The notes below the pieces were generated by a model. The model was not told the origin of the DNA, made no database searches, and worked only from the letters and a program-made list of their open reading frames with translations. 64,000 nt of DNA from Hericium rajendrae (Eukaryota > Basidiomycota > Agaricomycetes > Russulales > Hericiaceae), in contig CM065879.1 of assembly GCA_033439255.1 (NCBI GenBank), positions 3,230,501 through 3,294,500 on the forward strand, written 5' to 3'. A program made the position numbers and the translations under genes. Position 1 is the stretch's first letter. Each line of letters starts with the position of its first letter. Positions 1-64,000 of the stretch are shown here, piece by piece.

Positions 1-105
1 CGGCGTCAGATCCACGATCCAAAGTGATTATGTAATACAGACATGACGGCAGCGCTAAATATGAGCCAAATATGAGCGCTTGAGCCGACTCGTCGTGTTG
101 GCATA

Positions 106-175
106 CACTGGAGAAACCCAAAAATAGCCGCCGCCATTATTTGGTAGAAACGAGTCCTTTCGGCGCGATATCCGC
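106..175 (-). repeat. Inverted repeat copy 1 (partner at 1511-1588)
   Basis: Its reverse complement matches 1511-1588 over about 75 bp with small gaps. Shared blocks include GATATC, CGCCGAAA, ACTCGTTTC and GTTTCTCCAGTG. The pair faces outward around 1.3 kb of gene-free sequence. It could be the ends of a decayed element or two copies of a dispersed repeat. Confidence 0.6.
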
Positions 176-1510
176 CAATTTCCTTCCACCTCCGTATCGG
201 CGCCCTTTTCGCCAGATTTTAGCTTACGCGTGATGCAAATTATCAAGTCGCGACGCGCGTCCGCGTCGCGTCTTGTTTTTGTCTTGTTCTCCGATTTCTT
301 TCCAAGTCGTACTTCTCCCTCTTACCACGATGTCGCTCGACGTCGAGTGCGCTGCCTCCCGCTTTCCCTCGTGTACCGACAGCTCTCTACTGTTCCCTTC
401 ATAAATTCCCAGGATTGACTCACCTTCTCGCCGCCATCGGCCATTGCGCCCGTATCATAGGATGTTTGTCGTTTATGTAGACTGTCCGTCAGTCTCGCTC
501 TCATATTTAACTGGATCTGACTATAATTCACCGTCTTCAGCTGCTTGGAAGACCTCAATGAAGATATTGCACCCTTGACTTTGCGAAGAGCTCGGATATT
601 AGCAGTCGTGGTTGAGTTCTGGATTGTGCAAGCTGTGAGGATTTGTGGTTCCGGTGAGTTTCGCATGGCCTTTTAAGCGTGTTGCGACCTTTTTTTAATC
701 CAACCTCATTGTCCTATGTGACCTTCATGTCGTTTCTCATGCTTACTGCCCTTCGCAGTGCATATATGCGCATATAGCCAGGTCTATATGTTTTCTGCCC
801 TGCATTGCAATGCCTCCCTCTGCGCAACAGGTACGAGTGATGATATTGTACTGATTTGATCACTCACAAATACAGAGGTATGTCCTCGACTTTGTAGAAT
901 GGTGAGCGCACAAGCGCGGCACGATAATCTAATGTCTGGGAGTTCAAACGTCCACATGCTAATTATTGAGTGAGTCGAGTCTCTTACGCACCCACTCCAT
1001 GGTGCTCATGATAATTGCTTAGCTATGCCGTCGTTGCGCCGTCGTGGAAGTTCTGCAAGACTCAGTGAGACGAGGGCGAGTGGGTCCAAAATATCTGCCC
1101 GTTATGGTGTACAGCGGGACGTGAGATATCGGTAAGCGCTTTTGAGCCATGGTCCCGCGGTAGTCCAGCATAGTCATTTCGGATGAATGCTGGCTTGAAT
1201 ACGAGCGGCCAGTATCCCGATTGGCTTGCTCGAGACCAGGGTTGGGTTGGGGGCTCGAATAATGGCTCAGGGATAGATAGATACCGTATTACGGTTGTAG
1301 CACACAGTGGATGTATAATAGGTCTACGTTCAAGCGAAATGAATGGGTATACAAATGGATTTTGGACAAGTACAGTGGCCCGAGGGGAAGGGGGGAATGT
1401 GGATCTCTAATGGTGCTGGCGGTTTCGCTGTGGAAATCGAGCGAAAAGGTGGCTGTTATGAAGCCAAAAGGATTACTAACGGCCAAATAACCGCTGGCGG
1501 CGATTTTGTG

Positions 1511-1588
1511 GATATCTCGCCGAAATTGAGCTGAAACGACTCGTTTCCGCCGAATAACAGCGGAAGATATTTCTGAGTTTCTCCAGTG
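1511..1588 (+). repeat. Inverted repeat copy 2 (partner at 106-175)
   Basis: Plus-strand copy of the repeat seen inverted at 106-175, ending in the same GTTTCTCCAGTG. It lies about 145 bp upstream of the Fig4-like start codon, so it may overlap that gene's promoter. Confidence 0.6.
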
Positions 1589-1733
1589 ATATTCGTGCGT
1601 GCCTCGTCCCGTACTACTTATGTTTCTACTATCTGACCATTCAAGAACATCGAACAGCTTTGGTCTCTACCATATCTGACAAAAGCCTATCCATACAGGC
1701 GCTGGATCCGGAGGGTCCAGGCTAAGCACGGAG

Positions 1734-4700
1734 ATGAAAGACAGTCTCGGCTTCAATAAGTTCATCCTGTATGAGGGACGGACGCGATTCTTCGTCGTAG
1801 CCTCTAGCGCGTCTGATTCATGTCATCGCATCATCAAGATAGACCGCACGTCTCAGGAACAACTCGTGGTTGTCGAAGATGAGGCAATCTACTCTGGCAG
1901 GCAAATGACCGCCATGCTGAAGATGCTCGAAGATGGGAACAAGTCTTCCGGTGGGTTAGGGAAACCCAGAGTGTTTTTTGGAATTGCCGGTGCGTTCTTA
2001 CCCTGCTGTGATCCGTTGCTCCTTCATAACTACTCTCAAACAGGTTTCATTAAGTTCACTGCGGGCTGGTACATGATTCTAATCACCAAGCGTTCTGTCG
2101 TTGCGCTGCTTGGCGGGCACTATGTGTATCATTGCGAAGATACAGAAATCATTCCGGTGTGCTTGTCACACAAAATAGAGAAGCCGGGGGAGGAGCAACG
2201 CTTGATGAATACCTTTAAGCAAGTCGACATGACGAAGAATTTCTACTTCAGGTCAGACCAACGTTTAGGTGTTTAAGTCTTACTTATGCTTAGCGTCCAG
2301 CTATACTTATGACCTCACGTCTACACTTCAAAGCAACATGACATCTCGGGGTCGATCTGCAGACGGGATCCGTCCGTTCAACGACAGATACGCGTGGAAT
2401 TTCCATCTATACCTCGCCGCATTTGGGGCGGAGGACAGGTCCACAGTCAAGGGGCACTGGCTCATTCCCCTCGTCCATGGCCATGTCGACCAAGCCAGTG
2501 CGTCTCCTGCTTATCAGTATCTACTTCTATACTAAGGCATATTGGTAGAGCTCACCGTCCTTGGTCGTGTCATTTATGTGACTCTCATCGCACGACGGTC
2601 GCGCTATTATGCTGGGGCTCGCTATCTGAAAAGAGGAGTAAATGATGAGGTATCAGTGTCATTGCGGTTGTTGTTGCTACCTCAACCTGATTATCATTCA
2701 GGGCAATGTTGCCAACGAAGTTGAAACGGAACAGATCGTGTCAGAGGCATTGACAACGCCATTCTATTATCCTGATCGAAGATGCGCTTCAGGAGGTCGT
2801 GCCACCCGGCGTCTCAATCCTCACTATACAAGCTACGTTCAGGTGAGCGAAAATCCGATCGCTCGAATAACGCTGATAGCGAGAGTCAATCCAGTACCGT
2901 GGTAGTATTCCGATTTATTGGACGCAAGAATTGAACAGTATGAGTCCCAAACCACCAATTGAAAGTAGGTCTTATCACGGCAATAACTTCCCCGTTTCTG
3001 ATAGATGTTCCTTCAGTTAGTGTTATCGACCCATTCTACACCGCAGCCTCACGTCACTTCGACGATCTCTTTAAACGATATGGCGCGCCTATCATGATAC
3101 TGAATCTGATCAAAAGGCGAGAACCACAACCTCGCGAATCAAAGCTATTGGACGAATACACGCGTTGTGTCAATTATTTGAATCAATTTCTTCCGACCGA
3201 CAAGAAGATGGTGTACCGCGCCTGGGATATGTCTCGTGCTTACAAGGAGTAGGCAGAATATTACGTGTCTAATGTTTTTTTCTCTCAATCCCTCCTTAAG
3301 GAAGACCCAAGACGTTATCAGCTACCTAGAAGATCTTGCAGAAGAATCAATTCAAATGACGGGATTTTTCCATTCGGGCCCTGAACCATACGCCCATCAT
3401 ATGTATAGCCAGACCGGGTAAGTGGTCTACATTTCTCCGCGTCTCCTCTGTTAGTGATCTCTTTGTAGATCGCTGTGGCGTGACAGCATGCTCCTTCAGA
3501 ATGGTGTCTGTCGAACCAATTGTGTGGACTGTCTTGATCGTACGAATGCGGCCCAGTTCGTATTCGGAAAGCGTGCATTGGGTCATCAATTGTATGCTCT
3601 TGGTGTCGTCGACAATCCCAATCTGGCATTTGACTCCGACGCGGTGAACATGTTGACTGAGATGTATCATGATCATGGCGACAGTAAGTAATATTATTGT
3701 ATAACATTGCTGTCTGTTCTTCTGATCTCGCTTAGCCTTGGCCCTTCAGTACACTGGGAGTGCACTGGTAAATAGGGTGGAAACATACCGGCGCATGCCT
3801 CACTGGAATAGCCATTCTCGCGATATTATCGAGAACTTTCGACGGTTCTATACCAATTCATTGCTCGGTAAATCATTTTTATTCCCTGATCTTATATCTC
3901 TAGCAGGCTCATCTTTTACCTCTAGATGCTGATAAGCAGGCTGCAATTGACTTGTTCCTGGGCATCAGGAGTGACCATACAATGTTGAAATCACTGCAAA
4001 GAGGTGGTTATCAGGTGTGGTTCAACCGATCACATCTTCAATCAGCCTATGTACTCGAAGAATGTCAGCATGGTATCCTCAGCTTTCTGGAGAAGTCGAC
4101 CACTTTTTGGGTCGAATATTATCGGCCTCTGTTGTTCACATCCCTGGGAAAGCATTTTGCTTACTCTATGAATAGCACTTTGAAGCTACCTGGGTACGAT
4201 AAAGGCACTACGTTTTTTTGTCTGATTCTAATAAATATATCTAGAAAAACACTGGATGATATCAATGAGTCTCCCTTTCATCCGCATGGCAACTCGGGAA
4301 ATTCACCAACGTAAGCATGTTTCATTAATGGCAAACACTTATCAACTTTCATATCTAGACTATTGGACGGTGTTCGCCGATGGATGGGAGTTCAAATAAC
4401 ACCGAGTCGAAAGTCTTTCTTAGACTCACAAGCTCAATACTTTGACGAAGATCAAGCCAAGAAGGACAGTGAACCTGAGCTGTATTCAACAGGTGTTCTG
4501 GCCTATCAGCTTCTCAATCCTCAAGTTACAGAGGAAGAACAACTTGAATATCAAAGGTTTGTGAGATCAAGATATCCTAAGATCTTAGTACTAAATGTTT
4601 CCAAAAGATATATTGATCAGTGTCAAGACATCATTGATGACCTCGACTTTGGCCCTAGCAAGAAAGATCTGCTACAGTATCAGGAAACAGTGTCTCCATT

Positions 4701-4845
4701 CTGTTCATCAATCAGTGATCTAAAAGTCAACATAGCTTCAGATGATGTTCTTGTTAGTTTTGTCAATAAAGCCAATATTGATGATGCAGGAGATGTTATA
4801 TTACCTGTGGTCTTCAATTATGATAGGTGGCTGACAATGGTATAA
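1734..4845 (+). CDS. FIG4: Fig4-like SAC-domain polyphosphoinositide phosphatase
   Basis: By family knowledge Fig4 removes the 5-phosphate of PI(3,5)P2 on the vacuole or endolysosome membrane, in a complex with Vac14 and the Fab1/PIKfyve kinase. Exons by GT-AG and reading phase: 1734-1989, 2044-2251, 2301-2497, 2549-2649, 2702-2842, 2895-2964, 3017-3248, 3301-3417, 3469-3683, 3736-3867, 3926-4193, 4245-4310, 4359-4556, 4608-4845. The sum is 2439 nt (812 codons plus stop), with every phase consistent. The SAC domain starts at FNKFILYE (residue ~7). The catalytic CX5RT motif CVDCLDRT is intact at residues 459-466. Fig4-type blocks include [24 protein letters not shown] and [13 protein letters not shown]. 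Yeast and human Fig4 are ~880-907 residues, so this one is somewhat short. The N-terminus before the SAC domain is only six residues, so a small upstream exon may be missed, and the last ~80 residues are poorly conserved. It looks functional and is the only clear host gene in the window. Confidence 0.93.
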
Positions 4846-5456
4846 TTGTTACTGAAAATTATATCCTCTTTTCAGTTGTTACATATTGATTGAATATAAG
4901 TGACTTTTTGAACAAGAGTATTATAAACAGCTACATTAGTAAATTTGACCATTTTCTTGAATAGCTAAAAGTATCTGAATTGATCTGAATCAGTTCTACA
5001 ACTTGCTTGGAATATAGATAGATTTCTAATTTGTTTGATGTTAGATTTTGATCCATCTGATTTTTGAAAATCAGATCAAAATTAAATATTCAGATGACTC
5101 AGATTACTTTTAGCTATTTATGATTTCTTAGAATTATTAGATGACTTCCCACAGGAGCTAGACTACATGCAGATACTTAGTATGGACATTGAACAAGAAG
5201 TGAAATTTAGTGTTGAAAGGGTTGCAGCCTGCACATAATCGTAGTATCTGAACCAAGATACAGATATGCAGAGCTGAGAGAGGTGGAGTAAGAGCTGAGC
5301 ATTGAGACAGAGGCGATATGTGATGACAGAGAGTTGACAGAGAGTGAATAATCTATCTTGATACAGATATCATTCTGGACAAGAGGGGTCTCCTCCTCCT
5401 TCAGACTCAAGATCTGGAAACACTGTTTTGTGATCCAAAGGTTTAATTGGCTTTTT
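4846..5456. other. 3' flank of the Fig4-like gene with a decayed MITE
   Basis: The first ~80 bp should hold the 3' UTR. From about 4933 to 5125 the sequence resembles the MITE at 60126-60338: a start like CATTAGTAAATTTGACCA and a return arm ACTTTTAGCTATTTA, but with the far terminus lost. A short open stretch near 5130-5235 reads ELLDDFPQELDY and beyond, and is not recognised. This is the boundary between host gene space and repeat space. Confidence 0.45.
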
Positions 5457-5612
5457 ACGATTCCTTAGAATTGTTTACTCTATACCGGGTTTTCCTATTG
5501 AGAATGACACCTCAAATGACCACTACCCCCATTTGGCAGTTGGCTTATCTAATTGCAAGATCTCTAATCTGATGAGTTTGCAGGTTCAACTCCAGCTCTG
5601 GTCAGACTTTTG
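5457..5612 (+). repeat. tRNA-like (SINE-type) head of repeat L, copy 1
   Basis: Starts ACGATTCCTTAGAAT and runs through a stretch resembling a Pol III A box (TTTGGCAGTTGGCTTA) to a good B box (GGTTCAACTCC) about 40 bp later. The same head occurs at 26247 and, inverted, ending at 57663. This A/B-box spacing is typical of tRNA-derived SINEs. The sequence does not fold into a full tRNA, so it is a tRNA-derived promoter and not a tRNA gene. Confidence 0.6.
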
Positions 5613-6170
5613 TTTACACTTGATTTGATGTAACTTAATCAGTTCTTAACCAATTCACCTGTTCTTAATCTGGATCTACTCATTTATTGCTTTCTGGTAG
5701 TATTTTTTGCATCCTGATCTGTGTAGAACTCACAGAGTGCAATGAATTCCTACATTTTTCTCCTGCAACACTTGAACTTGAGCTAACTCAGTCAATTCTT
5801 CACCGATTTACTCATTCTCAAGTGCGTCTAGATCTACTCATTTATAGCTTTCCAGCCATTCTTTATGCGTCTGGATCGGTTAAGAATTCGCAGAATGCAA
5901 AGCATTTCTTTGTTTTCCCCCTAGAATGTTTGAATCTTAGCTAACTTGGCCAATTCTCCACCGATTTACTCGTTCTCAAGTGCATCTAAATCTACTTACT
6001 TATCGCTTTCTAGCCATACCTCATGCATCTAGAGTGGTCAAGAACTTGCAGAATGCGAAGCATTTCTTTGTTTTCCCCTCTAAAATGTTTGAATCCTAGC
6101 TAACTTGGTCAATTCTCCACCGATTTACTCGTTCTCAAGTGCATCTGGATCTATTAGGAATCCGGTCTTC
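5613..6170 (+). repeat. ~155-bp tandem units of repeat L
   Basis: Three to four diverged tandem units. The landmark ACCGATTTACT recurs near 5802, 5960 and 6119, each followed by GTTCTCAAGTGC or similar and then GATCTACTCATTTAT. An inverted set occurs at about 56960-57480, so the units belong to the same repeat as the tRNA-like head. Confidence 0.7.
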
Positions 6171-6720
6171 AAACCAATTTACTACTTACAAAAAGATAGA
6201 GCCAGTAAAAAGATATACAGCAAACAAAGTTAGATAATCATGTGATCTACCTCTTAACACTCATTAGAGGTTGCAGGTTCAACTCCAGGTCTGGCCAGAC
6301 TTTTATTTACATTTGATTTAATATAACTTGATCAGTTCTCAACCAATTCACCTGTTCTTAAATGTGTCTGGATCTACTCATTTATCGCTTTCTGAGAGTT
6401 TTTTTTGCATCCTGATTCATGCAGAACTCACAGAGTGCAATGAATTCTTACATTTTCCCCCTGCAATATTTGAACTTGAGCTAACTTAGTCAATTCTCCT
6501 CCGATTTACTTGTTCTCAAGTGTGTATAGATCCACTTATTTATAGCTTTCCAGTCATATTTCATGCATCTGGATTGGTTATGAACTCACAGAATGCGAAG
6601 CATTTCTTTGTTTCTCCCCCTAAAATGTTTGAATTCTAGCTAAACTGGTCAGTTCTCTGCTGATTCACTTGTTCTCAAGTTTGTCTGGATCTATCATAAA
6701 ACCAGTCCTCAACACAATTT
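6171..6720 (+). repeat. Second run of repeat L tandem units
   Basis: After a 70-bp stretch shared with 6695-6780 (AAAGATATACAGCAAACAA type), a second B-box-like GGTTCAACTCC at 6278 is followed by two to three more ~155-bp units. Repetition of head plus units suggests a tandem duplication of part of repeat L. Confidence 0.55.
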
Positions 6721-7480
6721 ACTGCTTATGGAAAGACAGAGCTAATAAAATGATATACAGCAAACAAAGTTAGATACTGTTTATTACTTAAATGAGCCAA
6801 AAATGCAATTTATCAGTGGCACTGGGTGCTGAGACTCTGGATGATGTGATCCCACAGGACCTTATGCAGCTGAATGAAGTATTAGCACCTGCTTACATAA
6901 GCCAAACATGCATCCAAGAGTTAGCTTACTGTAAACAATGACTGTCTCATAGCTCTGCAACAAATCAATCAATCAACAAGCAGTAATCTGGGTTGGAACA
7001 TACTATATAGCAGCTTTGCAAAGCAATTTAGAATGCAAAATCAGATCACAGGAAGTGAAGATATGATCCAGTATATCTGCCACATCATCAATCAGTCATA
7101 CCCCTATATCTTGGTTATCAGTGATGCTATTATGACTCACAAGATATCATCTAAAAGCAGCTACAAATCTGCTTTCAATGAGCCCTCATCCACCTTCATT
7201 GGTGCAGTATTGATAGAGCTAAAATGAAATTAGTCTGCCACATCAGCAAGTGAGATACATACAGGATGACCACTACAGCCATCAGGTAGACATCCTCTCC
7301 ACCCACCCACATTGAGGGGAGGAGAAGTAGTCTGAAAGTGTTACAGCCACTGGTAGAGGGACCACTGGCTTCAACAACTGTCTGAAGAAAAGGCTAGCAG
7401 GGAGATGTTGCACTTCAAAACCGAGTTTTGCTTATGTAAGCAATGCCTTAACAGCCGTTAAGGTGTTTGCTCAGGTTCAA
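6721..7480 (-). repeat. Diverged inverted copy of the 35.5-37.1 kb repeat body
   Basis: The reverse complement aligns, with many changes and gaps, to 36130-37050 and 56030-56990. Shared landmarks are the CCTGCTTACATAAGCC type block near 6890, the GATGTGGCAGA block and the CTTCAGATAGTTTTGAAG type block. A short tRNA-B-box-like GGTTCAATTTCACC lies at about 7472. No open frame is preserved. Confidence 0.55.
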
Positions 7481-8034
7481 TTTCACCTCTGGCCATTTTG
7501 TTTTTTCTTGTGTTTTAATTTATAATAAATGTGTTTAATGCTTGACAGGTAAAACTTATGTGTATTGATATATTACATGTAGAATCAACTTTTACACTCA
7601 GAAACATTGAATTAAATGTTAAAAAAAACCGATTTTGTATGTCTAAAAAATGAGTTTTTTTATACTAAACTTTCAACCAATGATGCTATGACTCTGATAA
7701 TAGTGTTATGTAGTATATATAACTTAACAGTATAGCAGCATATGTGAGCATAGATGTGCAGCCATCTTAAAAATGTAAAATTTACATAGCTGCCAGCCAA
7801 TGCTATGCCTAATTTCATAGTGCTATAGCTGCTATGTAGTTGGACCACAATTTATAATCAATCTGACCAGTGAGACTTTACTCATTTATGCACTGTTTTA
7901 AATATAAGTAACAATTGAAAAAAAAACATCTTATTATGTGAAGCATCACCCCTCTTCCTCCAAGTTAAATGTAACTAATAAAAAAAAGGAATCATCTTGC
8001 CATGTGAAGCATCGGCCCATTTCCTCCAAGTGTT
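7481..8034 (-). repeat. AT-rich repeat with CATCWG-type end and two ACTTGG boxes
   Basis: At 7763 a sequence CATCTTAAAAATGTAAAA followed by GCTGCCAGCCAATGCTATG matches, inverted, the right terminus of element C (55260-55357), so a truncated CATCWG element end lies here. At 7928-7965 and 7987-8031 are two inverted copies of the ACTTGG-GGCAAGACGATTCC box that recurs nine times in this window. No gene is seen. Confidence 0.5.
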
Positions 8035-8600
8035 GTTTGTGTGTAGCCTGAGCCCCTACTCGGTCACTACAGGATGTCAGTCCTTAGCACATACCTGTAC
8101 TGATTAGTCTGATCTGACTCATACCTGTGCTGACCACTTTGATCTGAACCAACTTTTCTGATACTCAGTGCATCTCTTACTTATATCTGACATGACTCTA
8201 ATTTTTGTAAACAAATCTGAACCTTTTCTGAACAAAATAAGAAATTCTGATTAGTGTCTGATACAACTCTGATCTTTATAGGCAGATCTGAAAATTTTTT
8301 AGAAAAATGAAGAATTTCTGATTAACATCTGATATGTCTGACCAGAATAAAATTTCTGAAATGTCTGAAAAAAAGAATGAATCTGCAATCAGAAAGCATT
8401 TCTGATTGCAGATAGCTGATCTGAACACAAACTGTTAGTAGTCTGAAGGTCAAATGTCTGAAAATTGTCTGCTAGACCTGCGAGCACCTAAAGGTGTCTG
8501 ACACTGTTTGATCCATCTGATTTTACTTGCTGCAGGTCAATCAGATGCTCTCAGACACTCTCAGATTGCTCTTAGGTCTAGCAGAAAGTTGTCAACCTTC
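8035..8600. repeat. TCTGA-rich decayed palindromic MITEs
   Basis: Dense CTGAT/TCAGA runs typical of the CATCAGG MITEs. A perfect 13-bp inverted repeat (CTGCAATCAGAAA) spans 8383-8412. At 8455-8600 the arms GCTAGACCT and AGGTCTAGC face each other and the right end reads AGAAAGTTGTCAACC then TTCCTAAT, close to the 581-bp MITE terminus at 11206. The left terminus has decayed. Confidence 0.5.
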
Positions 8601-9112
8601 CTAATATAGCTAAGTACTCTACATATTTTTGATAGACTATGATGTTTTAATTGAAATTTATAGTCATACTAGACTTCATATGACTTTATAAACATCTACA
8701 TATTGATAAAATAAACCATTCACAAAGATCACACAAAAGATGAAGAAGAGCAAAATATTTTATTGACTAATTACAACATGATAATACACTACAACATTAT
8801 ATAACATAACAAACTAAATATTTAAAAACTCTAAAACAATATGAACATTAGTCAAGATTAATATGAAACACTATAAGACTTACCATTACTACAAAAAAGC
8901 AAAATTTTCTAAATAAAAAAAAGAAGATATTAATATTAGAAGATAACAAAGATAATATATAAAAGCTTACCAAACTAACAAAAAAGCAAAAACCTACAAG
9001 ACAATCTGAAGACATAAGTATAAGACATAAGATAGCTTACCTAGTAAGCATACAAAGGTACTGTAACAGGTATGAAGACATTAGCACAAGACATAAAGAA
9101 AGCAACGACGAG
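8601..9112 (-). mobile_element. CATCWG element G, promoter-side arm (part 1 of 3)
   Basis: The reverse complement matches the promoter-downstream arm of element F (25850-26240), including the 23-25-nt TTTTTGCTTTTTT blocks between splice-like AG and GTAAG. Element G continues at 16796 after the chromovirus, which used ACGAG (9108-9112 and 16796-16800) as its target, and then at 21096 after element A. Its left terminus is not resolved: no CATCWG end is visible near 8600 and the sequence meets MITE remains. Confidence 0.7.
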
Positions 9113-9535
9113 TGTCACGGATCGCTCCATTTCTCTCCGCCTTCTTCTCTGCCATCAAGGCATCGCGTCGGTCATGTGCTCCAGCAGCCCCATCACATGT
9201 TCACTTCCTCACATGACCTGGGGCTATCCTTCACCCATGCCCTTGTTCCCCTTTGGGACATCCTATTGTTCTCCCTCCCATTGTTCTCCTTTTGGCCACC
9301 ATTGTTCTCACTCTATTGTTCGACCCGTTATGGTGTCCATTGTTCTTTTCCCATTGTCGTCCCAGTACTTATAGGCTCCCTGTCACTCGCCTATTTCCCT
9401 AGATTGTCCATTTCGTCTGTACCGTACTGTACCTCCAATACAGGTCACTGCGCTGCTAGTCGCTCTCTGCTCTCTCGCTCCCATCATCGCTGGTGACTTG
9501 GGTGGTTCTCTGCTGTCTACGACCGAGTCTTGACA
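9113..9535 (+). repeat. 5' LTR of the chromovirus
   Basis: 423 bp, TG...CA ends, preceded by ACGAG. I found no difference from 16373-16795 on reading the two line by line. Older partial copies of the same LTR family lie at 22028-22298 and 58455-58556. Confidence 0.96.
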
Positions 9536-10625
9536 CCTGGACAATCTCTCATACACCCGCCTCACCTCCCTACTATCGCCCATCATACCTTTCTTCTTTG
9601 AACCCTTCACCGCCGACATCTTCACCGAATCTCAACATCCATTCCATCAACCTCATCTCCCCTTTCCCATCGCCAACACCATTGAGGGCAGTGCACTCAT
9701 CCCCCTCCTCCGCTATTGTGCTGTGAAGCGTTGGGAAGCCGAAGGAGTTTGGTTTCGATTGAGGTCATGGAAACCACGTGCAGGTGCTATCTCCATTGCC
9801 TTATACGTTCGAATTCGAGTTTCCTTTGACGTCGACTTGCAAGAATTCACGTTCAGCGCCTCGAACATCGCTTACCACTGTCGCCAACCCAACCGAGGAT
9901 CCCCTGCAAGTATCCTACTATCGACCTCATTCCCCTTTTGCACACTAGGTCTCTTCACCCCCGAACCCTCGCCTGAGCCTGTGTGGGCCAGAGAACGCCT
10001 CGGCCACCGATTCCTCAGAACCCCGTACTCGGACCCCCTGTACCCTCGTGCTCTTGGTCGTCGCCCAGTCGCGGCTGACTTCCTCTAGACCTCACCATTG
10101 ATCCCACCGACCCCCGTTTCCAGACCACAGAACCATACCCACTTGGCGTCTTTGCCTCGCTCGACGAATACTTCATCTACACCCTTTCTGGCATCGTTCG
10201 AATAGACTTTGTCACTCCGGACAAGGACGAGGATGGTCCCGCACAGTGGTACTTCGCTGATCGTGACGACCAGGCAGACCTCGAGCTTAACGACTTCGAC
10301 GTCGCAGCCACAGAACACTGCCGCCAACACCCCGCTACCCCACCGCTTCCCACCGTCACCCTTCCTAGTGCAGATTCTCCCCCTGCTCGCACCACACCAC
10401 TTGTTGTTCCCCCAGGTATTACCTTCAACCCGGTAACCAACAACTACTATGCATACCGCTCTGACACCAATCGGCTTGTAGTCAGTTGGAGACCCAGCCT
10501 CGTCGAAGAAAGTGACTTGTGGTTTTGGCAGGCCAGTACCCTCTTCTTAACCACTGCAGAACTTGCACTCTCTCAGGCAGTTATAGAGAATCTCGCTCAG
10601 CAACAAGCTACCCGCCTCGATACCC
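9536..10625 (+). other. Chromovirus leader and amino-terminal gag region
   Basis: C-rich sequence between the 5' LTR and the inserted MITE. Its base composition and open stretches match the gag region beyond the MITE, so it is read as leader plus upstream gag sequence of the same element. The primer-binding site was not identified: sequence just after the LTR (CCTGGACAATC) does not match a primer tRNA end that I recognise. Confidence 0.55.
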
Positions 10626-11206
10626 CATCAGGAAGGTTGACAACTTTCTGATTGACCTGACAATTTCTAACCCTACTGACAGCTTCTGATTGACCTGATC
10701 CACCTGAAAGCAATCTTGAGAAGCAAATATCTGATCAGACTTTTACATTCAAGAAAAGACATTTATTGTCAGATATATAAGTTTTTAATCTCTAACTAAT
10801 AGATATATCAAAATCTTTGATATCTAAAATTTTTGAAAATCTGAGAGTGTCTGATTTCAAATCTGGAGGTCAAATATCAGTCAGATGGATCAGACAGTGT
10901 CAGACACCATCAGATGCTCTCAGACAGTTACAGATAATTTTCAGATATTTGACCTCCAGATTTGAAAAAATTCTCAGATCAGACACTCTCAGATTTAGAA
11001 AATTTCAGATATCAGAAATTTTGTTATATCTATTAGTTAGAGATTACAAACTTATATATCTGACAATAAATGTCTTTTCTTGAATGTAAAAGTCTGATCA
11101 GATATTTGCCTGTTAAGATTGCTTTCAGATGGATCAGGTCAATCAGGAGCTGTCAGTAGGGTTAGAAATTGTCAGGTCAATCAGAAAGTTGTCAACCTTC
11201 CTGATG
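10626..11206. mobile_element. 581-bp palindromic MITE (family M581) inside the chromovirus
   Basis: Ends CATCAGGAAGGTTGAC and GTCAACCTTCCTGATG. The whole element is a long imperfect palindrome whose halves meet near 10915. A 2-bp duplication CC flanks it. A second copy of exactly the same length is at 58734-59314. It must be younger than the chromovirus insertion it occupies, and the chromovirus LTRs look identical, so this MITE family moved recently. Confidence 0.92.
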
Positions 11207-11357
11207 CCTTCGGGCCCCACTACCACCACCTGTTTCGACGCCTACCCCAGTACCAGTCCCCTCACCTGCTCCACCCGTTGCCGCTGTTGCATCGACATCC
11301 ACCGTCAACGTCAAATCAATCATCACCACAGCTCCCCCTGTTCAGCTGCCCGACGAC

Positions 11358-12347
11358 ATGTCCAACCCCAAGATCGGCATCAAACCTGCTCCCTTTGAGG
11401 GAGATCGTTCCAAGTCCAAGGAGTTCCAGTTGCATATTCGCTTATTCCTTCGTGCCAACTCTGCCCGGTATAAAGATGATACCGCCCAGATCTCCCTCTT
11501 CCTCGACCTCTGCCAGGGCCCTATTGCCGGCCAGTGGGCCACCCAGCGTGTCGAGGAGATCCTTGAGGATGACGATCTCGTGGCTGCAAACACATCTCCA
11601 GCTCATGTCCCTCGCTACGCCAACCTCGCTGCCCTTCGAACTCGCTTCAATTTGGACTTCTCCCCCCTTGACGACTCCAAGGACGCCTCCCATGCCATCC
11701 AGACCCTCCAGATGGGTACGCGCCCGGTAGTCGACTACATCACTGAGTTCGAGTCCTTCGCTCCTCGCACCGGCTACAATGATGTGGCCCTGATCGATTG
11801 GTTCCTGCATGGCCTCAACAGCACCCTGCGGGATGATTGCCAGCGCAGCTACCCCACGCCCACCACCCTGGCTGAGTGGAAGGCAAGGGCCCGTGACAGG
11901 AATGCTGCCTACCTCATGCGCACCCGGTTCCAGAGTCCCCGCCCTACAACTGGGCGCACCCCGGTGAGCACTCGCTCCCCTCAGTCCACATCTACTGGCC
12001 GATCCCGCACAGTTGCTGCTACAGGTGCCCCACTGCCCAAACTCTCGGAGCCTGACCGCGAGCGCCTCAGGCATGAGGGCAGTTGCTTCCGCTGCCGCCA
12101 GAAGGGCCATGGCTTCCGCGACTGCCCCCTCAATGCCGACTCCAACCCCCGTGCCCCAATCCCTCGTGTCCGAGCGCTAGAAACCGGCTCTGCCCCGGGA
12201 GTAGCTCCAGAAGATGCAGCCGCCGCCCTCGCTGTCCCCGCCATCAACAGGTCCATCGCCGACTTATTGTCGCAGTTGAAGGACTTGAGCGAGGAAGAGA
12301 GGGAAGAGGCAAAGGCTGCATTAAAGGATATGGTTGAGGGTTTTTAA
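11358..12347 (+). CDS. gag: Chromovirus Gag (capsid and nucleocapsid part)
   Basis: 329-residue frame opening MSNPKIGIKPAPFEGDR. This is followed by a Ty3-type capsid region with blocks such as WATQRVEEIL and DWFLHGLN. A CCHC zinc knuckle (CFRCRQKGHGFRDCP) starts at residue ~243 and an acidic coiled tail follows. It would package element RNA in cytoplasmic particles. The MITE ends about 150 bp upstream, so this frame is the portion downstream of that insertion. Pol follows in another frame 23 nt after the stop, an arrangement for which Ty3 relatives use frameshifting or similar recoding. Confidence 0.88.
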   Translation: MSNPKIGIKPAPFEGDRSKSKEFQLHIRLFLRANSARYKDDTAQISLFLDLCQGPIAGQWATQRVEEILEDDDLVAANTSPAHVPRYANLAALRTRFNLDFSPLDDSKDASHAIQTLQMGTRPVVDYITEFESFAPRTGYNDVALIDWFLHGLNSTLRDDCQRSYPTPTTLAEWKARARDRNAAYLMRTRFQSPRPTTGRTPVSTRSPQSTSTGRSRTVAATGAPLPKLSEPDRERLRHEGSCFRCRQKGHGFRDCPLNADSNPRAPIPRVRALETGSAPGVAPEDAAAALAVPAINRSIADLLSQLKDLSEEEREEAKAALKDMVEGF

Positions 12348-12370
12348 AGCGCCCCCCGGTCACGTCGTCC

Positions 12371-15300
12371 GTGGGTGGCAAGAAACATTTCTTTGATCCA
12401 TCGAATCGCTTCTCTGTACTATCCGACCCCTGTGAGCAATCGTATCCATCGTCTTTGCGCATGTCCGCTATCACGCCCAACCGTCAGACACCATCCATTA
12501 CGCTCCAGGCCAAGATTATCACTGCCCCGATCAAGAAACAAATCGACGCTGAGGCACTTCTCGATAGTGGTGCAGAAGGCATCATTATGCACCCCGAGTT
12601 TGCCAAGAAACACCAGTTCCCCCTCAAGAAACTCCCTAAACCCTTTCCCGTTCGCAATGTGGACAACTCTGAAAACATCATGGGCTGGGTTCGCTATTCA
12701 GTCAACCAGAACATCCGCATTTACGCCAAGGACTCGACGTCCTTCCATGAGGAGACAGCTGAGTTCTATCTCGTTGACATTGGCGACTACGACATTATCC
12801 TTGGGACCGATTGGTTACAGGAACACAACCCTGAAATTGATTGGGTCTCTCGTCGTGTTGACATGACTCGCTGCCCTCCCTCTTGCACTCTGAATAAACC
12901 CCCGGTCAAGAACCTGTCCACTCGCACTGAACGCCGCCACTCAGCCCCTCGTCCACCAGTCCTCAGCGCTGCTGCAGTACTGCTTCCCCCACCTTGCTCC
13001 CCTCCATTGCTCCCACTGCCCCCACCATTTGTCGCTGCTCCACTTCCCAAATACGTGATCCCCGCTCGCCGAGTCCAAGGTGTCCGCCTTCGCCGCATCC
13101 ACCTGTCCAAAGTCCCTGCACATCTATTCACCAAGGACGATGACCCCCGACCCAATGTCGATGACGACTGGGTTGAAGAGGGCCTTCGTCTAGCTGGTGT
13201 TCTCCCTGACTGGGACACACCACCCCCACCAGACGACGACCCCGACTATCAACACACCATCCGTATCCGTCGCTCTTTCACCAATGCTCAGAAATTGGCA
13301 GAGCGTGTGGCCACTTGTGTTGCAGAGAAGTCCTTTGCTGAGATGGTTCCCCCTCAGTATCGGGATTTCCAACCTGTCTTCGATGAGGAATCCTCCCATT
13401 GCCTCCCCAAACGTTGCCCTTGGGATCACGCCATTGACCTGAAAGATGGTTTTGAACCCCATTCATGCAAGGTCTATCCCATGGCTCCTACTGAGCAGGA
13501 GGACCTCGATTCATTCCTTGATGACCAGGTCAAGAAAGGCTACATCCGTCCTTCCAAATCCCCTATGGCGAGTCCCTTCTTCTTTATCAAGAAAAAAGAT
13601 GGAAAACTACGCCCCGTCCAGGACTATCGCACCCTCAACAAAGGCACCATCAAGAATGAATATCCCCTGCCCCTCATCTCTGAACTCGTTGACAAGCTCA
13701 AGGGTGCCAAAGTCTTCTCCAAAATGGACGTTCGTTGGGGTTACAACAATGTTCGCATCAAGGAGGGCGATGAATGGAAAGCCGCCTTCAAAACCAACCG
13801 CGGTCTCTTTGAACCCCTGGTGATGTTTTTTGGTCTTACCAACTCCCCTGCCACGTTCCAAGGAATGATGAATGAACTTTTCAAGGATCTCATCGATACG
13901 GGCAAAGTCGTCATCTACATGGACGATATCCTCATTTTCACCGAAACCCTCGAAGAACATCGCGACCTTGTGCGCAAGGTCCTCCAACGCCTCCAGGACA
14001 ATGACCTCTTCCTCAAACCAGAGAAGTGCTCGTTCGAGCAGCCCTCAGTTGAGTTCCTCGGTCTCATCGTCTCCCATAACATGCTCGCCATGGACCCCGT
14101 CAAGGTTGCAGGCATTGCTGAATGGCCTGCCCCTCGTAACATCAAGGACGTCCAGTCCTTTGTTGGCTTTGGCAACTTCTATCGACGCTTTATCCAGGAC
14201 TTCTCCAAAGTCGCTCGTCCCATGTTTGACCTTACCAAGAAAGACCATCCTTGGGCCTGGTCTGCTGAATGTCAACATGCCTTTGAGGCTCTTAAAGCTG
14301 CGTTCACCTCGTCCCCAGTCCTTATCATGCCTGACCCGTCCAAACCCTACCTGGTTGAGGTCGATGCCTCAGACTATGCCACAGGAGGTATCCTATCCCA
14401 GCGCGGGGAGGACGAGCAATGGCATCCTGTTGCTTACATCTCCAAGGCCTTCACTGCCCCCGAACGCAACTACGACATCTATGACAAGGAACTCCTGGCC
14501 ATCATCTGCACCCTCAAAGCCTGGCGCCACTACCTGGAAGGTTCTCCCCATACTGTGGAGATCTGGACCGACCATAAGAACCTGGAATACTTCAAGTCTG
14601 CCCAAAAGCTGAGTCATCGTCAGGCTCGCTGGGCTCTCTTCCTCACTCGTTTCGACTTCACCCTGATCCACAAACCCGGTATTCATCACCGGCCAGATGC
14701 CATGTCGAGACGACCTGACCATAGAGAGGGGGTGGACGATGACAACTCCGATCGTGTCCTCCTCGACCCCAAGTACTTCCAGATCCGTGCTACATGTCCA
14801 GCTGCTGTCAAGTCCATTGGCAATGCTGATCTTCACCAACGCATTCGCAATGCCAAGACCAAGGACATTGAGGTTGTTCAAGCCCTTGATGTAATCCTGA
14901 ACAATGGTCCTCGCTCCCTCGTCAAGAACCTCCAAGAATGGAACTACGAGGATGGCCTCATCCTCTTTCGTGGCAAAGTCTACATCCCTGCTGACAAGGA
15001 CCTTCGTCGGGACATTGTCAAGCTGCATCATGACACCCCCATGGCTGGTCACCCAGGACGCTACAAGACCTATGAGCTCCTCAGTCGCAACTACTGGTGG
15101 CCCGGTATGTCTGTCTTCGTTCGTGATTATGTCGATGGCTGTGCTACCTGCCAGGCCACCAAGGTTCAAAATCACCGCCCTCATGTTGAAACAATTCCCA
15201 ATGCCATCCCTACCCGTCCCTTCCAAGACATTACCTCGGACTTCATCGTCAAACTCCCAGAATGCCAAGGCTATGACTCCATCAATGTGGTCGTTGACCG

Positions 15301-16372
15301 TTTTACAAAGCACGTCTCCTTCACTCCTTGTAAAGAGACCATTACCAGTGATGGCACAGTCGACATCCTTTTTGACAGGATTTATCGGAACTACGGCCTC
15401 TGGGAACGCCTCATCTCTGATCGTGGCCCACAGTATGCAGGCAAAGTCATGCGTGGCGTCTTTGACAAACTTGGTATCAAGTCCTCCCTCAGCACCACCT
15501 ATCATCCACAGACCAATGGCGAGTCAGAACGCGTCAATCAAGAACTCGAGCAGTTCCTTCGTACCTTCTGCAACTACCGTCAGGATGATTGGGTCCAATG
15601 GCTCCCTTATGCTGAGTTCTCGCACAACCACCGTATCCACAGTGCCACTAACCGAGCTCCGTTTGAAATGCTCCTCGGCTATATTCCCACTGCCATCCCC
15701 ACTGTCAACCCCACATCGTCTACACCCGCCGTCGAGGATTGTTTCCGTCACCTCGAACAACTTCGCACTGAGGTCCAGGCCAGCCTTCAAACAGCTGCTG
15801 ATCTCATGAAGCGCAACAACCAGGACCATATGCACGACACCATCCACTTCCAGGTTGGTGACAAGGTCTGGCTCGATGGCAAGAACATCAAAACCACGCG
15901 ACCCAAAGCTAAGCTTGCTGATCGATGCCTGGGACCTTTCGAAATCACTGACGTACTGGGCCCAGTCTCTTATCGACTAAAGCTACCGCCCACCTGGCGT
16001 ATCCACCCGGTGTTCCACACGTCCCTGTTGTCCCCTTACAAGGAAACCGATGCTCATGGTCCCAACTTCCCTGCACCACCACCTGACCTTGTGGAGGGCG
16101 AGGAAGAGTACGAAGTTGAGTCTGTCCTCGATGCTCGTCTCACCCGGAACAAACGCGGCATTGAATATCTCGTCAAATGGGCAGGCTACCCTGATTCGGA
16201 AAATCAGTGGCTTTCACGTACCTCCCTTTCCAATGCCATGGTGCAATCACCGACTTCTACACCCGCCATCCGCATGCACTCAAGGCTCCCAATCTTCGTG
16301 GACTCATCTACCTCGACCCCGTCCATGCTCATCACGCACTCCAGGCGAAAGTGCGTCTTAGAGAGGGGGTGA
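12371..16372 (+). CDS. pol: Chromovirus Pol: protease, RT, RNase H, integrase, chromodomain
   Basis: 1333-residue open frame. Visible in order: aspartic protease (DSGA at residue ~65), a proline-rich linker, and reverse transcriptase with YMDD at ~516-519. RNase H follows with VDASDYATGG and TDHKNLEYF. The integrase has an HHCC zinc finger (HHDTPMAGH to CATCQATK, ~885-930), a DDE core (TSDFIVKLP, ISDRGPQ, HPQTNGESERVNQ) and a GPY/F-like region. A C-terminal chromodomain (YEVESVLDAR to YLVKWAGY, ~1244-1290) is the mark of chromoviruses and is thought to steer integration to heterochromatin. The first codon of the open frame is GTG, so the true start is set by recoding or processing. The stop lies in the purine tract before the 3' LTR. 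Confidence 0.95.
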   Translation: MGGKKHFFDPSNRFSVLSDPCEQSYPSSLRMSAITPNRQTPSITLQAKIITAPIKKQIDAEALLDSGAEGIIMHPEFAKKHQFPLKKLPKPFPVRNVDNSENIMGWVRYSVNQNIRIYAKDSTSFHEETAEFYLVDIGDYDIILGTDWLQEHNPEIDWVSRRVDMTRCPPSCTLNKPPVKNLSTRTERRHSAPRPPVLSAAAVLLPPPCSPPLLPLPPPFVAAPLPKYVIPARRVQGVRLRRIHLSKVPAHLFTKDDDPRPNVDDDWVEEGLRLAGVLPDWDTPPPPDDDPDYQHTIRIRRSFTNAQKLAERVATCVAEKSFAEMVPPQYRDFQPVFDEESSHCLPKRCPWDHAIDLKDGFEPHSCKVYPMAPTEQEDLDSFLDDQVKKGYIRPSKSPMASPFFFIKKKDGKLRPVQDYRTLNKGTIKNEYPLPLISELVDKLKGAKVFSKMDVRWGYNNVRIKEGDEWKAAFKTNRGLFEPLVMFFGLTNSPATFQGMMNELFKDLIDTGKVVIYMDDILIFTETLEEHRDLVRKVLQRLQDNDLFLKPEKCSFEQPSVEFLGLIVSHNMLAMDPVKVAGIAEWPAPRNIKDVQSFVGFGNFYRRFIQDFSKVARPMFDLTKKDHPWAWSAECQHAFEALKAAFTSSPVLIMPDPSKPYLVEVDASDYATGGILSQRGEDEQWHPVAYISKAFTAPERNYDIYDKELLAIICTLKAWRHYLEGSPHTVEIWTDHKNLEYFKSAQKLSHRQARWALFLTRFDFTLIHKPGIHHRPDAMSRRPDHREGVDDDNSDRVLLDPKYFQIRATCPAAVKSIGNADLHQRIRNAKTKDIEVVQALDVILNNGPRSLVKNLQEWNYEDGLILFRGKVYIPADKDLRRDIVKLHHDTPMAGHPGRYKTYELLSRNYWWPGMSVFVRDYVDGCATCQATKVQNHRPHVETIPNAIPTRPFQDITSDFIVKLPECQGYDSINVVVDRFTKHVSFTPCKETITSDGTVDILFDRIYRNYGLWERLISDRGPQYAGKVMRGVFDKLGIKSSLSTTYHPQTNGESERVNQELEQFLRTFCNYRQDDWVQWLPYAEFSHNHRIHSATNRAPFEMLLGYIPTAIPTVNPTSSTPAVEDCFRHLEQLRTEVQASLQTAADLMKRNNQDHMHDTIHFQVGDKVWLDGKNIKTTRPKAKLADRCLGPFEITDVLGPVSYRLKLPPTWRIHPVFHTSLLSPYKETDAHGPNFPAPPPDLVEGEEEYEVESVLDARLTRNKRGIEYLVKWAGYPDSENQWLSRTSLSNAMVQSPTSTPAIRMHSRLPIFVDSSTSTPSMLITHSRRKCVLERG

Positions 16373-16795
16373 TGTCACGGATCGCTCCATTTCTCTCCGC
16401 CTTCTTCTCTGCCATCAAGGCATCGCGTCGGTCATGTGCTCCAGCAGCCCCATCACATGTTCACTTCCTCACATGACCTGGGGCTATCCTTCACCCATGC
16501 CCTTGTTCCCCTTTGGGACATCCTATTGTTCTCCCTCCCATTGTTCTCCTTTTGGCCACCATTGTTCTCACTCTATTGTTCGACCCGTTATGGTGTCCAT
16601 TGTTCTTTTCCCATTGTCGTCCCAGTACTTATAGGCTCCCTGTCACTCGCCTATTTCCCTAGATTGTCCATTTCGTCTGTACCGTACTGTACCTCCAATA
16701 CAGGTCACTGCGCTGCTAGTCGCTCTCTGCTCTCTCGCTCCCATCATCGCTGGTGACTTGGGTGGTTCTCTGCTGTCTACGACCGAGTCTTGACA
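16373..16795 (+). repeat. 3' LTR of the chromovirus
   Basis: 423 bp, identical by eye to 9113-9535. It is followed by the second ACGAG and then by the continuation of element G. Confidence 0.96.
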
Positions 16796-17985
16796 ACGAG
16801 CAACAAACAGTGACGAGCAAGTGAGCAATGATGATGAGCAAGCGAGCAATGACAACAAGCAAACAAGCGACAACAACAAAGCATCGATGTGGCAGGACAT
16901 GGTAGGGATAAAGAGCAAGAGGCAAGACACATCGTGCGAGCCTTATATACAAATCCTGGGCAAAGCCAAGAATCGTGGCTGCTGGGCATTGCCGAGTGCC
17001 ACGTCAGAAGCTAGGTAATTAGACTTGGATATCTTAACCCTGCTGTCCAGTACAATACTGTACACTTGCTACAACGATGGCTCATGTATCATACTGAGAC
17101 ATATAATATATAGTTGCTTTCTTTCTTTTGCATTTTTAGCTATTTGATCTGATTTGCTATGTCTCTTCACAAGTTCGGTGGCTGAAGCACTGAACACATG
17201 TTGGGACTTGTCAACTCTCACCCTCTGTCTCTCATCCCTCCACCCTCCTCCTCTTCCCCCTTCTCCTCCTGTTTTCATCATTCTCTTGCTGAATTGAATG
17301 ACTTAGCGGGGTTGGCAGTGATGCAGAGGGGCTCAAGGTAAGTAAAAACAAGCTTTATCTTATATCCTTTGTACTAATCAAGTGTCGCTCATTTTTGAGT
17401 GACACTCATCGTTTTGACACCTCCATGCCCTCCATCGACACCTCCACTTCTCCCATCGCTCATCCCATGTTGCCATTGTCCCCTTTGCTGTTCATCTCCC
17501 CTTCCGCCTTCTCAATGACGCTGCCAATGCCCCCTGCTGTCTATGCGCACAACCCCAATGCCCCTTGCCCAAACCACCCTGTCACCTGCACCTCGGTGCC
17601 GGCTTTCGCGTGCATGGCCACGGACTATGCATGGGTAGCATCCCATGCTGCCTCTGCACTGTCAACGATGTGTGAATGGGCCACATTATCGCCCGTGCTG
17701 CCTCAACATCTGCGCGCCATAGAGTCCTGTTGCCATGACAACGAGACTCGAATGTCATCTGTCAAGCATGCCCGCCATGTCACCAGCATGGTGAATGGCT
17801 CCAGCATGCCCCGCCTGCCTGCCTGATACTCCGTGTGTGCGCAATCCATCCCATTTGCACCTGACTTCCTGTCTGCATGCGCAATCATGAGCACAATGCC
17901 TGGCATGCATGAACATCCTGTTTGTGTGTGAAACACCCTGCCCTACATGTGCTCACATGCCCGTTCAATGTCCCACACACCCATT
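16796..17985 (-). mobile_element. CATCWG element G, promoter, hairpin and array (part 2 of 3)
   Basis: Inverted orientation. Modules from left to right: CAACAACGAG-type 5' UTR, TATA box (reverse TATATAAGG, 16942-16949), the TTCGGTG stem-loop region (17173-17196), donor CAAGGTAAGT at 17335, branch-like TACTAAT and acceptor AG before the hairpin 17382-17406 (GTGTCGCTCA arms), then a CATGC-rich minisatellite. An RFX-like palindrome GTTGCCATGACAAC sits at 17729-17742. A 143-residue frame in the array is a repeat artefact. The part ends where element A was inserted. Confidence 0.75.
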
Positions 17986-18349
17986 CATCTGAGAAATTAA
18001 AATTTTATATAGTCTAGTGTTCATTTATATGTCCTATCATAATGCTATGAGGTCTATCATCATCTATGTAGCTATCTTTCTCAACTATATAAGGCTATGA
18101 GGCCTATCATGGCCTATATAGCAGCAGTTAGACACTATATAGTACTATATATTTCTGAGGGGCAGCTATAGCTGCTATATAAACTCACTGGCTTTCTATG
18201 GTCCTTATGGTCCCTATGACCCCTACAGTAAGTGAGATATGAATACTAATATCATTATCTCAAGTCAATCAGGTACGAAAAATTTTAAGTCAAAATCATT
18301 ATATTCAAAACAGTTACTACAATCAAGTATACTACAAAACAAAACAGTG

Positions 18350-19400
18350 CATGCATGCACAGTGACGCGCAGCATGCACAGGTAGAGCCATGCGCAGGCA
18401 CGTGCGCGCTGACAGGGCACGACAAGGGTGCGCATGCGCACGAGGCGCGGCAGACGCATGTGGCGCGAGTCGTGCACGCGGCACAGCAGCCGCGTACGAG
18501 GCACGGCAGCCCCATGCCGAAGCGCTGGGCCCACGCGCGAGGCGCTGGATCCATGCGTGAGACACGGGAGGCACCGTGGCCGTGCGCACCGGTGTCGGGC
18601 TGCGGCGGGCCCGTATGTGAGACGCAGGGGTGTGCGCTGAAGACGTGGTGCATGGTGGTGCACGAGGTACTGGGGACCGTACGCAAGGCACGGCAGGTGA
18701 GCGCGAGGTGTGCGGGCCCGTGCGTGAGGCGCTGGCTGCCGCTGGCCCGTGCGCGACATGCAGCGGGATGTGAGGAGCGGGCACGAGGTGCAGCGGGCAT
18801 GCTCGGGGCATGGGGCGGCCGCTGGTTCGTGCGCGAGGTGCGGTGAAGGGCGGTGTGGTGAAGTGGGGCGCCGCGGAGTGTGGCTGACGTGCGTGGGACG
18901 TGGCGGGCGCGCGCGGGACGTGGCGTGCATGCACGCGAGACGTGGCGTGTGTGCGCGCGACGTGGCGTGCAGGCGCGCATGGGACGTGGCGTGCGGGCAC
19001 GCACGGGACGTGGCGGGTGCGCGCGGGACATGGCGGGCGTGCGCGGGACGTGGCGGGCATGCGCGGGACGTGGCGGGCGTGCGCGGGAGGTGGCGGTGTG
19101 CGCGGGACGTGGCAGACACGCGCGGGACGTGGCTGATGGGCGCGGGACATGGCGAGCGCACGCGGGATGTGGCGAGTGTGCGCGGGACATGGCGCGCGAG
19201 ACGTGGCGGGCGCGCACGGGACGTGGCTGATGGGCACGGGACGTGGCGGGCGCGCGCGGGACATGGCGGGTGGGCACGAGATGTGGCGGGCGTGCGCGAG
19301 GCGTGGGGGGCATGCGTGAGGCGTGGTGGGCGCGAGCGAGGCGTGGTAGGCGCGAGCGGGGTGCTCACGAGTGCGCGAGTGCGGTGGGGAGCAGCAGGAT
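18350..19400 (-). repeat. GC-rich ~20-bp minisatellite of element A
   Basis: Tandem degenerate units close to GGGACGTGGCGGGCGTGCGC, best ordered at 18890-19310. Because 20 is not a multiple of three and the unit lacks stops, a 20-residue Arg/Pro/Ala/His-rich peptide repeat appears in all three minus-strand frames (484, 430 and 342 codons). This is the most CpG-rich array in the window and hence probably the youngest. Confidence 0.88.
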
Positions 19401-19725
19401 ACGGCGAGGCAGTGGGCCTGCGCATGGCCACGCACGATGTGTATGCATGCATGTGCTGGCTGGCGTGCCCGCGTGAGGCTGCGGCCATCCGCCGGTTGTG
19501 CCACACAGCAGCGCCATGCGTGGAATCGCAAGGCCATGCGCGAGGGATACAGCCTGTGCGCGATGCAACAGGGCATGGCGTTCTCCGGCGAGGTGCATGC
19601 GCTGGCGCACGCGGACGTGGGCATTGGGAGAGAGCACGCCAGCCACTGCGAGCGTGACGGCGATGCTGAGCGACGGCGAGGCGACGGCGGGAGGGGGCAG
19701 GGAGAGGCGTGGGAGACAAGAGGTC

Positions 19726-19755
19726 GAGAGTACCGCTCGGACGAGTGGTACTCTC
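19726..19755. other. Conserved GAGAGTAC hairpin of element A
   Basis: Arms GAGAGTACCGCTCG and CGAGTGGTACTCTC with a 2-nt loop. Equivalent hairpins lie in the same position, next to the 3' splice site of a short minus- or plus-strand intron, in elements B, C, D, F, G, J, K and both copies of the duplicated unit. Paired changes at the seventh and eighth stem positions keep the pairing. Confidence 0.8.
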
Positions 19756-20109
19756 TACGTTAGCACGAATAGACAGAACGAGATTTTTTTAACTCACCTT
19801 AGCGACCCTCGTCACCTGAATACCCTCCTTCAGTGTTCGGATTGATGGGAGAGGACGGAGGGAGGGAGGGGAGGAGAGGCAGGGGAGTGGTGGTGGGAGA
19901 GGAGTTGAACATTCGAAGTTCAACACGCGTTTCGGTGGCTCAGCCCCCAAACGCACGCGAGTTCGAATGTCTCGAGGTTAGTAAATCAAATAAAATAGAA
20001 TAAAATGTAGAAAAAAGATCATACTTACTTCTCATCAATACAATGCGATTGAATGAGATAAATTGTTGACTACTATACTACAAGCCACCGGGCAGCGACA
20101 CAAACTTAA

Positions 20110-20290
20110 AGATGTCTACCGCCTTAGCCTCTGATGCACCATCCGGCAGCGCCCGGGCCGAGTCGCGTCACCCGTATTTGGCGCTCTGCTCGCCACGTCT
20201 ATATAAGGCATGCACGATGCGCTTTCTCTCTCTCTTCCCTACCACTACAATCTCTCGTCTTTCGTCATTCTTTCCTCTTGTGCTTCAACT
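20110..20290 (+). promoter_or_regulatory. TATA promoter module of element A
   Basis: Upstream GGCAGCGCCCGGGCC, then GGCGCTCTGCTCGCCACG, TATATAAGG at 20200-20208, and a pyrimidine-rich start region (TTTCTCTCTCTCTTCCC) 25-30 bp downstream. The same arrangement occurs in F (25693), D (31420), J (44098) and B (51531) on the plus strand and in G (16942), C (53419) and K (~61497) on the minus strand. Distance from TATA to the CT-rich start is as expected for a Pol II promoter. Confidence 0.75.
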
Positions 20291-20430
20291 TTTCTATGTT
20301 TGGTAAGTTGTTATATTGTTTTATTGTCTCTAACCTTGTGTTATTTGTGGTCTATGCATTTTTGCTTTTTTATTATCTTTGATATGTTGTTACATTGTTT
20401 AATTGCTTCTAACCCTATTGTTCTTTGCAG

Positions 20431-20542
20431 ATTGCATTTTCGCTTTTATTTCCTTAGGTAAGCCTTATGTTTTTATTTTATCTTGTAATACTAATTTGTT
20501 GACTTCTTTTATAGATCATTTTTGCTTTTTCTTATCTTGACA
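20431..20542 (+). other. Microexon-like blocks of element A
   Basis: Block 20431-20457 (27 nt) is preceded by TTCTTTGCAG and followed by GTAAGCC. Block 20515-20542 (28 nt) is preceded by a TACTAAT branch-like site and TTTTATAG and followed by GTAAGT. Both contain TTTTYGCTTTT. Equivalent blocks occur at 25990-26012 (F), 51674-51705 (B) and inverted near 8880-9010 (G). Lengths and phases vary, so they are read as noncoding. Confidence 0.55.
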
Positions 20543-21095
20543 GTAAGTTTTAATCTTTATCTTATCTTATCTTTATCTAATAGTCTTATCATATCTTATA
20601 GTGTATCATAGATTTGTTAGTAATATTTGTAGATGTATATTAATTGAAATATAATGCTTTTAAAATTTCGATGTTTTGAATATCTTAGATGTGCTATAAT
20701 TATTTTATTTTATTGATGAGTTTATAGTATCTTTTGAGTAACATTGTTGGTAAAGATGATATAGAGTCAATAGTAGTCTACCTAGCTACATCTTATATGA
20801 TACTAAGGATATACCACATAGCTAATATAGCTATGATAATCATTATATGTTATAGTAGTTATGATGATTATCATCTTATAACAGATAACTATGATGACTA
20901 TAATAATCACTACCTTACCCTATGATAGCTATGATAGCTCTGCATAGATTGTCTTACTGCTATAGAGTGCTATGATAGCTCTATATAGATTGTCTTGCTG
21001 CTATAGAGTGCTATGTAGAAAAGGAGACTGCTATGGCCCTATCAGAGCTATATAGGCTACATAGTGCTATATACCACTGTTAAATTTCTCAGATG

Positions 21096-22027
21096 TTCAA
21101 CACCCCATGCATGTGCATGATGCCCCGTATGCATGCATGACAAGTCGTGTGCATGCACAGCATCCTGCAAGCGTGTAAAATGGCTCATTTATGCTCAAAA
21201 TGCCAGCAGTGCCTTACATGTGCATGCATGCCCACTTAACATCCAGCGCCCCACTCAATGTCCCGTGCACATGTGACGATGCCCCCTATGCATATGAGGA
21301 TGCCCCCTGTGCATGCGAGGATGCCCCTTGCATGCGCAAGGATGCCTTGCACACCCACCCAATTTACCATGTCCGCGCCTGACATCCCATGTTGGCATGT
21401 CACCCTGCATGAGCGCATGCTACACCCTATCGTTGCACACGATCCTCGTGCTTGCACGCCATGCTCTGCCTGCATGCACCACGTCCCTTCACATTCATGC
21501 CCATGCACGGTCAATCGTGCCATCTCCGCACCTGTGCACTCAACGGGCACCGACGCTTGATGGTGTTTCACAGTAGCAATGCCATGCCAGCATTTGACAT
21601 AGTTATATTTAGATTTTGTATAATGTTTATACTTACGAATAAAATTAAATAAATGGATTTCACCACCTTCAATGTAGCTTGTATCACATGTATACTCTCA
21701 ATAATTTGCATAGTTCTTGTATAACTCAGAGATGTCATAGCATATAGCTTACACTTACAATGTGATATAGTGGATGTAGGCTATATAGACTCTATAGCAA
21801 GCAGAGACATGTTCATAGCTTCTATAGCTATGCTAATTAGCTATATAGATCTACATAAAAGGCATAGCTGTGTTAGCTAGCTATATAGGCCTATATAGAT
21901 AGCATAGATGGCTATATAGTCTATATAGCTAATATAGACCTATATATCTGTATATGTTGAATATATAGCTTCTCATAGCTTAGATAATTGTGGCTGATGG
22001 CTATATAAATTTGGGATTTTTCAGATG
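21096..22027 (-). mobile_element. CATCWG element G, distal array and terminus (part 3 of 3)
   Basis: Continues G's CATGC-rich minisatellite (units near GATGCCCCCTRTGCATGCGAG at 21275-21350), then an AT-rich conserved block, CTATATAG repeats, and the terminus GGGATTTTTCAGATG at 22027. The mirror of this terminus starts element F at 23552. Immediately beyond lies an LTR fragment, so G was probably inserted into an older solo LTR. Confidence 0.75.
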
Positions 22028-22298
22028 TTATTCTCCCTCTCATTGTTCTCCATTTGACTACCATTTCTCTCACTCTATTGTTTCAACCCATTATGGTGTC
22101 TATTGTTCTTTTTCCATTGTTGTCCCAGTACTTATAGGCTCCTTGTCACTTGCCTATTTCCCTAGATTGTCCATTTTGTCTGTACTGTACTGTACCTCCA
22201 ATACAGGTTACTGCACTGCTAGTCACTCTCTGCTCTCTTGCTCTCATCATCACTAATGACTTGGATGGTTCTCTGCTGTCTACGACTGAGTCTTGACA
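22028..22298 (+). repeat. Partial older LTR of the chromovirus family
   Basis: Matches the last ~270 bp of the 423-bp LTR, with many C-to-T differences, and ends TTGACA. The missing 5' part ends exactly at element G's terminus. Clearly much older than the 9113-16795 element. Confidence 0.85.
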
Positions 22299-22450
22299 AT
22301 AGCTATCATAGCAGTAGCTGGACACTATATAGTACCATATGTTTCTAAAGGATGGCTATAGTTGTTAGTATACAAATTACATAAATTCAAAGGCTTGCTA
22401 TGACCCATATAGTCTTTATGACCTCTGCTATTAGTACTAAGATAGATGTC
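22299..22450 (-). repeat. Subterminal fragment of an older CATCWG element
   Basis: Reverse complement matches 33060-33190 (AAGCCTTTGAATTTAT, ACACTATATAG, AACTACTG landmarks) and resembles 18120-18250 of element A. It is the arm of an element that the older LTR had entered. Confidence 0.65.
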
Positions 22451-23551
22451 ATGCAAAAGCCACACATGTTATATAAGCAAGTGTGCCACCTGATGGTGAT
22501 GTCTACTGCACCAACGTGCATTGAATAATTGACATTCTGCTTTCTGATGATGAGTCTGCATATGTAGAACAACAAGTCCCAGGAAAAATTTCAATGATAT
22601 CTATTCTCATTGTAGAGTTATAAGCTTTACAACACAACACATCCCAGAAAACTCAGAAACTCATTTTTGATGCATTTTGAGCTATCCTGCACACTTTTGG
22701 ATTTTTGACCTCTGAACATTTGGTGGGTGGAACCTCATCAGATGCTCGTTCTGAGTGCCCACATGTGACCAAAGTGCCCAGGTCATGTGATACAGTTGAA
22801 CACAGTTCATCTGGTTCATCGAGCAAGAACATACAGTATAGTTGAAGAAACAAACAAGGGAGGCCAGCCTCGCCCTTCCAAAGCAAAAAAGGCATGGAGT
22901 CTGGCACTGACAGGACCTGATTCAGACTCACTCAATGATGACCCTGTAAACAGCTCCTCAAATATCTGCCAGCAGCTTTACCAAGCTGCATGCATGGATC
23001 TTGCGGACAGCGCACTCGAATAGAATGAAAAGCAGTATGGCCACTCGTTATGCCCAGTGCCACCTGCACTGAGGCCCAGCAGGTTCTTGAATGAGCTCGC
23101 TGTGCTGAGCACCGCCCACCACTGCCATTATGTGAAAAAAAAAACACCCCAGGAGCAGAAGCAGCTACACATCGCCCATGGTGTTCTTGAAGAGCACTGT
23201 CTTGCCACCACAGCATGCTGAGGCTCCGGAGAAGCTTGTATGCACATGGTGAGGACAGTGCAAACATGTCAGAAGGCATGTCTGCATCAAGCTACAGCAG
23301 GGTGTGGGCATCTTAATGTGCTGCTCGAGCAGGGTGCGGACATCTTGATGTGCTGTCAAAGCATGGATGCACCGTGCTCGCAGACAAGAGTGGCTTTCTC
23401 CTTGCATGTGAAGTCCTCGAGCACATCAAAGTGGAAGGTAGAGTGGGTGTTCATGACTGGGGTGTAGTTATACATTGAGAGGTCAGCATCTTGGAACATG
23501 GCTTGCATGGGCACAAGATTGAGGGGTGAGGACAGGCTGAAAATATTGTAA
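22451..23551. other. Unrecognised complex sequence between repeats
   Basis: Moderately GC-rich and not obviously repeated within the window. The longest frames are 78 codons plus (22787-23023, ending DLADSALE) and 115 and 92 codons minus, none with a recognisable motif and none linked by convincing introns. It may be a remnant of an unidentified gene or transposon. It ends at the CATCTG terminus of element F. Confidence 0.3.
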
Positions 23552-26246
23552 CATCTGAAAAATCCCAAATTTATATAGCTACCAGTCACAATTATCTATG
23601 CTATAGGTAGCTATATATATGACTTATACAGATATATAGGTCTATAGCAGCTATATAGACTATATAGCCCTGTATGTTATTTATGTAGGCCTACATAGCT
23701 AGTTAGCACAGCTATGAAAGCTATAGACATGTCTCTACTTGCTATAGAGCCTATGTAGCCTATGTCACTTATATCACCTGGTAAGTGTAAGCTATATGCT
23801 ATGGTATCTGTGAGATATACAGGAACTATACTCATTATCCAGAATATAGAGATTACAGAAGTCAGACAATAGCATAGGTCAAATCAAATTATATTATCTT
23901 CATCCTGACTAATTACAGAGGTAAAAAAAAATGTTCTAATTAAGTTCTATCGAGTGCTGGCACAGGTGCTGATACCATAAAGTGCCATCAAGCACCTGCT
24001 GAACGTGCAGGCGCAGAGGATGCAAAGGGCACATGTGGGCCAGGCATTGCACGCACATGTGGGAGATAGGCATGGGGTGTTGCAGTGGATGCGGGATGTT
24101 GCACGAACATGCTGGGTGTTCTGCACGCAGAATGAGCATCGTGCACATGCACGCAGGAGTGCTAAGTGTGTACGGGGGTGTTAAGCATGTGTGGGGGTGG
24201 TAAGCATGCATGCAGGGTGGTAAGCATGCGTGCGGGGTGGTAAGCATGCACGCGGGGTGTTGAATGGGTGATGTGCATGTGTCAGATGTGGCGCGCGACT
24301 GCACGTGAGTGCGGGGTATTGCAAAAGGATGCGCAGGCATGCAGGGCATCATCGCCATGTGCAGGGTGTTGCGTGGGCATGTGGGTGGTTGTGCGGGCAA
24401 AGGGGTGCTTGTGTGGAGGTGGGGCATTGTGATGTGTGCGCGAGGGGCTCTGTGGCAGGCACACAAGGCGTTGACCAGGCAGGCAGGATGTTGAGGGCGC
24501 ATGCCTGGTGTTGCAGGTGCAGACTGGCCTTGGCATGCACGTCCAAGGTGTTCTGCATGCAGGCTGACTGTGGTGCGTGAGCGCAGAACATTGCACGGGC
24601 AGCCAGAGCATTGTACACGTGTCTGGGGCATTGTGTGCATGTCCAAGGTGTGGCCCATGCAGGCTGGTCGTGGTGCACGAGGTGGGCTGCTATGCCATCT
24701 CTGGGGCATGGAGGTGAGCGCAGGGCATATCATGCATGCATGGGGCTTGGAACCCACTGGGCACGCTTCTTGGGCATGAGCATGGGGCACTGGGCAGGGT
24801 GTTATGAGTGTGCGGGGCATTGGGCGAGCGTGCGGAACTGTTGGCAATGGGCACGGATGATGTTTGAGTCCCGTTGCCAGGGCAACGGGACTCGACAGCG
24901 CATGCTTGCGCGGATGTGAAGAACACAAGCAATGATGTGGCCACTGATGCAGACACGTTGTTGACAACATGCAGATGGCATGCAACAGCATGTGTGCATG
25001 GCTCGTGCCCATGTATGTGAACGGAGAAGCTGGGGATTGTGCATCGTTGAGGTCGTGTGTGATGTGGAGTTTTGGGAGTCGCGCATGGGACAGGGAAGCT
25101 GCGTGTGGGTGAACGTGGTGGTGAGGGCACAACAGGGCTGGTGGGAGCAAGGAAGAGGCCGAGGGAGCACGAGCGGTCAAAGGAGAAAGAAAGAAATGAG
25201 AGTATCACTCAAAAAATGAGCAATACTCTCTGATTTAGTGCAGAAACAACAAAGATAAGTTGTTTTTACTTACCTGATAGCCCTCTGCTTACTACTAAAT
25301 TCTCCGTGCTGAAGTTAACAAGCTCAGGGTGAAGGAGAGAATGAGGCAGTGAGGGAATGGAGAGGGGAGTGACGAGAGATGAAAGATGGAATCGGAGACT
25401 CCGAGAGAGGGACGAGATAAGTCGATGTGTTGACGTTCGGTGCTTCAGCCACTGATCGAGCGAAGTTATGTTGGTCGAGCTTCAACAAGTCTAATAAAAT
25501 TGTATAAATTCAGAGAAAAAGCACACAGTGATAGATAATGCATTAAATTCAAACATATGAGAAATCTGAGGATGTACTATACTATATCTCCCTGAGCTGC
25601 AACATCAACTTAATTAAGTCTGCCAGTCCAATCCCTGATGCGATGCTTGGCAGCGCCCGGCAGCCACGATTCTCGGCTTCGTCCGAGATTTGTATATAAG
25701 GCTCGTGCAATGTGCCTTCCCTCTTGCTCTTTAACCCCCACCATCTCGTGCTACGTTGATGCCTTCATCGTCATCATATGCTCGCTCGTCATTGTTGCTC
25801 CCTCCATCGTTGTTGCTTTCTCCATCATTGTTGTCTGTTGCTCATCATTGCTTTCTTTATTAAGGTAAGCTTTTATTCTTAGTCTATCATGTCTTGTGCT
25901 GATGCCTTCATACTTGTTACAGTACCTTTGTATACTTACTAGGTAAGCTTTGTTATGTCTTATACTAATGTCTTCAAATTATCTTGTAGGTTTTTGCTTT
26001 TTTGTAGTAATGGTAAGTCTTGTAGTGTTTCATATTAATCTTAACTAATGTTTATGTTGTCCTAGAGTTTTTAAATATTTAGTTTGTTGTATTATATAAT
26101 GTTGTAGTGTATCTTCATGTTGTAATCAGTTAATGAAATATCTTGCTTTTCTTTATCTTTTGTGTGATCTTGTGAATAATTTACTTTATCAATATGTAGA
26201 TATTTGTAGAATTATACTAAGTCTAGTATGACTATGAATTTCAATT
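23552..26246 (+). mobile_element. CATCWG element F, right terminus missing
   Basis: Left terminus CATCTGAAAAATCCCAAATT at 23552, the mirror image of G's terminus. Then CTATAG repeats, a CATGC-rich minisatellite (24000-24850), RFX-like palindrome GTTGCCAGGGCAAC (24873-24886) inside a longer palindrome, hairpin 25198-25230, minus-strand donor TTACCTGA (RC TCAGGTAA) near 25272, TATATAAGG 25693, and microexon-like block 25990-26012. The right end is cut at 26246, where a tRNA-headed repeat starts. A 414-codon minus-strand frame (23936-25180) lies in the array. Confidence 0.82.
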
Positions 26247-26600
26247 ACGATTCCTTAGAATCGTTTACTCTATACCGGCTTTTCCTATTGAAAATGACAC
26301 CAAAACAATGACCATCCCCATTTGGCAGTTGGCTTATATAATCACAAGTCAACAATCTGACGAGTTTGCAGGTTCAATTCCAGTTCAACCTTGAATTCTT
26401 TTATTTCATTTTACAATCAACATATCTCACTGTTACTGTTCAGAATCATTATACATAACATTTATATCTCATTATGATTTCTTGGAATCATTTACTCTAA
26501 CTAATTTCTCATATAAAGTGAGGTTATAAGTTTGATTCTGCCAATTGCCATTCTTATAATTTTGGATATTTCTTAGAGATATTCAGTCTCTTAAATCTAA
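26247..26600 (+). repeat. tRNA-headed repeat, copy 2 plus a decayed neighbour
   Basis: ACGATTCCTTAGAATCG start, A-box-like TTTGGCAGTTGGCTTA and B box GGTTCAATTCC at 26373, then T-rich sequence. A second, degenerate head (GATTTCTTGGAATC, then TAAGTTTGATTCTGCC) follows at about 26478-26555. Confidence 0.6.
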
Positions 26601-26890
26601 CTAAATCATTGTTAGACTATATGCATATTTAAGTCAATGCTAGTTATATTAGGACCAGAAGTTCTTAGTATGAAAAAGTGCAAACTTGTTACAAGATAGT
26701 GGATAAATGTACTTCATAGTAAAGTTTGTATCTTTTTATTGATGTAAGTGAGTGTGATGTATGGTAATATAATGAGAGCAAATTTTACCTCCTCAGAACA
26801 TTTATTCTCATAACAATAGGTCCAGAAATGACTGAGATATGAGCAAATCACTTCAAAAGATATCCTTGAGGAGGAGATCATAGTGATTGC
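26601..26890. other. AT-rich gap, nothing recognised
   Basis: No gene, hairpin or repeat end is evident. Confidence 0.4.
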
Positions 26891-27720
26891 ATTGTAGTGG
26901 AGCAATGAGTGGCGCTATTTACACGCTAAAGATACCGTTGGAAAGGTCTGATTCGTACCTTTCCAACGGCATATTATACAAGACGATCAGATAAGTATTG
27001 AGAAAACGCGGTAGCAATTACTGAAGGGTTGGTATTAGAGGTAGGGGCAAACTTGTTGAGGCCATATCTTTTTATCGACTCATCCAATTGTAGTGTACCT
27101 AGCGTTGTTGAAACGATATAATGGAGAGCTTTCTGACGCAATCAAGGGACCGATGATATCTCCAGTACTTAAGGAGGTACACTCGAATTATCACAAAACC
27201 TCCTATTTGACTATTTTCAAGGTTTTACATAATCCGCAGCACAGGCAAAATGACATACTCCCGTCCCATGGCATCATGAGGGGGACGGGAGTACGTCATT
27301 TTGCCCGTGCTGCGGATTACATAAGCGATTTATAAGCAGGAAAAAATCGAAAAAAATCATTCAAGTCTAGGGCAAATTATCAAATCATCTGAGAATAGAC
27401 ACATACTGAGTAGCATAAAAAATCAGTAAAAATCGTGTTAATATGGCCATTGATAGTACTATTTAGAAACACTTGAGTTTATGTTTATAGCTAGAGAATT
27501 GACAGAGATATAGCCAAATTACTGATTCAGACCTCTAGAAGGCAAAAATAAAATCAATCTAGGCAACATACAACAGTTGACAGACCTTCAAAGGCCACAC
27601 TTATGTACTTCATAAATGCAAACACAATTTTTGAGAGGTCATGTGCAACAGCAAGCCTGACTGGGCTCGCTATTGCACGTGACCATTATTTTGTCATTAG
27701 TTCAACTCTTGCTGGTAACA
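26891..27720 (+). repeat. Cruciform repeat P, copy 1
   Basis: Shares ~700 bp with 41970-42720. Contains a short inverted repeat CCGTTGGAAAGGT/ACCTTTCCAACGG (26936-26971) and a long one with 37-bp arms (27231-27267, 27282-27318; 14-nt loop). The copy-1 sequence CAAGTCTAGGGCAAAT near 27365 is the empty site of the MITE found in copy 2. Function and class are unknown. Confidence 0.7.
27231..27318. other. 37-bp-arm inverted repeat in repeat P, copy 1
   Basis: Arms pair with only two mismatches around a 14-nt loop. The equivalent structure in copy 2 (42042-42079 with 42094-42131) differs at several stem positions but changes on both sides, which keeps the pairing near the loop perfect. Confidence 0.85.
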
Positions 27721-28815
27721 AAGTTTAAAAATAAGAGATAAGTGTAAAACAATATACTTTGAAGATGGAGATCTTGGCAGCATTACAATACTAGTATATT
27801 CAATTCTCTGTTATCTTATTAATTCTGTGAGCATAACACTACAAAGTTAGAACAATTCAAAAGGAATCGTATTGCCGTGCAAAGCATCGGCCCTTTTCCC
27901 CCAAGTTAAAACATTGTAGTCTATTAAAAATATATAGATTACTTAGCTAATTGTAACCATTAGAGCATCTATGACATCTGTAGCAAATATATTCTGCATA
28001 ATGTGTATAGTAGATATATTCTACATAGCTACTCTCATAGCTTCGTAGTTATGTCTTGTAGCTCTATAGCTATCATAGCACTCTATAGCTATCTTAGGTA
28101 GCTATATAGCACTCTATAGATGACCCCCTTCTATGACCATCTATAGAATAGGTGGCATAGCTATAGCCCTATGACATTTATATAATCTACATAAAGCTCT
28201 ATAGCCATGTGAATTTTTTCAGATTTGAAAGTACATGATATCTTGACCTATGCCCACCTGCTGGGATGTTGGATGCTAGCAGATTTGGCAGTTCCTATAC
28301 TACCTTATATAATCTTAGTATATAAGATGCTGAATTTGCATGGTACCTATCTTATCTCAGATCAACCAGGTATAAAAGATATAAAGTCAGAATTAATTAT
28401 ATTTCATACAGCTATTAGTACAATCAAGTATATCACAAGTTCAAACAGTACACACATGCATAGTGATGCATGTCATGCACAGGTAAAGCTATATGCAAGC
28501 ATGTGTACACCATCTGAAAAAATTACCACTGTTCTATAGAGCTATGTCAGCTACATAGCTCTGGTAGGTTTATAGCAGTGTCCTTTTATATATAGCCTAG
28601 CTATAGATGCAAGGTCATCTATATAGAGTTATCATAGCTGCCATAGCTGCTATAGCTCAAGAGTGTAGTTATCATAGCTATCATAGCATAAGAGGACAGC
28701 TATGTTAACTAACTATATATATGCTATCCTACCTTATAGACCTATCAAAGCTATGTTGACTATTTGCACTACATCTTCTCTTCTTGATATATATGTTAGA
28801 CATCCTATACAATTA
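27721..28815. repeat. Mosaic of CATCWG element fragments
   Basis: 27861-27906 is an inverted ACTTGG box. 27910-28220 is CTATAG-rich sequence ending at 28225 with TTTTTTCAGAT, a decayed right terminus. 28350-28500 carries the conserved ACAATCAAGTATATCAC block and a short CATGC stretch. 28509 is a left terminus, CATCTGAAAAAATTACC, followed by CTATAG repeats to about 28790. These are truncated old copies; no gene is seen. Confidence 0.6.
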
Positions 28816-29106
28816 CATCAGTAAACCAGCATTTGTCTGAATGGTGTCTGACTTTGTCTAATCTGATCTGATTCTGTCTGATTCTGTCTGGTCCAGATGA
28901 TCAGACAATCAGACCAATTAGACGGGTCCCTATCGTCAAGTGCCTTTCAGACATTTTTGTCTGATGTCAGACTGAAGTCTGAGTCTATCTGGGCTTTATA
29001 TAATAATAATCTATATGTAATTCCATCCATATGTGGGTCAGAAGTTTAGACATTTCAGACAACTGTCAGACAGTCAGACAGTCAGACATTTTCCCTTTTC
29101 CTGATG
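28816..29106. mobile_element. CATCAG MITE, 291 bp
   Basis: Starts CATCAGTAAACC and ends TTTTCCTGATG, filled with GTCTGA/TCAGAC runs, flanked by TA on both sides. The palindrome is imperfect, so the copy is old. Confidence 0.6.
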
Positions 29107-29342
29107 TATTATAATATTTTCAAGCATTTTATAGGTCTTACAACTTACTTGGTGGAAGAGGACCAATGCTGTGCATGGCAAAACGATTCCTTTTTTTTAT
29201 CATCAATGAAGGTATATAAATTACCGTCATGTATGGTCATGTACAGGTATACTGACATCTTGCATGCAGGCCTGTACCTCATGTCTTATACTTGGCATGT
29301 AGCATTGTGCTGGGACCAGTGCCTCATGCATGCCTGCTACAC

Positions 29343-32257
29343 CATCTGAGAAAAAGGATTTTTATATAGCAGCAAGTCCCATTATGGGCCCTGTCAGTGA
29401 GCTATAGAGGCTATGAGGCAGAACAGTCTAGCTATGAAGAGCTATGGGGAGCTATGATAGGCCCTATAGCATGAGGTGTTAAATACATAGGATGCCATAG
29501 CCTCTATAGCTTGGGGTGTCAAATGTATAGAAGTATCATAGTTACTTAGAGAAAGTATAGATACTATGGCTACTATATTCACTATTGTCAGCTAGCCAGG
29601 ACTCAAGACATTGAAGCAAAAAAAATTCTCATATTCAAGATACACTACCACAGACAAGAGCACTACCACTAACTATCTAGTAGGTAACAAATTGGGGGCC
29701 AGGAGAACCTGCATGAGCAGGTCACAGGCTGGAGGCATCGGACAGGCGCGCACTGTCCGGGCACACGAACGAGCGCACGGGCAGGCGCGCACTCGAGCGG
29801 GTAAGCACGCACTGTCGGCATGCATAAGCATGTGTCGGCAGTGCGCAGCGCACCTTCCAGGGCATGCGTGAGCAGGCACGCTTAGTGCGAGCATGCGCGC
29901 CAGCATAGACATGCGCGGCTGCGTGCTCGCATGAGAGTGCATACGCGCACGTCCCGAGGGAACACACGCGCAGTCGGGGCCTCGGTCTTCGCACGCTCGC
30001 TGGGCCAAGCGCGGTCGCATACATTGGAGAGGCTGTCGGGGCGTTGCGCACATCGGGACTTCGCCCGGGTTTGCGCACCATGCACGGTCGTGCCCGGGCC
30101 TGCGTAAACGTGCGTGGCGGCACGCTCGCATGCAGGAGTGCGTGCGTGCGCTGGTGAGGCCGTTCGCACACGCACGGCCACGTGTCGTGTCTGCGAGCAC
30201 GTTGCCGGCGGCGTGGGGCATGCTGGCACATCCACACCATGCGGGGGCTCGCACGCGAGCCTGTTGAGGGCACGCGGTGTTGTCGTGGGCGTGCGATGGG
30301 CGCAGTGGCCGCGGCAGGCCGGGCAAGGGACCTCAAGTCGCACCTTGTTGCCGTAGCAACGAGGTGCGACGGTGGCGACGGCGGCGGGGGTGTTGAGGAG
30401 ATGGCGTGGCGGGCTCGGGATGTAGGCGTGGGTTGTTGGGGCCTCGCGCAGGCTTGCATGCCGTGCGTCACCATACGTGATCGCGCAGGAGTGCGTACAC
30501 GTGCTGGCTGGCCTGTCCGCGGGAGTGCATGGCCGGGCGCGCCTAGCCACGTGTCGTGGCCGCGGGCTTGTTGTCGATGGTGGGGAGGTGGTGATGCATG
30601 GGGTTGGTAAATCTGGTGAGCCCGCACGAACCTGTTGAGGACGTGCGGGTAATGTTGAAGGGATGCGAGGGCGCGGGCCAACGACATCACGCCCCGTTGC
30701 CACGGCAACGAGGTGCGACAACGTGGACGCGGACGCCGTTGTCGGTGAACGGGGCAACGGGAGGGAGGCTTGAGGCTCGTGGGCGTGGGCATGGGCATGA
30801 GGAAGGTGACACGCAGAGGGTCGGGGCTGCCGACGACGTGTTCGAGAGGCAGGCGGGGCGCTGGCGACATGGCGGAGGGAAGGCGATGCGAGGGAGGAAG
30901 TCGGGGATGGGATGATTGAGGCATCGTGGATGTCGAAGAACGAGAGTATCGCTCGTCGTTGACGAGCGATACTCCCTTTATTAGTACGAACAATTAGAAT
31001 AAAGACTAGTTTTACTTACCTAGTATCCTTCTATGCCCTCCTCGAGACCCTCCCGCGTATGATCCAACGAGTTAAAGCGAAGAGAAACGACGGAGGAACA
31101 AGGAGAGAGAGGAGAGTGGTGGTAAGTATGAGAGTCGAACTTCGACGCACCTTCGGTGCTTCAGCTACCAAACGCGCGCGAGTTCGAACGTTTCGAGCCT
31201 AGTAAATCAAATCAAATGCTTTAAATTCTGAAAAAAAGACAACAGCAATAATTGATCTATTACATCGAATCGTATGAGGTGAGTATCTAACTAAGCTACT
31301 ATACGCTACTGGGTAACGAAGTGAACTTAGCAAAATCTGGCACTTAGCCTCTGATGCGAGTGCTTGGCACTGCCCGGCCCGGTCTCGGCAGCCACATTTG
31401 GCGCTCCGCTCGCCACGTCTATATAAGGCCTGCGCGACGCGCTGTCTCTCTCTCTTCTCTACCACTACCATCTCCTGTCTTTCGTCATTCGCTCCTCTTC
31501 TACTCTAACCTTCTTATGTTCGGTAGGTTACTGTATTGTTTTCTTGTCCATTAACCCTAATATTCTTTTATAAACTTTATATTTTCGCTTTTTCTTTTCT
31601 TTGGTATGTCTTATGTTTCATATATATACCTTTTGTCTTGTACTAATTTATTAACCTACTTTTAGATCATGTTTTCGCTTTTTTCTTATCTTTGTGAGAT
31701 AAGTTTTATCTTATGTTTTATATCTTATCTTATCTTTTATCTTATCTAACTTAAGTTGATTATAAGTTACTATCTGTTGTAGTGTATTGTAGTTTTGTAT
31801 TAATGTATTGCAATGAGATATTGTTTATAACATAATGCTTTCAAATTTTCGATGTTTTGAGTGCTTCAAATATAATAAGACAGATTTATGATTTTTTTGA
31901 TATTTTTTGATATATTTATAGTACTTCTGAGTGACATATTTGATAGAGATGACATAGGGTAGATAGAAATTTAGATACCTAGATATAATATGATAGTAAG
32001 TATATATCATATAGCTAACATAGCTCTTATAGCTATCCTATCCTATGGTAGCTATAGCAGCTATGATAGCTTATGCTCTATACTATGATAGCTACCATAG
32101 CTACCATAGCTACTGCCTGATCCTATGGTAGCTATGTAGCCCTATATAGATTACCTTGCTGCTATAGAATGGCTATGAAGAAAAGGGGACTGCTATGGCC
32201 CTATTAGAACTATGTAGGCTATATAGTGCAATATACCTCTGGTGTTTTTCTCAGATG
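29343..32257 (+). mobile_element. CATCWG element D (2915 bp), empty site known
   Basis: Termini CATCTGAGAAAAAGG and TTTTTCTCAGATG, target duplication AC (29341-29342, 32258-32259). Copy 2 of the duplicated unit has the unoccupied CTACACCTCATG at ~45908. Modules: CTATAG repeats, GC-rich array (29700-30900) with two RFX-like palindromes (GTTGCCGTAGCAAC 30347, GTTGCCACGGCAAC 30697), hairpin 30942-30975, minus-strand donor near 31018, stem-loop 31150-31200, TATATAAGG 31420, microexon-like AT tail, CTATAG repeats. Minus-strand frames up to 423 codons in the array are not credible genes. Confidence 0.93.
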
Positions 32258-33317
32258 ACCTCATGCCAGCTCACTATGCCTCATGTTCACTGGTCACACC
32301 CTATGCTGGTCTACCACATCTTGATGTACCTTGTGGATGGGCCAGTGACAGCTTAGAGATGACTACAGCTGAATGTGAGCATGTCAGCCAGCACAACTAT
32401 ATACATGCATTGTGTGTTGCTATGTGCAGGTGTGTCACCTGCCTGTACCTTGTGCCTCATGCCTCATACACAGACATACCAAGCCATGCATAGGCTTAGT
32501 GCCTTATGCATGCTTATCATGCTACACTACATCTTGCATACAAGCCACCATCCTATAGATGCTTACTGTACTTCATGTACAGGCCCACAGCATCTTGACA
32601 CTCTGCACATACTTGCAGCACCCTGTGCATGGCCACCACACCCTGTTGATCTCCTGTACAAGCTAGTAGCAGCCTTACATATGGGCCTGTATGCCTTATG
32701 CTCACCCTCTATGCCTCATGCATGGCTCTCAATATCTCACACATCCTCACTGCGCATTGCATCTTATATATAGGCCCACTACAGCTTAACATTGGTGAGC
32801 ATGGCCACTGGACCTCCTGCACAGCTATGACACTTATCATGCCTTGTGCATGAACCTAGTGCCTTATGCACATATGTACTTTTGTTGTGCCTTACCAGTG
32901 CACACATGCCTGCACATAGCTCTACCTGTACATGATGTGTACCATTGTGCATGTGTGCACTGTTTGAACTTGTAATATACTTGATTGTACTAGTAGCTGT
33001 ATGAAATATAATTGATTTTGGCTTTATATCTCTTGTACCTGATTGATCTGAGACAGTACTAATAGCAGGGATCATAGTAGGGACCATATAGATCAGAGCA
33101 AGCCTTTGAATTTATATGATTTGTACAACAACTACAGCTATCTTTCAGAAACATGTAGCACTATATAGTGTCCAACTACTGTTATGATAGCTATGATAGG
33201 CCTCATAGTCTTACATAGTTGAGAACTGTGATGGCATAAATAGTGATAGACCTTATAGTGCTATGATAAAACATATAGATCAATACTGGGCTATATGAAA
33301 TTTCAATTTTTCAGATG
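32258..33317 (+). repeat. Old CATCWG right half in the duplicated unit, copy 1
   Basis: CATGC-rich, CpG-poor minisatellite (32260-32960, unit near CACCCTGTGCATGGCCACCA), the conserved GTAATATACTTGATTGTAC block (32970), CTATAG repeats and terminus AATTTTTCAGATG at 33317. The same sequence is at 46321-47374, so this insertion predates the duplication. Confidence 0.8.
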
Positions 33318-34120
33318 ATACACACTACACCAACTCATATATGCACTCTTGGCTCACATTTTTTGACCTATGCATACTTTTGTTGATTAGCTTACACATG
33401 TATCAACCTATGAGCATCACAACAAACTTATGTATGCTTCTACTACCTCATACATTTCCTGTTAGCCTGTGCACCTTCTATTGATTTGTATACATTGCTG
33501 CTAGCACCAAAGACAGAATTTAATTTCTATATTTGGATTTTTTTCTGACTTTTACAAAAAATAACATAAATCATACCAGTTTTTTTTTAAAATAGAGCTT
33601 ATATCTCTTCAATGTATAATCTAGTCAGTATTTTTCTATTTTACATGCATAAAATACTATAAAAATTGAATTCTTACCTTCAAACCATATTTTGTATACT
33701 GGCAGAAATTAGTGACCAAATATGGCAACTACTTTCTGGTAAAATTGCCTGTCGATTAGCATGAAGGTTTAGAGTAACAAAAAACTTATACAAATGCCTG
33801 AGAGCATTAATTGTGCAAACATCACTTTAAGTATATTAGGGTTCAACACAAGTGCACTCGTGGGTGATCTAGATTTGAACTCGCAGGTATTCTATCTGTC
33901 CAAGGTGCTGACCTGGATCCATGCAGATTTGCACCACTGGGTGATCTGGAGCTGCAGGTCAGGTATCTGTGACATCACAGGTCACTTGCAAGTCAGTTGG
34001 TCTGAAAGTTGTGTCTCACTTTTACGATGCCCTTCTCTTTGTTTCTTCATCTTAATCCTCCCCTTTTTACCATATCTCCTCAATTCAATGGCAGGATGGG
34101 TGTTATGGAGATTCAAGAGG
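33318..34120. repeat. AT-rich section and GCAGGTCA block, copy 1
   Basis: 33318-33800 is AT-rich and unrecognised. 33830-34010 is rich in GCAGGTCA/CAGGTC and resembles, inverted, 35590-35790 in the same unit. Both parts recur at 47375-48060. No gene is seen. Confidence 0.5.
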
Positions 34121-35070
34121 CTTCTAAGTGAGTCCAAAAGCCTTTTATTTCATTGTACTGTACTGATCTCAGGAGTCTCACTCGATAACAGGCAAGGCTC
34201 TCATTTTTCACTGTTCTTCCACAGGTTTCATGATGTTTGATGGGTTTCATAACATCCCACCATTTTTTGACATCATCCACCATATTTCGTGTACCATCTG
34301 TGCTTCTCCCATCGTCCTCATCAACAGGTCAACCAGCCAACCGGCCCTTACCCATCTTCGACAACCAGTACTCATGTGTACCAGAGATTTAATTCCCACT
34401 CACAACAGTAAGAGCATGCACAGTGCCAGTCTAGCGCTGCAACTGCAAGGCCCACAATGCTTGTCAGGTCTTGTTGCTACAGCATTGTTGCTACAACAGC
34501 AAGGCTTGACATCTTTTTGCTGATCATCCGAGCAGTGCCTAGCATGCCTCAACAATGCGCAGTTGTCTACAAATAGCTTTGCATATCCTTGCATGTCTGA
34601 GACAGTGTGCATCTACCAATACATGCCCTGCCAGCATACACATTTTTGACTACATGCCCCCACCATCCCATAGTCCATTGCTCAAACTACATGTGTGCAT
34701 TCATGCCCATGGACATCACACATGCCACTATGCATGTCGTCATATCATTCGTCTGACAGAAGCCCAATGTGAGGCAAGTTTTATATGCCATTAGTGCTAT
34801 TCAACAATCAAAATGCACCCTCCCCGGTCTCATTCCCAATTTCCATCCAAGCTGGTGATGTCATTTGTGTGTGCATGCCCACAGCTATGCCAGTACACCA
34901 GCACCCACATATGCTTCCCTTGCACATGTGCCAGCCCATGTGCACACACATACTTAAAGCTGCCCCACCGACATGCACATACCCATGTCGATGCTACAAG
35001 TATGTCGTATGCAGCCTTTTGAATCCATGCCTTGCTTGTAGACTTTATACACTTCATGGGTATGACAAGA
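34121..35070 (+). repeat. Intron-hairpin-array module, copy 1
   Basis: Donor AAGTGAGTCC near 34127, branch-like TACTGAT and acceptor CTCAG, then the hairpin 34172-34202, then a CpG-poor CATGC-rich array to about 35010 with a double GTTGCTAC...GTTGCTAC palindrome at 34464-34510. This is the left half of a CATCWG element and recurs at 48180-48958 plus 52276-52440. Confidence 0.65.
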
Positions 35071-35126
35071 TATAGTGATAATGTGCATATGTGATTGGAG
35101 CTGTAAGTTAGTGTTGGCAGATGACA

Positions 35127-35527
35127 CATCAGGAACCTTCAAAACTTTCTGATGGATCCTGCAGAGTCTGATCAACTGCAAGACCTGATTCAGCTGCAGG
35201 CTCTAATTAGAGGACAATTTCTGATCAGAGATTTTATATTTTGAAGTTAATAACTATTGGCAGATATAGTAGTCATCCAACTCTAATCATTAGATGCAAC
35301 AAAGTTTTCAATATCTAAAATTTATATGAATCTGATCAGTTCTGATCAGTCTGCAAGCATTCTGCATTGATACTTTTTTGAATCTTAAGGTCAAATATTC
35401 TGCAGCTAGCTGAGAGTAGCTGATGCTGTCTGAGAGTGTCTGATGTGTCTGATGCAACTGCTGCAGATCATGCAGACACTGTCAGATGCCTCGCAGGTCA
35501 AACAGAAAGTTTTGAAGGTTCCTGATG
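35127..35527. mobile_element. 401-bp MITE (family M401), copy 1
   Basis: Ends CATCAGGAACCTTC and GAAGGTTCCTGATG, target duplication CA. The other duplicated unit has GATGGCATATAG without it (55427), so the empty site is seen directly. Three more copies of exactly 401 bp lie at 40565, 45920 and 61504. The halves form one long imperfect palindrome. Confidence 0.95.
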
Positions 35528-35820
35528 CATATAGTATGTAGTTAGTTAGGGATCACGACATATAGATTTGAACTTTGCAATATAATATGTTAACCAGAAT
35601 AAAGTTATAGCAGGTTACCCACAGGTCACTCACAGGTCAATGGGTTTGAGCACAACCTTGATCTGGATTTGTACAGGTCTCAGCCACCAGGTGATCTAGA
35701 TCTACAATTTAGATACCTGCAGGTCAATTTTATGGGTATACCCGTGTTGACCTACAGGTGACTCTGACTTGTGTCGAACCCTAAAGCATATAAAAAAACA
35801 CTATTTAATCTAATCTAATC

Positions 35821-36066
35821 ATGAGTAGTTCAGCTCCTACCTCTGATAACTCTATATTTTTTGCTATGTTATATATCTTAGTACCTTATTATATATATAA
35901 TCTGGTATGTAATACAGTACACACTTGTCATATCTTATTATACTCAGCTCGATATATGATATACACTATTATATATGCTTATATTATAAATACTTGCAAT
36001 ATCTACAATTATAATAGTAGTCTAGTTGTATGTCTAATCAAACAAGATTCAAGATTGAATATATGA
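35821..36066 (+). CDS. 81-codon frame conserved between duplicated units, copy 1
   Basis: Starts MSSSAPTSDNS, then a Tyr/Ile/Cys-rich hydrophobic stretch, ending KQDSRLNI. Copy 2 at 55721-55966 has the same length, start and stop with about nine residue differences. An upstream GCATATAAAAAAA could be a TATA box. The Ser/Thr-rich start resembles many transposon frames, but the rest is AT-driven and no family is recognised. It may be the remnant of a longer gene. Confidence 0.25.
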   Translation: MSSSAPTSDNSIFFAMLYILVPYYIYNLVCNTVHTCHILLYSARYMIYTIIYAYIINTCNIYNYNSSLVVCLIKQDSRLNI

Positions 36067-36123
36067 TCAATGTCAAACATTGTATTGTTGAACAAAGCTA
36101 ATGGCCAATCACATGATCAATAG

Positions 36124-36904
36124 CAGACCTTGTTCGGCCACACAAGGTCTGGTGGCTGTGCTTAGCTTATGTCAGCAGTAGTTGATGTTGTGCTCTCTGC
36201 TCTCTCTTCTTTTCTTCAGATAGCTTTGAAGTCAGTGTGACACTACCAGTAGTGCACACTAACTACAAAGCTTGGACACGCCCAGTCCCCATCTGCAGCG
36301 AGTTGCGGCTGAGGTGTCCAATGATGGTGTGGGGCCATCACCAACTTTCTGCTGATGATGTGGCATAGAGATCAGGCCATAGAGCTCTCAATACCACATC
36401 AATCAGAATGAGTTAAAGCTTGTTAGAATCAGATTTACAATAGCTCTAGAATAGTGCCACAAACAACAAAATAGCATGACAAAATGCTGACCTATTGGAC
36501 TATATGTCTATGATGATGTGGCAGACTGTTTGCTTTATAGCTCTGCTGATACTGCATCAATCATGATGTATGAGGGCTTGTTGAACTCAGATTTACAATA
36601 GCTTTCTAACAATACAGTGTACAACATCATAGCACCATTGGTTGTTGAGATAGGAGACAATACTGTTTTGCTAATATAGCATATAAATCGAAGAATATCT
36701 CTGCTTACAGTGATCCGATTTTCGTATTCTAAATTGGGTTGGAAAGATGTAATCCAAGATATATGAACACAATTTACCGTTTGTCGATTGATTGCTTTGT
36801 TGCAGAGCTATAAAGCAATCACTGTATACAGTGTATTGGCTCTCTAACCGACTTATGCTTATGTAAGCAGGTGCTAAGACCTTGTTCGGCCGCACAAGGT
36901 CTTG
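36124..36904. repeat. ~780-bp segment with palindromic ends, copy 1
   Basis: Bounded by GACCTTGTTCGGCC-ACAAGGTC palindromes at each end, with inverted GCTTAGCTTATGTCAGC / GCTTATGTAAGCAGGTGC next to them. Copy 2 is 56028-56813. It may be a separate small element in the repeat body, since the inverted relative at about 6855-7455 shows the same ends. Confidence 0.45.
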
Positions 36905-37097
36905 TAAGATCACATGACCGAGTCTCAGGACCCACTGCTACCGATAAATTGCATTTTTTGCTCATTTTATCAATAAACAGTATGTACATTTGTTTGCTGT
37001 GTATCATTTTAGTGGCTGTATCTTTCTATAAGCAGTAAATTATGTTAGAGACCAGCTTTCTGGTATATTTGGATGTAATTGAGAACAAGTGAATCGG

Positions 37098-38572
37098 TTG
37101 AGTCTTTCCAACGCATCCCTGGACGTCTCGATCGTCTCTGTATCGGCGCCTCTGCATCGAATTTCGCTTCAGCCCTATCCCAGCTGACAGGATCTCCCTC
37201 TCTGCTGCCTTGGTTAAGCCCCTGGACCATTATCTGTCACCTTGGCCTGTTCTGAAAGACATTCCCTATCGTCTTTAAATGCTTTGAAGCTGGCTCCACC
37301 AGGAGACTTCTTTAGGAGATGTTTTACTTCCTCTGGCAGGAGTTCCCTTCTAGACTGCATTGTGCAGTTCCTTCTCAGTCTGTGGATGGACTTTCCTGTT
37401 CATTGACTTCCCTTGAAGCTTTTCACCCTCACTTTTTGGGAAGTCCCTGTGTCTTGTCCTCACCATTTGACTTGACACTCTTCTTTGTTCCTTTTGAGGT
37501 CCTCTGCCTTCTCTTCGACAGGAGACACTTGCACCCTTCTTCTGCCAACTTCAGCCAGACTTCTAGGATCGACTTCTTGTCCCACCACTCTGTCAGGATG
37601 TAGGGGGACATTTTGCCATGGCTCAGTCAGTCAATGAAGACTGATGTCGACGACTTTGCCATCTGTATAATGTTCCCTATGGGAAGTCTAGATCTAAGGG
37701 GTAATCGCTAAAATGTTCCCTTTGTTGTATCCTCAGATACCCATAATACTTCCAAGCAAAGTGGCTAAGCCTGAGGTCATCCTTCCATGTTCAAAGTCTT
37801 TCAAGTCAATCCTCTTTGTTGGCTTTCTAGAAGCAGAGATGCTTTCATCTGTCTTGAGCTCTTGGCCTTGGACCTCCTCCTCTTCTGGATTGGAGATATT
37901 CTGCCTTGTGCCTCTCCAGTTCTTTAATTATGCTCCCAATTTATGCTCTCCATTTTTCTCCTAAGTTACAGGATCCTTTTCATTTATTTTCATCTTCTTC
38001 TGGTCCAAGTCAAGATCAACTCCTATCCAGCTCAACTTTCTTCCATCCTCATCCCCTCCTCCACCCTTATTGGTCAACTCCATCCTTCTTCAGCTTTTGC
38101 TACTTGCTTTAGCTTTCGGCTTTAGCTTTCGGCATTTTGCTGTTGGCTTTTAGCTGACGGCTTTTGCTTTTGGCTCTTTCTGGGGTTCCTTTCCTATACC
38201 CGTTCTCTGGTCATGCGATGAGCCTGAGTCCACGCATAGGAAAGTAGGGGGGTATAGGGGTAGTATAGGGTAGGTCTGGCCTCTAGTAGGCAGACATCTA
38301 GCCTATCCTCACTTGGACCACTTGGAGTAGGCCTTTAGGAAGGTCCTGTGTTGAGGAGTGAGGTAGGAGTGAGGTTGTTAGGAGAGGGACATGGTGAGAT
38401 ACCCTTGGATAAGGGTTAGTACCCTCAGATGGACTTTGGACTTTGGTAATTACTTCTGCCTCAGTATTTTTCTCCCACCCTTCCCTCCCAGATTTTTTCT
38501 TCTTTTTTCTCCTTTATTTTGACTTCACTTTCTTTTTCTGGTGCTTAAAAGCCTAGGAAACTGGGGGGGCTC
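37098..38572. other. Unrecognised, probably LTR-retroelement interior
   Basis: C/T-rich sequence with only short frames (up to 94 codons). A G-run (AACTGGGGGGG) directly before the LTR at 38573 looks like a polypurine tract, which would make this the interior of a retroelement. The strand of coding is not clear, and the element is badly broken. GCTTTTGGCTTTAGC-type short repeats occur at 38100-38170. Confidence 0.35.
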
Positions 38573-39080
38573 TGTAACGGGGCAGCATTACTTTTGTAGA
38601 GTTTCCTAGCCTTATGCTATGCATGTATCTAGGGTTAGGGGTCAGCCCAGATATGGTGCTGGGCTTGCTTAGTAATATGACAATCACTTCTTCTCATCCA
38701 CTACTTGGCTCGAGCACATACGCTCCCTCTCGCCTTCGGGCACTCTCCCTTTTTAGGGTTTCTCTCTTTTTCTGACACCTCTCTCCCTCGCGCCCCATTG
38801 CCCAGGGTCCCTCGTCAAGTAAGCAGGGGACGTAGGACTCTCTGGCTTTCTGGTCGCATGCAGAAAGGTTGCCTTCTGTGCGTAGGCAGGCTGACCTGGA
38901 GATTAGCCTTGCTAGCACACAGTCTCTCTATTACTCTTGCCTTTCAGTCCTCCAGACCTCTCGGGCAAGGGTGCTCTCTCCTGACTCGAGCGCCAGCTCA
39001 TCACACGCATCACACCATAGCAACCCTCGCCAGCTCCTTCGGGGCAGATTCACGACCCTTGTAGCAGTTCTCCTGTTACA
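38573..39080 (+). repeat. LTR of a second retroelement family (508 bp)
   Basis: TGTAACGGGG start and CTCCTGTTACA end, with TGTAAC/GTTACA inverted ends. It interrupts the KDZ transposase reading frame, which begins right after it. Diverged partial copies lie at 58668-58733 (plus) and about 60715-61050 (minus). Older than the chromovirus of 9113-16795. Confidence 0.75.
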
Positions 39081-41390
39081 GATTCTGTAACACCGACTAT
39101 GCGTTGATGTCCGCCTTGATTGAGTCTAGCAGAATTCCTTACATCAAATTCAGCTACAACATCTTTTGTCAGTATAAAGTCAAGCTCCTCAAGCGTGTAG
39201 ATGCCCATTTTCCAGAGATGAAAGATATTGCCGCACGGATCGAAGGACTTGTGCCGAAGTTGCATATCATGGGCCACACTGAGGACTGCCAATTACAATT
39301 CTCTTTCAATACAACCTCCCACATTGGCAGAACGTTTGGGGAGACGATTGAAACGGCATGGGCCGAAGGCAATCAGACGGCAGGAAGCACCAAGGAGATG
39401 AATGCAGGTCATCGACATGACATCTTAGACGATTTCCATGGGTACTGGAACTGGCAGAAGGTTATCTCGATGAGTACATTCTGATATTTCCAAGAACGAA
39501 TGCCATATCTCATATTAGTTTAGCTCGGTCCCTGTATCAGCGTCACACAAATGCAGCGGCAATGTTTCATCGGAATAATACTACGTTCGAGGCGCTCTGC
39601 GCATGACATGGACAGGTGTTGGTTTCCCAATGGTCCGCCATGGACTGCAAGCCAGTAGTTGTCAATGGGAAAGTGACTAGTGTTTATGCATCGAAGGCGA
39701 GGAAAGGTATGTCTTCCTTGCATTTTTGCTCATCTTTGTCGAGTGGCCTGATGGACAACTTAGGCCCACCAACGCAATTCTCGAAACTTCAAGAACTACT
39801 CCAGGATGAGACTGTTCGCACTCTCAGCGACCAAGGGACTGTGGGAGTAGTTGCGATGGTCAATGATGGGTTACGTCTTGAAGCAGAACAGTGAGTGCAG
39901 GATTTATATCACTACTCTTTTGTTCTGATATCTGGCAGAGCACGTCTGCAGGTATTGGCATCCATCAAAGTCCGCACGCCTGCGGAACAGGAGCGTTTAG
40001 ATGTAGGCCGACTCAAATTTCGTAATGAGCTTGACCGTTGGCGGCAGCGTCAAGTCACAATGTTTTCCAGCCTTCGTATGTTTCTCAATGTTAACGATGA
40101 TGAAGAGCCCGAAGACATCAAGTTATTGCTGCTGTCATCTTTCAATGAACCTACTCGGAAGGCTCAAGGTCTTGGCGATGCAGAGTCGGTGGAGTACAAC
40201 TTACGTGTTGGTCAAGCACATGATGCCCTCCGCGACGTCCAGCATGCGATCAAGATGTTCAATTACAACCTCAAATTCAAGAAATCCAACATCTTCGACC
40301 AGGGTCCAACGACGTGAGCTCAGGCATTCCTTCGTGACCTCAAACGTGATCAAGTCAGCGCAGCTGACAAATATTGTTGTGCTCGTGCTGTGCTAGTGAG
40401 TTTGGGTCTGGCCGAGGATGATGTGGTGTTGCAGCCATTACACAACGAGGACCTTTGGATGAAAGACACCACTCGACCTCGGCAGATTGGTAAGTGACAT
40501 GTTAGATCATAAGCTGCATTGTCCTGACTTTGCAACCAGGTGATACAGCGAAGCCGGATCCTTGCATCAGGAACCTTCAAAACTTTCTGTTTGACCTGCG
40601 AGACATCTGACAGTGTCTGCATGACCTGCAGCAGTTGCATCAGACACATCAGATACTCTCAGACAACATCAGCTAATCTCAGCTAGCTGCAGAATATTTG
40701 ACCTCAAGATTCAAAAAAGTATCAATGCAGAATGCTTGCAGACTGATCAGAACTGATCAGATTTATATAAATTTTAGATATTGAAAACTTTGTTGCATCT
40801 AATGATTAGAGTTGGATGACTACTATATCTGTCAATAGTTATTGATTTCAAAATATAAAAGCTCTGATCAGAAATTGATCTCTAATTAGAGCCTGCAGCT
40901 GGATCAGGTCTTGCAGTTGATCAGACTCTGCAGGGTCCATCAGAAAGTTTTGAAGGTTCCTGATGTGGTTCTGGACAGTAATTGGTCTATCAGCGCTGAC
41001 CGAGGAAGAACAAGCCGAATGGAGCATGGAGAGTACGCCGAGTTCATGTTTTTTCATCCTTCCCTGTCTTGACACTGATGCGATATGCACTAGGTGAACG
41101 TGTCAAATGGTTCCGCGATCGAGCAGACTGCCAACGCTGGCGAGAAGAAATTGATATAACTGATCAAGAATTCATAAACACATGACGTTCGCACACAACA
41201 ATGAGCAAGGCCTGGATGGTCTTGGCCTCCGAGGCAATGACACGTGGTGCTAGAGCGTACGCCCACAAGCACAGGTCGATGTACGAGTGATTGGCCCAGG
41301 ATGCAGCTACTTTCCATGCAAGGGCACTTAAAAAGGCTAAATTCCCTGATGTATGTCCTGTGCTTGAACAATATCGCCCGTTAGCTGTCA
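39081..41390 (+). pseudogene. KDZ-type (Kyakuja-Dileera-Zisupton) transposase remnant
   Basis: Readable as a basidiomycete KDZ transposase: TDYALMSAL, then FSYNIFCQYKVKLLKR, LVPKLHIMGH, FSFNTTSHIGRTFGE, STKEMNAGHRHDILDD and NWQKV (39090-39470). It continues through RSLYQRHTNAA (39530), VGVVAMVNDGLRLEAEQ (39840) and LQVLASIKVR to NYNLKFKKSN (39945-40300). The distal part reads KWFRDRADCQRWREE (41105) and AYAHKHRSMYE (41260). Introns with good GT-AG sites remain, for example 39892-39938 and 40491-40541. The amino-terminal half is missing behind the LTR at 38573-39080. At least four in-frame TGA codons are present (near 39605, 40315, 41185 and 41288), several placed where the family has Arg (CGA). 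A 401-bp MITE splits it at 40565-40965. It cannot make an active enzyme. Confidence 0.88.
40565..40965. mobile_element. 401-bp MITE (M401), copy 2, inside the KDZ remnant
   Basis: CATCAGGAACCTTC to GAAGGTTCCTGATG, target duplication TG. Orientation is opposite to the copy at 35127 and the same as 61504. KDZ-like coding sequence resumes directly after it (FWTVIGLSALTEEEQ). Confidence 0.95.
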
Positions 41391-41970
41391 CTGATCATGG
41401 TCATGATAGATGGATGATATTGGTTAGTATCGGATGGGATTTGATGAAGTCAGATTCGATAAAGTCGGATTCGTTGACGTCGGATTCGTTGATGTCGGAT
41501 GGGATGAAGTCGGATAGGATGAAGTCGGATGGGATGATGGTTGGATTGAATGAGGGCCTGGTATCGGATTGGATGGGATTGTAGAGATCGGATGCCATTG
41601 GATATATTTGTATGGGTTCGGATTGATTTGAATCGCACAAGTCGGATTAACGGATAATATGTGAGCTTGTAGGATCAGATTATGACTTAGGATTGGATTG
41701 GATTGATCCATGAGAGTAGATTGTATATAATCATGGTGCTCAGATTGGATTGGATTGGATTAATCTATTATATTTTGACTGCCCTATTCTCATCTGATTA
41801 ATAGTGTGTGCAGAATATTGGATCCGATTGGATTGGATTATATGAGATTGTAACAATGGATACATCTCTAAACATATCGGATTATATTTATATAGGGTGG
41901 GTAACTGCCTTAGAACTTGTGGGTTGGATCAATCCATAACCCCTTACAACTTATGGGTTGGATTAATCCT
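41391..41970 (+). repeat. GGATT-rich tandem repeats
   Basis: 41436-41545 is a run of ~15-bp units near GATGAAGTCGGATTC. 41680-41850 is GATTGGATTGGATT-rich. No gene content is seen; the minus-strand frames here are repeat artefacts. Confidence 0.75.
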
Positions 41971-42720
41971 ATGATATGCATAAGGTGGTACACTTGAATT
42001 ATCACAAAATCTTCTATTTGACTATTTTCAAGGTTTTATATAATTCACAGCATGGGCAAAAATGACATCTTCCTGTCCCTCTGGTGATGTCATGGGACAG
42101 GAAGATGTCATATTCACCCATGTTGCAGATTACATAAGCAATTTATAAGCAGGAAAAAATCGAAAAAATTATTCAAGTCTACATCAGAAACTCTACAAAC
42201 TATCTTATTGTGTCTTATAAAATCTGATTGAAATCTGGAGAAACTGGTAGCAACATTCAGATTTATCAGATAGTCAGACACCTAAGACAGGTGTCATCTG
42301 TCAAAAATAATCAGAAATAACTTATAAGATTTCAGATTTATAAGAACAATCAGATACAATTAGATACATCAGACATAGCAGAAAGTTTGTAGGGTTTCTG
42401 ATTAGTAGGGGCAAATCATCAAATCCTCTGAGAATAGACACATACTGAGTAAAGTAAAAATAAGTAAAAATTGTAATAATATAGCCATTATTAGTACTGA
42501 TTAGAAACACCTGAGCTTATGTTCATAGCTGGTGAATTGACAGAGATATGGCCAAATTACTGTTTCAGACCTCTAGAAGGCAAAAATGAAATCAATCTAG
42601 GCAACCTACAACAGTTGACAGACTTTCAAAGGCCACACTCATGTACTTCATAAATGCAAACACAATTTTTGAGAAGTCATGTGCAATAGCAAGCCTGACC
42701 AGGCTCGCTGTTGCACGAAC
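41971..42720 (+). repeat. Cruciform repeat P, copy 2, with MITE
   Basis: Matches 27160-27710. Contains the covarying inverted repeat (42042-42079, 42094-42131) and a 224-bp MITE at 42182-42405 absent from copy 1. Confidence 0.75.
42182..42405. mobile_element. 224-bp CATCAG MITE in repeat P
   Basis: Starts CATCAGAAACTCTACAAAC and ends near GTTTGTAGGGTTTCTGATTAG, target duplication TA. Copy 1 of repeat P shows the empty site at ~27365. Confidence 0.82.
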
Positions 42721-43205
42721 TATATGTATACTATTTATATTATGTGTGACTATCAAAACTATGAGAACTTTTTACAATATACTATATCTAATTTATTCTA
42801 TACTTTAATAAATAAAATCAACTTGATATCAAAGCACAATAGTCATAAAAAACAAATCAATATAAATTTTATTAAGTATTATATAATAATACAAACTATA
42901 CTATTTAATCAACAGACAACTATATAAATATCTAATATAAATCTATGGTAAAGATAATAGTCAAAAGACAACATAAAGATGAAAAGGTAATATAAAAGAT
43001 TAGAAGATAAGATATAAAAGATTAAAAGATAATGTATAAAAGATTAGAAGATAAGATACAAAAGATTAAAAGATAAGATATAAAAGATAATGATTAAAAG
43101 ACAAGATAAGATCACAAACTTACTAAGATCATAAAAAGTGAATATAAACTACGAACATAAAAACATTAGACTAAGAAAATATAACAAAGGTAACATAACT
43201 TTTCT
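42721..43205 (-). repeat. Inverted microexon-type tail
   Basis: AT-rich, with AAAGATAAGATATAAAAGATTA repeats, and ending CATAAAAAGTGAATATAAAC then CAAAGGTAACATAAC. It is the complement of the promoter-downstream arm of CATCWG elements (compare 31560-31760), joined head-on to element J. Confidence 0.5.
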
Positions 43206-44290
43206 GGGTAGTAGCAGCTCAACCTTTATTGTCTGTTACACGATGCATGAAGAGGTGTGCATAGAGGTGAGGAAGTGGGCATAGGCATGAGGAGGCATGT
43301 ACAGATAGCAGCATGCAAGGCAATGTGTAAAGTCCTACACACAGGCATGCTGTTCCAACTCTAGGGAGTATGATGCTGTGTGCACCCAAATGTGTGCTGG
43401 CAGAAGCAAGGTGCAGACGTGCAGGTGGTGCAGTGGTGAAGAAGGTGGGGTGAGGCACACAAGTTGAGCCTCATTACCATGGCAATAGGACTTGTTGTTA
43501 TTGTTGTTGTTGTTATTGTTGAGAGAGTGGGAAGGAGGTGGGCTCATGGGCATGAGTGCAGGCATCATAGATGAAGGATGGTGTGGTGGTGGTGGTGGTG
43601 GTCCTGCAGTGTCAAAAGATGAGTATCATTCATGTAAAACATGAACAATATTTATTTTGTTAGCACAATACAAGTGAGAAGGACTGGTTTACTTATCTAA
43701 ATGCCCTTAACATACTCAATAGCCCTTCCAAATGTCAAACAATGCAAGAAAGAGCAAGATGTCATGTAGGAGGGAGGAGTGAGTTGAGATGAGAGGAAGA
43801 ACAAGTCATGCATTCAAGCTTCAAGTGCTTCAGCCACAGAGCACTCGACTTATGCAGCTGATGTTTCTTGAGCACAACAATTTGAATAAAATGCTTTTAA
43901 GTTTGGAAAAAAGACTACTGCTACGGAGTGTACATATGATTTGATTAAATAAGAAGATATTCTGGCTAGTGTACTACTGTAAGCTATTGAAAAATGAAAA
44001 CAACTTAAAGAAGTCTGACATTTAACCTTTATTGTGACATCTGGTAATGCTCAGCTCGGTGCTTGGCAGTCACATTTTGGGCCTCACTGGCAATGTCTAT
44101 ATAAGACTTGTACAATGCATAACCTTTCTCTCTCTTTAACCTCCATCATCTCCTGCTTTTGCAGTCTTTGTTCACTTGTTGCATTTGTTCTCTAGGCCTC
44201 TAAAGTAAAGCCTCTTATGTTTCTTATGTTTCTCACTCTAATGTTCTTATCTTTCTAGTTAATTTGCATTTTTTTGTAGTCATAGCAAGA
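43206..44290 (+). mobile_element. CATCWG element J, old and end-less
   Basis: Short array (43220-43570) containing RFX-like ATTACCATGGCAAT (43473), decayed hairpin 43621-43651, minus-strand donor near 43690, stem-loop AAGTGCTTCAGCCAC (43820), TATATAAGA 44098-44106, and one microexon-like TTTGCATTTTTTTGTAG (44264). No CATCWG termini are seen, and CpG is nearly absent. Confidence 0.65.
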
Positions 44291-44740
44291 CTTGTAAGGA
44301 AGTTTAGGGTAGGTGAGTGAGTAAGGAGGGTATAAAGATGTTGTAGACCTCCTAGAGAGAGTCCACGAGCTAGAGCTAACAGAATCAAGGATGCTTCAGT
44401 CCTGCAGCCAAGCAGATGAGTGATGAGCTGGCACCTTCTCTGAGGGCCAGCAGCAGATATAGATCTCTTGATGAGGGTTTTGGGAGCCACATACCTTCCT
44501 TTGAGGGTTGGATCTCAAGAGAACCTTTCAAATATGAGGAGAACAAGCAGAGACTGAGACAAAAGCAGACAGATGGTGGTGAGTTGGCAAGATAGATGCT
44601 TATTTTCAATAAGAAAATCTACTCTAAGTACATGATTTAAACTCAGCTATCCTAATAAGGAAACTTTGCAAAACTCAAAAAGTGGGCCAGGTAGAAAAAA
44701 GTAAGAAAGTAGAAGACTATAGTAGTAACTGATAAACCAT
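44291..44740. other. Unrecognised purine-rich sequence
   Basis: Begins GTAAGGAAGTTTAGGGTAGG. Minus-strand frames of 74-85 codons have no recognisable motif. Possibly an LTR or interior fragment of a retroelement, but no ends are visible. Confidence 0.3.
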
Positions 44741-45600
44741 CCATTACACATCGTGTTCACCTCCTTCCACCAGCACATACCCAAGACTGTGTTGTCATGG
44801 CCACTCCAGCTCTGTAGGCTATGCATGTCCCCACCAGTACACCTCTACTTGCACACACCTGCGTGCATCTCCAGCACCATAGACATGCTTGTGCATGTCT
44901 TTGATGCTGTGCACAGGTCCACACATGTCATCAACATCACATGCAGGCCCATGCACATCAGGAACCCTTACAACTTTCTGATTGTCTAATTCTATCTGAT
45001 TCTAATCTGAGTCTAATCCGATTGAATCTGATTAAATCTGACTGAATCTGATTGATCTGTAATCTTTTTACAGATTAATCAGATTTCAATCAGACCATTA
45101 GAAAGTTGTAAGAGTTTCTGATGCACGTCTTCAGCACTGTGTGCATGCTTGTGCATGTTGTTAACACTGTACACATGCTTGTGCACATTGTCAACACATG
45201 CCTGTGCACATCTCCAGCACCATGCAGAGGCCTGCACATGTCTCTAACACTGCACACATGGCATCTCTGCATGCTCCCAGCACTATGTACACACCTGTGC
45301 ACTTTTCCAACATTGTACACAGGTCAGTGCACATCCTAAACACCATGCTTCATATTGCGCACATCTCCAACACTGCACTAGGCCTGCACATGTCCCCAAC
45401 ATGATGCACATGCCTGTGCTTGTCTTCAACATCATGTGCAGGCCAAGCATGTCTCCAACACCATGTGTATGCTCGTGCACATCCTCCACATTGTGTATAT
45501 GTCCATGCACGTCCTCGAAACTGTATGATGCCCCTGACACCATGTGCACACTAGCACCCATGCATATCCATGTAACCCAGCCCCTGCACTCCTTGTGCAT
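44741..45600 (+). repeat. ~31-bp CATGC-type minisatellite
   Basis: Units close to CTGTGCACATCTCCAACACC with ACCATGCACAGG between them, period about 31 bp, CpG-poor. Related in motif to CATCWG arrays but with a longer period. Interrupted by the MITE at 44956-45123. Confidence 0.75.
44956..45123. mobile_element. 168-bp CATCAGG MITE
   Basis: CATCAGGAACCCTTACAAC to GTTGTAAGAGTTTCTGATG, target duplication CA. Same family as the inner MITE at 57805-57930. Confidence 0.9.
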
Positions 45601-45919
45601 CTATGTGTTATGTCATTGTAGTCTTGTCATGCTGCAATAATCATTACTATACCCTGTATCCTTACATTACCTTATTTGTGATGATGTAGCTTTTAATACT
45701 TGGGGAAGAGGGCCAATGCTGTGCATGGCAAAACGATTCCTTTTTTTTTATCATCAATGAAGATATATAAATTACCATCATATATGGCCATGTACAGGTA
45801 CACTGACATCTTGCATGCAGGCTTATACCTCATGCCTTATACTTGGCATGTAGCATTGTGCTAGGGCCAGTGCCTCGTGCATGCCTGCTACACCTCGTGC
45901 ATGCCTGCTACACCTCATG

Positions 45920-46320
45920 CATCAGGAACCTTCAAAACTTTCTGATGGACCCTGCAGAGTCTGATCAACTGCAAGACCTGATCCAGCTGCAGGCTCTAAT
46001 TAGAGATCAATTTCTGATCAGAGCTTTTATATTTTGAAATCAATAACTATTGACAGATATAGTAGTCATCCAACTCTAATCATTAGATGCAACAAAGTTT
46101 TCAATATCTAAAATTTATATAAATCTGATCAGTTCTGATCAGTCTGCGAGCATTCTGCATTGATACTTTTTTGAATCTTGAGGTCAAATATTCTGCAGCT
46201 AGCTGAGAGTAGCTGATGTTGTCTGAGAGTATCTGATGTGTCTGATGCAACTGCTGCAGGTCATGCAGACACTGTCAGATGTCTCGCAGGTCAAACAGAA
46301 AGTTTTGAAGGTTCCTGATG
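45920..46320. mobile_element. 401-bp MITE (M401), copy 3
   Basis: Target duplication TG. The unoccupied site CCTCATGCCAGC is visible at 32260-32271, which confirms both the boundaries and the 2-bp duplication. Confidence 0.95.
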
Positions 46321-48958
46321 TGCCAGCCCACTATACCTCATGTTCACTGGTCACACCCTATGTTGGTCCACCACATCTCGATGTACCTTGTGGATGGGCC
46401 AGTGACAGCTTAGAGATGGCTACAGCTGAATGTGAGCATGTCAGCCAGCACAACCATATACATGCATTGTGTGTTGCTAAGTGCAGGTGTGTCACCTGCC
46501 TGTACCTTGTGCCTCATGCCTCATACACAGACATACCGAGCCATGCATAGGCTTAGTGCCTTATGCATGCTCACCATGCTACACTACATCTTGCATACAA
46601 GCCACCATCCCATAGATGCTTACTGTACTTCATGTACAGGCCCACAGCATCTTGACACCCTGCACATGCTTGCAGCACCCTGTGCATGGCCACCACACCC
46701 TGTTGATCTCCTGTACAGGCTAGTAGCAGCCCTACACATGGACCTGCATGCCTTATGCTCACTCTCTATGCCTCATGCATGGCTCTCAATATCTCACACA
46801 TCCTCACTACCCATTGCATCTTACATATAGGCCCACTACAGCTTAAAATTGGTGAGCATAGCCACTGGACCTCCTGCACAGTCATGATGCTTGTCATGCC
46901 TTGTGTATGAACCTAGTGTCTTATGCACATATGTGCTTTTGTTGTGCCTTGCTAGTGCACACATGCCTGCACATAGCTCTACCTGTACATGATGTGCACC
47001 ACTGTGCATGTGTGCACTGTTTGAACTTGTAATATACTTGATTGTACTAGTAGCTGTATGAAATATAATTGATTCTGGCTTTATATCTCTTGTACCTGAT
47101 TGATCTGAGACAGTACTAATAGCAGAGATCGTAGTAGGGACCATATAGATCAGAGCAAGCCTTTGAATTTATGTGATTTGTACAACAACTACAGCTATCC
47201 TTCAGAAACATGTAGCACTATATAGTGTCCAACTACTGTTATAATAGCTATGATAGACCTCATAGCCTTACATAGTTGAGAACTGTGGCTGCATAAATAG
47301 TGATAGACTTTATAGTGCTATGATAGGATATATAGATCAACACTAGGCTATGTGAAATTTCAAATTTTCAGATGATACACACTACACCAACTCATATATG
47401 CACTCTTGGCTCACATTTTTTTTATCTATGCATACTTTTGTTAATCTGCTTACACATGTATCAACCCATAGGCATCACAGCAAACTTATGTATGCTTCTA
47501 CTACCTCATACATTTTCTGTTAGCCTGTGCACCTTTTATTAATTTGTATGCATTGCTGCTAGCACCAAAGGCAGAATTTAATTTCTATATTTGGATTTTA
47601 TTTCTGACTTTTACAAAAAATAACATAAATCATTTGTAAATCATACCAGTTTTTTTAATAGAGCTTATATCTCTTCAATGTATAATCTAGTCAGTATTTT
47701 TCTATTTTACATGCATAAAACACTATTAAAATTGAATTCTCACCTTCAAACCGTATTTTGTATACTGGCAGAAATTAGTGACCAAATATGGCAACTACTT
47801 TCTGGTAAAATTGCCTGTCAATTAGCATGAAGGTCCAAAAAACTCATACAAATGCATGAGAGCATCAATTGTGCAAACATCACTTTAAGCATATTAGGGT
47901 TCAACACAAGTGCACTCGCAGGTGACCCAGATCTGAACTCACATGTATTCTATCTGTCCAAGGTGCTGACCTGGATCCATGCAGATTTGCACCACTGGGT
48001 GATCCAGAGCTGCAGGTCAGGTATCTGTGATATTACAGGTCACCTGCAAGTCAGTCGGTCTTGAAGTTGTGTCTCACTTTTACGATGCCCTCCCCTCTGT
48101 TTCTTCATTTTAATCCTCCCCTTTTCACCATATCTCTCCAATTCAATGGCAGGATGGGTGTTATGGAGATTTGAGAGGCTTCTAGGTGAGTCTGAAAGCC
48201 TTTTATTTTATTGTACCATACTGATCTCAGGAGTCTTGCTCGATAACGAGCGAGGCTCTCATTTTTCACTGTTCTTCAACAGGTTTCATGATGTTTGACA
48301 AGTTTCATGACATCCCACCATTTTTTGACATCATCCATCATATCTTGTGCACCATCTGCACTTCTTCCATCGTCCTCATCAACAGGTCAACTGGCCAACC
48401 AGCCCTCACCCATCTTCGACAACCAGCACTCATGTGCACCAGAGATTTAATTCCTACTCACAACAATAAGAGCATGCACAGTGCTAGTCTAGCGCTGCAA
48501 CTGCAAGGCCCACAATGCCTGTCAGGTCTTGTTGCTACAGCATTGTTGCTACAACAGCAAGGCTCGACATCTTTTTGCTGATCATCTGAGCAGTGGCCCC
48601 CTAGCATGCCTCGACAATGCGCAGTTGTCCGCAAACAGCTTTGCATATCCTTGCATGTTTGAGACAGTGCGCATCTACCAATACATGCCTATCAGCATAC
48701 ACATTTTTGACTGCATGCCCCCACCATCCCATAGTCCATTGCTCAAACTACATGTGTACATTCGTGCCCATGGACGTCACACACGCCACTATGCATGCCG
48801 TCATGTCATTTGTCTGGCAGAAGCCCAATGTGAGGCAAGTTTTATATGCCATCAGTGCTATTCAACAACCAAAATGCACCCTCCCCGGTCTCATTCCCAA
48901 TTCCCATCCAAGCTGGTGATGTCATTTGTGTGTGCATGCCCACAGCTATGCCAGTGCA
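46321..48958 (+). repeat. Duplicated unit middle section, copy 2
   Basis: Matches 32260-34895: old array, CATCWG terminus AAATTTTCAGATG at 47374, AT-rich section, GCAGGTCA block (47890-48060), intron, hairpin 48231-48260, and array with the GTTGCTAC double palindrome at ~48530. No genes beyond array artefacts (165 and 132 codons). Confidence 0.85.
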
Positions 48959-49362
48959 CATCAGGAAAAACCGCAAATCCATCAAACATGCTTACCGATC
49001 ATCAGAAGTTTGATGGGCGCTACTGATGTCAGATTAGCGCTACTGATCTAGACTTAGTGATGTAATAGAAGAATCATGACCACTGTAATTTAGCCGTAGC
49101 TTCTGTAGCACGTAATTATGCAAGGCACATTTTGATCAAGGAATCTGTAGACGTCATCTACCTGCTGTAGCTATGATGCGCCTGCTGTAGCTGCGGTAGA
49201 CAACGTATTAACATGCATTATATCATCGACTTTAACTATTCTATGATTCTTATATACATATACCATTAGTCAGCAACAAAAATATGATATATATGATCAA
49301 CTCTTATAAGTTTACTTAAGACTGTATAGAGTTGAGTGTTGCCGCATTGTGTGAGCAGCAGG

Positions 49363-49402
49363 ACGAAGAATGTTGCCCAAATATGGGCATGATTTGTCGT
49401 CC
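49363..49402. other. Decayed copy of the 40-bp palindrome
   Basis: Left arm has one change relative to 50454-50473, and the right arm has several, so the symmetry is partly lost. Confidence 0.85.
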
Positions 49403-50453
49403 CAAGTGTGGCTGTACTGGAGCGCTGCGACTCAACAAGTTGAAACATTGAAGTCCTGTCTCAAGGTAAGTTCACAGTATGTATTGATACTATTGCATAT
49501 GAAATTATAGGTTCTACTACTGCCCTTGCCTCTGGGCTTTGTATCTGGGCCTTGGCTCCAAAAAATGGTTCTGATAGGTACGTCAAATAATCTTCTGAAT
49601 CATAGCACAAATGTTTCTCTCTAGACCTCAAACCTTCGTCGATTTACACGATCTTGGCGTCGTTCGAATCATGCTCATCGTAGCTTTCGAACGAGCCCAC
49701 ATGCGAGGCATTTGGATAAGTATTAGGTGAGTTACTTGTCTTATTCTGATAGGTACTTACTGATAGAAGGATCTTGGCATAGCGCAACGAGCAGAGCATG
49801 TATCGGCTCGTATATAGGCTTGTTCGAATGCTATGACTCATAGCTTTCGAACAAGCCTATATATGAGTCGATCCAACCAGCCGTTGCTCCGCAGCAAGAC
49901 ATTCTCTCCTCCTGGTAAGGCGAAATTCGCCTTTTAGCGAATTTGTCATATCTCAATCAATACAGTACGTATCAACGACGTTTTAACAGTTTTGGAAAGC
50001 GCTGATTTATACCTTTCCAATAAGCCTACATACACGTCGATAGGACCAGGTAGCGCCACGAAACAGCAAGATCTCCTGGATGATGTGGCAAAACGTGTTT
50101 TTGCCATATCTTGGGATATATTGTACGTATCACAGCTCTCTTAGGCTCGGCGGAAAGTTCTAATTTGTAGCTTTCAGATAAGCCCTCATGCGTCCATATT
50201 GGTGGACTTTTCATTGCGCAAGGGACAAACTTGTCCCATCATCCCCCCTCCTAGGCGAGTTTTTTTTTCACTTTCTCAAATCTCCATCATTTTCTATGAT
50301 CTTAGGCTTATTTTGCTCACACAATACAGGGCTTTCATTTTATTATATTAATCAGGTAAGTACTGGATGTGTGGTACTGCAATATTGATACCTATGATTT
50401 CTTAGGTGTCACCTTGGAGGTTCCCACGCCCTCGGCAGAGCGGCACAGAGCAG

Positions 50454-50493
50454 GACGAAGAATCTTGCCCAAATTTGGGCAAGATTCTTCGTC
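50454..50493. other. Perfect 40-bp palindrome in element B
   Basis: Left arm GACGAAGAATCTTGCCCAAA, followed with no spacer by its exact complement. A degenerate copy (GACGAAGAATGTTGCCCAAA then ATGGGCATG...) lies at 49363-49402. Confidence 0.97.
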
Positions 50494-52275
50494 ACGTGGA
50501 GAGGGCGCGTGGTGCAGTGCGGTGCATGGGTGAGGCGCGACGTGGCATGGATGTGACTGTGGGTGCAATTCTGTGAGCGTATGCATGGCATAGCACAATG
50601 GATGGGCTTGTGGGTGAGGCGCAGCACAGCGCAGTGGACAGGCACATGGGCAAGGCATGGTGCAGTGCAGCAGGCAGGCACACGTGCACATCAGAGACAT
50701 GGGGTGCGAGCATGGGCACAGGATGCGGGCACACAGGTGAGGCGCAGCGCAGGCATGGTGCAATGTGTGGTCACATAGGCAGGTGCGGTGTGCAAGGCAT
50801 GATGCGGGAGAGGCAGGGGGCGAGCATGGTGTGGCATGCAAGCACAGGATGGGCGTGGGGTGGTAGGTGGCATGACACATTGGTGGGTGGCGAGGGGCAT
50901 GCGGTAGGCAGCGCGACGCATTGGTGGGTGGTGCGACGCATCGGTGGGTGGTGCGACACATGCGATAAGTGGGAGAGGCATGTGGTGGTGATGTCGAGGG
51001 GGGGCCAAAGCAGGAGGGGGCAGCGACGAGAAGTGACTCGAAGGGACAGGGAAGGAAATTGAGAGTATCACTCGAATAAGCGATACTCTCAGTGTTAGCA
51101 CAAATAAACAAAGAGATTTTTTTTTACTTACCTGCCAGGCCCTCATCATCCTATAACTGTCCACCAGTGTTTGATTCCACATGAAAGGGGGAGGAAGGAA
51201 GAAGGAGAGGAGAGATGGGAGGGGAGTTGATGGTAGCAGCTGCAAGAAACTTCAATGTGTGTTAAGTCGTTTAACCAATGAATGTGTGCGAGTTTGAATG
51301 TTTGTAATGTAGTAAATCAAATAAAATCAGGATAAATCTGAAAAAACAACAGTAGCTATATTTCATTAGTTTAATTCATTTGAATGATGAAACTATCTAG
51401 CTATTATACTATAAGCTATTGGAAAGCGACACGAACTTAGTGAAGTCTGCCGTCTTGGTCTCTGATGCAGCACCCGGCAGCACCCGGGCCAGGTTGCAAC
51501 AGCTGCATTTCGGGCTCCGCTCGTGATGTCTATATAAGGCATGCATGACGCGCAACCTCTCTTTCTTTCCAACCCCCATCATCTCTTCTGTCATTGACTC
51601 AAGCTTTTGCATGGTGAGTCTTCCTTTTCTTATGTCTAGTAATCTTTGTGCTTATGTCTTACCCTTACTATAGGTGTATACATTTTCGCTTTTTTAAAAA
51701 TTTTGGTAAGTCGCTTCTAGTCTTCGATGCTTCACTAACTAGCTTTTACTACTTGTTAGATATTGCTTTTTTTTGTGATGTACGTAAGTGTTCATTTGAA
51801 CCTTTTGTGATGACCTTTATTAATGTTTGTTTGTCTTACAGTCTCTATACTTTTGAATCCTCTCATAGTATAGCCTCTTATAGTACCATGTATTTGCTAG
51901 TCAATAAATTTTGATTGTTGTTTGATTAAATCCTTATGAACTGCATAAATTTTATTATTGACTTGGATGTTATATTGAGTGGTCAAGACCTGCAAATATA
52001 ACAGACTGTATATGTGCAATAAATCTATTGTAGCATGTATAGACTACTGTAGTTGTGGTAGCACATTATAGCATTTGTAGAAGATTGCACATTTTGAGAA
52101 CTTGACTTGTCTACAGTAGCAAACCTGTACTACAGTGAACTACAGTAGACAATATCTGTCTACTGTAGGTACGAAAAATAAGAAGAGTCCTACAGACACT
52201 ATGTCAACTACTCTGGCTACTGTAGCTACTGTAGCCAACGGTAGTTCACGATAGTACATACAGTTTTTCCAGATG

Positions 52276-52444
52276 CACCAGCACCCACACATGCTCCCCT
52301 TGCACATGTGTCAGCCCATGTGTGCACACATACTCAAAGCTGCCCCACTGGCATGCATACACCCATGTTGATGCCACAAGTATGTTGCATGCAGCCTTTT
52401 GAATCCACACCTTGCTTGTAGACTTCATACACTTCACTGGGGTA
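52276..52444 (+). repeat. Duplicated unit fragment between elements B and C
   Basis: Matches 34890-35060 (GCACCCACATATGC, CCTTGCTTGTAGAC landmarks). Left as a 169-bp island by the insertions on either side. Confidence 0.92.
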
Positions 52445-53814
52445 CATCAGAAAAATGTGTAAGTGGTACATAGCTCTATAAAGTCTATATAGATTTCATA
52501 GTTCCATAGCACTGCCCTTTTCTCTATAGCCAGCATAGCTAAAGAGGAATGCTATGTAGTGCTATGGAGCTGAAGAGTGATGCTATGGAGTACTATGATA
52601 GCTATGATAGCTAACTATGCAGCTATGATAGTATGACTAGCTATGAAAGCTATAAGTGTCTATCAAAGCTATAAAGCTTATATATCTTACATATTTTATA
52701 TTCAATATGTGTCTTACATATCTTATATTCAGTATGTAGACCTGATATATATATTGAAATCATAAAGTCTATTAGAACTATAAATCTTTTTACAATCATA
52801 TCAGAATTAGTGACATATAATCACACAGATATAAACTATTTCAATGCATCAAGATTATACTAATATTATAAACACTACTACTAACTAAAGAGCAAAACAA
52901 ATATATTTTTATTTTAAAAAAAGTAAGATAAGATAAGATAAGTGAGTAAGATAAGATGAATGAGTAAGATAAGATAAGATGAGTGAGTAAGATAAGATAA
53001 AGAAAAGAATATAAGAAACTATATAAGTAAGAAAAGATAAGAAATCATTAGTCTGAAAAGATAAAGATAACACATAAAAACTTACCAAAGTAACAAAAAG
53101 CGAAATCTAGAAGACAAACTTAAAGACATCAGTATTAGTATGAGCAATAAGAGACTAACAATAAAAGATTACCTTAAAGACAGCAACAACGAGCAAGAAA
53201 TGATGCTCAACGAGTAAGAGACAACGACGAGCAAGTAAGAGACAATGACGAGCGAGTAAGAGACAACGACGAGCGAGTAAGAGACAACGACGAGCGAGTA
53301 AGAAACGACAACGAGTGAGCAAAGGACGTCGACGAGTGAGCAAAGGACATCGACGAAGGCATCGACATGGCAGGAGACAGTGGGGGTTAGGAGCAAGAGG
53401 TAACGCGCGTCGCGCGAGCCTTATATACGAAGCTCGGGCAGAGCCGGGATTTGACGCTTGCCGAGCATCGCATCAGAGACTGGTGCCAGACTTAACTAAG
53501 TAGATTCTGCTACGCAAGGATGCAACGTATAGTAAATGGCTCGAAGTCTGACTAGTTTTGATTGTATGTACAATAGATAGTTGTTCCCTTTTTATTTGAA
53601 TTTATATGATTTTATTAGCTGAGTGAAGGCTCGAAATCTAAAGCTTCGACTCGTTCGGTGGCTGAAGCACCGAACCGCGCGTCGAAGTTCATCTCGACTG
53701 TCTTCCTCAACCACCCTGGCCACTCCTCCAGTCACCCTCTTTCCTTCATCCCTCCCCTCTGTCTCCCTTCAAAACAAAAGCCGCGGGGGATAAGTAGCAT
53801 GTAGAGGGGTTCAA

Positions 53815-53859
53815 GGTAAGTAAGAAATTTACCTTCTTTCGTTTGTTTTTGCTAATGCA
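53815..53859 (+). other. Conserved short intron before the hairpin (element C)
   Basis: GTAAGTAAG donor, GCTAAT branch-like site, TGCAG acceptor; 45 nt, a usual size for this genome (host introns 48-58 nt). The hairpin starts at the first exon base. The same donor-branch-acceptor-hairpin order is seen at 17335-17381, ~34127-34171, ~48187-48230 and 62297-62343, and on the minus strand in A, B, D and F. Confidence 0.7.
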
Positions 53860-53889
53860 GAGAGTATCGCTCATTCAAGCGATACTCTC
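53860..53889. other. Conserved GAGAGTATCGCTC hairpin (element C)
   Basis: 13-bp perfect arms GAGAGTATCGCTC and GAGCGATACTCTC with a 4-nt loop. Confidence 0.88.
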
Positions 53890-54965
53890 GACATCTTCCC
53901 CTTCGCATGCCCCTCCGTTCCTCTCGCCTCCCGCCACGTCTCCACATCATCGACTCACCCCCCGACATTGCCGCTACCACCGCAGAGACTGACGCGCTGT
54001 CTCCAACGACCGCGACCACGTGCACTAGCGCGTGCACACCACCGGACAACGCGTACGCAGGCCTGCTGCCTCGCGCATGGGCTTCGCCCCTCTCGCACGA
54101 CCTCGCCATCCCGCGTCCTGAATTGCTGCCTGGCGCATGGGCCAGCCACCTTGTGCGTGGCCTCCCCGTCTCGCGCAGGGGCCGACGCGCTGCACGCGAC
54201 CCCACCGTGGTCCGTGCGCATGGCCAGTGGGACAGGCAAGCACGCGCACATGTCATCCACAGCTGTGCGCAATCATGTCGCAGCCGACGCCTCACACGCG
54301 GGCTCCGCACGTCGTACTCCGCGTTGCCGTCCAGCATGCGGCTAGTGCGCCTCGCGCGCAGGCTTACCGCACCGTGCACGGACCCGCGGCAGCGTGTCGA
54401 CATCGCCAGCTCGCGTCACACTCCGGCACGCAAGGCTGCTGCATTGCGCATGGCCTCCGCGCCGCGTCCCAGCTCCTCTATCTCGCGCACGGGCCCGGCA
54501 TCTCAACCACTTACGCACAGGTCCCGGGCCTTGCGCATGCCCGCCACATCTCGCTCATGCCCCTCAACACACCACGCACGCACTCAGCACCGGCGCCGTC
54601 TCGCGTACACCATCCGCACCTCGTGCACGCCCGCCGCGGCCCTTGCACGTCCCTCGCGCCTCATGCATGGGCCCGCCGCCTGCCGCCCTTATGCACATTC
54701 CCCACGCCTCGCGTATGTGCCTGTGGCAGCACGGCACCCCCACGCATGGGCATCCGCATCTCGCGCACATACCCTATGGCCCTGCGTGAGCCCGCGACAG
54801 TCCGACATGTCGCGCACAGGCCCTGGGCCTCCACGTTTCCCGTGCGCAGTCCGCGCTCTTGCGCACGAGCCCCGAGCTTCGCACGTGGCCGACGCGTCTC
54901 ACACGCAGCGTCACGCACACCAGCTGTGCCTTTGTGTGGTGCATGCTTTGTTGTACCCCGCGGGC
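53890..54965 (+). repeat. GC-rich ~20-bp minisatellite of element C
   Basis: Units near CTCGCGCATGGGCCTGCCGC, all three plus-strand frames open for long stretches (357, 294 codons). CpG-rich, hence young. The translation is Arg/Ala/Pro/His-rich and of no recognised family. Confidence 0.8.
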
Positions 54966-55357
54966 GCACGTGTCACGTAGTATACTTGTTTGTAGTAGTA
55001 ATTAAATATAATCAAATTTGACCTGTTTCGAGTATATTTTGCTCGAAATCATAGACTCTACACTGACTACAGATATTATAGCAGCCTGAGGGTCCATAGT
55101 AACCTTTAGAAGCTCTGTATGGAACATAGTCTCTATAGGATACATAGAGGTAGACAGAGGATACATAAGTTACATAGTAGGCATAGTAGTGTCCTGTTAC
55201 TATGTAATACTATATACCCATCACCTATGACTATGATAGCTATGATAGCTACCATAGTCCTGTATAGATGTGTGGCCCAACTACATAGTAGCCATAGCAC
55301 TATGAAACCAGACATAGCATTGGCTGGCAGCTATGTAGATTTCACATTTTTGAGATG

Positions 55358-57010
55358 TATGGTGAGATATAGTGATAATGGGCATATATGATTGGGGCTG
55401 TAAGTTAGTGTTGGCAGATGGCATATAGTAGTATGTAGTTAGTTAGGGATCATGACATATAGAGTTGAACTTTGCAGTATAATATGTTAACCAAAATAAA
55501 GTTTGGATAGTAGGTTACCCGCAGGTCACTCGCAGGTCAATGGGTTTGAGCACAACCTTGATCTGAATTTGTACAGGTCTCAGCCACCAGGTGATTCAGA
55601 TCTATGAGTTAGATACCTGCAGGTCAATTTCGTGGATATACCCATGTTGACCTACAGGTGGCTCTGACTCATGTCGAACCCTAAAGCATATAAAAAAACA
55701 CTATTTAATCTAATCTAATCATGAGTAGTTCAGCTCCTACCTCTGATAACTCTACATTTTCTGCTATGTTATATATCTTAGCACCTTATTTTATATATAA
55801 TCTTGTATGTTATACAGTACACACTTGTCATATCTTATTATACTCAGCCCGATATATGATATACACTATTATATATGCTTATACTATAGATACTTGTAAT
55901 ATCTACAATTATAGTAGTAGTCTAGTTGTATGTCTAATCAAACAAGATTCAAGATTGAATATATGATCAATGTCAAACATTGTGTTATTGAACAAAGCTA
56001 ATGGCCAATCACGTGATCAATAGCAGACCTTGTTCGGCCGCACAAGGTCTGGTGGCTGTGCTTAGCTTATGTCAGCAGTAGTTGATGTTGCACTCTCTGC
56101 TCTCTCTTCTTTCTTCAGATAGCTTTGAAGTCAGTGTGATACTACCAGTAGTGCACACTGACTACAAGGCTTGGACACGCCCAGTCCCCATCTGCAGCGA
56201 GTTGCGGCTGAGGTGTCCAATGATGGTGTGGGGCCATCACCAACTTTCTGGATATCTTCTGATGATGTGGCATAGAGATCAGGCCATAGCTCTCTCAATA
56301 CCACATCAATTAGAATGAGTTAAAGCTTATTAGAATCAGATTTACAATAGCTCTAGAATAGTGCCATAAACAACAAAATAGCATGACAAAATGCTGACCT
56401 ATTGGACTATATGTCTGTGATGATGTGGCAGACTGATTGCTTTATAGCTCTGCTGATACTGCATCAATCTTGATGTATGAGGGCTTGTTGAACTCGGATT
56501 TACAGTAGCTTTCTAACAATACAGTGTACAACATCATAGCACCATTGGTTGTTGAGATAGGAGACAATATTGTTTTGCTGATATGACACATAAATCGAAG
56601 AATATCTCTGCTTGCAGTGATCCAATTTTCATATTCTAAATTGGGTTGGAAAGATGTAATCCAAGGTATTTGAACACAATTTACCGTTTGTTGATTGATT
56701 GCTTGGTTGCAGAGCTATAAAGCAATCACTGTATACAGTGTATTGGCTCTCCAGGCGACTTATGCTTATGTAAGCGGGCGCTAAGACCTTGTTCGGCCGC
56801 ACAAGGTCTTGTAAGATCACATGACCGAGTCTCAGGACCCACTGCTACCGATAAATTGCATTGTTTTGCTCATTTTATCAATAAACAGTATGTACATTTG
56901 TTTGCTGTGTATCATTTTAGTGGCTGTATCTTTCTGTAAGTAGTAAATTGTATTGGAGACCGGCTTTCTGGTATATTCAGATGCATTTGAGAACAGGTGA
57001 ATCGGTTGAG
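55358..57010 (+). repeat. Repeat body of the duplicated unit, copy 2
   Basis: Matches 35060-37097 with few changes: GCAGGTCA block, 81-codon frame at 55721, GACCTTGTTCGGCC palindromes at ~56028 and ~56788. It contains the empty sites of element C and of the MITE at 35127. Confidence 0.85.
55721..55966 (+). CDS. 81-codon frame conserved between duplicated units, copy 2
   Basis: Same length and termini as 35821-36066 (MSSSAPTSDNS to KQDSRLNI). Not recognised; see that entry. Confidence 0.25.
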   Translation: MSSSAPTSDNSTFSAMLYILAPYFIYNLVCYTVHTCHILLYSARYMIYTIIYAYTIDTCNIYNYSSSLVVCLIKQDSRLNI

Positions 57011-57663
57011 TACTGATTAAGTTAGCTGGAGTTCAAGCATTTTAGGGGGAAAATGCAGAAACAATTCACATTCTGCGAGTTTTGCACCGATCCTGACGCC
57101 TAAGGTACCGTCAGAAAGCTATCAATAAGTAGATTCTGATGCATTTTAGAACAAGTAAATCAGTTGAGAATTGGCCGAGTTAGCTAGGGTTCAACCATTT
57201 TAGAACAGGAAAAAAAGAAACACTTTGCATTCTGCGAGTTCTTAACCGATTTGGACACATAAAGTATGGTAGCAAAGCTATAAGTGAGTAGATTTAGATG
57301 CATTTGAGAATGAGTAAATCGGTGGAGAATGAACTGAGTTAGCTCAAATTCAAGTGTTATAGAGAAGAAATGTAGAAATTCATTGCACTCTGTGACTTCT
57401 GCACAGATCAGGATGCAAAAAATACTGTCAGAAAGCAATAAATGAGCAGATTCAGATGCATTTGAGAACAGGTGAATTGGTCAAAAATTGATCAAGTTAC
57501 ATTAAATCAAGAAAGTTTGGCCAGAGCTGAAGTTGAACCTGCAAACTCGTTAGATTGAAGATGTGTGATTATATAAGCCAACTGCCTAATGGGCATAGTC
57601 ATCGTTTTGGTGTCGTTTTCACTATGAAAAGGCGGTATAGAGTAAACGATTCTAAGGAATCGT
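57011..57663 (-). repeat. Repeat L tandem units and tRNA-like head, inverted
   Basis: Three ~155-bp units (landmarks AATCGGT and AGTTAGCT in inverse order), then the B box (reverse GGTTCAACTTC, ~57528), A-box-like segment and terminus ending GATTCTAAGGAATCGT at 57663. This is the far end of the duplicated unit's parent repeat. Confidence 0.65.
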
Positions 57664-57730
57664 AATAATAAATTTTGATTTGAACACTCTAGAGTCTAGC
57701 TGGCTTGCTATAATAGCTGTAGGTGGTATA

Positions 57731-58049
57731 TATCAGGAACTCTTTCAGTCTTCTTAGTCACCTTGTTGATCTGGTTTGAATCTGGTGAATCTGATTTTTA
57801 TCTGCATCAGAAACCCTTACAACTTTCTGATGGTCTGATTTTAATCTGATTCAATTAGATTCAATCAGATTAGACTCAGATTAGAATTAGATAGAATCAG
57901 ACAATCAGAAAGTTGTAAGAGTTTCTAATATGGTTTGTCTGGTTTTTGTCAAATTCAGATAAAAACCAGACAAACCAGATAAAAATCAGATCTATCAGAT
58001 CCAAATCAGACCAATAAGGTGACTAAGAAAACTGAAAGGGTTCCTGATG
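57731..58049. mobile_element. CATCAGG-type MITE with a nested MITE
   Basis: Outer element TATCAGGAACTCTTTC to GAAAGGGTTCCTGATG, duplication TA. Without the inner copy it is ~191 bp. Its two arms (TCACCTTGTTGATCTG and CAGACCAATAAGGTGA) pair. Confidence 0.88.
57805..57930. mobile_element. Inner 126-bp MITE
   Basis: CATCAGAAACCCTTAC to GTAAGAGTTTCTAATA, duplication TG. The intact site is read from the opposite arm of the outer palindrome, whose complement runs TTTTATCTGGTTTGTC without interruption. Confidence 0.88.
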
Positions 58050-58134
58050 TAGCTGCCTATAGGGGACTTGTAGCATTCATAGGATCCTCTTGCTATTGCA
58101 TAGCTCTATATATCTTACACTTCCTGCTATGGAA

Positions 58135-58334
58135 TATCAAAAATCCTTGGAACTTTCTGATTGTCTGATTTTAATCTGATTTCAGCCTGATTTAATCTGA
58201 TATTAATCTGATTGATCTGACATTAATCTGATTGATCTGTAAAAAGATTACAGATCAATCAGATTTCAATCAGATTGAATCAGATTGAATCAGATTAAAA
58301 TTAAACAATCAGAAAGTTCCAAGAGTTCCTGATG
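58135..58334. mobile_element. 200-bp MITE
   Basis: TATCAAAAATCCTTGG to CCAAGAGTTCCTGATG, duplication AA. Palindromic; halves meet at the GTAAAAAGATTAC stretch near 58237. Confidence 0.83.
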
Positions 58335-58454
58335 AAGCTATGATAGTGTCTATAGCTCTACATAGCTGAATAAACCAGCCACATAGCATACATAGGACTC
58401 TCATAGCATACATACTTTGACTGTTAGCTGTATAAAATTTCAATTTTTCAGATG
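58335..58454 (+). repeat. Right end of an old CATCWG element
   Basis: CTATAG-type repeats and terminus AATTTTTCAGATG at 58454, identical in form to 33317. It abuts an LTR fragment. Confidence 0.6.
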
Positions 58455-58556
58455 TCCAATACAGGTCACTGTGCTGCTAGTCACTCTCTGCTTTCTCACT
58501 TCTACCATTGCTGGTGACTTGGGTGATTCTCTACTGTCTATGATTAAGTCTTAACA
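58455..58556 (+). repeat. Last ~100 bp of a chromovirus-family LTR
   Basis: Matches the 3' end of the LTR at 9113-9535, diverged, ending TTAACA. The left part is absent. Confidence 0.8.
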
Positions 58557-58667
58557 GTAGTGCTATGTAGTTTAGAAGGATTGTTATATAGTGCTATGAG
58601 AGTTATAAGATCTGCTTACACAGTTATGATAGAAGATATAGTTATAACAGGGTATCATTGTTACTGT

Positions 58668-58733
58668 AGAGTTTTTTAGCCTTATACAATGCATGTACTT
58701 AAGGTTAGGGGTCAGCTCAGATATGGTGCTAGG
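58668..58733 (+). repeat. Fragment of the second LTR family
   Basis: Matches 38590-38667 (TTAGGGGTCAGC, GATATGGTGCT landmarks). The M581 MITE was inserted here; 38660-38670 shows the empty site. Confidence 0.75.
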
Positions 58734-59314
58734 CATCAGGAAGGTTGACAACTTTCTGATTGACCTGACAATTTCTAACCCTACTGACAGCTCCTGATTC
58801 ACCTGATTCACCTGAAAGCAATCTTAACAGGCAAATATCTAATCAGACTTTTATATTCAAGAAAAGACATTTATTGTCAGATATATAAGTTTTTAATCTC
58901 TAACTAATAGATATATCAAAATCTTTGATATCTAAAATTTTTGAAAATCTGAGAGTGTCTGATTTCAAATCTGGAGGTCAAATATCAGTCAGATGGATCA
59001 GACAGTGTCAGACACCCTCAGATGCTCTCAGACAGTTGCAGATAATTTTCAGATATTTGACCTCCAGATTTGAAAAAAATCTCAGATCAGACACTCTCAG
59101 ATTTAGAAAATTTTAGATATCAGAGATTTTGTTATATCTATTAGTTGGAGATTACAAACTTATATATCTGACAATAAATGTCTTTACTTAAATGTAAAAG
59201 TTTGATCAGATATTTGCCTGTTAAGATTGCTTTCAGGTGGATCAGGTCAATCAGGAGCTGTCAGTAGGGTTAGAAATTGTCAGGTCAATCAGAAAGTTGT
59301 CAACCTTCCTGATG
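58734..59314. mobile_element. 581-bp palindromic MITE (M581), copy 2
   Basis: Same ends and length as 10626-11206. Flanked by AGG on both sides, while the homologous unoccupied sequence at ~38665 reads GCTGGGCTTG, so here the duplication looks like 3 bp, or 2 bp plus chance. Confidence 0.93.
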
Positions 59315-60125
59315 AGGCTTGTGTGATCCTTTTAATTTAAAATCTGTTGTATAAATGAAATGAAGATCTATGATTTTAATATGCTCTATTGCTTCAATAG
59401 ATATATTCAATCTGTATATTCAATATAATATATATAAATAGTATAAGTGTCATAGCTTTTATAGACACTCATAGCCTTTATAGCTAGAGATACCATGATA
59501 GTTGCATAGTTGACTATGATAGCTATGATAGCACTTTATAGCACTGCTTTTCAGCTCTATAGCACTACATAGCTTTTCTCTTTAGCTATGAGGGTCTATG
59601 CAATAAAGGGCAGTGCTATGGATCTAGGAAAGCTATGTAAGACTTATAGAGCTATGTAACACTTGCAGATTTCCCTGATAATAAAATAGTTTGTTACCTG
59701 TTTGTGACTGTAATGGGCCTAACAAAATTGCAAATTCATCAGATGGGTATAGTGACTGTGATATAAGTAAAGTTTCATTGGCAAAGACCTTTTGTTAAAG
59801 GTATGCTAAATGTGCGTTTGAATATCAAGGGCTGTATTTATCAGTGTGTGCATCCAAAATGAGAGAATGACCTCTTTATGAGCAAAAAATAGATAATTTC
59901 AACTACTTTCAAAGCCAAATTGGTCTAGCCAATTTTTCAAATTTTAGTCATACAAACCATTTTATCAGGCCAGATTGTGACCTGTGACACAGGTCAGATT
60001 TCATTTTGTCAGAGCGGTCCTGTGACTGTGACTGACAAACTATTTCAAATGGTACAGTATATTCAAATCTGTCTACAATTCAAAGATCAAGACTTAAAAT
60101 TCAGATCTTTTCCTAGTATCTTACA
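59315..60125. other. CTATAG-rich fragment and unrecognised AT-rich sequence
   Basis: 59320-59680 resembles the CTATAG arm and AT-rich part of element C in inverse. 59690-60125 is not repeated elsewhere in the window and has no frame over 64 codons. A short GTGACCTGTGACACAGGTC inverted repeat lies at about 59968. Confidence 0.4.
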
Positions 60126-60338
60126 CATCAGTAAACTTGACCATTTTTCTGAATGGCTGAAAGTGGTCTGAATGGGTCTGAATTTTGTCTGAAACCTAAA
60201 AAATAATCTGAATTGTCTGATTTTAAATCTGAATACATCTGAACTCTCACAAATCAGACTATATTCAGACAGTCAGGCCCATTCAGACCTATTCAGACCA
60301 CTTTCAGCCATTCAGAAAAATGGTCAAGTTTACTGATG
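60126..60338. mobile_element. 213-bp CATCAG MITE
   Basis: CATCAGTAAACTTGACC to GGTCAAGTTTACTGATG, perfect long ends, duplication CA. A decayed relative sits at 4933-5125, just after the Fig4-like gene. Confidence 0.92.
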
Positions 60339-60714
60339 CAAGACCTTGAGGTAAGTCTATTAGTTTTTTACTAATTTACTTATTTTCAAATTTGTTGAAC
60401 TCTATTTATTGAACAATTTGTATCTAGTGTTATTATAGCTTTACTTATTTATATAATGTTATTAAATATAACTAACAATGAAAAAAAATCTTGTTATGCA
60501 AAGCATCAGCCCTCTTCTATCAAGTCCTATAATAGAGCAACCACTGATAGGCAGTGTGAGTTTGAGAATATGCTATCAGAATTTGATAATTTATGTTATG
60601 CAAAGAAGCAAGAAGTATTGAAGTTTACTTATCATATGCACCTTTATAGAAAAAAATGAAAAGAATCATTTTACCATGTGAAGCATCGACTCACTTTTCC
60701 CAAGTAACAGGAGA
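60339..60714 (-). repeat. Two inverted ACTTGG boxes with AT-rich spacers
   Basis: Boxes at ~60482-60525 and 60655-60705, each preceded by an A-run. The intervening 67-codon frame has no recognisable motif. Confidence 0.6.
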
Positions 60715-61050
60715 TCAGCTTCAAGAGAAGGTTGCACCTGCCCCAAGGGAGCTGGCAAGGGTAACTTGTAATAACACATATGATAAGCTGGTACTTGAGT
60801 CAAAAGGAAGCACTCGAGATCTGGAGGTCTGACAGAAGGAGGCTCTCACTAGTACAAAACTATCCAATGAGAGGCCAGCTAAGACACTTTGAAGCTGAGA
60901 AGGAAACCCTTCAGCATAGAGGATTTGCCTAGCACACACTCAGCCTGAGGAAAGATCACTCAGCAACTAAGAAGGTACCGAGCAGAAAAAAACTGAGAGA
61001 GAAAGGAACTGAGAAAGAGGAACAGCCTGAGGTGTTCAAAGTCAAGATAG
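60715..61050 (-). repeat. Inverted diverged copy of the second LTR family
   Basis: Reverse complement follows 38720-39060: the GAGCTGGCAAGGGT, GAGATCTGGAGGTCTG and CTAGCACACA type blocks are in order. Confidence 0.65.
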
Positions 61051-63480
61051 GACATGCATACCTAAGGCAAGTGATCAGTCAATAGCAAAGAGAATGCATA
61101 TTACTAAGCAAATGTAAACATTGTTCAATTCATCATGATTATATTCATTTCATTATATAAACACACTAATATAAAGTAAAATACTACTAACACTTACTAC
61201 TAAAGAAGACAATTATAGTAAGCTTATCAAGATTACAAAAAGCAAAAATATAATCTATAAAGTAGTAGATTAGTTAGTACTAAGTCAACAATGATAAGAC
61301 ATTGAAACATACCAAAAATGTTTAAAAAAGTGAACACATAAGTCTAAGACATTAATAAGATAAGCATAGAACAATAAAGATGAAGGATAAGAACTTACTG
61401 AAGATGGAGAAATGAAAGATGAAGTCCCAAGAAAAGTCAAAGTGAAGAGAGAATGTGATGGTTAAAGAGAAAGAGAGAACATGCATTGTGCAAGAGTTAT
61501 ATACATCAGGAACCTTCAAAACTTTCTGTTTGACCTGCGAGACATCTGACAGTGTCTGCATGACCTGCAGCAGTTGCATCAGACACATCAGATACTCTCA
61601 GACAACATCAGCTAATCTCAGCTAGCTGCAGAATATTTGACCTCAAGATTCAAAAAAGTATCAATGCAGAATGCTCACAGACTGATCAGAACTGATCAGA
61701 TTTATATAAATTTTAGATATTGAAAACTTTGTTGCATCTAATGATTAGAGTTGGATGACTACTATATCTGTCAATAGTTATTGATTTCAAAATATAAAAG
61801 CTCTGATCAGAAATTGATCTCTAATTAGAGCCTGCAGCTAGATCAGGTCTTGCAGTTGATCAGACTCTGCAGGGTCCATCAGAAAGTTTTGAAGGTTCCT
61901 GATGTAGTTGAGCATAGGTTTGCCCAGCAGAGCACCAAATGTGTCTGCTGGCACCTAGCTTGGGCACTATGTCAGAGGCTAAGTGCCAGATTGCAATAAT
62001 GTTGCCTCACTGTCCAACAGCTTTCAACATCTTTGATAGATGTGGTGCTCATTCAATTATATTCTATTAGCAAACTCTATACATGGTCTTTTTCTCTTAA
62101 TTGTTACAGTTTTATTTGATTTACTAGGTTCAAAAACATTTGAACTCACACATGTTTAGTGGCTGAAGCATTAAATGATGTGTCGTTCAACTTCATCTCA
62201 TAACTCCCTCTCTCAAGTCATTCTCACTCATCATTCCTCATCATTCCCATTAGTATAAAGGTTGGATAGTTCGAGAAGGAGTTAGAGGGACCCAGGTGAG
62301 TAAAAAAAAATGACTTATATTCTTTTCTTATTGTACTAATCTTGAGAGTCTCACTTATTATTGAGTAAGACTCTCATTTTTGCCTATTTTTTGACACTCC
62401 ACAACCACCTGTGTGTCCTCTGACATCTCACATTGCCTCTTACACACCATTTGTACTTGTCCCTACTCCCTATTCCTGTCAGCTCTCATGCCTTCAACAA
62501 CTTATGCCTATGCTACTGACACATGTCACTCATCCCAATCACATGTGAACATGCTCAACACCCACATGCATAGCCTCAAGAGCCATAGATGGCTTGCAAG
62601 CCCAAGGTCAAGTCTCATTGCTATGATAATAAGACTCAACAATGCATCATGCAACCATGCACTGTATCACCTGCTCTTGTATACTGGCATGCATGGTCCC
62701 ATACAATAGTGCTAGTGCAATGTCATAAGTGTATGTGCATGCTGGCTTGTGGTCACACCATCCTTTGTGCATGCAGTACATGTATCAGCACAGAGGCTTC
62801 CACCAGCTCACACACAGCCCCAACATATGCAGGCACTTCTCACACCTATGCAGATTATCACATTAGCTCAAGTCATGTATGGCCCTGCCTTGGCTGCATG
62901 ATAGGCCACATAGTGCACAGATGCCAGCACATGCACTCAGACAGCCCCACCAGTGGAAATATGGCTGCAAGTATGCATCATAATGCATGCAAGCCAGTAC
63001 ACATGGACATTGTCACATGCCATGTACAGGTCCGCAGCAACCTGATGCCTTACATAGAGCTACAGCTGTACCTTGCACCTTGTGCTATCTTCTTGTGTGT
63101 GGCCATCATGTCTCACATGTAGGTCTGTCATATCACACATAGGCCTGCTGCAGCCCAACACCTTGCACATGCTCCTTGCACCTCGCTCACAGAACTCACA
63201 TCCCACATCTCCCATGTACAGGTCTGTTGCATTGTGTAGGTCTACCACACCTCATATGCAGGCTCATCCTATTGCACATGAGCTCCACCAGCATGCACAC
63301 TTTTACACATGAGCTCTGAGCATTGTGCTGACCTTCAGTACTATACATGCATGCCTTCATTGGCCTGTCTGTGTGCACATACTAGCATGTGGCCCCAGCT
63401 ATGCCCAAACATGCCTGCCTTTGATGATGTCTGATCACATTGTACTTGGCTCTAGTAGTATAGTAAAATTAATAGAATTT
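61051..63480 (-). mobile_element. CATCWG element K, old, no termini seen
   Basis: Inverted order: AT tail with TTTTTGCTTTTTG-type blocks (61060-61400), CT-rich start and TATA box (minus, ~61497) into which an M401 MITE was inserted, TTTAGTGGCTGAAGC stem-loop (62156), donor CCAGGTGAGT (~62295), TACTAAT branch, hairpin 62344-62375, RFX-like ATTGCTATGATAAT (62617), CpG-poor array (62400-63430), and the AGTAGTATAGTAAAATTAAT block (63450). Frames up to 177 codons are array artefacts. Confidence 0.75.
61504..61904. mobile_element. 401-bp MITE (M401), copy 4, in a TATA box
   Basis: CATCAGGAACCTTC to GAAGGTTCCTGATG, duplication TA. The left flank reads GAGTTATATA, which is the inverted TATA box of element K, so the MITE split that promoter. 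Confidence 0.94.
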
Positions 63481-64000
63481 ATTACTGTTTGTTATACCTC
63501 TTGAGTCTACAATATAAATATTTTGAACTCATACATTGGGCTTGGGATGCTCTTGTTCTAATATATCTTTGAGTTCTAGGTATGGCATGGTAGGAGTCAT
63601 AGCATTGACTTGAGGAAAGTGGGCCGATGTTTTACATGGCAAGACGATTCCTTTTTTATTATTAGTAACATTTAATAAAGATTATTCAAAAATATACTTG
63701 AAGGAAGATGACCAATACATTGCATGGCAAGATTTTTTTATTTATTGTTAGTTATATTTTATAAAGATTCATAAGTCAAATTGAGAGTCTTGTTTTTTGA
63801 GTTCTAGATAGAACTTGAGAGAAAAGGGCCAATGCTTCACACAGCAAGACAATTTTTTTTTAAATTGTATTAGTAGGTGCCATAAGGCATTTAGAGGCAT
63901 CAGTGGGCAGCATGAGATGTGGTGTCACAAGACAGGCTCATGCATGAGACATGAGAGGTAGGCATTGTAGGGCATGGACAATGTGATAAGTTCATGCATG
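63481..64000 (+). repeat. Three direct ACTTGG boxes and AT-rich spacers
   Basis: Boxes at 63608-63651, 63696-63733 and 63812-63853, spaced ~90 and ~115 bp, each followed by a T-run and TTAGT-A-ATTT-ATAAAG. The last 120 bp (GCATGAGACATGAGAGG type) is the start of another CATGC-rich array running off the window. Confidence 0.65.

What the first reader, a model, noticed from the sequence alone, without database searches (positions are those of the whole stretch)
29343..55357. CATCWG elements: a ~3-kb modular family moving with 2-bp duplications
Elements A, B, C and D (2.9-3.3 kb) share CATCWG inverted ends, subterminal short repeats, a minisatellite, a hairpin, two opposed transcription modules and 2-bp target duplications (TT, CA, TA, AC). 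For B, C and D the unoccupied site is present elsewhere in the window, so ends and duplications are observed directly. None encodes a recognisable transposase. Subterminal repeat clusters and 2-3-bp duplications fit the CMC/EnSpm-like superfamily best, but that is inference. I know of no described family with this module set.
Basis: partly seen in the sequence, partly recalled or inferred. Interest (0 to 1): 0.9.

Follow-up and report, generated by a model that had tools for sequence, protein, structure and literature searches.

The report
Non-autonomous fungal transposons with conserved hairpin
This stretch of what is probably mushroom DNA holds many 3-kb jumping elements that seem to borrow another element's enzyme to move, yet keep the same two-way promoter and a hairpin beside a predicted intron whose letters change while its folding is preserved.

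Summary
The observation largely holds. Four complete 2.9-3.3 kb elements (17986-21095, 29343-32257, 48959-52275, 52445-55357) have CATC-type inverted ends and exact 2-bp duplications (TT, AC, CA, TA). Unoccupied sites are present for three of them and two small relatives. Further partial copies and nine miniature elements use the same kind of ends; one has a 3-bp duplication. Kojima 2025 gives 5'-CATCA..TGATG-3' ends and 2- or 3-bp duplications for the fungal lineage PlavakaB (CMCT group), so the CMC guess was close and the ends are described. No Plavaka transposase appeared in 80 ORFs scanned, and most 3-kb ends read CATCT, so membership stays open. New here: a ~600-bp core, found eight times plus one partial copy, with a TATA promoter one way, a predicted intron the other way, and beside its branch point a 13-14 bp hairpin with compensatory changes. 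The GC-rich arm is probably non-coding; copies range from CpG-rich to CpG-depleted. Transcription, splicing and the hairpin's role are inferred from sequence. New variant of a known kind; moderately interesting.

The parts
17986..21095 (+). Element E, complete, 3110 bp, dup TT, nested inside element H
29343..32257 (+). Element A, complete, 2915 bp, dup AC, 13-bp perfect TIR CATCTGAGAAAAA
   Evidence: unoccupied site 45893-45920
48959..52275 (+). Element B, complete, 3317 bp, dup CA; different subterminal repeats and an extra ~1.1-kb left module
   Evidence: unoccupied site 34853-34940
52445..55357 (-). Element D, complete, 2913 bp, dup TA
   Evidence: unoccupied site 35020-35105
23552..26244 (+). 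Element F: left end, arm and core; right end not found, so the end given is only where I stopped
16846..22027 (-). Element H: left end at 22027, core 17407-16846, split by E; right part cut off next to the Ty3 LTR (that these pieces are one element is inferred)
43621..44161 (+). Core of decayed element I
   Evidence: 169 bits
61393..62379 (-). Core of decayed element J, with the 401-bp element 61504-61904 inserted at its TATA box
32264..33317 (-). Left end and decayed arm of element G (duplicate at 47374-46321)
48088..48264 (-). Partial core K (duplicate at 34205-34058); hairpin found by a model not built from it
30938..31025 (-). A: predicted intron donor, branch point and hairpin (same unit in B 51057-51137-, D 53810-53893+, E 19722-19803-, F 25194-25279-, H 17332-17413+, I 43615-43702-, J 62290-62379+, K 48180-48264+)
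31420..31428 (+). A: TATA box TATATAAGG of the opposite module (B 51531+, D 53427-, E 20200+, F 25693+, H 16949-, I 44098+ TATATAAGA)
29700..30930 (-). A: GC-rich arm, probably non-coding (E 18340-19720, D 53900-54985, B 50400-51055, F 23950-25190)
35127..35527 (.). 401-bp miniature element, dup CA, CATCAGGAACC ends
40565..40965 (.). 401-bp miniature element, dup TG, about 1.1 kb downstream of the KDZ match
45920..46320 (.). 401-bp miniature element, dup TG
61504..61904 (.). 401-bp miniature element, dup TA
10626..11206 (.). 581-bp miniature element, dup CC, inside the Ty3 element
58734..59314 (.). 581-bp miniature element, dup AGG (3 bp)
60126..60338 (.). 213-bp miniature element, dup CA
44956..45123 (.). 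168-bp miniature element, dup CA
28816..29106 (.). 291-bp miniature element, dup TA; TIR score 7.5, below the rule's threshold

Best explanation
The 3-kb elements and the small CATCAG elements are non-autonomous DNA transposons, most likely moved in trans by a PlavakaB-type DDE transposase encoded elsewhere in the host. Insertion with a 2-bp (rarely 3-bp) target duplication is shown by matching flanks and unoccupied sites; excision and the transposase are inferred. Each 3-kb element keeps a ~600-bp divergent promoter core. One side has a TATA box 387-418 bp from a splice donor that faces the other way. The other side is predicted to make a spliced, C-rich, probably non-coding transcript. A stem-loop sits directly after that transcript's branch point and probably influences which downstream AG serves as 3' splice site. 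The core was kept by selection on source copies while the arms diverged. Old copies lost CpG, as expected under host cytosine methylation.
For: Ends and duplications: 12 of 28 rule-selected pairs have exactly 2 bp, 1 of 28 has 3 bp; five unoccupied sites among 15 candidates. PlavakaB = CATCA..TGATG with 2 or 3 bp TSDs (PMC12730594 section 3.2). Targets are YR dinucleotides in 9 of 12 (my count, a test chosen after seeing the data; 11 rule-selected pairs without 50689, plus 28816-29106); binomial P 5e-4. Core: a profile from five elements finds three further cores at 150-240 bits. Donor-branch-hairpin alignment: CTAA in 8 of 8, AGGTRAGT in 7 of 8. Hairpin: 92.7% of 110 cells paired, 6 of 14 pairs with changes on both sides; slid partners 26-48%. 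A covariance model finds a ninth copy not used to build it, E 1.6e-6. The next AG after the hairpin is further away than composition predicts, combined p 0.0018 over nine cores. Arm ORFs not longer than Markov sequence in four of five arms. CpG o/e of arms 1.14-1.23 (A, D, E), 0.56-0.70 (B, F, H), 0.03-0.09 (G, I, J); E lies inside H, in line with that order.
Against: No Plavaka transposase in the 80 ORFs scanned, and no host genome to search. 12 of 14 ends of the 3-kb type read CATCT, not the published CATCA; 11 of 13 if G's duplicate is left out. Hairpin: the number of further pair types is not exceptional (149 of 500 shuffles reach it), the structure was derived from these same sequences, and wobble cells favour neither strand (9 GU against 8 CA), so selection could act on DNA. 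In B, I and K the next AG is close, 15-24 nt. F's arm ORF is reached by only 19 of 300 Markov sequences. CpG is not age alone: the 401-bp element is CpG-poor (0.07) though its copies are 95-99.5% identical, and the right arms of the CpG-rich elements A and E are CpG-poor (0.21, 0.13). No RNA data.
Confidence: 0.7

Rival explanations
1. The 3-kb elements belong to another, undescribed DDE lineage (CMC or otherwise) whose CATCT ends only resemble PlavakaB, while the miniature CATCAG elements are true PlavakaB derivatives.
For: 12 of 14 ends of the 3-kb type read CATCT, all 7 miniature ends listed read CATCA, and the ends differ beyond position 6.
Against: B has one CATCA and one CATCT end and D has one CATCA end, on otherwise homologous elements; duplication length is the same in both groups.
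Confidence: 0.17
2. The arms encode real, fast-evolving proteins, so the elements are gene carriers rather than non-coding.
For: Long open frames on the arm strand in all five arms (243-507 aa stop to stop); an ATG 16-18 nt after the hairpin in A, D and H; F's frame exceeds most Markov sequences.
Against: Length expected by composition in A, B, D, E. No Pfam match. 20-bp periodicity, not a multiple of 3, in D, E, F. No ATG in the first 45 nt after the hairpin in B, E, F, I, J.
Confidence: 0.12
3. The core is a promoter captured from a host gene pair or another element and carried passively; its conservation reflects common ancestry only.
For: Promoter-like content; such captures are known in Pack-type elements (recalled).
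Against: Local alignments that include the core are only 59-68% identical, yet donor, branch point, TATA and covarying stem pairs are kept. An arm profile reaches only 10-24 bits outside the five elements it was built from, against 150-240 bits for the core; the left ends, however, are also well kept.
Confidence: 0.15
4. Segmental duplication or assembly artefact rather than transposition.
For: A duplication of [29146-37103] and [45697-57011] underlies the comparison.
Against: Inside that duplication single elements are present or absent with clean 2-bp duplications at five sites; elements also sit outside it.
Confidence: 0.02

Closest known systems
PlavakaB lineage of Plavaka DNA transposons, CMCT group (Kojima 2025, PMC12730594)
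   Same: CATC..GATG ends, CATCA in the miniature elements; 2-bp duplications with one 3-bp case; probable mushroom-type host
   Different: No transposase found in the elements; most 3-kb ends CATCT; the divergent promoter core with hairpin is not mentioned in the parts I read
EnSpm/CACTA
   Same: Same CMCT group; subterminal repeat clusters (recalled)
   Different: CAC..GTG ends and 3-bp duplications for the fungal EnSpm families described in the same paper
KDZ (Kyakuja, Dileera, Zisupton)
   Same: A broken KDZ transposase lies in the window; Kyakuja ends are CA..TG
   Different: 7- or 8-bp duplications; here 2 bp
Pack-type and other non-autonomous elements with internal non-transposon sequence (recalled)
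   Same: Ends kept, inside unrelated to transposase
   Different: Here the inside is itself a homologous, conserved module rather than varied host fragments

Membership tests
PlavakaB | Termini 5'-CATCA..TGATG-3' | tested here: inconclusive
   Met by all 7 miniature ends listed; of the 3-kb type only B left and D right have CATCA, 12 of 14 ends are CATCT
PlavakaB | 2- or 3-bp target duplications | tested here: met
   12 of 28 pairs exactly 2 bp, 1 of 28 3 bp; five unoccupied sites
PlavakaB | Plavaka transposase (pfam18759 named in PMC8290104) in the element or a partner | tested here: inconclusive
   None in 80 ORFs given to Pfam; one search counts 480 stop-to-stop pieces of 50 aa or more, so most short ones were not scanned; partner genome not held
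PlavakaA | TGT..ACA ends | tested here: not met
   CATC..GATG ends
EnSpm/CACTA | CAC..GTG ends with 3-bp duplications | tested here: not met
   CAT..ATG ends; 2-bp duplications but for one 3-bp case
KDZ | 7-8 bp duplications | tested here: not met
   2 bp; the KDZ match at 39065-39481 lies outside the four complete elements
Tc1/mariner | TA target only (recalled) | tested here: not met
   AC, CA, TT, TG, CC as well as TA

The most novel reading that the evidence does not exclude
A transposon family that lacks transposase but carries, under long-term selection, a divergent promoter and a structured hairpin between branch point and 3' splice site; its non-coding spliced transcript or open promoter is needed for the element's own mobilisation or for escape from methylation.
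Probability: 0.25. Interest if true: 0.75.

Novelty: new variant of a known kind. Interest (0 to 1): 0.5.

Why it matters
Non-autonomous transposons are usually seen as ends plus filler. Here a ~600-bp internal core with splice signals and a covarying hairpin is kept across copies that are only 59-68% identical, which suggests that the core does something for the element. Copies at graded stages of CpG loss, with nesting that agrees with that order, could also help to time CpG decay in such a genome.

Tried and rejected
KDZ as the mobiliser: a KDZ transposase piece exists in the window, but KDZ duplications are 7-8 bp, so rejected. Wobble asymmetry to tell RNA from DNA hairpin: 9 against 8, inconclusive. 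A second dyad (GTTCGGTG..CACCGAAC) in the core: conserved CTTCAG loop but few clean compensations, weak (one search used a wrong register and was dropped). A GTTGCC..GGCAAC palindrome noticed in several arms: 9 matches against 6.08 expected, not significant. Rfam at gathering thresholds: no match. tRNA scan: none. Hairpin pattern, exact, in viral contigs and genome contigs: no match; core of E against phages and the 401-bp element against plasmids: no match. These collections are viral, prokaryotic or plasmid, so this says nothing about fungi. Literature on secondary structure between branch point and splice site: one listing seen, nothing opened; that idea is recalled. In one search the automatic TATA hit for J (61708) lies inside the inserted 401-bp element and was dropped; the value printed for I means that no proximal AG was found.

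Papers: PMC12730594: outline and abstract, passages, sections 3.2 and 4.2. PMC9674265 and PMC8290104: passages. Other titles: listings only. Supplements, including the figure of Plavaka ends, were not read.
Full report
What the window is. No whole genome is held for it. It looks like basidiomycete DNA, by inference: a SacI-domain gene in pieces at the left end (Pfam Syja_N in two ORFs), a Ty3 element with a 1333-aa frame and chromodomain and identical 423-bp LTRs, and a broken KDZ transposase. I do not know the host's name.

The elements. Self-comparison shows a duplication, [29146-37103] against [45697-57011], whose two copies differ by single insertions. Four complete 3-kb elements have inverted CATC ends and 2-bp duplications: E 17986-21095 TT, A 29343-32257 AC, B 48959-52275 CA, D 52445-55357 TA. 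Joining flanks and searching the window was done for 15 candidates. Five gave convincing unoccupied sites: A (28 bases aligned, limited by the 401-bp element next to its empty site), B, D, and the 401-bp elements at 35127 and 45920. Of the other ten, E and the 213-bp element gave only 16-17-base matches and eight gave none.

Chance. A rule with CATC ends, TIR score of at least 9.5 and length 120-4000 bp gave 28 pairs: 12 with exactly 2 bp, 1 with 3 bp, 4 with 1 bp, 11 with none. The rule was fixed after an exploratory list. I discount 50689-51467, whose right end is the conserved TCTCTGATGC of B's core. With the window's dinucleotide composition the chance of 12 or more of 28 is 7e-8 (that pair included). 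The other 255 tetranucleotides together give 287 of 2662; TATA alone gives 13 of 62. CATCWG as a hexamer is only mildly enriched (138 against 115 expected), so the signal lies in the paired ends, not the motif.

What family. Kojima (PMC12730594, section 3.2) states that PlavakaB families make 2 or 3 bp duplications and end 5'-CATCA..TGATG-3', and places Plavaka in the CMCT group. The nine miniature elements (four of 401 bp, two of 581 bp, and single ones of 213, 168 and 291 bp) fit in the ends listed and in duplications. The 3-kb elements fit in duplication length, but 12 of 14 ends of their type read CATCT (11 of 13 without G's duplicate). No Plavaka transposase was found: 80 open frames were scanned with Pfam, two of them from Ty3, while one search counts 480 stop-to-stop pieces of 50 aa or more. 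I therefore file them as non-autonomous elements with PlavakaB-type ends, transposase untested.

The core. A profile built from five cores recovers those five and three more (H 240 bits, I 169 bits, J 150 bits), and weakly a ninth, K (30 and 24 bits), in two duplicated copies. TATATAAG is found in A, B, D, E, F, H, I; in J a 401-bp element sits at the TATA box (read), and K's match does not reach it. It stands 387-418 bp from an oppositely directed donor in the six cores with both. Reading that other way: AGGTRAGT donor in 7 of 8 (I has AGATAAGT), CTAA in 8 of 8 (K has CTGAT), then at once a stem of 13-14 pairs. 92.7% of 110 cells pair and 6 of 14 pairs change on both sides; 0 of 500 shuffles reach the pairing and the covariation score, 2 of 500 the number of doubly changed pairs, but 149 of 500 the number of further pair types; slid partners pair in 26-48% of cells. 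These controls lean towards the structure because it was taken from the same sequences and they are related. E, H and J each show a compensatory change not explained by CpG loss (against the commonest pair: T-A to C-G, A-T to G-C, A-T to C-G; cells). The covariance model finds K, not used to build it, at E 1.6e-6 and its duplicate at 1.8e-4 (E-values rough).

What the hairpin may do. In eight of nine cores an AG stands 5-7 nt after the branch A, at the foot of the stem; I has none. That is very close for a 3' splice site (general knowledge). After the stem follows a pyrimidine-rich stretch (0.60-0.82 in 50 nt against 0.55-0.64 in the arms), and the next AG is further than composition predicts (combined p 0.0018; individually weak in A, B, E, F, I, K). 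K and I have acceptor-like sites 22 and 15 nt after the stem. I infer that the stem lies inside the intron and brings a distal AG near. An exonic hairpin that starts at the proximal AG is the alternative. Wobble counts do not tell RNA from DNA (9 against 8).

The arms. The arm on the hairpin side is GC-rich in A, D, E. Its longest open frame is reached by second-order Markov sequence in 106, 66, 102 and 291 of 300 trials for A, B, D, E, and in 19 of 300 for F. Periodicity of 20 bp stands out in D, E, F and in G's decayed arm, less in B, H, J, not in A. No Pfam match. I read the arm as non-coding. CpG o/e falls from 1.14-1.23 (A, D, E) over 0.56-0.70 (B, F, H) to 0.03-0.09 (G, I, J) while TpG+CpA stands at about 2 in the decayed arms. 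E lies inside H, and A stands against G's decayed arm, so nesting agrees with decay as age. Against a simple clock: the 401-bp element has CpG o/e 0.07 though its copies are 95-99.5% identical, and the right arms of A and E are CpG-poor.

Verdict. Main observation confirmed, some shared features not; interpretation partly supported; new variant of a known kind. The bold reading, a selected non-coding RNA or promoter module needed by a transposase-less element, is not excluded and is testable with RNA-seq and the host genome.

Noticed in passing
39065-39481 (+): Broken KDZ transposase (PF18758, E 5e-34); a 401-bp CATCAG element lies downstream at 40565-40965.
   Followed up: partly
9113-16795: Ty3 element with identical 423-bp LTRs and a 1333-aa frame with RT, RNase H, integrase and chromodomain: a recent insertion, next to core H.
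   Followed up: partly
10626-11206: A 581-bp CATCAG element (dup CC) sits inside that Ty3 element, between the LTR and the gag frame; either it moved recently or it travelled with the Ty3.
   Followed up: no
49361-49402 and 50454-50493: Two copies of a second, unrelated hairpin (GACGAAGAATCTTGCCC..) bracket a ~1.1-kb extra module in element B (read by eye; one search also lists the second).
   Followed up: no
5772-6153, 56971-57481: 158-bp tandem repeats, related to each other across the window.
   Followed up: no
53211-53356: 21-bp repeat, 7 copies, in D's right arm just past the TATA side; by eye it is open in one frame and F has a related stretch.
   Followed up: no
31560-31760, 20340-20540: By eye: short repeated exon-like units around ATTTTCGCTTTTT followed by GTAAGT-like donors in the AT-rich right arms of A and E.
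   Followed up: no
22028-22298, 58455-58550 (by eye): Ty3 LTR remnants directly outside two left ends: elements seem to have inserted into solo LTRs.
   Followed up: no
1-4845: SacI-domain (phosphoinositide phosphatase-like) gene in several pieces, probably a host gene.
   Followed up: no
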